Of a DNA stretch of 64,000 bases, positions 1-64,000 are shown piece after piece. The position numbers and the translations under genes are program-made. The DNA comes from Megaleporinus macrocephalus (taxonomy: Eukaryota; Chordata; Actinopteri; Characiformes; Anostomidae), in contig CM038716.1 in NCBI GenBank assembly GCA_021613375.1, positions 10,867,667 through 10,931,666 on the forward strand, written 5' to 3'. Each line of letters starts with the position of its first letter. The stretch's first letter is position 1. The notes under the pieces were generated by a model, which saw nothing but the letters and a program-made list of their open reading frames with translations, was not told the origin of the DNA and ran no database searches.

Positions 1-1720
1 GACTGCTAATCCTTGTGAGGACCACAGGCTGGTCCCCACCATGTTATTCATTCAGTTGTGATGTTAGGATTGAGGTTGTTAGGGTAGGTTAAGGTTACGG
101 TTGGGCTAGTAGTAGTTCTGGTTAAGGTTTGAGTAAATCAGAGGCTGTGTTCCTGACTTGGTGACCAAAGACTGTATTTTTGACTTATTGAACAATCAGA
201 GGCTGTGTTGTTAACTTATTGACCAATTAAAGACTGTATTTCTGACTTGTCAACCAATCAAAGGCTTCGTTTCTGACTTGTGGGCCAATCAGAGGCTGTT
301 TTTCTGACTTGTCGACTAATCAGAGGCTGTTTTTGAATTGTTGACTAATCAGAGGCTGTTTTTCTGACTTGTTGACCAATCAAAGGCTGTGTTTCTGACT
401 TGTTGACTAATCAGAGGCTGTGTTTCTGACTTGTCAACCAATCAAAGGCTTCATTTCTGACTTGTCGGCCAATCAGAGGCTGTGTTTTTGACTTGTTGAC
501 TAATCAGAGGCTGTTTTTCTGATTTGTTGACCAATCAGAGGCTATGTTTCTGACTTGCTGACCAATCAGAGGCTGCTTTTGACTTGTCGACTAATCAGAG
601 GCTGTGTTTTTGACTTGTTGACTAATCAGAGGCTGTTTTTCTGACTTGTTGACCAATCAAAGGCTGAGTTTCTGACTTGGCGACTAATCAAAGGCTGTAT
701 TTCTGACTTGTTGACCAATCAGAGGCTGTGTTTCTGACTTGTTGACCAATCAGAGGCTGTGTTTCTGACTTGTCAACCAATCAAAGGCTTCGTTTCGGAC
801 TTGTCGGCCAATCAGAGGCTGTGTTTTTGACTTGTTGACTAATCAGAGGCTGTTTTTCTGACTTGTTGACCAATCAAAGGCTGTGTTTCTGACTTGTTGA
901 CCAATCAGAGGCTGTTTTTGACTTGTTGACCAATCAGAGACTGTATTCCTGACTTGGCGACCAATCAAAGGCTGTGTTTCAGACTTGTTGACCAATCAAA
1001 GGCTGTGTTTCTGACTTGTTGACCAATCAGAGACGGTATTCCTGACTTGCCGACCAAACAAAGGCTGTGTTTTTTACTTTTTGACCAATCAGAGGCTGTG
1101 TTCTTGATTTATTGACCAATCAGGAGCTATGTTATTGACTTGTCGACCAGTCATAGGCTGTGCTCCGGATTCGTCGACGAATCAGTGGCAGTGTTCCTGA
1201 CTTGTCCTCTAAATCAGTGGCTAGGTTCCAATCAGAGGCAGTTTTCCCATCTCGTCGATCAATCCGAGGCTGTGCTTCTGACTCAATGAATCAAAGGCTG
1301 TGCTCTTGACTTATCCACCAGTCTGTGCTCTCAACTTGTTGATGAATTGGGAGGCTGTGTTCCCAACTTGTCGACCAATCAGAGGCTGGGTTCCCAACTT
1401 GTCAACCAATTAGAGGCTGTATTCCTGCTTTGTCAACCAATCAGAGGCTGTGCTGCACATTTGTCAACTGAATAGTTGACAAACACCCTCGACCTGAGAG
1501 GGTTAAAGAAAATGTTTTTATTTTTAAACTGGCGACAAATGAGTCTGTACTGTCAGTAGGATGTGTTTCCACGGTAACGTAATCGCTACTGGGTGCACAC
1601 ATGCTGTTATAAATAAAAGTACACACAAAATTCGAGCAACTGTTTTCATCTGAACGTCCAATCTTCTCTCTTCATCTACAGCCAGCAAACTGACTGACTA
1701 ACATCTCACCTGTCTTTCAG
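1..1720 (+). other. clcn2: clcn2 intron (partial), mostly minisatellite
   Basis: This is sequence upstream of a recognisable clcn2 exon, so it is read as intron. About 140-1460 is a degenerate tandem repeat. The rest, including 1461-1720, shows no further exon that I can support. A pyrimidine-rich acceptor ending in TGTCTTTCAG closes the intron at 1720. Confidence 0.6.
140..1460. repeat. 31-bp minisatellite in clcn2 intron
   Basis: About 40 degenerate units of roughly 31 bp. Each carries the core GACCAATCAGAGGCTGTG followed by TTTCTGACTTGTT. Units diverge towards the right end. Each unit contains a CCAAT pentamer, but nothing shows this is used as a promoter element, and the position inside an intron argues against it. 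Confidence 0.9.
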
Positions 1721-1807
1721 ACTCACACTATCTTCTCTCTGTTGGGACTGGACCACGCCTACGTCACCAGCATCGGACGCCTCATAGGAGTCGTATCGCT
1801 ACGAGAG
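1721..1807 (+). CDS. clcn2: ClC-2 chloride channel, penultimate coding exon
   Basis: The exon is 29 codons in phase 0, between a TTTCAG acceptor and a GTACGT donor. Its translation contains [20 protein letters not shown], which matches the end of the second CBS domain in the cytoplasmic tail of ClC-2 voltage-gated chloride channels. It joins in frame to the exon at 2559, whose translation continues the known ClC-2 tail. The protein is a plasma-membrane chloride channel, and the CBS pair regulates gating. Upstream exons lie outside the window. The assignment to ClC-2 rather than ClC-1 rests on the tail in the next exon. Confidence 0.88.
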
Positions 1808-1870
1808 GTACGTAACCTGTTCAGTTCTCCTGGTTTTCTAGGGAACCATCACCTCTAAATACAATAGAGA

Positions 1871-1957
1871 CACACACTAGGGGGCAGTAAGCAGCCCTAC
1901 CAAAGCATCCAGGGAGCAGTCAGGGGTTGGGTGCCTTGCTCAAGGGCACTTCACTCC
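1871..1957 (+). repeat. Fish interspersed repeat fragment (CTAGGGGGCAGT family)
   Basis: The segment starts CACACACTAGGGGGCAGTAA and continues through a GTGCCTTGCTCAAGGGCACT block. This arrangement recurs at about 8483-8622 in this window. From general knowledge it is a very common dispersed repeat in teleost genomes. The copy here is truncated by the neighbouring Tc1 remnant. Confidence 0.6.
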
Positions 1958-1959
1958 AG

Positions 1960-2365
1960 AGTCCAGTGGTGGAGCTTTAGACTGCTCCAGAGTCCAGTGG
2001 TGGAGCTTTACACCACTTCAGACTCCAGTGGCGGAGCTTTACACCACTCCAGAGTCCAGTGGTGGAGCTTTACACCACTGCAGAGTCCAGTGGTGGAGCT
2101 TTAGACTGCTCCAGACTCCAGTGGTGGAGCTTTACACCACTTCAGACTCCAGTGGCGGAGCTTTACACCACTCCAGAGTCCAGTGGCAGAGCTTTACACC
2201 GCTCCAGAGTCCAGTGGCAGAGCTTTACACCACTCTAGAGTCCAGTAATGGAGCTTTACACCACTCCAGAGTCCAATGGTGGAGTTTTACACCACTCCAG
2301 AGTCCAATGGTGGAGTTTTACACCACTCCAGAGTCCACTGGCGGCACTTTACACCACTCTAGAGT
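1960..2365. repeat. 31-bp minisatellite derived from Tc1 remnant
   Basis: About 13 units of 31 bp with the core CCAGAGTCCAGTGGTGGAGC followed by TTTACACCACT. Units differ by scattered substitutions (GGTGG, GGCGG, GGCAG). One unit equals the Tc1-like fragment, so the array probably arose by tandem amplification of a transposon piece. Confidence 0.85.
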
Positions 2366-2480
2366 GCTAGTGCTTGTCTTGTATGACTGTGTCTTTGATT
2401 TTATACACCTGTTAATAATGGGTGTGGCTAAAAACACACCTGAGCCCAGTAACTCATTAAGCTGTCCACATACTTTTAAT
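1960..2480 (-). mobile_element. Tc1-like transposon remnant, transposase lost
   Basis: The right end reads TTTATACACCTGTTAATAAT, then GGGTGTGGCTAAA and GTCCACATACTTTT. This resembles the terminal region of a widespread fish Tc1-like element. The left part consists of units containing GTGGTGGAGCTTTACACCACT, the motif found at the other end of the transposase region in that element. The transposase reading frame itself is missing. Identification is from recall of the family's end sequences, not from a search. Orientation is inferred. Confidence 0.5.
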
Positions 2481-2558
2481 TGATTGATTGTCTCTTTGAA
2501 GTCTTAGTTCTCGTGACTTATAAGTTGAGGCTAATTTGCGAATGTGTTTGTGCCACAG

Positions 2559-2753
2559 CTTCGCAAGGCCATCGAGGGCTCGGTGACGGTGAAGGGGGTG
2601 AAGGTGCGCCCCCCTCTGGCCAGTTTCAGGGACAGCGGCACCAGCAGCAGCGACGCGGAGGTGACGGAGCTCCACAAACTGTGGAACCGCCACACCAACC
2701 TGACCCTGCCTCGGGACCACCAGCCCTCAGACTCTGACGAGAAGTCCCAGTGA
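2559..2753 (+). CDS. clcn2: ClC-2 chloride channel, terminal coding exon
   Basis: Sixty-four codons plus a TGA stop at 2751-2753. The translation begins [10 protein letters not shown], continues [14 protein letters not shown] and [15 protein letters not shown], and ends PSDSDEKSQ. The segment after the CBS domain is characteristic of the ClC-2 C-terminus, which also ends in an acidic, serine-rich stretch. With exon 1721-1807 it forms a continuous frame across a phase-0 junction. No frameshift or stop is seen, so the end of this gene appears intact. Confidence 0.92.
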
Positions 2754-3590
2754 GGGGACGCAAAAGGGAAAGAAGAAGGAGGACGAACGAAGAGGACGGA
2801 GGGGACGACTTTTTTTCTTTTCTTTTTCTTCCGAGGGCGACGGACAAACACATTCTGGAATCCTCTGTACTTATTACGGGCGTGCTTTTGGCCACGCCCG
2901 CGCAGACTCCACCCCCTTCTCCCGCCCCATTCTATCATGTCCCGCCCCTTCTGCACTGATCCCTGTCCTGATTTGAGACGGCGAGACGATTTTGAAGCTC
3001 TCTTTGCGGCGTTTTGAAAAAGGGACCGACTAGTCTAACACTTAGCGCCACTTGTCTTCCGTCGCTCCTCTTCTCGAGCACGTCTTCCAAACGTAGGCGT
3101 CCTCCTAACGTACGTGTCCTCCCAAAGTATTCGTCCCACCACGGAAAGTGAGAGAGAGAGACATGAAGAAAGAGAGGACGAGAGTCCTCGGCGCTGTTGG
3201 TTTGTATTTCTTCCTCGTAAGCCAAGAGACACTAAGACAGACACTCCTTCACCGGGATCTGATGGGTCCTTAAATACTGACCAGTATCCTATCGTCACAT
3301 ACACTGACCACCAGAACGGGCACCGCGGCCTCATTTGTTTTCATTGAAATGTCCTTTAATTCTAGATTTTTCTAGAATTAGCACTTTTAGTTCCTTAAAA
3401 CTCGTCTCTTAAGACTAACCGCTACGGGACGCTTGGCAGAGTGCCAAAACTTGCATGAGACTGACCAGTCCGGTCCCCAGTGGTGACCGAAACCGTGTTT
3501 GTTTGTATTATCTCTCTATTTATGCAACTGAGCGCAGTTATCAACACAACACTTACTTTGGCAATAAACGGCAACCTACACAGCCCCCAC
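2754..3590 (+). other. clcn2: clcn2 3' UTR with polyadenylation signal
   Basis: Sequence after the clcn2 stop carries no convincing exon. A canonical AATAAA stands at 3563-3568, about 810 bases after the stop, and is the most likely poly(A) signal. Several overlapping open frames on both strands at 2.5-3.3 kb have no family resemblance and are by-products of GC-rich exon and UTR sequence. Confidence 0.6.
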
Positions 3591-3599
3591 CCCCTTCCC

Positions 3600-3914
3600 T
3601 CATTGGTCGATAGTTTTGCACTGCAGCTACGAGGCTAATGATAGCATGTAGCATTAGCATGTTAGCATTAGCGCCACGAAAACCACACAACCGCTTCCCG
3701 TCGTCCTCTCAAACGGGTCGCAGTTCAGTAGCGCGAACTCTCGTCTATAGGCCTCTATTGCTCGGTAGCTACGTTAGCCTCGCGAGCATGCTAAAAGGGT
3801 TACAACTACAGAAGCGAGCATCAGATGGCAAAAATTACTTTGGTGACCCACCGCACTCGGTTTCAGGGGGACGCTGTGCGAATTTGATTTTCCACCGAAC
3901 TTTCCCTTTAACGT
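3600..3914 (-). repeat. Interspersed repeat, end at 3914
   Basis: The right end reads TTGATTTTCCACCGAACTTT then CCCTTTAA. Its reverse complement matches the start of the repeat at 4255, and both have a GCTACRAGGCTAA block inside. The two copies lie in opposite orientation with their outer ends facing each other. The family is unknown to me; a non-autonomous DNA element is likely. Confidence 0.5.
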
Positions 3915-4254
3915 GTCTATTGGCTGAATAGTCTCGTGCCTCTATTTAATCCCTCCATGCCGTGTTGACTCGCTGATCTGGAAACAGTGTCCACCGACAG
4001 TATTCAAGATTGAACCCGGCACAGACTCGGAACACCTGAACGCCACGCACTTGAACAAACACTCAACTTCTGATCATTCCTGCTGAGTTTAAGCTGAAGG
4101 ACCCAAGATGACCACTTTCCAGTCCACCCACCTATTGGGTCCTGGATTCACGCCCACTAATCAGCGCTCGTCTGGACCAGAGTAGGTCTTTAAGGGAGAA
4201 GGTGATGGCTGGATCTGATCTGGGATCAGATTTAGAGTGAGTTGACAGTATTTA
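3915..4254. other. Intergenic sequence, nothing recognised
   Basis: Single-copy looking sequence between two inverted repeat copies. No open frame of note, no RNA gene and no clear regulatory element is visible. Confidence 0.5.
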
Positions 4255-4425
4255 CTTAAAGGGACAGTTCAGTGAAAAATCAAACCTGCAGAGTTTCTCT
4301 CACAACCTGAATGTAGTCGGTCAGTAGATACAGGTTTAGTGCTGGAGCTACAAGGCTAAGGTTGCTAATAAACAGTAGAAGTCAATAGTCACCCAAATCA
4401 AATTTTTTTGCACTTCAGCTACAAG

Positions 4426-4426
<1 letters not shown>
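4255..4426 (+). repeat. Interspersed repeat, inverted partner of 3600-3914
   Basis: Begins TTAAAGGGACAGTTCAGTGA and contains GGAGCTACAAGGCTAAG. It ends near GTCAATAGTCACCCAAATCA, a phrase that returns near 7306 and, in reverse complement, in the satellite at 9.2-11 kb. It is cut off by a (TA)n tract. Confidence 0.5.

Positions 4427-4494
<68 letters not shown>
4427..4494. repeat. (TA)n microsatellite
   Basis: An uninterrupted run of about 34 TA dinucleotides. Confidence 0.98.
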
Positions 4495-4498
<4 letters not shown>

Positions 4499-5715
4499 GA
4501 GATACAATACATGTCGTGATACAGCGGTGACAATTCAATATATCATGATATACTGCATTACTGCAAGTAAAGTATTATATTGTGATTTTTCATATCTTAC
4601 TATTAAAACACACCAGTATATAAACAGGTTTATCAATGATTACAATAGCATTGCGCCCTTGTGCTGCTTGTTAGTGTTGGAGTGGAGCTGAAAATAGATT
4701 ACAATACTGACATCTAGTGGTCAGAGGTTTAAACACAACACACAATGATTCACAGTCTGCCAGGAATCTGTGTATCAGTACTGTGTTTTTGAGAATTGAT
4801 ACAGTATCACTAAACATAATATCCTGATATTCAATATTTTCGATATTTTCTTACACCCCTAATATATATACACTAAAAGTATTGTGCTGTTGTTGAGATG
4901 CTTGCCTTACACTGTGGAGCTGGTAAAGGGTCCATATCCCACTTTTTTCTAATGATATATATTTTTAATATTTTAAATCTACTCGAATTGCTCTTCCATT
5001 ATTTTTTTTTTATTATTAATATTACCCGACTGGGAATGACAACAGGTTTTTATTAACACAAGCAACAACGCCTGGTCAAATATTTTTTAAGGAAATTAAA
5101 TATTTAAAAGAAACTACTAACGTTATCCACCTTGTGTCACCAAAAACTCATTACTGCAACGCTTCGGAAACATATTTTAAAATGAAACTGTTTTTTTAAA
5201 CTGATCTTACCTTCCATCATTTGCGTAGTGTGTTTTTAATGTAAACTATTGAAGCAAATATTTTACAATTTGTATCATTTTGCAGGTTTTATGTCATTAC
5301 CGAAACAACTATTACGAAAAATATCGTTGTGTTGTTTGGGTTAACGGCCTTACTGATTACAGTGAGGGGGTTTAATTTATGCAAACTCATTAAACGACCT
5401 CGAATGAAAAGTAAATGAATGAACGTGTTGCGGTAATGAGTACCGGGGTTAAAAAAGAAGAATTTACTTTAAATGAATTCTATAAGAGTTGTTTATGGTT
5501 ATATGAGGACTGAGGCACATGGTTTGAGGTGGTGTTGACTCTCTTCCCGGCGCTCCTCAGCTCAGCTCCGAGCTTTAAAGCCACACAGCTGCAGTTCAGT
5601 GGATATGAAGTCCTTCCAGGTAGCTGCTGAGGTGCTACTGCAGCTCATTGCTAAGTGATTTCGTAGATATTGCTGTAGTGTCCCAGGTGGTTGCTAGCTT
5701 TCTTGAGGAGAATGG
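4495..5715. other. AT-rich intergenic sequence, no gene seen
   Basis: AT-rich sequence without a supported exon or RNA gene. GATAT/ATATC-type words are frequent around 4495-4860 and suggest an old dispersed repeat. A motif ATGAAGTCCTTCCAG followed by GTAGCT near 5606 resembles a tiny start exon with a weak donor, but nothing downstream supports it. Confidence 0.4.
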
Positions 5716-5784
5716 TTGTGTTACGGAGTGTACGCTGAGGTAGAAAAGATGCAGATGTGTTTTATGAGTTGCTGCCCCCCATCC

Positions 5785-6240
5785 TTGGGTCAGACTCTTA
5801 ACACCACCTTCACCTACCTGTGTGCAGGTAAACTGTCTAACACTACCTTGACCTACCTGTGTACAGGTAAACTATCTAACACTACCTTCACCTACCTGTG
5901 TACAGGTAAACTGTCTAACACTACCTTCACCTACCTGTGTACAGGTAAACTGTCTAACACTACCTTCACCTACCTGTGTACAGGTAAACTGTCTAACACT
6001 ACCTTCACCTACCTGTGTACAGGTAAACTGTCTAACTCTACCTTCACCTACCTGTGTACAGGTAAACTGTCTAACTCTACCTTCACCTACCTGTGTACAG
6101 GTAAACTGTCTAACTCTACCTTCACCTACCTGTGTACAGGTAAACTGTCTAACTCTACCTTCACCTACCTGTGTACAGGTAAACTGTCTAACTCTACCTT
6201 CACCTACCTGTGTACAGGTAAACTGTCTAACACCACCTGT
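5785..6240. repeat. 39-bp minisatellite with open frame
   Basis: About 11-12 units of 39 bp, each containing ACCTACCTGTGTACAGGTAA and CTGTCTAAC. Because 39 is a multiple of three, one frame stays open and spells a 13-residue repeat (LSNTTFTYLCTGK) over about 150 codons. A long open frame is expected from the period alone, and no start context, splice partner or conserved flank supports a gene. Each unit contains CAGGTAAAC, a splice-donor look-alike. Confidence 0.9.
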
Positions 6241-6285
6241 GTAGACAGACGTTCCGGCTCCCGGGGTCCGACATCAGCCTCGTAG

Positions 6286-7560
6286 CTCCAGCACAGAACT
6301 TAAATAGGCGACCCGCACGTCTTGACAGTGTCTGCTTTTCACTGAAGGGTTTCTTTAAAACAAGGTTCTCCATAAATCAGTGTTTGAGGCGTAACCAGGG
6401 AGACGGCTCAGATGTGGTTTACAGTGGTGGTGATGGTAACCAGGCGTCCCCATTGTATTTACTATCAAACCCACCAGTGAAGCTTCACGTGCCTTCTGAG
6501 TTTATCTGGATGTTGATGGTAAAATGTGGAAGATCTGAAAATACTAGGTTTTCTTTGGGGACTATTTAACCTCACAGCGTCCTGCATGTATCCCTCCACC
6601 ATGAATGGAGTTTAAGACTGAGATCTTCTCTAAACTCTCATAAACAGCGTCTCAGAATCAGACAGTGTATTTATAACATCTACTGTAAGAACTTTCTGTG
6701 AGGAGCTTTTAGAGGAGGACGTCTGGATCCATTCACCTCCACTGTGAACAAGTTAGAAATGACTTCATACCTTAATCGTCCATAGATCAGACTTTATTTT
6801 GAAAAAATTGGTGGAGTTTCCTTTTAATCAGCACCTTCTATAAGCACTCAGCCTCTGTCTCTCTCTCTCTCTGCCTCTCTCTCTCTCTCTCTTTCTCTAT
6901 CTCTCTGCCTCTCTCTCTCTCAGATATTGATTTGCCATTGACAAGTGTCCATCATCTCGCCTGGACCAATCAGCTTTAATCGCCGGCCGCTTGCCTGTGG
7001 GTGGAGGGCGGGGCTAATGTGTTTGATGGCGCACCTTAGAAGTATGATTTTAGGTCTACAGATTAATATATATATAAATATATATTTAACATATCATAAC
7101 TGGAACGAGCGAATTAACTTAAGATCATACTTTTCTTTTATTTTGTTGTTGTTGTTTGTGTTTGTTTATGAAGACTCCAGTCCCTGTTGGGAGATATCGG
7201 TTTTAGGGTTCTTGGAAAAGCTGGCGAGCGAGTTGATGGCTGGTGGCCAGATTTCACTTCTCTCAGTTTTGAGCTGTAGGCTGAGGAGGTAAACAGGCAG
7301 TTGAAGTCAATAGTCACCCAAATCCTTCCAGTGAATGATCAGCGTACACGTTCAAGCAGGTCGCACAGACTTGTGACTGACTGTGAGCCATAAACATAAA
7401 CAGAACCTGGTCATGAGGCTGCAGGCAGCGATGATTTGTTCTATTTTATGGCTCGTAGTGGTAATAATAGTAATAACCCGGTTTATTATTTATTTATTTA
7501 TTATTAAAGCTGATTGGTTGGTGTAGTGTAGTGGCACTGCCTGTTATGTAACACAGGAAT
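6286..7560. other. Intergenic sequence with (CT)n tract, no gene supported
   Basis: Contains a (CT)-rich microsatellite at about 6855-6923 that ends in CAG and so mimics a splice acceptor. It also contains a stray copy of the GTCAATAGTCACCCAAATCC phrase near 7306. An open frame of 115 codons at 6945-7292 has no recognisable motif. Nothing else was seen. Confidence 0.45.
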
Positions 7561-7589
7561 TTGAACCATCCAGTAAATCACCTACATAC

Positions 7590-8378
7590 ACACAGTAGTT
7601 AACACACACACTAGGGGGCAGTGAAACACCCACATACACACACATACAAGTGAACACACACACTAGGGGGCAGTGAAACACCCACATACACACACATACA
7701 AGTGAACACACACACACTAGGGGGCAGTGAAACACCCACATACACAAAGTAGTGAACACACACACTAGGGGGCAGTGAAACACACACTAGGGGGCAGTGA
7801 AACACCCACATACACTCACAGGGGCGATGAAACACCCACATACACACCCACACACTAGTGAACACACATGCTATGGGGCAGTGAAACACACACACACACA
7901 CACAGAGTAGTGAACACACATGCTAGGGGGTAGTGAAACACACACTCACACAGAGTAGTGAACACGCACTAGGGGGCAATGAAACGCCCACATACACACA
8001 CACACTAGTAAATACACATGCTAGGGGGCAGTGAAACACACACAGAGTAGTGAACACGCACTAGGGGGCAATGAAACGCCCACATACACTCACACACACT
8101 ACTGAACACACATGCTAGGGGGCAGTGAAACACACACAGAGTAGTGAACACACACTAGGGGGCAGTGAAACACACACACACACACACACAGTAGTGAACA
8201 CACACTAGGGGCAGTGAAACACCCACATACACACACACACACACTAGTGAACACACACTAGGGGCAGTGAAACACCCAAATACACACACACACACACACA
8301 CACTAGTGAACACATGCTAGGAGGCAGTGAAACACACACATACAGAGTAGTGAACACACACTAAGGGGCAGTGAAACA

Positions 8379-8411
<33 letters not shown>

Positions 8412-8482
8412 TAGTGAACACATGCTAGGAGGCAGTGAAACACACACATACAGAGTAGTGAACACACACTAAGGGGCAGTGA
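7590..8482. repeat. CA-rich minisatellite with CTAGGGGGCAGTGAA core
   Basis: About 18-20 irregular units of CACTAGGGGGCAGTGAAACA, followed by CCCACATACAC, CA dinucleotide runs and AGTAGTGAACACA. Unit length varies because the CA run varies. It runs directly into an interspersed repeat that begins with the same core, so the array looks like a slippage or tandem expansion of that repeat's first bases. Open frames on the minus strand are products of the period. Confidence 0.9.
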
Positions 8483-8622
8483 AACACACACACACTAGGG
8501 GGCAGTGAGCACGCTTGCCCAGAGAGCAGTTGAGTGTTTGGTGTCTTGCTCAAGGTCAGGGATCAAATCAGTGACCTTCCCGTCTCTAGACTGGGTTCTG
8601 AAGGTCCAGCCCCCGACCGCCC
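8483..8622 (+). repeat. Fish interspersed repeat (CTAGGGGGCAGTGA family)
   Basis: Reads CACACTAGGGGGCAGTGAGC, then GTGTCTTGCTCAAGG and GGGATCAAATCAGTGACCTT, ending in CCGACCGCCCC. It is the same family as 1871-1957 but more complete. The family name is not assigned. Confidence 0.55.
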
Positions 8623-8663
8623 CTTGTGTGAACATTGTGTGAACATTTCATGATGAATGGACC

Positions 8664-8732
8664 AATAGAAATGCTAGAATTATAGAAATGCTAGAATTAT
8701 AGAAATGCTAGAATTATAGAAATGCTAGAAGA
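8664..8732. repeat. 19-bp tandem repeat, four units
   Basis: Almost exact units of ATAGAAATGCTAGAATTAT. A second short repeat (TAAATGAGATG, three units) follows near 8840-8871. Confidence 0.9.
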
Positions 8733-9239
8733 ATAGACTGTTTTCGGCCTCTCCTGTAAAGTAGCCATGTTGGAGATGCTGGTTTTTCTTTGGGCAGGGA
8801 CGATATGAAGCATCTGCATGAACGAGGGTGGGCTTTATGTAAATGAGATGTAAATGAGATGTAAATGAGATGCTCTGGTGGTCGATTTCACACGCTAAAT
8901 GCTGATTCAGCGCTTGTCTTTGTCTCCATGGCATACAAAAGTGAGTGAGTGAGTTCGTACATCACCATCAAATCTGCACTCCTGTTTGTACAACTTATCC
9001 TCACGCTCCATAATGCAAGTGGGAGCTTCCCAGCAGGAAAACTCCAGCTTATTCCGGAATATCCGAGGTTTTTTTTTTTTTTTTTAGAGTTGGACAGCTA
9101 GATAACTAAACAACTCCAAGCTTGTAACACACCCACACCAGCCAAGGGTGTGCGTCCAGTTTTTCTTGACCTCAGTGGCATGAACACCTTCTGATGGAAG
9201 GCTGGAAAGAGTTCAGTTGACATGAGCGCAGCTTAAACC
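8733..9239. other. Intergenic, nothing recognised
   Basis: Contains a poly-T tract near 9069-9085. No exon, RNA gene or transposon end was identified. Confidence 0.4.
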
Positions 9240-10975
9240 ACATCAAGTCTTTGGCTGACAATTTGGGTGACTATTGACTTCTAGTCTTTTGCACCATTTA
9301 CTCAAGTTTAAAAAAAAATTTGGACACCAGACAAACCTTGATGGATCAACTACATCTGGGCTCAGTGTTATCTTTAACGTGGCCTCCAAACCGCATTAAC
9401 AAGTTTGTACAAACCAGCTACAGTGTAAGAGCTGATTTGGGTGACTATTGACTTCTATTGTTCGCACCATTAGCTCCAGTTTAAAACTAATGAGGGGAAA
9501 ATTTGAACACCAGACAAGTCTTGATGGATCAAGTACATCTGGGCTCAGTGTGTTCCCAGTTATCTTAAAGTTGGCCCTCAAACCACATCAACAAGTCCTT
9601 GCAAACCAGCTTCAGTGTAAGAGCTGATTTGGGTGACTATTGACTTCTATTGTTAGCACTGTTGACTTTAGTTTATAACTAATGAGGGGAAAATATGGAC
9701 AACAAACAAGCCTTGCTTAATCAACTACATCTGAGCTCAGTGTGTTCCCAGCTGTCTTAAACGTGGCCTTCAAACCACATCAACAAGTCTGTGCAAACGT
9801 CATGTGGTTTAGGAGCTGATTTGGGTGACTATCAGTTGTTAGCACTGTTGACTCTAGTTTAGTTTAAAACTAATGATTGAAAAATTTGAACACCAAACAA
9901 GTCTTGGCTGATTGACTACATCTGTTCCCAGTTATCGTGGATGTGGCCTTCAAACCACATCAACAAGTCCCTGCAAACCGGCTACAGTATAAGAGCTGAT
10001 TTGTGTGACTATTGACTTCCATTATTAGCACCGTTGACTCTAGTTTAAAACTAATAAGGGGGAAAATTTGGACACCAAACAAGTCTTGGCTGATCGAATA
10101 CAGGTCAGTGTGTTCCCATTTATCTTGAACGTGGCCTTCAAACCGCATAAACAAGTTTGTGCAAACTGCATGTGGTTTAAGAGCTGATTTGGGTGACTAT
10201 TGACTTCTATTGTTAACACTGTTAGGTCCAGTTTAAAACTAATGAGGGGAAAATTTGGAAACCCAACAAGTCTTGCTTGATCAACTACATCTGAGCTCAG
10301 TGTGTTCCCAGTTATCTTTAACGTGGCCTTCAAACCACATCAACAAGTTTGTGCAAACTAAATGTAATTTGAGAGCTGATTTGGGTGACTATTGACTTCT
10401 ATTGTTAGCACCGTTGACTCTAGTTTAAAACTAATGAGGGGAAAATTTGGACACCAAACAAGTCTTCATGGATCAACTACATCTGAGCTCAGTGTGTTCC
10501 CAGTTATCTTGAACGTGGCCTTCAAACCACATTAACAAGTCTGTGCAAACTGAATGTAATTTGAGAGCTGATTTGGGTGACTATTGACTTCTATTGTTGG
10601 CACCGTTGACTCTAGTTTGAATCTAACGAGGGGAAAATTTGGACACCAAACAAGTCTTGGCTGATCGAATACATCTGGGCTCAGTGTGTTCCCAGTTATC
10701 TTGAACATGGCCTTCAAACCACATCACCAAGTCCCTGCAAACCGGCTACAGTGTAAGAGCTGATTTGGGTGACTATTGACTTCCATTATTAGCACCGTTG
10801 ACTCCAGTTTAAAATTAATGACAGGGAAAAATTGGAAACCAAACAAGTCTTGGTTGATTGACTACATCTTTCCAAGATAGTTCCCACTTATCTTGAACGT
10901 GGCCTTCAGTCCCTGCTAACCGGCTCCAGTGTAAGAGCTGATTTGGGTGACTATTGACTTCTATTGTCAGTTGTT
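9240..10975. repeat. ~180-194-bp satellite, about nine units
   Basis: The phrase GCTGATTTGGGTGACTATTG recurs at intervals of about 179-194 bases (near 9433, 9625, 9817, 9996, 10181, 10375, 10567, 10759 and 10938). Between these come TCTAGTTTAAAACTAATGAG and GTGTTCCCAGTTATCTT. Short open frames on the minus strand recur in every unit and are shadows of the period. The GGGTGACTATTGACTT phrase also occurs inverted near 4381 and 7306, so the satellite was probably seeded by a dispersed repeat. Confidence 0.85.
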
Positions 10976-11480
10976 GGTGGGCCGAAGCGTTCCCTTTGAT
11001 GGTTTGATCTCACTCAAGTGCCTGAAACATCTCAGACGACGTGCTCTCAGTTGCAGAGCAAACACAGAAACACTCCTTACTCACACACTCTCCTCACACG
11101 TGCAGGTACAGGTAGCTGCGGCGTGACGTCACACGCAGCCCCGACAGACCGAGTTTCCTTCCTTCCTTCCTTCCTTCGTGCTTTTTTATTTTTGGGTCCA
11201 TTTAATTTCTTGCGCTAGTGTAAATCATATTTATTAACAATCATCTAAAAGACGAAATCAAGTAGAGCAATAGGAGTTTTATTTTTGCTATTAATGTCTA
11301 TTATTATTATTATTATTATTGTTGTTATTATTATTTTGTTTTGATGAACGATCTAAAGGTAATGATGTGCAATAACATGTATTTGTTTATGTATTTTTTT
11401 TCTTTTTTTTTTTTTTTTTTAGTGTGCGTCTAACTATAGTAGAACTCTGTGACTTGACAAGGATGGGAAATAGCCTAGAC
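10976..11480. other. Intergenic, microsatellites only
   Basis: Holds a (CCTT)n tract near 11155-11177, an (ATT)n tract near 11300-11335 and a poly-T tract near 11393-11420. No gene is supported. Confidence 0.5.
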
Positions 11481-11807
11481 AGGGCTGAATCTCAAATGGC
11501 CTCATATTCCCTACATAGTGCACTACGTGGGTCTAAGTGTGTACTCCCCTGGCCTGCACTCACACTGCCCCTAAGCTGCTTACATCACCACTCCGAGGGT
11601 CTGTATATCTGTAATCTAGGTTTGTGTATCTGAAGAAGTGTAAGTGGTTATCTACCGCTATTCCGGGGGTCCGGGTTGCGGGGGTAGCAGTCTAAGCAGG
11701 GACGCCTCCCTTAGACCTCCCTCTCCCCAACCACCTCCGGGGGGATACAAAGGCGTTCCCAGGCCAACCAAGAGATAGTAGTAGTAGTAGTAGTAATAGG
11801 AGTAGTG

Positions 11808-11839
<32 letters not shown>

Positions 11840-12082
11840 CTTCTCCCGGACGTGTCCTAACCAGATGCCCGGACCACCTCCACTGGCTCCTCTCGATGTG
11901 TGGGGGAGTAGCGGCTCTCCTCTAAACCCCTCCCCCCGTGTGGTCTCACTCCTCACCCCATCTTTGAGGGTGCTCCTGCATACATACAGTGTGTAGTACA
12001 GATACAAACACATGGTTTCAGAGCTTCACAACTGAATCAGTGCACTATATAGGGAGTAGGGAGCGATTTAGGACACAGCCCG
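11481..12082. mobile_element. Non-autonomous DNA element with ~44-bp imperfect inverted ends
   Basis: The left end reads AGGGCTGAATCTCAAATGGC and then TCATATTCCCTACATAGTGCACT. The right end reads AGTGCACTATATAGGGAGTA and then GGGAGCGATTTAGGACACAGCCC, whose reverse complement aligns with the left end over about 44 bases. The interior has no transposase and includes a (TAG)n tract. No clear target-site duplication was seen. The AGTGCACTATATAGGGA end type is widespread in fish genomes, by recall. Confidence 0.6.
11775..11839. repeat. (TAG)n microsatellite
   Basis: A nearly pure TAG/GTA triplet tract inside the inverted-end element. Proline-like or valine-like open frames across it are artefacts. 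Confidence 0.95.
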
Positions 12083-12775
12083 TCGTCTTCGCTATACATC
12101 AGCTGGAGGAAGTTTTGGAAATAAATGAATACGAATGCCGAGGGAATTCCGGGACAGTGTACGCAGAACAATTCCGAGTGATGCACACGTGCGCCTTGCT
12201 ACTTTTCCACAGAACAAAAAGAAAAAGAGGAAAGGAGAAATGAAGAGTGTTGTTTTTTGTATCAGGGATGAATAAAAAGAGATTTTAACAAACGTCCCGT
12301 TTCACTGTGTTCCTTCCCGCCCACTCGCCAGGGGCCGCGCTTGCCCCCTCCAGCCGTCGTCTGTCCTTTCTTTTGGTCTCTTGAGTTTTTACACAGATAA
12401 ACAGCATATGCTCCCCCAGACTGGGTTGTTGGCGTCGCTGGAGCGGCGTTCCCGCCACAATTCCTGGGCTTCGGATTGGTCGGTGGTGGGTAAGTAGGTT
12501 GCTGGACCCCAGAGTGTGTTTCAGGCGTGAGTTGCTCTGTTCTCTGGAGAGACAGGAGAGAAAAGAGAACCAAGCGTCCGGAATGATCTCCCCGTCTCTC
12601 CGGGATCACACCGCTAGGCTGTAAATAATACTGATGGGAATTGGGCAGTGTGATCTGAGGTGATTCCCAACATTCCGTAATCCCCTTTAAAGATTCCACA
12701 CGAGTATGTACACTAACAAGTTTGTAGACATCTGTTACTGCAGAGTCACCCCTGAACTAGAGGCTCTTAATAAGA
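12083..12775. other. Unassigned sequence left of the tandem array
   Basis: A pyrimidine tract with CAG (to about 12211), a short lysine-rich frame ending TGA at 12242 and an AATAAA at 12271-12276 together look like a last exon, but no upstream exons are identifiable. A 145-codon open frame on the minus strand (12262-12699) has no recognised motif. No gene is called. Confidence 0.3.
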
Positions 12776-14380
12776 GTTAATGAGGTCAGGTACTGATGTT
12801 GAACATTGCTGTGAGGATTTGATTGAGTGTTAGTGAGGTCAGGTACTGATGTTGAACATTGCTGTGAGGATTTGATTGAGTGTTAGTGAGGTCAGGTACT
12901 GATGTTGAACATTGCTGTGAGGATTTGATTGAGTGTTAGTGAGGTCAGGTACTGATGTTGAACATTGCTGTGAGGATTTGAGGGTTAGTGAGGCCAGGTA
13001 CTGATGTTGAACATTGCTGTGAGGATTTGATTGAGTGTTAGTCAGGTCAGGTACTGATTAAACATTGCTGTGAGGATTTGTTTGAGTGTTAATGAGGTCA
13101 GGTACTAATATTGAACATTGCTGTGAGGATCTGATTGAGTATTAGTAAGGTCAGGTTCTGATGTTGGGACATTGCTGTGAGGATTTGATTGAGTATTAGT
13201 GAGGTCAGGTTCTGATGTTAAAGCATTGCTGTGAGGATTTGATTGAGTGTTAGTGGGGTCAGGTACTGATGTTGAACATTGCTGTGAGGATCTGATTGAG
13301 TGTTAGTGAGGTCAGGTACTGATGTTGAACATTGCTGTGTGGATTTGATTGAGTGTTAGTGGGGTCAGGTACTGATGTTGAACATTGCTGTGAGGGTTTG
13401 ATTGAGTGTTAGTGGGGTCAGGTACTGATGTTGAACATTGCTGTGTGGATTTGATTAAGTATTAGTGAGGTCAGGTACTGATGTTGAACATTGCTGTGAG
13501 GATTTGATTGACTGTTAGTGAGGTCAGGTACTGATGTTAAAACATTGCTGTGAGGATTTGATTGAGTATTAGAGAGGTCAGGTACTGATGTTGAAACATT
13601 GCTGTGAGGATTTGATTGAGTGTTAGTGAGGTCAGGTACTGATGTTGAACATTGCTGTGAGGATTTGATTGAGTGTTTGAGAGGTCAGGTACTGATGTTG
13701 AAACATTGCTGTGAGGATTTGATTGAGTGTTAGTGAGGTCAGGTACTGATGTTGAACATTGCTGTGAGGATTTGATTGAGTGTTAGTGAGGTCAGGTACT
13801 GATGTTGAACATTGCTGTGAGGATTTGATTGAGTGTTAGTGAGGTCAGGTACTGATGTTGAACATTGCTGTGAGGATTTGATTGAGTATTAGTGAGGTCA
13901 GGTACTGATGTTGAACATTGCTGTGAGGATTTGATTGAGTATTAGTGGGGTCAGGTACTGATGTTGAACATTGCTGTGAGGATTTGATTGAGTGTTAGTG
14001 AGGTCAGGTACTGATGTTAAACATTGCTGTGAGGGTTTGATTGAGTGTTAGTGAGGTCAGGTACTGATGTTGAAACATTGCTGTGAGGATTTGATTGAGT
14101 GTTAGTGAGGTCAGGTACTGATGTTGAATATTGCTGTGAGGATTTGATTGAGTGTTAGTGAGGTCAGGTACTGATGTTGAACATTGCTGTGAGGATTTGA
14201 TTGAGTGTTAGTGGGGTCAGGTACTGATGTTGAACATTGCTGTGAGGATTTGATTGAGTGTTAGTGGGGTCAGGTACTGATGTTGAACATTGCTGTGAGG
14301 ATTTGATTGAGTGTTAGTGAGGTCAGGTACTGATGTTGAACATTACTGTGAGGATTTGATTGAGTGTTAGTGGGGTCAGG
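12776..14380. repeat. 53-bp minisatellite, upstream of gene A (about 30 units)
   Basis: Units contain GGATTTGATTGAGTGTTAGT, then GAGGTCAGGTACTGATGTTG and AACATTGCTGTGA (53 bp). The same array, with different copy number, precedes every gene copy (24957-25255, 37785-38290 and 62548-63639). All four arrays end with the same final unit running into GGTCAGGCCATGCTTCTC, so the boundary is common to all units. Confidence 0.95.
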
Positions 14381-14963
14381 CCATGCTTCTCTTTGAAAAA
14401 CTTGCTATTTTATGTGAGAATGTGATGCTAAGTTTTCTAAACTGAACAATCACAAGTTCATTAAATACTGATAGAATTCTGTCCTCCACATTTTCATTGA
14501 ATCATTGTAAAGTTTCATTTACTGTTTTTATAAACAGATATAATATATTCTGTATACAGTATATAGGTATTGGGTAGAACTGAGTTAAGTATATTAGTCT
14601 GGTCCTCTAAAACCATTCCAGTTCCTCATGTGGCCCCATGGGAAAATGAATTGCCCCCCCTGTTCTGTGAGGTGATGAAATGAAGCTACAGCGAGTCTGA
14701 TTGTCAGTCTGATTCACATGAACTGCTCAAATCTGAGAAGTGAGAAGTAAACACAGCAGCGTCGCTCTGATTCACTACATGAAGCCCATTAACTGTAGCC
14801 TCACATTCATTTACCAACAGAGACCTCCACAGAGTGTCCAACATTCCGCTGTGATGTCACTACAGAGGCCGTGTGACGTCATAGAGGTGAAGATGTACGG
14901 AGTTCCGCGCGTCTCAGTGTGAAATCAGTCTGTGCTGAAGCGTCGAAGGAGAGAGGAGGAAAA
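14381..14963 (+). promoter_or_regulatory. 5' flank and likely core promoter of gene A
   Basis: This 583-base segment has exactly the same length before genes A, B and C. It includes TGATGTCA at 14852-14859 and a perfect CRE, TGACGTCA, at 14874-14881, then GTTCCGCGCGTCTCAG just upstream of the start codon. TGACGTCA is the consensus for CREB/ATF factors. No clear TATA box was seen near these sites. Promoter use is inferred; the possibility that this is an exon preceded by the CCAACAG acceptor near 14820 remains. Confidence 0.5.
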
Positions 14964-15213
14964 ATGAGCTGGAGAAAGTTTTGCTGTTGTGGAGGAGGAG
15001 ATAGAGAGAGTGAGGAGGAGGAGGAGCACAGAAAGGAAGGAGAACATATTGAGAAGAAAGAGAAAGGAAAGAGGAGGAGGAGAGAGAGAGAGTGGAGTTT
15101 CTCTAGGAGAGAGGAGGAGAGGGAGACTCCACTACAGGAGAGCGTGACTGTGCTGATGGAGGAAGCCGAGACAGAGCCGGTGGACATCAGCACAGAGACT
15201 GAGCAGCTTCTGA
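14964..15213 (+). CDS. Gene A exon 1: Cys cluster and charged N-terminus
   Basis: The start ATG at 14964 is preceded by GAGGAAAA and is the first ATG in frame; a GTG at 14919 is in frame upstream but is not a likely eukaryotic start. It encodes 83 residues: MSWRKFCCCGGG, then an acidic run, a KGKRRRRERE basic run, and an acidic end EPVDISTETEQLL. The donor GTGAGT follows at 15214, leaving phase 1. Confidence 0.8.
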
Positions 15214-18200
15214 GTGAGTAGATGAGTCGACGTCACTAGAATTAACAGTAGTTACTGAACAAGTCAGTGATTCTCAGTACGTACTGAATAAATCAGAGTA
15301 CAGCGCTGGATACACTTTACTTTAGTGTAGGGGGGCTTAACCAATTTTAAACACTCTGGTGGTCGGCCAATCAGAACAGAGTGTGTGAACTGACCATTAG
15401 GAGCATATTAAGCTCAGTGGGAGGCGGGGCTTAAAGACATTTAGTGAAGGGGTGGAAGTTAGAGCCAATGCTGGGTGAACCAACCAATCAGAGCAGGGTA
15501 AATGTTAGGTTTAAGACGTGAGAGTGAATGTGTGAGTGTTTAGGGGTTAATGTTAATGTTAGGTAAGGTTAAGTGTAGGGTTAATGTTAGGTAGGGTTAA
15601 TTGTAGGGTTAATGTTAATGTTAGGTTAGGTTAAGTTTAGGGTTAATGTTATTGTTAATGTTAGGTAGGGTTAAGTGTAGGGTTCATGTTAATGTTAGGT
15701 GGGGTTAAGTGTAGGGTTCATGTTAATGTTACGTAGGGTTAAGTGTAGGGTTAATGTTAAGTAGGTGTGAGTGTAGGGTTAATGTTAGGTAGGGTTAAGT
15801 GTAGGGTTATTGTTAATGTTAGGTAGGGTTAAGTGTAGGGTTAATGTTAAGTAGGGTTAAGTTTAAGGTTAATGTTAATGTTAGGTAGGGTTAAGTGTAG
15901 GGTCAATGTTGATGTTAGGTAGGGTTAAGTGTAGGGTTAATGTTAATGTTAGGTAGGGTTAAGTGTAGGGTTAATGTTAATGTTAGGTAGGGTTAAGTGT
16001 AGGGTTAATGTTAGGTAGGGTTAAGTGTAGGGTTAATGTTAGGTAGGGTTAAGTGTAGGGTTAATGTTAATGTTAGGTAGTGTTAAGTGTAGGGTTAATG
16101 TTAATGTTAGGTAGGGTTAAGTGTAGGGTTAATGTTAATGTTAGGTAGGGTTAAGTGTATGGTTAATGTTAATGTTACTCTGTGTTAGTTGTGGTGAATG
16201 TATTTTATTTATTAATATTATTTAATGTTTAATTAAAACAGGAGTTTAATTGATTATTAACTCTAATTCTAAATTCTAAATTAAATAGGCGTCAATACCG
16301 AGACGACTCCTGAACTGCTACAGTCTGAAGATGCTGGACCACCCTCTAGCACCCCTCTGGGTGAGTAGGAGAACCTGTTATCATGATGAACATCATTGTA
16401 TCTCTACATTAACAGAACAAATGCTGATATTATTCATTCTGATATGAATATTAAAGCAGGAGAACAGAGAGCTCCTGGGACCAGTGAGCTCCTGGAGATC
16501 CTGCCGAGGGACGTTGCTGGAGGAGAAGTGGTGGACCAGCATCTTGGTGAGTAAAAGAATCAAACGTTGGATATTGTGATAACGACCCAGCTGGACAGAC
16601 GTTGATATTTATTGATGTTCAAACAGAATCCGAGACCTGTGAGCACACTGAGGAGGAGACCAGAGGAGAAACGCTGCTGGAGGAACCTCCAACCTCCAGC
16701 ACATCTCTGGGTGAGCAGAACTAACTATTAGCATCATGCTAACTCTGTATTGTACAGCACTGGAGAACATTACCAGAACAAACCGGCTGCTGGTGGTCCA
16801 CTCCAGCACACAGTCCTGTCCTGTTGATGTAATAAATGAAGTTTATGAAGACCACCTGAACTCCATCAGGCACTAGTTAAGATTTGGTGATGTCATCATT
16901 TTCTGACTTCACAATGACCATCAGAACTGACCACAAAGTTACTGAACATCTGCTGATCTTCTTAGAATCTGACTCAGGAGCTCCGGTCATGGATGAGGTC
17001 GAGGACACGGGGGTAGGGACTCCTATGACCCCTGTGTCCTCCCACGTAGATCACCCTGTCCAGTCCTTCGGTAAGTAACGGAAATGACCTGTGGAAATAT
17101 ATCAAGTATGAAAATAACACAGCTGGACGACTGACAGTGTTTATTAATGTGAAAGACGACCAGAAGATGATGACCATCGTCAGGGTGATCTCTGCAGCAG
17201 ACGCATTCAGATACCTGTTGGAGAACATGCAGGTATCTGAACTGCAGAACCTCAAGTTCCCTCCGGGTGAGTAAAAGAAGAACTCACTACAAAAACTACA
17301 TTCAGACAAAAGCAGAAACATGAATATCTTAATATCTCTCAACATCTCACTCTCACTGAATATCTTCTACAAACATCAGCGAACAACACCAACGCCCTGA
17401 TCGAGGCCGCCTGTGAGGTAGTTCTTGTGCTGCTGCAGAGACTCGCATTCTCACCTGACCAGCACCTGAGTGAGTAAAGCACATAAACACTAAATATTAA
17501 AGATGATACTAAAGACTTCACAGACAACATGTCCATGTGGGGCCCGTATGGTTCTTATCTGGCCTGTATGGGTTTCACGTGGGCTTGTAGGGGCTTTTTG
17601 ATTGGTGATACATGGAGCCCCGCTGGGTTATAACTTTTTGCCCCGTTTGGGTTACAGTTGTGAGTCCCACTTAGGCTACTTAGGCCCAAAGTCATGGCAC
17701 TGTTTACATGGTTGATTGTTCACTTGGGCCCATCTTGCAGTCCGGATCGGCCCTAGTTATTGGTCCACATTGACAAACACACACAGGGCCCGTATGAAGG
17801 CAATGGACAAATCTCTGTGGGCCCCTACCAGGTTGCCCCAAGTGGACCCAATCGGCAGCCCATCTTTAACTGATGTGGGGTCCACATGAACATGTTAGCT
17901 GGGTCAGTAAATATCAGATCTGCTGATACTCAGAGCTTCAATATCAGGATCAGCATCTTCACCAGGTTCTGTGATGATGTAGCTGCTGAACGTCTGCTGA
18001 TGTTTATTTCTATTAAATCAGTTAACAAGGTGCTGGCGGTGATGCGAACAGTTCCTGAGTTTGCTGATGCCGGGGTGCTGTTAACACATCATCTGGACAG
18101 CATCCGAGGATTCACCAGCATGACTTTGGGTGAGTAACAGAACCCAGAACCTTCTCTGACACCAGGGCAGCAGAATAGACTAGGCTGGCGTTGGTCCATT

Positions 18201-20263
18201 CCAGGAGATAGAACTATATCAGTTGATGATGACCACTCAAACTCAGTCAGGCAGCATTTGGTGATGTGACTTGATGATCAGAACCCACCATAATATGACT
18301 GAACATCTGCTGATCCTTTCAGAACCAGGAACTGATGTACAGGTGGGGGTGGATGCAGAGGTGGAGGCCCTGCGTGACATCTTCTGCCCTCACCTGGACA
18401 CTCTGTACATACAGCTCGGTAAGTACCGGAAACGCTCAGTGCAAATATATGAAGAGTGAAAACGATGCAGCTGGAGAACTGACAGTGTGTATCAATGTGA
18501 ATCCAGTGGATGAGATGCTGACAGGGCTGTTGGTCCAGCTGGCTGCTAACGCCCTGATGTACCTCCGTAAGGTGCACGGAGAACCTCCAGGTGAGTCATC
18601 ATAATAACATGCAGGTAAAAGTAGGAATCATGTTTAACGTTAACATGAACCTGTTTTCATTCATTCTTTCTAAATGAACTAGTGAACAACAACGAGTCCA
18701 GGGCCGACATCATTGCCCAGGCCCTGGATAGCATCCTGGAGGAGCTCGTCACCGGGAGGGATCAGCATCTCAGTGAGTAAAGCTAATGAGCACCAGAAAC
18801 TAAAGATAGAGCCCATGTGGTAACAGCTGGTGGTCTCAGACTGATATGAGCAGAAAGAGCTGATCATCTTTAGAGCTTAAGAAGTAGTAACATCAGATCA
18901 GCTGATCCTCAAGTCTTCAATATCAGTATCACCATCTTTACTAGGTTCTGTGATGAAGACTCAGCTGAACAACTGCTAATATTTATTTCTATTAAATCAG
19001 TCCACGACTTCCTGTGCTTGATGTCCTCGGCGCCTGACTACCGGGACATTGTGGAGGTGCTGGCGCCCCTACTCGACTCCGCCAGGGCATATTACTGTGG
19101 ATGTCTGGGTGAGTAGAAGAACCTAGTAGCTTGATGATCATCATCTTAATAACTGAGAATGTGTAAAGAACTGCTAATGTTTCATCAGGATTTATTAGTT
19201 AGTTATTAATATTCATCTGAACTCATACTGATTCTGCTCGGACTCGTTTTACGAGGTGACTCTGAGTCCAGTTTGTACCCGAGTCAGGTCCAACCACAGT
19301 GATGGATCTGGACAGCTGGTGATGTTTCTTCATGTTACAGCACAAGACCAGACTGAGGAGGTGGAGGAACATGGAGCTTCGGCTGAGTCCAGCATGGTTG
19401 ATGTAAAGAGGACGGCACCTAAAATTCAGCCGCCTCAACCACCTCAACCACCTCAGCCACCTCAGCCATCTAAGCCATGTCAGCCACCCCAGCAGCCTCA
19501 GCCACCTCAGCCATCTAAGCCACGTCATCCGCCTCAGCCACCTCAGACGCCTCAGCAACGTCAGCAGCGTCAACCACGTCAGCTGCCTCAACGTCCTCAG
19601 CCATCTCCACCACGTCAGCCACCTCAGTCATCTCGGGGTGAGTAAAGAAAACAGATCTCAGATTCTGTTTACATGAACATACACTCTTACAAAAAAAGGT
19701 ACTTCCTCAGATCTTGGGTTGGATATACGACTCTAGAGATAAACTTTCACTGGTAGTGGAGCTTCTACAAGGTTCTTCATGCTCACACGTCTGTTTAAAC
19801 GTTCTTCAGGAAACTAAAAGTACTTCTACAGTAACTACACACTGATACTAACATGAGTGTAACTGCATTTGTAGCTCACAGAGACGGTCCTGGGGTGCAG
19901 CCTCCTCCTCATCCACGGACTGACAGCCAACATAGATCCAGGCACCAGTCCGAAGTTCAGTGGACGCATCGGCACCAGGGACAGAGACCACCTAGAGTGC
20001 CGAGACACCAGTGGGAGGAGGCCACTGAGAGATACCCCGGATACCCGACCAGACAGGAGGTCACTGATCCGTGGACCTGGAGACAACATGGTCCCAGACA
20101 TCAGACCCAGAACCCAAAGTCAAAAGGACCCAATCACCGTCCTAATGATGGATATGCTCCTCCACAAAGGGAGAGAGGCGGTTTTGGAGGAAGAGGGAGG
20201 CGTGGTGGAGGCCGAGGACAGAAGAGACCCGACTGGTGGCAGCACGACAACAGATGGCTATGA
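14964..20263 (+). CDS. Gene A: 14-exon gene of unrecognised fish family
   Basis: Spliced reading gives 656 codons plus TGA from 14 exons: 14964-15213, 16289-16360, 16460-16546, 16627-16710, 16966-17070, 17156-17266, 17380-17469, 18022-18129, 18323-18418, 18507-18590, 18683-18772, 19001-19108, 19341-19637, 19875-20263. All borders are GT-AG and every exon junction is phase 1. The product starts MSWRKFCCCGGG, then has acidic and Lys/Arg-rich stretches (to about residue 83), short repeated exon modules (84-428), a Pro/Gln-rich segment (about 429-527) and a basic tail with GGFGGRGRRGGGRG and a final WWQHDNRWL. No signal peptide or membrane span is evident; adjacent cysteines near the N-terminus could be lipid-modified. 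I do not recognise the family and assign no function. Two paralogues follow on the same strand, which argues the frame is real. Confidence 0.75.
15538..16180. repeat. Intron 1 minisatellite of gene A (29/35 bp, TAGGGTTA-rich)
   Basis: Units of GTTAATGTTAGGTAGGGTTA followed by AGTGTAGGG, with an optional extra TTAATG giving two period lengths. The same array lies in intron 1 of B (26325-26940) and C (39455-39705). TAGGGTTA resembles vertebrate telomere repeats but is not a pure TTAGGG array. Confidence 0.92.
16289..16360 (+). CDS. Gene A exon 2
   Basis: Twenty-four codons, phase 1 at both ends, between AAATAG and GTGAGT. The translation ends SEDAGPPSSTPLG. Exon 4 ends with the similar LLEEPPTSSTSLG, and their nucleotide ends also align, so the two are probable duplicates. 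Confidence 0.75.
16460..16546 (+). CDS. Gene A exon 3
   Basis: Twenty-nine codons, phase 1-1, acceptor TTAAAGCAG and donor GTGAGT. The translation contains TSELLEILPRDVAGGEVV and ends DQHLG, echoing the DQHLS ends of exons 7 and 11. Confidence 0.75.
16627..16710 (+). CDS. Gene A exon 4
   Basis: Twenty-eight codons, phase 1-1, donor GTGAGC (the only GTGAGC in the gene). An acidic ESETCEHTEEETRGE segment is followed by the exon-2-like end. Copy C carries a cluster of substitutions at the start of this exon (EAQACEH). Confidence 0.75.
16966..17070 (+). CDS. Gene A exon 5 (module 1, first exon)
   Basis: Thirty-five codons, phase 1-1, donor GTAAGT. The preceding intron ends CTGAACATCTGCTGATCTTCTTAG, closely matching the intron before exon 9, which also uses a GTAAGT donor. 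This marks exons 5 and 9 as paralogous. Confidence 0.75.
17156..17266 (+). CDS. Gene A exon 6 (module 1, second exon)
   Basis: Thirty-seven codons, phase 1-1. The acceptor was placed at AATGTGAAAG by comparison with exon 10, whose intron aligns with this one through CAGCTGGA, CTGACAGTGT and ATCAATGTGAA. The translation contains SAADAFRYLLENMQ and ends PPG, as exon 10 does. Confidence 0.65.
17380..17469 (+). CDS. Gene A exon 7 (module 1, third exon)
   Basis: Thirty codons, phase 1-1. The translation includes ALIEAACEVVLVLLQRL, a likely amphipathic helix, and ends SPDQHLS. Exon 11 has the same length and shares the NN start and DQHLS end. Confidence 0.75.
17526..17896. mobile_element. ~371-bp element with inverted ends in intron 7, copy A
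   Basis: The left end AACATGTCCATGTGGGGCCC and the reverse complement of the right end (AACATGTTCATGTGGACCCC) match at all but a few positions. There is no coding capacity, and GGGCCC-type words run throughout. It is present at the same site in B (28298-28672) and C (41062-41436) but absent from intron 11, the paralogue of intron 7. This is a miniature inverted-repeat type insertion; the family is not assigned. Confidence 0.65.
18022..18129 (+). CDS. Gene A exon 8 (module 1, fourth exon)
   Basis: Thirty-six codons, phase 1-1, acceptor TCTATTAAATCAG. The translation begins INKVLAVMRTVPEFAD and ends in LG. Exon 12 has the same length, the same acceptor stretch, and shared I, L, M, P, VL, LDS.R and LG positions. 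Confidence 0.75.
18323..18418 (+). CDS. Gene A exon 9 (module 2, first exon)
   Basis: Thirty-two codons, phase 1-1, donor GTAAGT. The translation contains DAEVEALRDIFCPHLDTLY. It is paralogous to exon 5 by flanking intron and donor type. Confidence 0.75.
18507..18590 (+). CDS. Gene A exon 10 (module 2, second exon)
   Basis: Twenty-eight codons, phase 1-1, acceptor GTGAATCCAG. The translation contains MLTGLLVQLAANALMYL and ends in GEPPG. It is the paralogue of exon 6. Confidence 0.75.
18683..18772 (+). CDS. Gene A exon 11 (module 2, third exon)
   Basis: Thirty codons, phase 1-1. The translation contains DIIAQALDSILEELVTG and ends DQHLS. It is the paralogue of exon 7. Confidence 0.75.
19001..19108 (+). 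CDS. Gene A exon 12 (module 2, fourth exon)
   Basis: Thirty-six codons, phase 1-1, with the TCTATTAAATCAG acceptor shared with exon 8. The translation contains DIVEVLAPLLDSARAYYCG. It is the paralogue of exon 8. Confidence 0.75.
19341..19637 (+). CDS. Gene A exon 13: Pro/Gln-rich low-complexity exon
   Basis: Ninety-nine codons, phase 1-1. An acidic start (DQTEEVEEHGAS) is followed by PKIQPPQPPQPPQPP-type repeats, then Gln/Arg-rich QQRQQRQPRQLPQRPQ and a PPQSSRG end. The same exon is 81 codons in B and 105 in C, always a multiple of three, with differences confined to the repeat. Confidence 0.75.
19875..20263 (+). CDS. Gene A exon 14: basic RGG-containing C-terminus
   Basis: The acceptor ATTTGTAG is followed by about 129 codons ending in TGA at 20263. 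The translation is rich in Arg, Gln, Pro and His, with repeated RHQ words, then ERGGFGGRGRRGGGRGQKR and a tryptophan-rich end. RGG/RG tracts in other proteins bind RNA and are arginine-methylated; that role is only suggested here. The exon has the same length in A, B and C. Confidence 0.75.
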
Positions 20264-20830
20264 ACAACAACCCCAACCTCCAACAATAAACCCCAACCCT
20301 CTTACAATGAAACCCTACCTCCTACAATCTTACCCTACCTCCTACAATCAACCCCAACCCTCCTACAATGAAACCCTACCTCCTACAGTGAAACCCTACC
20401 TCCTACAATGAAACCCTACCTCCTACAATGAAACCCTACCTCCTACAATGAAACCCTACCTCCTACAGTGAAACCCTACCTCCTACAATGAAACCCTACC
20501 TCCTACAGTGAAACCCTACCTCCTACAATGAAACCCTACCTCCTACAATGAAACCCTACCTCCTACAATGAAACCCTACCTCCTACAAGCAAACCCTACC
20601 TCCTACAATCAACCCCTACCTCCTACAATCAAACCCTACCTCCTACAATCAAACCCTACCTTCTACAATAAACCCTACCTCCTACAATCAAACCCTACCT
20701 CCTACAATCAAACCCTACGTCCTAAATCAACTCTAACCTCCTACAATCAACCCCAACCACCTAAATCAACTCTAACCTCCTACAATCAACCCCAACCCTC
20801 GCTCCCCAAACCCACACATCAGCAAATATA
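20264..20830 (+). repeat. 20-bp minisatellite in the 3' UTR of gene A
   Basis: Starting a few bases after the stop codon, units of CTACCTCCTACAATGAAACC (with CAATCAAACC and CAGTGAAACC variants) run for over 500 bases. B has the array at 31002-31330 and C at 43833-44270. Open frames spelling PYLLQ and NPTSYNQTLPPT words are products of the period, since 20 is not a multiple of three and the frame cycles. Confidence 0.9.
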
Positions 20831-20868
20831 AAAATAATTAAAAAATCTTAAAATATGCTACTACTCTT

Positions 20869-20990
20869 CATTCTTTATTAGTGTAATACAGTGTTCAGGT
20901 ATGTTACTGAATGATCTGCTGAGAGTCTACAGGCTTTATTAGTGTAATACAGTGTTTGGAAACTGTAACTATGCAGTGATGTATATATAT
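20869..20990. repeat. 61-bp satellite, copy A (about two units)
   Basis: Units contain CTTTATTAGTGTAATACAGTG, then TTCAGGTATGTTACTGAATG and ATCTGCTGAGAGTCTACAGG. Only one full and one partial unit are present here, against about 32 in B and 33 in C, so this is probably near the ancestral state. Confidence 0.85.
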
Positions 20991-21324
20991 AATATTGTTT
21001 AATCTGTGTTTGTATGTATGTATGTGTAAACATATGTTCTGATTCTAAACTCCACCTGATCTAGTTTAGAAAGTGTGTTTTTAGTGTTAATCAGTTCTAC
21101 AAGTGTTCTGCTTTACAGTCATACGAGTCTTTTATTAGAATCTACTGAAGTTAATAATCAACCACACACTTTTACTCTCACTGACCCCCAAAAACTGATA
21201 CTTGTAGCACAATTATGATAATTAGTAACTCATGTAGTCTCTCCATTGTCCTGGTCCACTAAACCATAAGTACATTCTCTACCTTAACACTCATTTATCA
21301 ACTCTGAACAAACCTTTGCAGTAG
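20991..21324. other. Spacer between 61-bp and 37-bp arrays, unit A
   Basis: Moderately AT-rich sequence conserved in B (33375-33765) and C (46375-46745). No coding signal was seen. Confidence 0.6.
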
Positions 21325-22206
21325 TACATCACATACATCATTAAACACTGAACACACTTCCTACATCACATACATCACTAAACACTGAACACACTTCCTA
21401 CATCACATACATCACTAAACACTGAACACACTTCCTACATCACATACATCATTAAACACTGAACACACTTCCTACATCACATACATCACTAAACACTGAA
21501 CACACTTCCTACATCACATACCTCATTAAACACTGAACACACCTCCAACATCACATACATCATTAAACACTGAACACACTTCCTACATCACATACATCAT
21601 TAAACACTCAACACACTTCCTACATCACATACATCACTAAACACTGAACATACTTCCTACATCACATACATCACTAAACACTCAACACACTTCCTACATC
21701 ACATACATCATTAAACACTGAACACACTTCCTACATCACATACATCATTAAACACTGAACACACTTCCTACATCACATACATCATTAAACACTGAACACA
21801 CTTCCTACATCACATACATCATTAAACACTGAACACACTTCCTACATCACATACATCACTAAACACTGAACACACTTCCTACATCACATACATCATTAAA
21901 CACTGAACACACTTCCTACATCACATACATCATTAAACACTGAACACACTTCCTACATCACATACATCACTAAACACTGAACACACTTCCTACATCACAT
22001 ACATCACTAAACACTCAACACACTTCCTACATCACATACATCATTAAACACTGAACACACTTCCTACATCACATACATCATTAAACACTGAACACACTTC
22101 CTACATCACATACATCATTAAACACTGAACACACTTCCTACATCACATACATCACTAAACACTGAACACACTTCCTACATCACATACATCATTAAACACT
22201 GAACAC
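21325..22206. repeat. 37-bp satellite, copy A (about 24 units)
   Basis: Units are CTTCCTACATCACATACATC followed by ATTAAACACTGAACACA (37 bp). Variants are CACTAAACAC and CACTCAACACA. The array ends in GAACACCTCGTGTTTC, the same right border as in B and C. Confidence 0.95.
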
Positions 22207-22368
22207 CTCGTGTTTCTATTGGAGAACACTGGCATGTACATCACACACCCATGTACCAGTTACCTGAACCCAGCGCTCACAGGTGAACACACGTCTGGCT
22301 GAACTTTAGAAATCAGCACCTGAGCTCCATAAAGAAAACACAGGTTCCACATCTTGGTTGGTACAACA

Positions 22369-23520
22369 ATGGAGGCTGATGATGGACGAAGAGGACGGGG
22401 ACGAGGAAGAGCCACAGCAACCATCATGGATGAGATCCGATCACTTTGGTTGACCATGTTATGAATCATGGGTTGAGTTGTCGGGGGGCTGGGCAGACGC
22501 TCCAGCCTAATTTGAGCTGCTACACTGCAGCAAACATCATCCAGACGTTTGGAGATGAGAAGAAGCGAGTAGACCTACTACTGAACTCCCACAGCTGAAC
22601 TGTGTCCACCACTGTACTACTGCAGTGTAGAATCAGTACTTACAGTCACGTTTCATTACAAACCCCTCACATCATGTTTCTGCAGAGCTGCTAGACCACC
22701 CTCACTGGAGGAAGAAGACGTCTGTTCACCCCAGAGCAGCAAGAGACCACCATTAACACGATCAGAGCCCACAATAGCACACATTCACCACGACTACAAC
22801 AGCAGAACATCATTACCCACAACACCACACTCAGCTACATCCACTCAGTGAGCTTATCTGCGCTGGGTGGTCTCCTGAAAACACTTCCAGACCACATGAA
22901 GCAGATCTACAGGGTTCTGTTCCAGCACAGCTCTGACGGAGTGAAGCAGCTGCAGTATGAATATGTGCTAGTACGCTGTGCTGTCCTCTCACTGGTCCTG
23001 TAATCCACTGTCCTGTGGAAACACAACACTGAGTACTGAATGTCTGTCTCATACTTTCATACAATACTGGACTGGTGGGTTTCAGAGAGTGATGGAGTTG
23101 GTGGTGATGTTGCTGCAGTGGAACACAAGCTCCTGTACTTTCATCGTCAGTGTACCTGGGCAGCAGGGGGGCAACATCAATCAACGTGTGCAGCCATTAG
23201 CCAGAATGGTGTTGTTCATCCTGATGCCACTCTTGGTCCCTACAACACTGACCACCTCATCATCTTCCTCAACACACCACCCTTGGAGTTCTTGGAGGGT
23301 CTATGTTCCCACCAACCCCACAGCATGTACCTCTTCTCCAGGTGATGGAGGAAGCTTGTGGGGATGTTGATGAGGAAGCTTGCCAGAGCTGGATAAGTCA
23401 CTCCAGACGCTTCGTCCCTCGCTGTCTGGCCATACAGGACATTCTCTGTGATGGTGATGAGGTGTAGAGGTCAGACCCAGAGAGGAGACGAGGTGCAGCT
23501 TATTTTCTTTTGTTTTTGAC
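22369..23520 (+). pseudogene. Decayed DDE transposase (IS630/Tc1/mariner-like), copy A
   Basis: The translation begins MEADDGRRGRGRGRATATI and, across stops and frameshifts, shows MKQIYRVLFQHSSDGVKQLQ, CAAISQNGVVHPDATLGPYN and an end like VMEEACGDVDEEACQSWI. These order and match a DDE-type transposase common in fish genomes (DDE_3, IS630/Tc1 superfamily), by recall. Copy A has at least two internal deletions (near 23141 and near 23280) relative to copy C. It cannot make an active enzyme. Confidence 0.7.
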
Positions 23521-23541
23521 TTACAAGCCTATTTTGTTATG

Positions 23542-23783
23542 TACACCGATCAGCCAGAACATTAATAGCACCTCCTTGTATCTACACACATTGCCTGCTT
23601 CATCAGCTCCACTGACCATATAGGAGCTCCACTTCCAGACTGTAGTTCATCTGATTCTCTGAATACATCGTTTATCCTCTTTTACCCTGTTCATTAATGG
23701 TCAGGACCCCCACAGGACCACCACAGAGTAGGTACTATTAGGGAAGTGGATCATTCTCTGCACTACAGTGACACTGACATGGT
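23542..23783 (+). mobile_element. Half of a palindromic fish DNA element, unit A
   Basis: Starts TACACCGATCAGCCAGAACA, continues through AGCACCTCCTTGTATCTACA and GGTCAGGACCCCCACAGGAC to AGTGACACTGACATGGT, where a (GTAT)n tract begins. By recall this is one arm of a long palindromic non-autonomous element common in otophysan fishes; the second arm is missing. Copies occur at 36365-36606 (B) and 61132-61373 (C). Confidence 0.6.
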
Positions 23784-24956
23784 ATGTATGTATGTATGTA
23801 TATTTAGCCACTTATATATATAGTGATAATTTTGTTGGTTGGTCTAGTAAATACAGAAACTAATGAAAATACTGGACGTGATGCTGTATCTAGTGTGGAG
23901 CTGGACCGTGTATCCAGGGACCAGTAGGTAAACTGTTAACCAGTAATTAGTTTGTGTGTAAAGAGTTTGTGTACTGATTGGTTAAAAACTAAAGTTTTAT
24001 TTCATTACTTAAAATGTTCTCGTATGTTCTACTATTTTGAGAGAAGAACTGAGTACACTAATATTTTTAAGTTGAACAAAATTAAAACATCAGGTTTTAG
24101 CTTGGACCACGCCCCTGTAGCACCTTGCCAGATTCTCATTGGTCAGTTCAATCTAGACTAGTTTGAGTTGTTTAGTGGAGCTTGTAAAGGTTTTGAAGTC
24201 TTTTTCTATTTTCACTGTGAGATTTGGTGTTTTCTGAGTTGAACTTCTTTTCCTCGGACAGAAACTCTGTAGTGCTGGGATTTCTCTACAGTGGACATTT
24301 TCTCCATTGTTTTCTTTTCTTGAAGAACTACAGAGGACTACAATTAACCAAGCCGCCATCTTCCCTCTCTTTTTCTCATTCTGGAACTTGCTAAGTAGTT
24401 TTCTGTGTTCAAGTGGTGTAAAACTGTTGTTCTGCAGTTGATGCTGATCTAAAGTTAGAAAATGTAATTACTGTGTTTTTATCATTTCAATGTGTAAACA
24501 GTATTTAAGAATTATTGTAAGATAAACAGTTTTCTAACTAGACCAATCAAAACCAGCCATCATCACTACTGAACCCTTCAAGAGTCAGAATCATCCTAGA
24601 TGATCCCAGTGATGTAGTTTTAAATAAAATTAAACTAAATGTAACTGCTGTCTGTGTTCTTTTGATGTAGGAGAACATCAGCTTTTTATAGAGACTTGTT
24701 TAAGTTTTTAATTCTGATTACAGGAAACTCAATGTTGAGTTGAATTAAATGGTCAGTAGGTTTTGATTTTACTAAATATTTTAAGTACAAACAATTTAGA
24801 TTTCATTGTATTCAACTCAAATGATCACTTCCAGTCTATTTGATATTTAAGTTGATTTTACTCAAACTATTAGATTTTCTCTAGTTTACATTACTTACAT
24901 ATTTTAAGGCAATCACTCAAACTCTTTAAGTACAATCAACTAATCCAGGTTTACAG
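23784..24956 (+). promoter_or_regulatory. Spacer of unit A with CCAAT and YY1-like motifs
   Basis: ATTGG (inverted CCAAT) at 24138-24142 and GCCGCCATCTT (reverse complement of the YY1 consensus AAGATGGCGGC) at 24352-24362 lie upstream of a CTTG-CTAAGT word at about 24390. In B and C that word is CTTG-GTAAGT, a good donor. This could be a promoter and non-coding first exon for the next gene copy, with the donor lost here. It is inference only; no other gene content was seen. Confidence 0.3.
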
Positions 24957-25255
24957 TGTGAGGATTTGAGTGAGTGTTAGTGAGGTCAGGTACTGATGTT
25001 GAACATTGCTGTGAGGATTTGATTGAGTGTTAGTGAGGTCAGGTACTGATGTTGAACATTGCTGTGAGGATTTGATTGAGTGTTAGTGAGGTCAGGTACT
25101 GATGTTGAACATTGCTGTGAGGATTTGATTGAGTGTTAGTGAGGTCAGGTACTGATGTTGAACATTGCTGTGAGGATTTGATTGAGTGTTAGTGGGGTCA
25201 GGTACTGATGTTGAACATTACTGTGAGGATTTGATTGAGTGTTAGTGGGGTCAGG
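24957..25255. repeat. 53-bp minisatellite, upstream of gene B (about 5-6 units)
   Basis: The same unit and right border as the array at 12776-14380, but short. Confidence 0.95.
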
Positions 25256-25838
25256 CCATGCTTCTCTTTGAAAAACTTGCTATTTTATGTAAGAATGTGA
25301 TGCTAAGTTTTCTAAACTGAACAATCACAAGTTCATTAAATACTGATAGAATTCTGTCCTCCACATTTTCATTGAATCATTGTAAAGTTTCATTTACTGT
25401 TTTTATAAACAGATATAATAGATTCTGTATACAGTATATAGGTATTGGGTAGAACTGAGTTAAGTATATTAGTCTGGTCCTCTAAAACCATTCCAGTTCC
25501 TCATGTGGCCCCATGGGAAAATGAATTGCCCCCCCTGTTCTGTGAGGTGATGAAATGAAGCTACAGCGAGTCTGATTGTCAGTCTGATTCACATGAACTG
25601 CTCAAATCTGAGAAGTGAGGAGTAAACACAGCAGCGTCGCTCTGATTCACTACATGAAGCCCATTAACTGTAGCCTCACATTCATTTACCAACAGAGACC
25701 TCCACAGAGTGTCCAACATTCCGCTGTGATGTCACTACAGAGGCCGTGTGACGTCATAGAGGTGAAGATGTACGGAGTTCCGCGCGTCTCAGTGTGAAAT
25801 CAGTCTGTGCTGAAGCGTCGAAGGAGAGAGGAGGAAAA
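25256..25838 (+). promoter_or_regulatory. 5' flank and likely core promoter of gene B
   Basis: 583 bases, the same length as in A. TGATGTCA is at 25727-25734 and the perfect CRE TGACGTCA at 25749-25756. Spacing to the ATG is conserved. Confidence 0.5.
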
Positions 25839-28800
25839 ATGAGCTGGAGAAAGTTTTGCTGTTGTGGAGGAGGAGATAGAGAGAGTGAGGAGGAGGAGGA
25901 GCACAGAAAGGAAGGAGAACATACTGAGAAGAAAGAGAAAGGAAAGAGGAGGAGGAGAGAGAGAGAGTGGAGTTTCTCTAGGAGAGAGGAGGAGAGGGAG
26001 ACTCCACTACAGGAGAGCGTGACTGTGCTGATGGAGGAAGCCGAGACAGAGCCGGTGGACATCAGCACAGAGACTGAGCAGCTTCTGAGTGAGTAGATGA
26101 GTCGACGTCACTAGAATTAACAGTAGTTACTGAACAAGTCAGTGATTCTCAGTACGTACTGAATAAATCAGAGTTCAGCGCTGGATACTCTTTACTTTAG
26201 TGTAGGGGGGCTTAACCAATTTTAAACACTCTGGTGGTCGGCCAATCAGAACAGAGTGTGTGAACTGACCAATCAGAGCAGGGTTAATGTTAGGTTTACG
26301 ACGTGAGAGTGAATTGGTAAGTGTTAAGGGTTAATGTTAATGTTAGGTAAGGTTATGTGTAGGGTTAATGTTAGGTGGGGTTGAGTGTAGGGTTAATGTT
26401 AGGTAGTGTTAAGTGTAGGGTTAATGTTAGGTTAGGTTAAGTGTAGGGTCAATGTTAATGTTAGGTTAGGTTAAGTGTAGGGTTAATGTTAATGTTAGGT
26501 AGGGTTGAGTGTAGGGTTAATATTAGTGTTAGGTAGGGTTAGGTGTAGGGTTAATGTTAATGTTAGGTAGTGTTAAGTGTAGGGTTAATATTAGTGTTAG
26601 GTAGGGTTAGGTGTAGGGTTAATGTTAATGTTAGGTAGTGTTAAGTGTAGGGTTAATGTTAATGTTAGGTAGTGTTAAGTGTAGGGTTAATATTAGTGTT
26701 AGGTAGGGTTAGGTGTAGGGTTAATGTTAATGTTAGGTAGGGTTGAGTGTACGGTTAATGTTAATGTTAGGTAGTGTTAAGTGTAGGGTTAATATTAGTG
26801 TTAGGTAGGGTTAGGTGTAGGGTTAATGTTAATGTTAGGTAGTGTTAAGTGTAGGGTTAATGTTAGTGTTAGGTAGGGTTAAGTGTAGGGTTAATGTTAA
26901 TGTTAGGTAGGGTTGAGTGTAGGGTTAATGTTAAGGTTACTCTGTGTTAGTTGTGGTGAATGTATTTTATTTATTAATATTATTTAATGTTTAATTAAAA
27001 CAAGAGTTTAACTGATTATAAACTCTAATTTGTCTAAATGATTCAATTCTAATTTAAATAGGCGTCAATACCGAGACGACTCCTGATCTGCTACAGTCTG
27101 AAGATGCTGGACCACCCTCTAGCACCCCTCTGGGTGAGTAGGAGAACCTGTTTTCATGATGAACATCATTGTATCTCTACATTAACAGAACAAATGCTGA
27201 TATTATTCATTCTGATATGAATATTAAAGCAGGAGAACAGAGAGCTCCTGGGACCAGTGAGCTCCTGGAGATCCTGCCGAGGGACGTTGCTGGAGGAGAA
27301 GTGGTGGACCAGCATCTTGGTGAGTAAAAGAATCAAACGTTGGATATTGTGATAATGACCCAGCTGGACAGACGTTGATATTTATTGATGTTCAAACAGA
27401 ATCCGAGACCTGTGAGCACACTGAGGAGGAGACCAGAGGAGAAACGCTGCTGGAGGAACCTCCAACCTCCAGCACATCTCTGGGTGAGCAGAACTAACTA
27501 TTAGCATCATGCTAACTCTGTATTGTACAGCACTGGAGAACATTACCAGAACAAACCGGCTGCTGGTGGTCCACTCCAGCACACAGTCCAGTCCTGTTGA
27601 TGTAATAAATGAAGTTTATGAAGACCACCTGAACTCCATCAGCACTAGTTAAGATTTGGTGATGTCATCATTTTCTGACTTGACAATGACCATCAGAACT
27701 GACCACAAAGTTACTGAACATCTGCTGATCTTCTTAGAATCTGACTCAGGAGCTCCGGTCGTGGATGAGGTTGAGGACACGGGGGTAGAAACTCCTGAGA
27801 CCCCTGTGTCCTCCCACGTAGATCACCCTGTCCAGTCCTTCGGTAAGTAACGGAAATGACCTGTGGAAATAAATCAAGTATGAAAATAACACAGCTGGAC
27901 GACTGACAGTGTTTATTAATGTGAAAGACGACCAGAAGGTGATGACCATCGTCAGGGTGATCTCTGCAGCAGACGCATTCAGATACCTGCTGGAGAACAT
28001 GCAGGTATCTGAACTGCAGAACCTCAAGTTCCCTCCGGGTGAGTAAAAGAAGAACTCACTACAAAAACTACATTCAGACAAAAGCAGAAACATGAATATC
28101 TTAATATCTCTCAACATCTCACTTTCACTGAATATCTTCTACAAACATCAGCGAACAACACCAACGCCCTGATCGAGGCCGCCTGTGAGGTAGTTCTTGT
28201 GCTGCTGCAGAGACTCGCATTCTCACCTGACCAGCACCTGAGTGAGTAAAGCACATAAACACTAAATATTAAAGATGATACTAAAGACTTCACAGACAAC
28301 ATGTCCATGTGGGGCCCGTATGGTTCTTATCTGGCCTTTATGGGTTTCACGTGGGCTTGTAGGGGCTTTATGATTGGTGATACATGGAGCCCCGCTGGGT
28401 TATAACTTTTTGCCCCGTTTGGGTTACAGTTGTGAGTCCCACTTAGGCTACTGTTGGGGGCCCAAAGTCATGGCACTGTTTACATGGTTGATTGTTCACT
28501 TGGGCCCATCTTGCAGTCCGGATCGGCCCTAGTTATTGGTCCACATTGACAAACACACACAGGGCCCGTATGAAGGCAATGGACAAATCTCTGTGGGCCC
28601 CTACCAGGTTGCCCCATGTGGACCCAATCGGCAGCCCGTCTTTAACTGATGTGGGGTCCACATGAACATGTTGGCTGGGTCAGTAAATATCAGATCTGCT
28701 GATACTCAGAGCTTCAATATCAGAATCAGCATATTCACCAGGTTCTGTGATGATGTAGCTGCTGAACATCTGCTGATGTTTATTTCTATTGAATCAGTTA

Positions 28801-30995
28801 ACAAGGTGCTGTCGGTGATGCGAACGGTTCCTGAGTTTGCTGATGCCGGAGTGCTGTTAACACATCATCTGGACAGCATCCGAGGATTCACCAGCATGAC
28901 TCTGGGTGAGTAACAGAACCCAGAACCTTCTCTGACACCAGGGCAGCAGAATAGACTAGGCTGGCGTTGGTCCATTCCAGCAGATAGAACTATATCAGTT
29001 GATGATGACCACTCAAACTCAGTCAGCATTTGGTGATGTGACTTGATGATCAGAACCCACCATAATATGACTGAACATCTGCTGATCCTTTCAGAACCAG
29101 GAACTGATGTACAGGTGGGGGTGGATGCAGAGGTGGAGGCCCTGCGTGACATCTTCTGCCCTCACCTGGACACGCTGTACACACAGCTCGGTAAGTACCG
29201 GAAACGCTCAGTACAAATATATGAAGAGTGAAAACGATGCAGCTGGAGAACTGACAGTGTGTATCAATGTGAATCCAGTGGATGAGATGCTGACAGGGCT
29301 GTTGGTCCAGCTGGCTGCTAACGCCCTGATGTACCTCCGTAAGGTGCACGGAGAACCTCCAGGTGAGTCATCATAATAACATGCAGGTAAAAGTAGGAAT
29401 CATGTTTAATGTTAACATGAACCTGTTTTCATTCATTCTTTCTAAATGAACTAGTGAACAACAACGAGTCCAGGGCCGACATCATCGCCCAGGCCCTGGA
29501 TAGCATCCTGGAGGAGCTCGTCACCGGGAGGGATCAGCATCTCAGTGAGTAAAGCTAATGAGCACCAGAAACTAAAGATAGAGCCCATGTGGTAACAGCT
29601 GGTGGTCTCAGACTGATATGAGCAGAAAGAGCTGATCATCTTTAGAGCTTAAGAAGTAGTAACATCAGATCAGCTGATCCTCAAGTCTTCAATATCAGTT
29701 TCACCATCTTTACTAGGTTCTGTGATGAAGACTCAGCTGAACAACTGCTAATATTTATTTCTATTAAATCAGTCCACGACTTCCTGTGCTTGATGTCCTC
29801 GGCGCCTGACTACTGGGACATTGTGGAGGTGCTGGCGCCTCTGCTGGACTCCGCCAGGGCATATTATTGTGGATGTCTGGGTGAGTAGAAGAACCTAGTA
29901 GCTTGATGATCATCATAATAACTGAGAATGTGTAAAGAACTGCTAATGTTTCATCAGGATTTATTAGTTAGTTATTAATATTCATCTAAACTCATACTGA
30001 TTCTGCTCGGACTCGTTTTACGAGGTGACTCTGAGTCCAGTTTGTATGCGAGCAACAGAAACACCCGAGTCAGGTCCAACCACAGTGATGGATCTGGACA
30101 GCTGTTGATGTTTCTTCATGTTACAGCACCAGACCAGACCGAGGAGGTGGAGCAACATGGAGCTACGGCTGAGTCCAGCATGGTTGATGTAAAGAGGACG
30201 ACACCTAAAATTCAGCCACCTCAACCACCTCAGCCACCTCAGCCACCTCAGCCATCTAAGCCATGTCAGCCACCCCAGCAGCCTCAGCAACGTCAGCAGC
30301 GTCAACCACGTCAGCTGCCTCAACGTCCTCAGCCACCTCCACCACGTCAGCCACCTCAGTCATCTCGGGGTGAGTAAAGAAAACAGATCTCAGATTCTGT
30401 TTACATGAACATACATTCTTACAAATAAAGATACTTCCTCAGATCTTGGGTTGGATATACGACTCTAGAGATAAACTTTCACTGGTAGTGGAGCTTCTAC
30501 AAGGTTCTTCATGCTCACACATCTGTTTAAACATTCTTCAGGAAACTAAAAGTTCTTCTACAGTAACTACACACTGATCCTAAAATGAGTGTAACTGCAT
30601 TTGTAGCTCACAGAGACGGTCCTGGGGTGCAGCCTCCTCCTCATCCACGGACTGACAGCCAACATAGATCCAGGCACCAGTCCGAAGTTCAGTGGACGCA
30701 TCGGCACCAGGGACAGAGACCACCTAGAGTGCCGAGACACCAGTGGGAGGAGGCCACTGAGAGATACCCCGGATACCCGACCAGACAGGAGGTCACTGAT
30801 CCGTGGACCTGGAGACAACATGGTCCCAGAAATCAGACCCAGAACCCAAAGTCAAAAGGACCCAATGACCGCCCTAATGATGGATGTGCTCCTCCACAAA
30901 GGGAGAGAGGCGGTTTTGGAGGAAGAGGGAGGCGTGGTGGAGGCCGAGGACAGAAGAGACCCGACTGGTGGCAGCACGACAACAGATGGCTATGA
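25839..30995 (+). CDS. Gene B: 14-exon paralogue, intact
   Basis: Exons: 25839-26088, 27062-27133, 27233-27319, 27400-27483, 27738-27842, 27928-28038, 28152-28241, 28798-28905, 29095-29190, 29279-29362, 29455-29544, 29773-29880, 30127-30369, 30607-30995. All are phase 1-1 internally, giving 638 codons plus TGA with no stops. Every exon has the same length as in gene A except exon 13, which is 54 bases (18 codons) shorter inside the Pro/Gln repeat. Visible replacements against A include Glu to Asp in exon 2, Met to Val in exon 6 and Arg to Trp in exon 12. Intron 1 lacks a roughly 100-base piece present in A and C. The family and function are unknown to me. Confidence 0.75.
26325..26940. repeat. 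Intron 1 minisatellite of gene B
   Basis: The same family, with a variant unit (AATATTAGTGTTAGGTAGGG) that is common only in this copy. Confidence 0.92.
28298..28672. mobile_element. ~375-bp inverted-end element in intron 7, copy B
   Basis: Orthologous to the insertion at 17526-17896, with the same ends and site. Confidence 0.65.
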
Positions 30996-31001
30996 ACAAC
31001 A

Positions 31002-31330
31002 ACCCCAACCTCCAACAATAAACCCCAACCCTCTTACAATGAAACCCTACCTCCTACAATCAAACCCTACCTCCTACAATGAAACCCTACCTCCTACAAT
31101 TAACCCCAACCTCCGACAATCAAACCCTACCTCCTACAATCAAACCCTACCTCCTACAATCAAACCCTACCTCCTACAGTGAAACCCTACCTCCTACAAT
31201 CAAACCCTACCTCCTACAATCAAACCCTACCTCCTACAGTGAAACCCTACGTCCTATGATCAACCCCAAACTATTACAATCAAACCCTACCTCCTAAATG
31301 AACTCTAACCTCCTACAATCAACCCCAACC
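31002..31330 (+). repeat. 20-bp minisatellite in the 3' UTR of gene B
   Basis: The same CTACCTCCTACAATCAAACC-type units as in gene A, with fewer copies. Confidence 0.9.
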
Positions 31331-31399
31331 CTCGCTCCCCAAACCCAAACATCAGCAAATATAAAAAATAATAAAAAAAATCTTAAAATATGCTACTAC

Positions 31400-33374
31400 T
31401 CTTCATTCTTTATTAGTGTAATACAGTGTTCAGGTATGTTACTGAATGATCGGCTGAGAGTCTACAGGCTTTATTAGTGTAATACAGTGTTCAGGTATGT
31501 TACTGAACGTTCTGCTGAGAGTCTACAGGCTTTATTAGTGTAATACAGTGTTCAGGTATGTTACTGAACGTTCTGCTGAGAGTCTACAGGCTTTATTAGT
31601 GTAAGACAGTGTTCAGGTATGTTACTGAATGATCTGCTGAGAGTCTACAGGCTTTATTAGTGTAATACAGTGTTCAGGTATGTTACTGAATGATCTGCTG
31701 AGAGTCTACAGGCTTTATTAGTGTAATACAGTGTTCAGGTATGTTACTGAACGTTCTGCTGAGAGTCCACAGGCTTTATTAGTGTAAGACAGTGTTCAGG
31801 TATGTTACTGAATGATCTGCTGAGAGTCTACAGGCTTTATTAGTGTAATACAGTGTTCAGGTATGTTACTGAATGATCTGCTGAGAGTCTACAGGCTTTA
31901 TTGGTGTAATACAGTGTTCAGGTATGTTACTGAATGATCTGCTGAGAGTCTACAGGCTTTATTAGTGTAATACAGTGTTCAGGTATGTTACTGAACGTTC
32001 TGCTGAGAGTCTACAGGTTTTATTAGTGTAATACAGTGTTCAGGTATGTTACTGAATGATCTGCTGAGAGTCTACAGGCTTTATTAGTGTAATACAGTGT
32101 TCAGGTATGTTACTGAATGATCTGCTGAGAGTCTACAGGCTTTATTAGTGTAATACAGTGTTCAGGTATGTTACTGAACGTTTTGCTGAGAGTCTACAGG
32201 CTTTATTAGTGTAAGACAGTGTTCAGGTATGTTACTGAATGATCTGCTGAGAGTCTACAGGCTTTATTAGTGTAATACAGTGTTCAGGTATGTTACTGAA
32301 TGATCTGCTGAGAGTCTACAGGCTTTATTAGTGTAATACAGTGTTCAGGTATGTTACTGAACGTTTTGCTGAGAGTCTACAGGCTTTATTAGTGTAAGAC
32401 AGTGTTCAGGTATGTTACTGAATGATCTGCTGAGAGTCTACAGGCTTTATTAATGTAATACAGTGTTCAGGTATGTTACTGAACGTTCTGCTGAGAGTCT
32501 ACAGGCTTTATTAGTGTAATACAGTGTTCAGGTATGTTACTGAACGATCTGCTGAGAGTCTACAGGCTTTATTAGTGTAATACAGTGTTCAGGTATGTTA
32601 CTGAATGATCTGATGAGAGTCTACAGGCTTTATTAGTGTAATACAGTGTTCAGGTATGTTACTGATTGATCTGCTGAGAGTCTACAGGCTTTATTAGTGT
32701 AATACAGTGTTCAGGTATGTTACTGAATGATCTGATGAGAGTCTACAGGCTTTATTAGTGTAATACAGTGTTCAGGTATGTTACTGAATGATCTGCTGAG
32801 AGTCTACAGGCTTTATTAGTGTAATACAGTGTTCAGGTATGTTACTGAACGTTCTGCTGAGAGTCTACAGGCTTTATTAGTGTAATACAGTGTTCAGGTA
32901 TGTTACTGAACGTTTTGCTGAGAGTCTACAGGCTTTATTAGTGTAAGACAATGTTCAGGTATGTTACTGAACGTTCTGCTGAGAGTCTACAGGCTTTATT
33001 AGTGTAATACAGTGTTCAGGTATGTTACTGAATGTTCTGCTGAGAGTCTACAGGCTTTATTAGTGTAATACAGTGTTCAGTTATGTTACTGAACGTTCTG
33101 CTGAGAGTCTACAGGCTTTATTAGTGTAATACAGTGTTCAGGTATGTTACTGATTGATCTGCTGAGAGTCTACAGGCTTTATTAGTGTAATACAGTGTTC
33201 AGGTATGTTACTGAACATTCTGCTGAGAGTCTACAGGCTTTATTAATGTAATACAGTGTTCAGGTATGTTACTGAATGATCTGCTGAGAGTCTACAGGCT
33301 TTATTAGTGTAAGACAGTGTTCAGGTATGTTACTGAATGATCTACTGAGAGTCTACAGGCTTTATTAGTGTAGT
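31400..33374. repeat. 61-bp satellite, copy B (about 32 units)
   Basis: Highly uniform units that fall into recurring variants at two places: GAATGATCTGCTG versus GAACGTTCTGCTG, and GTAATACAG versus GTAAGACAG. The variants recur in short runs of two or three units, which suggests block-wise amplification. Confidence 0.95.
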
Positions 33375-33765
33375 ACATTGTTGTTTGGAAACTGTAACTA
33401 TGCTGTGATGTATATATTAATATATAATATTTGTAATCTCTGTTTGTATGTATCTATGGTAAACATATGTTCTGATTCTAAACTCCAATTGATCCAGTTT
33501 AGAAAGTGTTTTTAGTGTTAATCAGTTCTACAAGTGTTCAGCTTTACAGTCATACGAGTCTTTTATTAAAATCTACTGAAGTTAATAATCAACCACACAC
33601 TTTTACAGCTTTTACACTCACTGACCCCTAAAAACTGATACTTGTAGCACAATTATGATAATTAGTAACTCATGTAGTCTCTCCATTGTCCTGATACACT
33701 AAACCATAAGTACATTCTCTACCTTAACACTCATTTATCAACTCTGAACACACTTTTACACTCAA

Positions 33766-34988
33766 CACACTTCCTACATCACATACATCATGAAACACTG
33801 AACACACTTCCTACATCACATACATCATTAAACACTGAACACACTTCCTACATCACATACATCATTAAACACTGAACACACTTCCTACATCACATACATC
33901 ATTAAACACTCAACACACTTCCTACATCACATACATCATTAAACACTGAACACACTTCCTACATCACATACATCATTAAACACTCAACACACTTCCTACA
34001 TCACATACTTCATTAAACACTCAACACACTTCCTACATCACATACATCATTAAACACTGAACACACTTCCTACATCACATACATCACTAAACACTGAACA
34101 CACTTCCTACATCACATACATCACTAAACACTGAACACACTTCCTACATCACATACATCATTAAACACTGAACACACTTCCTACATCACATACATCATTA
34201 AACACTCAACACACTTCCTACATCACATACATCATTAAACACTCAACACACTTCCTACATCACATACATCATTAAACACTGAACACACTTCCTACATCAC
34301 ATACATCATTAAACACTGAACACACTTCCTACATCACATACATCACTAAACACTGAACACACTTCCTACATCACATACATCATTAAACACTGAACACACT
34401 TCCTACATCACATACATCATTAAACACTGAACACACTTCCTACATCACATACATCATTAAACACTGAACACACTTCCTACATCACATACATCATTAAACA
34501 CTGAACACACTTCCTACATCACATACATTATTAAACACTGAACACACTTCCTACATCACATACATCATTAAACACTGAACACACTTCCTACATCACATAC
34601 ATTATTAAACACTGAACACACTTCCTACATCACATACATCATTAAACACTCAACACACTTCCTACATCACATACATCATTAAACACTCAACACACTTCCT
34701 ACATCACATACATCATTAAACACTGAACACACTTCCTACATCACATACATCATTAAACACTCAACACACTTCCTACATCACATACATCATTAAACACTGA
34801 ACACACTTCCTACATCACATACATCATTAAACACTGAACACACTTCCTACATCACATACATCATTAAACACTGAACAGACTTCCTACATCACATACATCA
34901 CTAAACACTGAACACACTTCCTACATCACATACATCATTAAACACTGAACACACTTCCTACATCACATACATCATTAAACACTGAACA
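33766..34988. repeat. 37-bp satellite, copy B (about 33 units)
   Basis: The same unit and right border (GAACACCTCGTGTTTC) as copy A. The left border is preceded by a conserved spacer. Confidence 0.95.
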
Positions 34989-35151
34989 CCTCGTGTTTCT
35001 ATTGGAGAACACTGGCATGTACATCACACACCCATGTACCAGTTACCTGAACCCAGCGCTCACAGGTGAACACACGTCTGGCTGAACTTTAGAAATCAGC
35101 ACCTGAGCTCCATAAAGAAAACACAGGTTCCACATCTTGGTTGGCACAACA

Positions 35152-36342
35152 ATGGAGGCTGATGGACGAAGAGGACGGGGAAGAGGAAGAGCCACAGCAA
35201 CCATCATGGATGAGATCCGACCACTTTAGTTGACCATGTTATGAAGCATGGATTGAGTTGTCGGGGGGCTGGGCAGACGCTCCAGCCTAACGTGAGCTGT
35301 TACACTGCAGCAAACATCATCCAGACGTTTGGAGATGAGAAGAAGCGAGTAGACCTACTACTGAACTCCCACAGCTGAACTGTGTCCACCACTGTACTAC
35401 TGCAGTGTAGAATCAGTACTTACAGTCACTTACAGTCACGTTTCATTACAAACCCCTCACATCATGTTTCTGCAGAGCTGCTAGACCACCTTCACTGGAG
35501 GAAGAAGACGTCTGTTCACCCCAGAGCAGCAAGAGACCACCATTAACACGATCAGAGCCCACAATAGCACACATTCACCACATCTACAACAGCAGAACAT
35601 CATTACCCACAACACCACACTCAGCTACATCCACTCAGTGAGCTTATCTGTGCTGGGTTTTCTCCTGAAAACACATCCAGACCACATGAAGCAGATCTAC
35701 AGGGTTCTGTTCCAGCTCAGCTCTGACGGAGTGAAGCAGCTGCAGTATGAATATGTGCTAGTACACTGTGCTGTCCTCTCACTGGTCCTGTAGTCCACTG
35801 TCCTGTGGAAACACAACACTGAGTACTGAATGTCTGTCTCATACTTTCATACAATACTGGACTGGTGGGTTTCAGAGAGTGATGGAGTTGGTGGTGATGT
35901 TGCTGCAGTGGAACACAAGCTGCTGTACTTTGATGAAGCTGCAGATGAAGGAACATCTTGGAACTCTGTGCCATCGTCAGTGTCCCTGGGCAGCAGGGGG
36001 GCAACATCAATCAACGTGTGCAGCTATTAGCCAGAATGGTGTTGTTCATCCTGATGCCACTCTTGGTCCCTACAACACTGACCACCTCATCATCTTCCTC
36101 AACACACCACCCTTGGAGTTCTTGGAGGGTCTATGTTCCCACCAACCCCACTGCACGTACCTCTTCTCCAGGTGATGGAGGAAGCTTGTGGGGACGTTGA
36201 TGAGGAAGCTTGCCAGGGCTGGATAAGTCACTCCAGACGCTTCGTCTCTCGCTGTCTGGCCATACAGGAAATTCTCTGTGATGGTGATGAGGGTCAGACC
36301 CAGAGAGGAGACGAGGTGCAGCTTATTTTCTTTTGTTTTTGA
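35152..36342 (+). pseudogene. Decayed DDE transposase, copy B
   Basis: The same fossil as in unit A. It starts MEADGRRGRGRGRATATI, and the frame at its end stays open to TGA at 36342 (ending DEVQLIFFCF). It keeps the segment lost near 23141 in A, which includes a YFDEA word that may be the first catalytic Asp region. It shares with A the loss of the block kept in C. Multiple stops and frameshifts remain. Confidence 0.7.
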
Positions 36343-36364
36343 CTTACAAGCCTATTTTGTTATG

Positions 36365-36606
36365 TACACCGATCAGCCAGAACATTAATAGCACCTCCTT
36401 GTATCTACACACATTGCCTGCTTCATCAGCTCCACTGACCATGTAGGAGCTCCACTTCCAGACTGTAGTTCATCTGATTCTCTGAATACATTGTTTATCC
36501 TCTTTTACCCTGTTCATTAATGGTCAGGACCCCCACAGGACCACCACAGAGTAGGTTCTATTAGGGAAGTGGATCATTCTCTGCACTACAGTGACACTGA
36601 CATGGT
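36365..36606 (+). mobile_element. Half of a palindromic fish DNA element, unit B
   Basis: Same as 23542-23783, followed by (GTAT)n. Confidence 0.6.
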
Positions 36607-37784
36607 ATGTATGTATGTATGTATATTTAGCCACTTATATATATAGTGATAATTTTGTTGGTTGGTTAAGTAAATACAGAAACTAATGAAAATACTGGAC
36701 GTGATGCTGTATCTAGTGTGGAGCTGGACCGTGTATCCAGGGACCAGTAGGTAAACTGTTAACCAGTAATTAGTTTGTGTGTAAAGAGTTTGTGTACTGA
36801 TTGATTAAAAACTAAAGTTTTATTTCATTACTTAAAATGTTCTAGTATGTTCTACTATTTTGAGAGAAGAACTGAGTACACTGATATTTTTAAGTTGAAC
36901 AAAATTAAAACATCAGGTTTTAGCTTGGACCACGCCCCTGTAGCACCTTGCCAGATTCTCATTGGTCAGTTCAGTCTAGACTAGTTTGAGTTGTTTAGTG
37001 GAGCTTGTAAAGGTTTTGAAGTCTTTTTCTATTTTCACTGTGAGGTTTGGTGTTTTCTGAGTTTAACTTCTTGTCCTCGGACAGAAACTCTGTAGTGCTG
37101 GGATTTCTCTACAGTGGACATTTTCTCCATTGTTTTCTTTTCTTGAAGAACTACAGAGGACTACAATTAACCAAGCCGCCATCTTCCCTCTCTTTTTCTC
37201 ATTCTGGAACTTGGTAAGTTGTTTTCCGTGTTCAAGTGGTGTAAAAGTGTTGTTCTGCAGTTGATGCTGATCTAAAGTTAGAAAATGTAATTTACTGTGT
37301 TTTTATCATTTCAATGTGTAAACTGTATTTAAGAATTATTGTAAGATAAACAGTTTTCTAACTAGACCAATCAAAACCAGCCATCATCACTACTGAACCC
37401 TTCAAGAGTCAGAATCATCCTAGATGATCCCAGTGATGTAGTTTTAAATCAAATTAAACTAAATGTAACTGCTGTCTGTGTTCTTTTGATGTAGGAGAAC
37501 ATCAGCTTTTTATGGAGACTAGTTTAAGTTTTTAATTCTGATTACAGGAAACTCAATGTTGAGTTGAATTAAATGGTCAGTAGGGTTTTTTTTACAAAAT
37601 ATTTTAAGTACAAACTATTTAGATTTCATTGTATTCAACTCAAATGATCACTTCCAGTCTATTTGATATTTAAGTTGATTTTACTTAAACTATTAGATTT
37701 TCTCTAGTTTGCATTACTTACATATTTTAAGACAATCAATCAAACTCTTTAAGTACAATCAACTTATCCAGGTTTACAGTGTAA
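36607..37784 (+). promoter_or_regulatory. Spacer of unit B with CCAAT and YY1-like motifs and donor
   Basis: GCCGCCATCTT at 37175-37185 is followed by CTTG-GTAAGT with the donor GT at 37214. If transcribed, this would give a non-coding exon that splices towards gene C across the 53-bp array. A candidate acceptor CCAACAG lies in the 583-base flank of gene C. No further content was recognised. Confidence 0.35.
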
Positions 37785-38290
37785 GGATTTGATTGAGTGT
37801 TAGTGAGGTCAGGTACTGATGTTGAACATTGCTGTGAGGATTTGATTGAGTGTTAGTGAGGTCAGGTACTGATGTTGGACATTGCTGTGAGGATTTGATT
37901 GAGTGTTAGTGAGGTCAGGTACTGATGTTGAACATTGCTGTGAGGATCTGATTGAGTGTTAGTGAGGTCAGGTACTGATGTTGAACATTGCTGTGAGAAT
38001 CTGATTGAGTGTTAGTGAGGTCAGGTACTGATGTTGAACATTACTTTGAGGATTTGATTGAGTGTTAGTGAGGTCAGGTACTGATGTTGAACATTACTGT
38101 GAGGATTTGATTGAGTGTTAGTGAGGTCAGGTACTGATGTTGAACATTGCTGTGAGGATTTGATTGAGTGTTAGTGAGGTCAGGTACTGATGTTGAACAT
38201 TGCTGTGAGGATTTGATTGAGTGTTAGTGGGGTCAGGTACTGATGTTGAACATTACTGTGAGGATTTGATTGAGTGTTAGTGGGGTCAGG
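37785..38290. repeat. 53-bp minisatellite, upstream of gene C (about 9-10 units)
   Basis: The same unit and right border as the other three arrays. Confidence 0.95.
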
Positions 38291-38873
38291 CCATGCTTCT
38301 CTTTGAAAAACTTGCTATTTTATGTGAGAATTTGATGCTAAGTTTTCTAAACTGAACAATCACAAGTTCATTAAATACTGATAGAATTCTGTCCTCCACA
38401 TTTTCATTGAATCATTGTAAAGTTTCATTTACTGTTTTTATAAACAGATATAATAGATTCTGTATACAGTTTATAGGTATTGGGTAGAACTGAGTTAAGT
38501 ATATTAGTCTGGTCCTCTAAAACCATTCCAGTTCCTCATGTGGCCCCATGGGAAAATGAATTGCCCCCCCTGTTCTGTGAGGTGATGAAATGAAGCTACA
38601 GCGAGTCTGATTGTCAGTCTGATTCACATGAACTGCTCAAATCTGAGAAGTGAGGAGTAAACACAGCAGCGTCGCTCTGATTCACTACATGAAGCCCATT
38701 AACTGTAGCCTCACATTCATTTACCAACAGAGACCTCCACAGAGTGTCCAACATTCCGCCGTGATGTCACTACAGAGGCCGTGTGACGTCATAGAGGTGA
38801 AGATGTACGGAGTTCCGCGCGTCTCAGTGTGAAATCAGTCTGTGCTGAAGCGTCGAAGGAGAGAGGAGGAAAA
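38291..38873 (+). promoter_or_regulatory. 5' flank and likely core promoter of gene C
   Basis: 583 bases, the same length as in A and B. TGATGTCA is at 38762-38769 and the perfect CRE TGACGTCA at 38784-38791. Confidence 0.5.
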
Positions 38874-41800
38874 ATGAGCTGGAGAAAGTTTTGCTGTTGT
38901 GGAGGAGGAGATAGAGAGAGTGAGGAGGAGGAGGAGCACAGAAAGGAGGGAGAACATACTGAGAAGAAAGAGAAAGGAAAGAGGAGGAGGAGAGAGAGAG
39001 AGTGGAGTTTCTCTAGGAAAGAGGAGGAGAGGGAGACTCCACTACAGGAGAGCGTGACTGTGCTGATGGAGGAAGCCGAGTCAGAGCCGGTGGACATCAG
39101 CACAGAGACTGAGCAGCTTCTGAGTGAGTAGATGAGTCGACGTCACTAGAATTAACAGTAGTTACTGAACAAGTCAGTGATTCTCAGTACGTACTGAATA
39201 AATCAGAGTACAGCGCTGGATACACTTTACTTTAGTGTAGGGGGGCTTAACCAATTTTAATCACTCTGGTGGTCGGCCAATCAGAACAGAGTGTGTGAAC
39301 TGACCATTAGGAGCATATTAAGCTCAGTGGGAGGCGGGGCTTAAAGACATTTAGTGAAGGGGTGGAAGTTAGAGCCAATGCTGGGTGAACCGACCAATCA
39401 GAGCAGGGTAAATGTTAGGTTTAAGACGTGAGAGTGAATGTGTAAGTGTTTAGGGGTTAATGTTAATGTTAGGTAAGGTTAAGTGTAGGGTTAATGTTAA
39501 TGTTAGGAAGGGTTAACTGTAGGGTTAATGTTAGGTAGGGTTAAGTGTAGTTAGTGTTAATGTTAATGTTAGGTAGGGTTAAGTGTAGGGTTAATGTTAA
39601 TGTTAGGTAGGGTTAAGTGTAGGGTTAATGTTAATGTTAGGTTAAGTGTAGGGTTAATGTTAATGTTAGGTAGTGTTAAGTGTAGGGTTAATGTTAATGT
39701 TACTCTGTGTTAGTTGTGGTGAATGTATTTTATTTATTAATATTATTTAATGTTTAATTAAAACAGGAGTTTAACTGATTATTAACTCTAATTTGTCTAA
39801 ATGATTCAATTCTAAATTAAATAGGCGTCAATACCGAGACGACTCCTGAACTGCTACAGTCTGAAGATGCTGGACCACCCTCTAGCACCCCTCTGGGTGA
39901 GTAGGAGAACCTGTTATCATGATGAACATCATTGTATCTCTACATTAACAGAACAAATGCTGATATTATTCATTCTGATATGAATATTAAAGCAGGAGAA
40001 CAGAGAGCTCCTGTGACCAGTGAGCTCCTGGAGATCCTGCCGAGGGAGGTTGCTGGAGGAGAAGTGGTGGACCAGCATCTTGGTGAGTAAAAGAATCAAA
40101 CGTTGGATATTGTGATAACGACCCAGCTGGACAGATGTTGATATTTATTGATGTTCAAACAGAAGCCCAGGCCTGCGAGCACACTGAGGAGGAGACCAGA
40201 GGAGAAACGCTGCTGGAGGAACCTCCAACCTCCAGCACATCTCTGGGTGAGCAGAACAAACTATTAGCATCATGCTAACTCAGAACTGTACAGCACTGGA
40301 GAACATTACCAGAACAAACCGGCTGCTGGTGGTCCACTCCAGCACACAGTCCAGTCCTGTTGATGTAATAAATGAAGTTTATGAAGACCACCTGAACTCC
40401 ATCAGACACTAGTTAAGATTTGGTGATGTCATCATTTTCTGACTTGACAAGGACCATCAGAACTGATCATAACGTTACTGAACATCTCCTGATCTTCTTA
40501 GAATCTGACTCAGGAGCTCCGGTCATGGATGAGGTCGAGGACACGGGGGTAGGGACTCCTATGACCCCTGTGTCCTCCCACGTAGATCACCCTGTCCAGT
40601 CCTTCGGTAAGTAACGGAAATGACCTGTGGAAATATATCAAGTATGAAAATAACACAGCTGGACGATTGACAGTGTTTATTAATGTGAAAGACGACCAGA
40701 AGATGATGACCATCGTCAGGGTGATCTCTGCAGCAGACGCATTCAGATACCTGCTGGAGAACATGCAGGTATCTGAACTGCAGAACCTCAAGTTCCCTCC
40801 GGGTGAGTAAAAGAAGAGCTCACTACAAAAACTACATTCAGACAAAAGCAGAAACATGAATATCTTAATATCTCTCAACATCTCACTCTCACTGAATATC
40901 TTCTACAAACATCAGCGAACAACACCAACGCCCTGATCGAGGCCGCCTGTGAGGTAGTTCTTGTGCTGCTGCAGAGACTCACATTCTCACCTGACCAGCA
41001 CCTGAGTGAGTAAAGCACATAAACACTAAACATTAAAGATGATACTAAAGACTTCACAGACAACATGTCCATGTGGGGCCCGTATGGTTCTTATCTGGCC
41101 TGTATGGGTTTCACGTGGGCTTGTAGGGGCTTTATGATTGGTGATACATGGAGCCCCACTGGGTTATAACTTTTTGCCCCATTTGGGTTACAGTTGTGAG
41201 TCCCACTTAGGCTACTGTTGGGGGCCCACAGTTATGGCACTGTTCACTTGGTTGATTGTTCACTTGGGCCCATCTTGCAGTCCGGATCGGCCCTAGTTAT
41301 TGGTCCACATTGACAAACACACACAGGGCCCGTATGAAGGCAATGGACAAATCTCTGTGGGCCCCTACCAGGTTGCCCCAAGTGGACCCAATCGGCAGCC
41401 CGTCTTTAACTGATGTGGGGTCCACATGAACATGTTGGCTGGGTCAGTAAATATCAGATCTACTGATACTCAGAGCTTCAATATCAGGATCAGCATCTTC
41501 ACCAGGTTCTGTGATGATGTAGCTGCTGAACATCTGCTGATGTTTATTTCTATTAAATCAGTTAACAAGGTGCTGGCGGTGATGCGAACGGTTCCTGAGT
41601 TTGCTGATGCCGGGGTGCTGTTAACACATCATCTGGACAGCATCCGAGGATTCACCAGCATGACTCTGGGTGAGTAACAGAACCCAGAACCTTCTCTGAC
41701 ACCAGGGCAGCAGAATAGACTAGGCTGGCGTTGGTCCATTCGATAGAACTATATCAGTTGATGATGACCACTCAAACTCAGGCAGCATTTGGTGATGTGA

Positions 41801-43826
41801 CTTGATGATCAGAACCCACCATAATATGACTGAACATCTGCTGATCCTTTCAGAACCAGGAACTGATCTACAGGTGGGGGTGGATGCAGAGGTGGAGGCT
41901 CTGCGGAACATCTTCTGCCCTCACCTGGACACGCTGTACATACAGCTCGGTAAGTACCGGAAACGCTCAGTACACATATATGAAGAGTGAAAACGATGCA
42001 GCTGGAGAACTGACAGTGTGTATCAATGTGAATCCAGTGGATGAGATGCTGACAGGGCTGTTGGTCCAGCTGGCTGCTAACGCCCTGATGTACCTCCGTA
42101 AGGTGCACGGAGAACCTCCAGGTGAGTCATCATAATAACATGCAGGTAAAAGTAGGAATCATGTTTAACGTTAACATGAACCTGTATTCATTCATTCTTT
42201 CTAAATGAACTAGTGAACAACAACGAGTCCAGGGCCGACATCATCGCCCAGGCCCTGGATAGCATCCTGGAGGAGCTCGTCACCGGGAGGGATCAGCATC
42301 TCAGTGAGTAAAGCTAATGAGCACCAGAAACTAAAGATAGAGCCCATGTGGTAACAGCTGGTGGTCTTAGACTGATATGAGCAGAAAGAGCTGATCATCT
42401 TTAGAGCTTAAGAAGTAGAAACATCAGATCAGCTGATCCTCAAGTCTTCAATATCAGGATCACCATCTTTACTAGGTTCTGTGATGAAGACTCAGCTGAA
42501 CAACTGCTAATATTTATTTCTATTAAATCAGTCCACGACTTCCTGTGCTTGATGTCCTCGGCGCCTGACTACCGGGACATTGTGGAGGTGCTGGCACCTC
42601 TGCTGGACACCGCCAGGGCATATTACTGTGGATGTCTGGGTGAGTAGAAGAACCTAGAAGCTTGATGAACATCATAATAACTGAGAATGTCTAAAGAACT
42701 GCTAATGTTTCATCAGGATTTATTAGTTAGTTATTAATATTCATCTGAACTCATACTGATTCTGCTCGGGCTCGTTTTACGAGGTGACTCTGAGTCCAGT
42801 TTGTATGCGAGCAACAGAAACACCCGAGTCAGGTCCAACCACAGTGATGGATCTGGACAGCTGTTGATGTTTCTTCATGTTACAGCACGAGACCAGACCG
42901 AGGAGGTGGAGGAACATGGAGCTTCGGCTGAGTCCAGCATGGTTGATGTAAAGAGGACGGCACCTAAAATTCAGCCGCCTCAACCACCTCAACCACCTCA
43001 ACCACCTCATCCACCTCATCCACCTCAGCCATCTAAGCCATGTCAGCCACCCCAGCAGCCTCAGCCATCTAAGCCACGTTATCCGCCTCAGCCACGTCAG
43101 CCACCTCAGATGCCTCAGCAACGTCAGCAGCGTCAACCACGTCAGCTGCCTCAACGTCCTCAGCCACCTCCACCACGTCAGCCACCTCAGTCATCTCGGG
43201 GTGAGTAAAGAAAACAGATCTCAGATTCCGTTTACATGAACATACACTCTTACAAAAAAAGGTACTTCCTCAGATCTTGGGTTGGATATACGACTCTAGA
43301 GATAAACTTTCACTGTTAGTGGAGCTTCTACAAGGTTCTTCATGCTCACACATCTGTTTAAACGTTCTTCAGGAAACTAAAAGTTCTTCTACAGTAACTA
43401 CACACTGATACTAACATGAGTGTAACTGCATTTGTAGCTCACAGAGACGGTCCTGGGGTGCAGCCTCCTCCTCGTCCACGGACTGACAGCCAGCATAGAT
43501 CCAGGCACCAGTCCGAAGTTCAGTGGACGCATCGGCACCAGGGACAGAGACCACCTAGAGTGCCGAGACACCAGTGGGAGGAGGCCACTGAGAGATACCC
43601 CGGATACCCGACCAGACAGGAGGTCACTGATCCGTGGACCTGGAGACAACATGGTCCCAGACATCAGACCCAGAACCCAAAGTCAAAAGGACCCAATCAC
43701 CGTCCTAATGATGGATGTGCTCCTCCACAAAGGGAGAGAGGCGGATTTGGAGGAAGAGGGAGGCGTGGTGGAGGCCGAGGACAGAAGAGACCGGACTGGT
43801 GGCAGCACGACAACAGATGGCTATGA
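38874..43826 (+). CDS. Gene C: 14-exon paralogue, intact
   Basis: Exons: 38874-39123, 39825-39896, 39996-40082, 40163-40246, 40502-40606, 40692-40802, 40916-41005, 41562-41669, 41854-41949, 42038-42121, 42214-42303, 42532-42639, 42886-43200, 43438-43826. Internal exons are all phase 1-1; 662 codons plus TGA with no stops. It differs from A by six extra codons in the Pro/Gln exon and by replacements in exon 3 (Gly to Val, Asp to Glu), a cluster in exon 4 (ESETCEH to EAQACEH), exon 9 (Val to Leu, Asp to Asn) and exon 12 (Ser to Thr). Exon lengths are otherwise the same. The family and function are unknown to me. Confidence 0.75.
39455..39705. repeat. Intron 1 minisatellite of gene C
   Basis: TAGGGTTA-rich units as in gene A, but a shorter array, which accounts for the shorter intron 1 (701 bases against 1075 in A and 973 in B). 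Confidence 0.92.
41062..41436. mobile_element. ~375-bp inverted-end element in intron 7, copy C
   Basis: Orthologous to 17526-17896 and 28298-28672. Confidence 0.65.
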
Positions 43827-43832
43827 ACAACA

Positions 43833-44270
43833 ACCCCAACCTCCAAAAATAAACCCCAACCCTCCTACAATGAAACCCTACCTCCTACAATCAACCCCTA
43901 CGTCCTACAATCAAACCCTACCTCCTACAGTGAAACCCTACCTCCTACAATCAAACCCTACCTCCTACAATCAAACCCTACCTCCTACAATGAAACCCTA
44001 CCTCCTACAATCAAACCCTACCTCCTACAATCAAACCCTACCTCCTACAATCAAACCCTACCTCCTACAATGAAACCCTACCTCCTACAATCAAACCCTA
44101 CCTCCTACAATGAAACCCTACCTCCTACAATCAAACCCTACCTCCTACAATCAAATCCTACCTCCTACAATCAAACCCTACCTCCTACAATGAAACCCTA
44201 CCTCCTACAATCAACCGCAACCTCCTACAATCAAACCCTACCTCCTACAATCAATCCCAACCCTCGCTCC
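43833..44270 (+). repeat. 20-bp minisatellite in the 3' UTR of gene C
   Basis: The same units as in genes A and B, starting directly after the stop codon. Confidence 0.9.
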
Positions 44271-44334
44271 CCAAACCCAAACATCAGCAAATATAAAAAT
44301 AATTAAAAAATCCTAAAATATGCTACTACTCTTC

Positions 44335-46375
44335 ATTCTTTATTAGTGTAATACAGTGTTCAGGTATGTTACTGAGTGATCTGCTGAGAGTCTACAGGCT
44401 TTATTAGTGTAATACAGTGTTCAGGTATGTTACTGAATGATCTGCTGAGAGTCTACAGGCTTTATTAGTGTAATACAGTGTTCAGGTATGTTACTGAATG
44501 ATCTGCTGAGAGTCTCCAGGCTTTATTAGTGTAATACAGTGTTCAGGTATGTTACTGAATGATCTGCTGAGAGTCTACAGGCTTTATTAGTGTAACACAG
44601 TGTTCAGGTATGTTACTGAATGATCTGCTGAGAGTCTACAGGCTTTATTAGTGTAAGACAGTGTTCAGGTATGTTACTGATTGATCTGCTGAGAGTCTAC
44701 AGGCTTTATTAGTGTAATACAGTGTTCAGGTATGTTACTGAACGTTCTGCTGAGAGTCTGCAAGCTTTATTAGTGTAATACAGTGTTCAGGTATGTTACT
44801 GAACGTTCTGCTGAGAGTCTACAGGCTTTATTCGTGTAATACATTGTTCAGGTATGTTACTGAATGATCTGCTGAGAGTCTACAGGCTTGATTAGTGTAA
44901 TACAGTGTTCAGGTATGTTACTGAACGTTCTGCTGAGAGTCTGTAAGCTTTATTAGTGTAATACAGTGTTCAGGTATGTTACTGAACGTTCTGCTGAGAG
45001 TCTACAGGCTTTATTAGTGTAATAAAGTGTTCAGGTATGTTACTGAATGATCTGCTGAGAGTCTACAGGCTTTATTAGTGTAATACAGTGTTCAGGTATG
45101 TTACTGAATGATCTGCTGAGAGTCTACAGGCTTTATTAGTGTAAGACAGTGTTCAGGTATGTTACTGATTGATCTGCTGAGAGTCTACAGGGTTTATTAG
45201 TTTAATATAGTGTTCAGGTATGTTACTGAACGTTCTGCTGAGAGTCTGCAAGCTTTATTAGTGTAAGACAGTGTTCAGGTATGTTACTGAACGTTCTGCT
45301 GAGAGTCTACAGGCTTTATTCGTGTAATACAGTGTTCAGGTATGTTACTGAACGTTCTGCTGAGAGTCTGCAAGCTTTATTAGTGTAAGACAGTGTTCAG
45401 GTATGTTACTGAATGATCTGCTGAGAGTCTACAGGCTTTATTAGTGTAATACAGTGTTCAGGTATATTACTGAACGTTCTGCTGAGAGTCTGTAAGCTTT
45501 ATTAGTGTAATACAGTGTTCAGGTATGTTACTGATTGATCTGCTGAGAGTCTACAGGCTTTATTAGTGTAATAAAGTGTTCAGGTATGTTACTGAATGAT
45601 CTGCTGAGAGTCTACAGGCTTTATTAGTGTAATACAGTGTTCAGGTATGTTACTGAATGATCTGCTGAGAGTCTACAGGCTTTATTAGTGTAATACAGTG
45701 TTCAGGTATGTTACTGAATGATCTGCTGAGAGTCTACAGGCTTTATTAGTGTAATACAGTGTTCAGGTATGTTACTGAACGTTCTGCTGAGAGTCTGTAA
45801 GCTTTATTAGTGTAATACAGTGTTCAGGTATGTTACTGATTGACCTGCTGAGAGTCTACAGTCTTTATTAATGTAATACAGTGTTCAGGTATGTTACTGA
45901 ATGATATGCTGAGAGTCTACAGGCTTTATTAGTGTAATACAGTGTTCAGGTATGTTACTGAACATTCTGCTGAGAGTCTTCAGGCTTTATTAGTGTAAGA
46001 CAGTGTTCAGGTATGTTACTGAATGATCTGCTGAGAGTCTACAGGCTTTATTAATGTAATACAGTGTTCAGGTATGTTACTGAATGATCTGCTGAGAGTC
46101 TACAGGCTTTATTAGTGTAATACAGTGTTCAGGTATGTTACTGAACATTCTGTTGAGAGTCTTCAGGCTTTATCAGTGTAATACAGTGTTCAGGTATGTT
46201 ACTGAATGGTCTGCTGAGAGTCTACAGGCTTTATTAGTGTAATACAGTGTTCAGGTATGTTACTGAATGATCTGCTGAGAGTCTACAGGCTTTATTAGTG
46301 TAATACAGTGTTCAGGTATGTTACTGAATGATCTGCTGAGAGTCTACAGGCTTTATTAGTGTAATAAAGTGTTTG
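44335..46375. repeat. 61-bp satellite, copy C (about 33 units)
   Basis: The same unit as in B, with additional local variants such as GAGAGTCTGCAAGCTTTATT and GAGAGTCTGTAAGC that are absent from B. The arrays in B and C therefore have not been fully homogenised with each other. Confidence 0.95.
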
Positions 46376-46749
46376 GTAACTGTAACTATGCAGTGATGTA
46401 TATATTAATATATAATATTGTTTAATCTGTGTTTGTATGTATCTATGTGTAAACATATGTTCTGATTCTAAACTCCACCTGATCCAGTTTAGAAAGTGTT
46501 TTTAGTGTTAATCAGTTTTACAAGTGTTCAGCTTTACAGTCATACGAGTCTTTTATTAGTATCTACTGAAGTTAATAATCAACCACACACTTTTACAGCT
46601 TTTACACTCACTGACCCCCAAAAACTGATACTTGTAGCACAATTATGATAATTAGTAACTCATGTAGTCTCTCCATTGTCCTGGTCCACTAAACCATAAA
46701 TACATTCTCTACCTTAACATTCATTTATCAACACTGAACACACTTTTAC
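46376..46749. other. Spacer between 61-bp and 37-bp arrays, unit C
   Basis: Conserved counterpart of 20991-21324. No gene was seen. Confidence 0.6.
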
Positions 46750-49700
46750 ACTCAACACACTTCCTACATCACATACATCATTAAACACTGAACACACTTC
46801 CTACATCACATACATAATTAAACACTGAACACACTTCCCACATCACATACATCATTAAACACTGAACACACTTCCTACATCACATACATCATTAAACACT
46901 GAACTCACTTCCTACATCACATACATCATTAAACACTGAACACACTTCCTACATCACATACATCATTAAACACTGAACTCACTTCCTACATCACATACAT
47001 CATTAAACACTGAACACACTTCCTACATCACATACATCATTAAACACTGAACTCACTTCCTACATCACCTACATCATTAAACACTGAACACACTTCCTAC
47101 ATCACATACATCATTAAACACTGAACTCACTTCCTACATCACCTACATCATTAAACACTGAACACACTTCTTACATCACATACATCATTAAACACTGAAC
47201 ACACCTCCTACATCACCTACATCACTAAACACTGAAAACACTTCCTACATCACATACATCACTAAACACTGAACACACTTCCTACATCACATACATCATT
47301 AAACACTGAACACACTTCCTACATCACATACATCATTAAACACTGAACACACCTCCTACATCACCTACATCACTAAACACTGAACACACTTCCTACATCA
47401 CCTACATCACTAAACACTGAACACACTTCCTACATCACATACATCATTAAACACTGAACTCATTTTCTACATCACATACATCACTAAACACTGAACACAC
47501 TTCCTACATCACATACATCATTAAACACTGAACACAATTCCTACATCACATACATCATTAAACACTGAACACACTTCCTACATCACATACATCATTAAAC
47601 ACTGAACACACTTCCTACATCACATACATCATTAAACACTGAACACACTTCCTACATCACATACATCATTAAACACTGAACACACTTCCTACATCACATA
47701 CATCACTAAACACTGAACACACTTCCTACATCACATACATCATTAAACACTGAACACAATTCCTACATCACATACATCATTAAACACTGAACACACTTCC
47801 TACATCACATACACCATTAAACACTGAACACACTTCCTACATCACATACATCATTAAACACTGAACACACTTCCTACATCACATACATCATTAAACACTG
47901 AACACACATCCTACATCACATACATCATTAAACACTCAACACACTTCCCACATCACATACATCATTAAACACTCAACACACTTCCTACATCACATACATC
48001 ATTAAACACTGAACACACTTCCTACATCACATACATCATTAAACACTGAACACACTTCCTACATCACATACAACATTAAACACTGAACACACTTCCTACA
48101 TCACATACATCATTAAACACTGAACACACCTCCTACATCACATACATATCTAAACACTGAACACACTTCCTACATCACATACATCACTAAACACTGAACA
48201 CACTTCCTACATCACATACATCATTAAACACTGAACACACATCCTACATCACATACATCATTAAACACTCAACACACTTCCTACATCACATACATCACTA
48301 AACACTGAACACACTTCCTACATCACATACATCATTAAAGACTGAACACACTTCCTACATCACATACATCACTAAACACTGAACACACTTCCTACATCAC
48401 ATACACCACTAAACACTGAACACACTTCCTACATCACATACATCATTAAACACTCAACACACTTCCTACATCACATACGTCATTAAACACTGAACACACT
48501 TCCTACATCACATACGTCACTAAACACTGAACACACATCCTACATCACATACATCATTAAACACTCAACACACTTCCTACATCACATACATCATTAAACA
48601 CTCAACACACATCCTACATCACATACATCATTAAACACTCAACACACTTCCTACATCACATACATCATTAAACACTGAACACACTTCCTACATCACATAC
48701 ATCATTAAACACTGAACACACTTCCTACATCATATACATCATTTAACACTGAACACACTTCCTACATCACATACATCACTAAACATTAAAGACACTTACT
48801 ACATCACATAGATTATTAAACACTGAACACACTTTCTACATCACATACATCACTAAACACTGAACACACCTCCTACATCACATACATCACTAAACACTGA
48901 ACACACTTCCTACATCACATACATCATTAAAGACTGAACACACTTCCTACATCACATACATCACTAAACACTGAACACACTTCCTACATCACATACACCA
49001 CTAAACACTGAACACACTTCCTACATCACATACATCACTAAACACTGAACACACTTCCTACATCACATACATCATTAAACACTCAACACACTTCCTACAT
49101 CACATACATCACTAAACACTGAACACACTTCCTACATCACATAAATCATTAAACACTGAACATAATTCCTACATCACATACATCATTAAACACTGAACAC
49201 ACTTCCTACATCACATACATCATTAAACACTCAACACACTTCCTACATCACATACATCATTAAACACTCAACACACTTCCTACATCACATACATCATTAA
49301 ACACTCAAAACACTTCCTACATCACATACATCATTAAACACTCAACACACTTCCTACATCACATACATCATTAAACACTGAACACACTTCCTACATCACA
49401 TACATCATTAAACACTCAACACACTTCCTACATCACATACATCACTAAACACTGAACAAACTTCCTACATCACATACATCACTAAACACTGAACACACTT
49501 CCTACATCACATACATCATTAAACACTCAACACACTTCCTACATCACATACATCATTAAACACTCAACACACTTCCTACATCACATACATCATTAAACAC
49601 TCAACACACTTCCTACATCACATACATCATTAAACACTCAACACACTTCCTACATCACATACATCATTAAACACTGAACACACTTCCTACATCACATACA

Positions 49701-52700
49701 TCATTAAACACTGAACACACTTCCTACATCATATACATCATTTAACACTGAACACACTTCCTACATCACATACATCACTAAACACTAAACACACTTACTA
49801 CATCACATAGATTATTAAACACTGAACACACTTTCTACATCACATACATCACTAAACACTGAACACACCTCCTACATCACATACATCACTAAACACTGAA
49901 CACACTTTCTACATCACATACATCATTAAAGACTGAACACACTTCCTACATCACATACATCACTAAACACTGAACACACTTCCTACATCACATACACCAC
50001 TAAACACTGAACACACTTCCTACATCACATACATCACTAAACACTGAACACACTTCCTACATCACATACATCATTAAACACTCAACACACTTCCTACATC
50101 ACATACATCACTAAACACTGAACACACTTCCTACATCACATACATAATTAAACACTGAACACACTTCCTACATCACATACATCATTAAACACTGAACACA
50201 CTTCCTACATCACATACACCATTAAACACTGAACAAACTTCCTACATCACCTACATCATTAAACACTGAACACACTTCCTACATCACATACATCACTAAA
50301 CACTGAACACACTTCCTACATCACATACATCACTAAACACTGAACACACTTTCTACATCACATACATCATTAAACACTGAATACACTTCCTACATCACAT
50401 ACATAATTAAACACTGAACACACTTCCTACATCACATACATCACTAAACACTGAACACACCTTATACATCACATACATCATTAAACACTGAACACACATC
50501 CTACATCACATACATCATTAAACACTCAACACACTTCCTACATCACATACATCATTAAACACTCAACACACTTCCTACATCACATACATCATTAAACACT
50601 GAATACTCTTCCTACATCACATACATCATTAAACACTGAACACACTTCCTACATCACATACATCACTAAACACTGAACACACTTCCTACATCACATACAT
50701 CATTAAACACTCAACACACTTCCTACATCACATACATCACTAAACACTGAACACACTTCCTACATCACATACATCATTAAACACTGAACACAATTCCTAC
50801 ATCACATACATCATTAAACACTGAACACACTTCCTACATCACATACACCATTAAACACTGAACAAACTTCCTACATCACATACATCATTAAACACTGAAC
50901 ACACTTCCTACATCACATACATCACTAAACACTGAACACACTTCCTACATCACATACATCACTAAACACTGAACACACTTTCTACATCACATACATCATT
51001 AAACACTGAATACACTTCCTACATCACATACATAATTAAACACTGAACACACTTCCTACATCACATACATCACTAAACACTGAACACACTTCCTACATCA
51101 CATACATCACTAAACACTGAACACACCTTATACATCACATACATCATTAAACACTGAACACACATCCTACATCACATACATCATTAAACACTCAACACAC
51201 TTCCTACATCACATACATCATTAAACACTCAACACACTTCCTACATCACATACATCATTAAACACTGAACACACATCCTACATCACATACATCATTAAAC
51301 ACTCAACACACTTCCCACATCACATACATCATTAAACACTCAACACACTTCCTACATCACATACATCATTAAACACTGAACACACTTCCTACATCACATA
51401 CATAATTAAACACTGAACACACTTCCTACATCACATACATCATTAAACACTGAACACACTTCCTACATCACATACATCATTAAACACTGAACACACTTCC
51501 TACATCACATACATATCTAAACACTGAACACACTTCCTACATCACATACATCACTAAACACTGAACACACTTCCTACATCACATACATCACTAAACACTG
51601 AACACACTTCCTACATCACATACATCATTAAACACTGAACACACATCCTACATCACATACATCATTAAACACTGAACACACTTCCTACATCACATACATC
51701 ATTAAACACTCAACACACTTCCTACATCACATACATCATTAAACACTGAACACACTTCCTACATCACATACATCATTAAACACTGAACACACTTCCTACA
51801 TCATATACATCATTTAACACTGAACACACTTCCTACATCACATACATCACTAAACACACTTACTACATCACATAGATTATTAAACACTGAACACACTTTC
51901 TACATCACATACATCACTAAACACTGAACACACCTCCTACATCACATACATTACTAAACACTGAACACACTTCCTACATCACATACATCATTAAAGACTG
52001 AAAACACTTCCTACATCACATACATCACTAAACACTGAACACACTTCCTACATCACATACACCACTAAACACTGAACACACTTCCTACATCACATACATC
52101 ACTAAACACTGAACACACTTCCTACATCACATACATCATTAAACACTCAACACACTTCCTACATCACATACATCACTAAACACTGAACACACTTCCTACA
52201 TCACATACATCATTAAACACTGAACACAATTCCTACATCACATACATCATTAAACACTGAACACACTTCCTACATCACATACATCATTAAACACTGAACA
52301 CACTTCTTACATCACATACATCATTAAACACTGAACACACTTCCTACATCACATACATCATTAAACACTGAACACACTTCCTACATCACATACATCATTA
52401 AACACTGAACACACTTCCTACATCACATACATCATTAAACACTGAACACACTTCCTACATCACATACATCACTAAACACTAAACACACTTACTACATCAC
52501 ATAGATTATTAAACACTGAACACACTTCCTACATCATATACATCATTTAACACTGAACACACTTCCTACATCACATACATCACTAAACACTAAACACACT
52601 TACTACATCACATAGATTATTAAACACTGAACATACTTTCTACATCACATACATCACTAAACACTGAACACACCTCCTACATCACATACATCACTAAACA

Positions 52701-55700
52701 CTGAACACACATCCTACATCACATACATCATTAAACACTGAACACACTTCTTACATCACATACATCATTAAACACTCAACACACTTCCTACATCACATAC
52801 ATAATTAAACACTGAACACACTTCTTACATCACATACATCACTAAACACTGAACACACATCCTACATCACATACATAATTAAACACTGAACACACTTCTT
52901 ACATCACATACATCATTAAACACTGAACACACTTCCTACATCACATACATCATTAAACACTGAACACACTTCTTACATCACATACATCACTAAACACTGA
53001 ACACACATCCTACATCACATACATAATTAAACACTGAACACACTTCTTACATCACATACATCATTAAACACTGAACACACCTCCTACATCACATACATCA
53101 CTAAACACTGAACACACATCCTACATCACATACATCATTAAACACTGAACACACTTCTTACATCACATACATCATTAAACACTGAACACACTTCTTACAT
53201 CACATACATCATTAAACACTGAACACACTTCCTACATCACATACATCATTAAACACTGAACACACTTCTTACATCACATACATCACTAAACACTGAACAC
53301 ACATCCTACATCACATACATCATTAAACACTGAACACACTTCTTACATCACATACATCACTAAACACTGAACACACATCCTACATCACATACATCATTAA
53401 ACACTGAACACACTTCTTACATCACATACATCACTAAACACTGAACACACTTCCTACATCACATACATCATTAAAGACTGAACACACTTCCTACATCACA
53501 TACATCACTAAACACTGAACACACTTCCTACATCACATACATCACTAAACACTGAACACACTTCCTACATCACATACATCATTAAACACTGAACACACTT
53601 CCTACATCACATACATCATTAAACACTGAACACACTTCCTACATCACATACATCATTAAACACTGAACACACCTCCTACATCACCTACATCACTAAACAC
53701 TGAACACACTTCCTACATCACATACACCACTAAACACTGAACACACTTCCTACATCACATACATCACTAAACACTGAACACACCTCCTACATCACATACA
53801 TCACTAAACACTGAACACACCTCCTACATCACATACATCACTAAACACTGAACACACTTTCTACATCACATACATCATTAAAGACTGAACACACTTCCTA
53901 CATCACATACATCATTAAACACTCAACACACTTCCTACATCACATACATCATTAAACACTGAACACACTTCCTACATCACATACATCATTAAACACTCAA
54001 CACACTTCCTACATCACATACATCACTAAACACTGAACAAACTTCCTACATCACATACATCACTAAACACTGAACACACTTCCTACATCACATACATCAT
54101 TAAACACTCAACACACTTCCTACATCACATACATCATTAAACACTCAACACACTTCCTACATCACATACATCATTAAACACTCAACACACTTCCTACATC
54201 ACATACATCATTAAACACTCAACACACTTCCTACATCACATACATCATTAAACACTGAACACACTTCCTACATCACATACATCATTAAACACTGAACACA
54301 CTTCCTACATCATATACATCATTTAACACTGAACACACTTCCTACATCACATACATCACTAAACACTAAACACACTTACTACATCACATAGATTATTAAA
54401 CACTGAACACACTTTCTACATCACATACATCACTAAACACTGAACACACCTCCTACATCACATACATCACTAAACACTGAACACACTTTCTACATCACAT
54501 ACATCATTAAAGACTGAACACACTTCCTACATCACATACATCACTAAACACTGAACACACTTCCTACATCACATACATCACTAAACACTGAACACACTTC
54601 CTACATCACATACATCATTAAACACTCAACACACTTCCTACATCACATACATCACTAAACACTGAACACACTTCCTACATCACATACATAATTAAACACT
54701 GAACACACTTCCTACATCACATACATCATTAAACACTGAACACACTTCCTACATCACATACACCATTAAACACTGAACAAACTTCCTACATCACCTACAT
54801 CATTAAACACTGAACACACTTCCTACATCACATACATCACTAAACACTGAACACACTTCCTACATCACATACATCACTAAACACTGAACACACTTTCTAC
54901 ATCACATACATCATTAAACACTGAATACACTTCCTACATCACATACATAATTAAACACTGAACACACTTCCTACATCACATACATCACTAAACACTGACA
55001 CACCTTATACATCACATACATCATTAAACACTGAACACACATCCTACATCACATACATCATTAAACACTCAACACACTTCCTACATCACATACATCATTA
55101 AACACTCAACACACTTCCTACATCACATACATCATTAAACACTGAATACTCTTCCTACATCACATACATCATTAAACACTGAACACACTTCCTACATCAC
55201 ATACATCACTAAACACTGAACACACTTCCTACATCACATACATCATTAAACACTCAACACACTTCCTACATCACATACATCACTAAACACTGAACACACT
55301 TCCTACATCACATACATCATTAAACACTGAACACAATTCCTACATCACATACATCATTAAACACTGAACACACTTCCTACATCACATACACCATTAAACA
55401 CTGAACAAACTTCCTACATCACATACATCATTAAACACTGAACACACTTCCTACATCACATACATCACTAAACACTGAACACACTTTCTACATCACATAC
55501 ATCATTAAACACTGAATACACTTCCTACATCACATACATAATTAAACACTGAACACACTTCCTACATCACATACATCACTAAACACTGAACACACTTCCT
55601 ACATCACATACATCACTAAACACTGAACACACCTTATACATCACATACATCATTAAACACTGAACACACATCCTACATCACATACATCATTAAACACTCA

Positions 55701-58700
55701 ACACACTTCCTACATCACATACATCATTAAACACTCAACACACTTCCTACATCACATACATCATTAAACACTGAACACACATCCTACATCACATACATCA
55801 TTAAACACTCAACACACTTCCCACATCACATACATCATTAAACACTCAACACACTTCCTACATCACATACATCATTAAACACTGAACACACTTCCTACAT
55901 CACATACATAATTAAACACTGAACACACTTCCTACATCACATACATCATTAAACACTGAACACACTTCCTACATCACATACATCATTAAACACTGAACAC
56001 ACTTCCTACATCACATACATATCTAAACACTGAACACACTTCCTACATCACATACATCACTAAACACTGAACACACTTCCTACATCACATACATCACTAA
56101 ACACTCAACACACTTCCTACATCACATACATCCTTAAACACTGAACACACATCCTACATCACATACATCGTTAAACACTGAACACACTTCTTACATCACA
56201 TACATCATTAAACACTCAACACACTTCCTACATCACATACATCATTAAACACTGAACACACTTCCTACATCACATACATCATTAAACACTGAACACACTT
56301 CCTACATCATATACATCATTTAACACTGAACACACTTCCTACATCACATACATCACTAAACACACTTACTACATCACATAGATTATTAAACACTGAACAC
56401 ACTTTCTACATCACATACATCACTAAACACTGAACACACCTCCTACATCACATACATTACTAAACACTGAACACACTTCCTACATCACATACATCATTAA
56501 AGACTGAAAACACTTCCTACATCACATACATCACTAAACACTGAACACACTTCCTACATCACATACACCACTAAACACTGAACACACTTCCTACATCACA
56601 TACATCACTAAACACTGAACACACTTCCTACATCACATACATCATTAAACACTCAACACACTTCCTACATCACATACATCACTAAACACTGAACACACTT
56701 CCTACATCACATACATCATTAAACACTGAACACAATTCCTACATCACATACATCATTAAACACTGAACACACTTCCTACATCACATACATCATTAAACAC
56801 TGAACACACTTCTTACATCACATACATCATTAAACACTGAACACACTTCCTACATCACATACATCATTAAACACTGAACACACTTCCTACATCACATACA
56901 TCATTAAACACTGAACACACTTCCTACATCACATACATCATTAAACACTGAACACACTTCCTACATCACATACATCACTAAACACTAAACACACTTACTA
57001 CATCACATAGATTATTAAACACTGAACACACTTCCTACATCATATACATCATTTAACACTGAACACACTTCCTACATCACATACATCACTAAACACTAAA
57101 CACACTTACTACATCACATAGATTATTAAACACTGAACATACTTTCTACATCACATACATCACTAAACACTGAACACACCTCCTACATCACATACATCAC
57201 TAAACACTGAACACACATCCTACATCACATACATCATTAAACACTGAACACACTTCTTACATCACATACATCATTAAACACTCAACACACTTCCTACATC
57301 ACATACATAATTAAACACTGAACACACTTCTTACATCACATACATCACTAAACACTGAACACACATCCTACATCACATACATAATTAAACACTGAACACA
57401 CTTCTTACATCACATACATCATTAAACACTGAACACACTTCCTACATCACATACATCATTAAACACTGAACACACTTCTTACATCACATACATCACTAAA
57501 CACTGAACACACATCCTACATCACATACATAATTAAACACTGAACACACTTCTTACATCACATACATCATTAAACACTGAACACACCTCCTACATCACAT
57601 ACATCACTAAACACTGAACACACATCCTACATCACATACATCATTAAACACTGAACACACTTCTTACATCACATACATCATTAAACACTGAACACACTTC
57701 TTACATCACATACATCATTAAACACTGAACACACTTCCTACATCACATACATCATTAAACACTGAACACACTTCTTACATCACATACATCACTAAACACT
57801 GAACACACATCCTACATCACATACATCATTAAACACTGAACACACTTCTTACATCACATACATCACTAAACACTGAACACACATCCTACATCACATACAT
57901 CATTAAACACTGAACACACTTCTTACATCACATACATCACTAAACACTGAACACACTTCCTACATCACATACATCATTAAAGACTGAACACACTTCCTAC
58001 ATCACATACATCACTAAACACTGAACACACTTCCTACATCACATACATCACTAAACACTGAACACACTTCCTACATCACATACATCATTAAACACTGAAC
58101 ACACTTCCTACATCACATACATCATTAAACACTGAACACACTTCCTACATCACATACATCATTAAACACTGAACACACCTCCTACATCACCTACATCACT
58201 AAACACTGAACACACTTCCTACATCACATACACCACTAAACACTGAACACACTTCCTACATCACATACATCACTAAACACTGAACACACCTCCTACATCA
58301 CATACATCACTAAACACTGAACACACCTCCTACATCACATACATCACTAAACACTGAACACACTTTCTACATCACATACATCATTAAAGACTGAACACAC
58401 TTCCTACATCACATACATCACTAAACACTGAACACACTTCCTACATCACATACACCACTAAACACTGAACACACTTCCTACATCACATACATCACTAAAC
58501 ACTGAACACACTTCCTACATCACATACATCATTAAACACTGAACACACTTCCTACATCACATACATCATTAAACACTGAACTCACTTCCTACATCACATA
58601 CATCATCAAACACTCAACACACTTCCTACATCACATACATCATTAAACACTGAACACACTTCCTACATCACATACATCACTAAACACTGAACACACTTCC

Positions 58701-59580
58701 TACATCACATACACCATTAAACACTGAACACACTTCCTACATCACATACATCACTAAACACTGAACACACTTCCTACATCACATACATCACTAAACACTG
58801 AACACACTTCCTACATCACATACACCATTAAACACTGAACACACTTCCTACATCACATACATCATTAAACACTGAATACTCTTCCTACATCACATACATC
58901 ACTAAACACTGAACACACTTCCTACATCACATACATCATTAAACACTGAACACACCTCCTACATCACATACATCATTAAACACTGAACACACTTCCTACA
59001 TCACATACATCATTAAACACTGAACTCACTTCCTACATCACATACATCATTAAACACTCAACACACTTCCCACATCACATACACCATTAAACACTGAACA
59101 CACTTCCTACATCACATACATCATTAAAGACTGAACACACTTCCTACATCACATACATCATTAAACACTGAACACACTTCCTACATCACATACATCATTA
59201 AACACTGAACACACCTCCTACATCACATACATCATTAAACACTGAACACACTTCCTACATCACATACATCATTAAACACTGAACTCACTTCCTACATCAC
59301 ATACATCATTAAACACTCAACACACTTCCTACATCACATACATCATTAAAGACTGAACACACTTCCTACATCACATACATCATCAAACACTCAACACACT
59401 TCCGACATCACATACATCATTAAACACTGAACTCACTTCCTACATCACATACATCATCAAACACTGAACACACTTCCTACATCACATACATCATTAAACA
59501 CTCAACACAATTCCTACATCACATACATCATTAAACACTGAACACATTTCCTACATCACATACATTATTAAACACTGTAC
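46750..59580. repeat. 37-bp satellite, copy C (about 347 units, 12.8 kb)
   Basis: One continuous array of the CTTCCTACATCACATACATC / ATTAAACACTGAACACA unit. It has many diagnostic variants (CACTAAACAC, CATTAAAGAC, TACACCACT, TACATAATT, CATAGATTATT, CATATACATCATTTAAC). These recur in the same order over long distances, showing higher-order structure. It has no genes and no open frames of note. Confidence 0.97.
49320..58415. repeat. ~4.5-kb tandem higher-order duplication inside the 37-bp array
   Basis: The block at about 49320-53905 recurs at about 53905-58415. Rare variants keep a constant offset: CATATACATCATTTAAC at 49729 and 54310 (offset 4581), at 51801 and 56307 (4506), and CATTAAAGACTG near 53461 and 57967 (4506). 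The two offsets differ by about two 37-bp units, so one indel separates the copies. Confidence 0.8.
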
Positions 59581-59744
59581 ACCTCGTGTTTCTATTGGAG
59601 AACACTGGCATGTACATCACACACCCATGTACCAGTTACCTGAACCCAGCGCTCACAGGTGAACACACGTCTGGCTGAACTTTAGAAATTAGCACCTGAG
59701 CTCCATAAAGAAAACACAGGGTCCACATCTTGGTTGGCAGAACA

Positions 59745-61109
59745 ATGGAGGCTGATGGACGAAGAGGACGAGGAAGAGGAAGAGCGACAGCAAACATCAC
59801 TGATGAGATCCGATCACTTTGGTTGACCATGTTATGAATCATGGGTTGAGTTGTCGGGGGGCTGGGCAGACGCTCCAGCCTAACGTGAGCTGTTACACTG
59901 CAGCAAACATCATCCAGACGTTTGGAGATGAGAAGAAGTGAGTAGACCTACTACTGAACTCCCACAGCTGAACTGTGTCCACCACTGTACTACTGCAGTG
60001 TAGAATCAGTACTTACAGTCACTTACAGTCACGTTTCATTACAAACCCCTCACATCATGTTTCTGCAGAGCTGCTAGACCACCTTCACTGGAGGAAGAAG
60101 ACGTCTGTTCACCCCAGAGCAGCAAGAGACCACCATTAACACGATCAGAGACCACAATAGCACACATTCACCACAACTACAACAGCAGCACATCATTACC
60201 CACAACACCACACTCAGCTACATCCACTCAGTGAGCTTATCTGCGCTGGGTGGTCTCCTGAAAACACATCCAGACCACATGAAGCAGATCTACAGGGTTC
60301 TGTTCCAGCACAGCTCTGACGGAGTGAAGCAGCTGCAGTATGAATATGTGCTAGTACGCTGTGCTGTCCTCTCACTGGTCCTGTAATCCACTGTCCTGTG
60401 GAACACAACACTGAGTACTGAATGTCTGTCTCATACTTTCATACAATACTGGACTGGTGGGTTTCAGAGAGTGATGGAGTTGGTGGTGATGTTGCTGCAG
60501 TGGAACACAAGCTCCTGTACTTTGATGAAGCTGCAGATGAAGGAACATCTTGGAACTCTGTGCCATCGTCAGTGTCCCTGGGCAGCAGGGGGGCAACATC
60601 AATCAGCGTGTGCAGCCATTATCCAGAATGGTGTTGTTCATCCTGATGCCACTCTTGGTCCCTACAACACTGACCACCTCATCATCTTCCTCAACACACT
60701 ACCCAACACACTCCTTCCCTTCACCAGTGGAACCAGAGCTGTCCGGGTTTGGTGTCGTCTGGTACAAAGTAAGTTCTCACCGGGTTACTCAAGTACTGAA
60801 CTGGTTCACTGAGCACCCACAGTTCATTGTTCACCTGCTGCCAGACTCTCTGTTCCACTATCCTACGGAGGAGATCTTAAACATGGAGGTGGAGGGTCTA
60901 TGTTCCCACCAACCCCACAGCATGTACCTCTTCTCCAGGTGATGGAGGAAGCTTGTGGGGACGTTGATGAGGAAGCTTGCCAGAGCTGGATAAGTCACTC
61001 CAGAAGCTTCGTCCCTCGCTGTCTGGCCATACAGGAAATTCTCTGTGATGGTGATGAGGGTCAGACCCAGAGAGGAGACGAGGTGCAGCTTATTTTCTTT
61101 TGTTTTTGA
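59745..61109 (+). pseudogene. Decayed DDE transposase, copy C (longest)
   Basis: Starts MEADGRRGRGRGRATANI. It retains a block at about 60705-60890 missing from A and B that encodes TSGTRAVRVWCRLVQ and FIVHLLPDSLFHYPTEEI-like residues, matching the region of the second and third catalytic positions of the family. A WDN-type acidic position is replaced there (VWCRLV), and frameshifts remain, so it is inactive. The end is open to TGA at 61109. Confidence 0.7.
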
Positions 61110-61131
61110 CTTACAAGCCTATTTTGTTATG

Positions 61132-61373
61132 TACACCGATCAGCCAGAACATTAATAGCACCTCCTTGTATCTACACACATTGCCTGCTTCATCAGCTCC
61201 ACTGACCATGTAGGAGCTCCACTTCCAGACTGTAGTTCATCTGATTCTCTAAATACATTGTTTATCCTCTTTTACCCTGTTCATTAATGGTCAGGACCCC
61301 CACAGGACCACCACAGAGCAGGTACTATTAGGGAAGTGGATCATTCTCTGCACTACAGTGACACTGACATGGT
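61132..61373 (+). mobile_element. Half of a palindromic fish DNA element, unit C
   Basis: Same as 23542-23783, followed by (GTAT)n. Confidence 0.6.
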
Positions 61374-62547
61374 ATGTATGTATGTATGTATATTTAGCCA
61401 CTTATATATATAGTGATAATTTTGTTGGTTGGTTTAGTAAATACAGAAACTAATGAAAATACTGGACGTGATGCTGTATCTAGTGTGGAGCTGGACCGTG
61501 TATCCATAGATCAGTAGGTAAACTGTTAACCAGTAATTAGTTTGTGTGTAAAGAGTTTGTGTACTGATTGGTTAAAAACTAAAGTTTTATTTCATTACTT
61601 AAAATGTTCTAGTATGTTCTACTATTTTGAAAGAAGAACTGAGTACACTAATATTTTTAAATTGAACAAAATTAAAACATCAGGTTTTAGCTTGGACCAC
61701 GCCCCTGTAGCACCTTGCCAGATTCTCATTGGTCAGTTCAGTCTAGACTAGTTTGAGTTGTTTAGTGGAGCTTGTAAAGGTTTTGAAGTCTTTTTCTATT
61801 TTCACTGTGAGGTTTGGTGTTTTCTGTGTTGAACTTCTTTTCCTCGGACAGAAACTCTGTAGTGCTGGGATTTCTCTACAGTGGACATTTTCTCCATTGT
61901 TTTCTTTTCTTGAAGAACTACAGAGGACTACAATTAACCAAGCCGCCATCTTCCCTCTCTTTTTCTCATTCTGGAACTTGGTAAGTAGTTTTCCGTGTTC
62001 AAGTGGTGTAAAACTGTTGTTCTGCAGTTGATGCTGATCTAAAGTTAGAAAATGTAATTTACTGTGTTTTTATCATTTCAATGTGTAAACTGTATTTAAG
62101 AATTATTGTAAGATAAACAGTTTTCTAACTAGACCAATCAAAACCAGTCATCATCACTACTGAACCCTTCAAGAGTCAGAGTCATCCTAGATGATCCCAG
62201 TGATGTAATTTTAAATCAAATTAAACTAAATGTAACTGCTGTCTGTGTTCTTTTGATGTAGGAGAACATCAGCTTTTTATGGAGACATGTTTAAGTTTTT
62301 AATTCTGATTACAGGAAACTCAATGTTGAGTTGAATTAAATGGCCAGTAGGTTTGATTTCACAAAATATTTTAAGTACAAACAATTTAGATTTCATTGTA
62401 TTCAACTCAAATGATCACTTCCAGTCTATTTGATATTTAAGTTGATTTTACTTAAACCATTAGATTTTCTCTAGTTTAATTACTTACATATTTTAAGGCA
62501 ATCACTCAAACTCTTTAAGTACAATCAACTTATCCAGGTTTACTGTA
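61374..62547 (+). promoter_or_regulatory. Spacer of unit C with CCAAT and YY1-like motifs and donor
   Basis: GCCGCCATCTT at 61942-61952, and CTTG-GTAAGT with the donor at 61981. Candidate distal promoter and non-coding exon for the fourth gene copy. The right half contains a fish dispersed-repeat-like stretch (AAACTCAATGTTGAGTTGAA). Confidence 0.35.
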
Positions 62548-63639
62548 TGAGGATTTGATTGAGTGTTAGTGGGGTCAGGTACTGATGTTGAACATTGCTG
62601 TGAGGATTTGATTGAGTGTTAGTGAGGTCAGGTACTGATGTTGGACATTGCTGTGAGGATTTGATTGAGTGTTAGTGGGGTCAGGTACTGATGTTGAACA
62701 TTGCTGTGAGGATTTGATTGAGTGTTAGTGAGGTCAGGTACTGATGTTGGACATTGCTGTGAGGATTTGATTGAGTGTTAGTGAGGTCAGGTACTGATGT
62801 TGAACATTGCTGTGAGGATTTGATTGAGTGTTAGTGAGGTCAGGTACTGATGTTGGACATTGCTGTGAGGATTTGATTGAGTGTTAGTGGGGTCAGGTAC
62901 TGATGTTAAACATTGCTGTGAGGATTTGATTGAGTGTTAGTGAGGTCAGGTACTGATGTTGGACATTGCTGTGAGGATTTGATTGAGTGTTAGTGAGGTC
63001 AGGTACTGATGTTGAACATTGCTGTGAGGGTTTGATTGAGTGTTAGTGAGGTCAGGTACTGATGTTGAACATTGCTGTGAGGATTTGATTGAGTGTTAGT
63101 GGGGTCAGGTACTGATGTTGAACATTGCTGTGAGGATTTGATTGAGTGTTAGTGAGGTCAGGTACTGATGTTGAACATTGCTGTGAGGATTTGATTGAGT
63201 GTTAGTGAGGTCAGGTACTGATGTTGGACATTGCTGTGAGGATTTGATTGAGTGTTAGTGGGGTCAGGTACTGATGTTGGACATTGCTGTGAGGATTTGA
63301 TTGAGTGTTAGTGAGGTCAGGTACTGATGTTGGACATTGCTGTGAGGATTTGATTGAGTGTTAGTGGGGTCAGGTACTGATGTTGAACATTGCTGTGAGG
63401 ATTTGATTAAGTGTTAGTGGGGTCAGGTACTGATGTTGAACATTGCTGTGAGGATTTGATTGAGTGTTAGTGGGGTCAGGTACTGATGTTGAACATTGCT
63501 GTGAGGATTTGATTAAGTGTTAGTGAGGTCAGGTACTGATGTTGAACATTGCTGTGAGGATTTGATTGAGTGTTAGTGAGGTCAGGTACTGATGTTGAAC
63601 ATTGCTGTGAGGATTTGATTGAGTGTTAGTGGGGTCAGG
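62548..63639. repeat. 53-bp minisatellite, upstream of gene D (about 20 units)
   Basis: The same unit, with GATGTTGGACATT and GATGTTGAACATT variants alternating, and the same right border. Confidence 0.95.
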
Positions 63640-64000
63640 CCATGCTTCTCTTTGAAAAACTTGCTCTTTTATGTGAGAATTTGATGCTAAGTTTTCTAAA
63701 CTGAACAATCACAAGTTCATTAAATACTGATAGAATTCTGTCCTCCACATTTTCATTGAATCATTGTAAAGTTTCATTTACTGTTTTTATAAACAGATAT
63801 AATAGATTCTGTATACAGTATATAGGTATTGGGTAGAACTGAGTTAAGTATATTAGTCTGGTCCTCTAAAACCATTCCAGTTCCTCATGTGGCCCCATGG
63901 GAAAATGAATTGCCCCCCCTGTTCTGTGAGGTGATGAAATGAAGCTACAGCGAGTCTGATTGTCAGTCTGATTCACATGAACTGCTCAAATCTGAGAAGT
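63640..64000 (+). promoter_or_regulatory. 5' flank of a fourth gene copy (D), cut by window end
   Basis: The first 361 bases match the 583-base flank of genes A-C almost exactly. By spacing, the start codon would lie near position 64223, outside the window. The CRE-like sites are not reached. Confidence 0.85.

Follow-up and report, generated by a model that had tools for sequence, protein, structure and literature searches.

A fish multigene family whose helical exons differ far more than its introns between copy groups

The window analysed here, a 64-kb stretch of the Megaleporinus macrocephalus genome, carries a row of closely similar genes in which the preliminary description recognised no known family. 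What kind of gene is this, and how do its copies evolve? We address these questions through gene structure, the further copies of the same genome, the architecture of the predicted protein and the divergence of exons and introns.

Gene copies in the window and across the genome

The three copies A, B and C lie on the same strand, have 14 exons each and splice to a single open frame in every case. The preliminary description had given 656, 638 and 662 codons; the open frames stand, and the counts here are 653, 635 and 659, a constant offset of 3. All 39 introns (13 per copy) are GT-AG and in phase 1. As first claimed, exon lengths are identical in the three copies except for one exon, exon 13 (297, 243 and 315 bp), which carries a 9-bp coding repeat. 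The array is tandem, with copy D following past the window end. This fourth copy, said to start at the window edge, exists and is intact, but only its upstream flank lies within the window. The copies and the repeats around them are as follows.

14964..20263, + strand: gene copy A, 653 aa; exons 14964-15213, 16289-16360, 16460-16546, 16627-16710, 16966-17070, 17156-17266, 17380-17469, 18022-18129, 18323-18418, 18507-18590, 18683-18772, 19001-19108, 19341-19637, 19884-20263; one open frame, GT-AG, phase 1
25839..30995, + strand: gene copy B, 635 aa; exons 25839-26088, 27062-27133, 27233-27319, 27400-27483, 27738-27842, 27928-28038, 28152-28241, 28798-28905, 29095-29190, 29279-29362, 29455-29544, 29773-29880, 30127-30369, 30616-30995; open frame, GT-AG, phase 1
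38874..43826, + strand: gene copy C, 659 aa; exons 38874-39123, 39825-39896, 39996-40082, 40163-40246, 40502-40606, 40692-40802, 40916-41005, 41562-41669, 41854-41949, 42038-42121, 42214-42303, 42532-42639, 42886-43200, 43447-43826; open frame, GT-AG, phase 1
63640..64000, + strand: upstream flank of copy D (locus L009); exon 1 begins 223 bp past the window end, 14/14 exons open
15544..16177 (A), 26318-26939 (B), 39454-39702 (C), + strand: intron-1 minisatellite, 34-bp unit
12776..14380, 24957-25255, 37780-38290, 62548-63639, no strand: 53-bp satellite with which each unit opens
46748..59582, no strand: 37-bp satellite, 347 units following copy C; shorter stretches at 21325-22206 (after A) and 33758-34989 (after B)

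A literature search for the satellite sequences returned no match. Among the matches listed, minisatellite arrays like that of intron 1 occur on at least contigs C1, C2, C6, C7, C15, C23, C26 and C96.

Among A, B and C, exons differ by 1.78-2.34% and introns by 1.50-2.38%, with dN/dS values of 0.33-0.51, so that the selection signal within the window alone is modest. The wider genome carries the reading further, through the dispersal of the copies and the divergence between their groups. The genes belong to a protein-coding multigene family found at no fewer than 62 places on at least 8 contigs, 34 of them on C15 and 20 on C26 (54 on both), and the C15 copies form arrays of opposite orientation. 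Candidates for further copies number 185. Thirty copies were examined, the three in the window and 27 elsewhere in the same genome; L001-L008 are short stretches of copies already counted once under other names. The frame is complete through 14 exons in 20 of the 30, and in 19 of 23 among the C15 copies. Exons 1-12 were mapped in their proper order in 22 copies, and in all 22 the splice sites and phase are preserved there and no stop occurs. The exon-14 acceptor was found by motif search in only 4 of 26 copies, and exon 14 was placed by alignment elsewhere.

Frame-breaking changes are rare among the copies examined. L030 is a decayed copy with a stop and shifted exon lengths, and in L019 the frame is shifted within exon 13. 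Exons 5-7 are missing from L020 and L021, whose other exons are open; L029 lacks exon 1 in the fetched stretch, with exons 5-12 open; L035 has neither exon 1 nor the last part of exon 13, and L033 is incomplete. In L027, L032 and L034 the joins of exons 13 and 14 were not settled, and exon 3 of L032 and L034 mapped out of order.

Architecture of the predicted protein and search for relatives

The protein begins with MSWRKFCCC followed by charged sequence, and its best 19-residue hydropathy window scores 1.77, at residue 242; a secreted Cys-scaffold type is not suggested by either property. The repeated helical modules of the preliminary description are supported by in-frame protein similarity (z 5 and 6), and exons 5-8 and 9-12 are two old copies of one predicted helical module. 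Selected intron segments are 74-82% identical between the modules and exons 44-46% in codon register; when gaps are free, introns 6/10 are 69-71% and exons 6/10 73-74% identical, the intron being no more alike. The modules are followed by exons 13 and 14.

19341..19637, + strand: exon 13 of copy A, Pro/Gln tract with the 9-bp coding repeat; 162-663 bp among the copies measured
19884..20263, + strand: exon 14 of copy A, the RGG tail, whose last residues before the stop are DWWQHDNRWL; the C6 copy has an RGG stretch resembling it

That no known family was recognised at first sight agrees with our searches. There was no credible match in Pfam (up to E 10), NCBIfam or PDB, an invasion protein that came up in PDB with E 0.88 being taken as chance. 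A protein collection in which many fish proteins were present, as a control confirmed, yielded no relative among the matches listed; that search scored only proteins of 0.55-1.75 times the query length sharing exact 5-residue words, and the collection may not include the annotated proteins of this very genome. The viral contigs searched contained no relatives. The family is undescribed in the sense that the Pfam, NCBIfam, PDB and protein-collection searches returned no match. C/D-like intron motifs raised the separate idea of a snoRNA host gene, which was dropped: no Rfam family reached the gathering score anywhere in the window, and in the unit of copy A nothing appeared even at E values up to 5.

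Could the protein belong to a known helical-repeat family such as HEAT or MIF4G, its sequence having diverged beyond the reach of the searches and its role in the cell being an ordinary one? Two-fold helical modules with an RGG tail are reminiscent of proteins of RNA regulation, and helix periodicity is marked (z 3.0). MIF4G-domain proteins (MIF4GD, PAIP1, eIF4G) share an all-helical repeat domain, and some are linked to RNA regulation. MIF4G membership in particular, prompted by P-x-F motifs, was rejected: the MIF4GD profile scored -1.0 bits, and 160 of 420 scored shuffles (500 made) were equal or better. With that result and the lack of Pfam, NCBIfam or credible PDB matches, descent from a known family is somewhat unlikely. 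Instead of serving defence, the family could be selfish or germline-amplified (a meiotic driver, the suppressor of one, or a germline gene of ampliconic type). This would suit the copy number, the opposed C15 arrays, the dispersal over contigs and the satellites, and driver families such as wtf are reported to be able to persist very long (PMC9562144). No poison-antidote architecture came to notice in our family, and we consider this origin unlikely.

Divergence of exons and introns between copy groups

Between groups of copies, divergence is far greater in the helical exons, exon 8 foremost, than in the introns, and this holds for silent as well as replacement sites. Exons 6-12 of copy A differ from those of a C1 copy at 15.43% of 687 sites, as against 5.72% of 1382 sites in introns 5-12; the corresponding values are 15.14% and 5.43% for a C26 copy and 14.85% and 6.13% for a C6 copy. 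Single introns spread widely (1.7-10.4%, A vs C1). Introns 5-12 are 93-96% identical between contigs, and the alignable flanks about 80-94%. In the exons displayed, the excess ends at the splice sites. Three exons of copy A mark the range.

18022..18129, + strand: exon 8, hypervariable; 27-32% from six copies on C1, C2, C24, C26 and C6, where introns 5-12 differ by 4-7%
19001..19108, + strand: exon 12, which corresponds to exon 8 but belongs to the second helical module; silent divergence 0.46 from copies on other contigs
18507..18590, + strand: exon 10, least variable of the helical exons; differs by 2-6% from copies on other contigs

The dN of exon 8 (0.36, with dS 0.39) exceeds the introns (0.04-0.07) and the alignable flanks. 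As in ASSET-type families, introns are much more alike than exons among paralogues, though not in every pair. Within C15 the average exon excess is small (A vs L014: exons 4.66%, introns 3.88%). L031 vs L030 is reversed, with introns at 7.12% and exons at 5.70%.

Variation within the groups is similar in exons and introns. The 25-copy trees and the counts of fixed and polymorphic sites excluded L020, L021, L030, L033 and L035 and included L029, L032 and L034. Fixed differences between groups fall at 33 of 687 exon and 5 of 799 intron sites (p=7.3e-6), whereas polymorphic sites number 138 and 146, respectively; fixed silent changes (about 13/168) also exceed those of introns (5/799, p=3.3e-7). 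The stem separating C15 from the other contigs measures 0.117 in exons vs 0.014 in introns, and the summed tip branches 0.196 and 0.203. Mean pairwise difference within groups is not equal, exons exceeding introns by a factor of 1.2-1.5. Polymorphism at the same site in both groups is commoner in exons than in introns (12 vs 8; 14 vs 4), and therefore exonic variants are also shared between groups.

One explanation for this pattern is segment switching, in which exon stretches are swapped from diverged relatives so that silent and replacement changes arrive together. Such an accelerated segment switch in exons, ASSET, has been proposed for snake venom three-finger toxin genes (PMC2474615, PMC2711939), in a multigene family that, like ours, has highly similar paralogue introns and strongly different exon segments. 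The block-like exon divergence with sharp edges and the both-group polymorphic sites would fit, and the clustering of fixed changes (9 adjacent pairs observed vs 2.4 expected) could also mean segment replacement. However, those toxins are described as short venom proteins of 3 exons with radically switched segments, whereas our family has 14 exons, no signs of secretion and differences that resemble dispersed substitutions rather than unrelated segments. Substitutions are clustered in exon 8, but no donor sequence was found, and exon and intron trees alike retain the split of C15 from other contigs. We regard switching as doubtful.

Positive selection on amino acids alone, with favoured replacements on a neutral background equal to the introns, is very unlikely. 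The dN of exon 8, several times the intron divergence, speaks for it, as does a paralogue McDonald-Kreitman-type test in which replacements are commoner among fixed (28:13 replacement to silent) than polymorphic changes (81:75), a result that is only suggestive (NI 0.5, p=0.077). Classical positive-selection families such as venom PLA2 and reproductive proteins show dN > dS across the mature protein. This was not found across our helical exons, where dN/dS is 0.41 (21 C15 copies vs a C1 copy); on the whole, purifying selection acts on the helical domain, and the selection on coding frames first proposed for the window extends to this larger comparison. Moreover, the silent sites are raised too: exon 12 has a dS of 0.46 with a dN of only 0.09, and fourfold sites of conserved codons differ four times as much as introns between C15 and C1 (21/90 vs 79/1382, p=1.4e-7). 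Part of the silent excess is CpG, fourfold differences outside CpG contexts being 15/76, and the fourfold excess was not significant in 5 of 19 pairs tested. When the internal modules were simulated at the intron rate, none of 60 runs gave a silent divergence above 0.578, even with dN/dS set to 12; the observed values are 0.59-0.68. Since silent sites share the exon excess, replacement selection alone cannot explain it. That the introns are instead too similar through a noncoding function (e.g. intronic small RNAs) is most improbable: they do exceed the 80-92% identity of most alignable flank and intron-1 pieces, but they contain about as many polymorphic sites as exons, the introns common to both modules have diverged between copies A, B and C roughly as fast as introns usually do, and Rfam gave no family in the window or the copy A unit at the limits stated above.

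Probable exchange among copies and its meaning for the family

We probably see copies that exchange DNA by gene conversion or unequal crossing-over, which would make introns and exon 10 uniform. The variable exons, exon 8 foremost, would be kept apart by selection for sequence specific to each group; exchange failing across already diverged stretches perhaps helps to separate them. Exchange is here read from variation within and between groups. Two other systems offer partial likenesses. The small serum protein genes of the habu snake, analysed by KA, KS and intron KN, form a tandem array with low intron divergence and accelerated coding change in some pairs (PMC6609765); its KA/KS reaches 1.739 for one pair, whereas our helical dN/dS is below 1 and silent sites exceed introns. 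In the Argiope spider silk MaSp2 genes, repeated introns are homogenised within the gene, the exons are repeat units, and the introns are proposed to serve in homogenising the coding repeats (PMC9779670); unlike there, our module exons are far more diverged than introns.

As to function, composition leads us to a tentative guess: the protein may serve recognition or defence inside the cell, or take part in intragenomic conflict. The Cys-rich N-terminus would tether it to membranes by palmitoylation, the two helical modules would provide a surface for recognition on which the residues facing the partner change, the Pro/Gln repeat would be a length-variable spacer, and the RGG tail would bind RNA. 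Taken as a whole, an exchanging multigene family with distinct variable exons that encodes a recognition or conflict protein has, in our judgement, an even chance of being right. The more specific picture, a lineage-restricted intracellular fish repertoire with the helical modules as variable recognition surface, variable exons held apart amid paralogue exchange, and no relation to known immune receptor families, is rather a long shot.

A large gene family whose frames are intact and for which no homologue can be detected is a candidate for a new defence or conflict system, and greater divergence of exons than of introns between groups is a pattern known from genes in evolutionary arms races. 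Here divergence changes several-fold at the exon-intron boundary, and silent sites take part in the change. Whether exchange among paralogues is blocked where exons carry different specificities can be tested in a single genome, and the conserved exon 10 and hypervariable exon 8 of the same gene form a natural control set.

Gene models, array layout and family size

Copy A was spliced by hand, and B and C were modelled by alignment to A. The preliminary description of three same-strand paralogues of 14 exons with one unequal exon was borne out: each copy has 14 exons, all introns are GT-AG and phase 1, a single frame is open (A 653 aa, B 635 aa, C 659 aa) and the exon lengths are equal except in exon 13. 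Exon 13 is a 9-bp minisatellite that codes for Pro/Gln, and because the unit is 9 bp, the frame is kept automatically when its length changes by whole units. The fourth copy placed at the window edge is D (locus L009), which is complete and starts 223 bp past the window end. Exon 14 is shorter by 87-96 bp than in A-D in the 19 other copies fetched from C15, the contig of the window (L010-L028, L009 excluded), so tail length, too, differs between arrays.

A 53-bp satellite forms the head of the array unit. A, B and C share an identical palindromic TGACGTCA, which we take to be CRE-like, roughly 83 bp before the ATG (window 14874-14881). Each unit also carries degenerate transposase-like frames (GGRRRLFTPEQQ...), presumably Tc1/IS630-like, at window 22207-23500 and at the equivalent places behind B and C. 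A 37-bp satellite has 347 units behind C (window 46748-59582) against 24 and 33 behind A and B respectively, and this growth makes the array spacing vary. Window 1-12775 gave no blastn match to 14381-64000 (E 1e-5, low-complexity filter on) and carries other minisatellites, which places the array edge near 12776.

The assembly has 1.28 Gb, in which the window occupies C15:10867667-10931666. Of 184 candidates for a 266-bp query that spans exons 10-11, the best 40 lay on C15 (34), C26 (2) and C1, C2, C18 and C24 (1 each). With the same stretch from a C26 copy, the best 40 of 185 fell on C26 (20), C15 (12), C1 and C2 (2 each) and C6, C11, C18 and C24 (1 each). The union of both gives at least 62 distinct places on 8 contigs, those on C15 forming several arrays in both orientations. 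Minisatellites resembling that of intron 1 were found on C7 (43.5-49.5 Mb), C23 and C96 among the matches listed, and possibly mark more gene copies.

The conserved frames first noted in A, B and C extend to other copies, in which frame-breaking changes were sought. Complete open frames were found in 20 of the 30 copies examined (3 in the window, 26 fetched, and L035), namely A, B, C, L009-L018, L022-L026, L028 and L031; the remaining 10 have faults. In all 22 copies in which exons 1-12 mapped in order, these exons keep the start codon, every splice site, the phase and the frame. No two of the 22 codon-aligned copies (L031 and 21 on C15) have the same protein over exons 1-12. The neighbours L020 and L021 (C15:10.21-10.23 Mb) both lack exons 5-7; since every intron is in phase 1, the rest of their frame is still open.

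The protein and its duplicated module

Residues 1-197 comprise MSWRKF, a Cys cluster, possibly a site of palmitoylation, and charged, acidic-rich sequence. Residues 198-427 are more hydrophobic and helix-periodic (mean helical moment z 3.0, strand z -0.3, against shuffles). A Pro/Gln tract follows, then a basic RGG tail, which may bind RNA, ending in DWWQHDNRWL.

One module is present twice, in exons 5-8 and in exons 9-12, with in-frame matches between exons 7/11 and 8/12 (z 5 and 6). The z of 7/11 drops to 2.9 when the last six residues are left out, and for 8/12 in copy C one other frame scores almost equally (30 vs 35). At the DNA level the exons of the module show little remaining likeness (z <=6.4 for every exon pair, 3.0 for pair 8-12). 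The introns before exons 8/12, 6/10 and 5/9 match with z 44.6, 29.1 and 19.6, and those before exons 7 and 11 show no match (z 3.6). Identity is 74-82% in selected segments of introns 5/9 and 7/11 and 44-46% in the exons when aligned in codon register; with free gaps the values are 69-86% for introns and 60-77% for exons, intron 6/10 showing no excess over exons. Evolution simulated from copy A at the intron rate did not reach the observed silent differences between the modules at any of the dN/dS values used, up to 12.

The suggestion that the protein belongs to no known family agrees with the searches. Pfam gave no match up to E 10 (whole protein and modules), NCBIfam none, and PDB none for the helical region; a PDB match of the module profile at E 0.88 was judged chance. 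Among 5.8 billion proteins, the search scoring only targets of 0.55-1.75 times the query length that share exact 5-residue words, there was no relative of the whole protein at E 0.001 (best 7993 candidates scored) or of the helical region at E 1 (3667 candidates). A control search with zebrafish MIF4GD yielded 572 relatives at E <=0.001, and the named ones among the 120 listed are nearly all fish, including a characin and several catfishes; the null result is thus informative, given the length and word filters. We met no mention of the family in the literature, with queries that were not aimed at the family itself.

Exon and intron divergence

Within the window, A, B and C differ by 1.78-2.34% in exons and 1.50-2.38% in introns. 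The selection proposed for them fits dN/dS values of 0.33-0.51 overall (0.11-0.51 in the helical part), but the window alone falls short of proof.

Between A and the C1 copy, exons 6-12 are 15.43% diverged (687 sites) and introns 5-12 5.72% (1382 sites), with 29.6% in exon 8, 3.6% in exon 10 and 1.7-10.4% in individual introns. The exon excess was repeated with the C26, C2, C24 and C6 copies. Against L014, L025 and L028, from the 11.4- and 12.3-Mb arrays of C15, exons 6-12 jointly differ from A by 4.7-6.1% (exons 5, 8 and 12 by 8-13%) and introns by 3.1-3.9%. Among contigs other than C15 the excess is weaker or absent, and between L031 and L030 introns (7.12%) exceed exons (5.70%). Variable positions among 8 copies number 21 of 35 in exon 8 and 6 of 27 in exon 10. 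Between contigs, the alignable pieces of the flanks and of intron 1 (5' part) are mostly 80-92% identical, and short ones reach 94%.

Trees of 25 copies (21 C15, 4 other) locate the excess of exons 6-12 over introns. For exons and introns respectively, the stem that separates C15 from the other contigs is 0.117 and 0.014, the summed length of the tip branches 0.196 and 0.203, and the total tree length 0.472 and 0.280. Fixed differences between these groups number 33 of 687 exon and 5 of 799 intron sites, with 138 and 146 polymorphic (p 7.3e-6). Between the 12.3-Mb array and the window plus 10.1-Mb arrays, 17 exon and 3 intron differences are fixed and 55 and 62 sites polymorphic (p 1.6e-3); with the 11.4- and 12.3-Mb arrays pooled, the counts are 7 and 0 fixed, 74 and 87 polymorphic (p 5.3e-3). 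The mean pairwise difference in exons is 1.2-1.5 times that in introns within groups and 2.7 times between C15 and the others (0.142, 0.053). Constraint on introns, which would hold down their divergence, is opposed by this similar variation of exons and introns within groups.

Selection for replacements as the sole cause is opposed by the excess at silent sites. At fourfold sites of unchanged codons, A and the C1 copy differ at 21 of 90, against 79 of 1382 intron sites (Fisher p 1.4e-7), and at 15 of 76 outside CpG contexts. The excess had p <0.05 in 14 of 19 pairs tested; A with L012, L014 and L025, L012 with L014, and L031 with L032 did not reach it. About 13 fixed silent differences fall in some 168 silent sites, compared with 5 in 799 intron sites (p 3.3e-7). 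Replacement to silent changes are 28:13 fixed and 81:75 polymorphic (p 0.077), in a codon-wise count with a wider definition of fixed (41 positions).

Proposed unequal exchange and the possible nature of the family

Similar variation within groups together with the silent excess leaves unequal exchange, in which the sharing of introns and exon 10 between groups would be more recent than that of the variable exons. Possible causes are selection that favours group-specific exons and a loss of exchange across diverged exons, and the two may act jointly. More exon than intron sites are polymorphic in both groups (12 vs 8, and 14 vs 4). This agrees with the retention of old exonic variants in several groups, and also with exons undergoing a degree of exchange or repeated change.

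Nakashima and others reportedly found in 1993 that venom phospholipase introns are less diverged than silent exon sites. Snake three-finger toxin genes have switched exon segments, and their intron segments share more than 85% similarity (PMC2474615; PMC2711939). Habu small serum protein genes have been analysed in the same way as the copies here (PMC6609765), and repeated introns are homogenised in spider silk genes (PMC9779670).

Copy number, the lack of detectable relatives, a divergence concentrated in exons, and variable positions interspersed in a conserved pattern suggest that the protein is a putative recognition or conflict factor.
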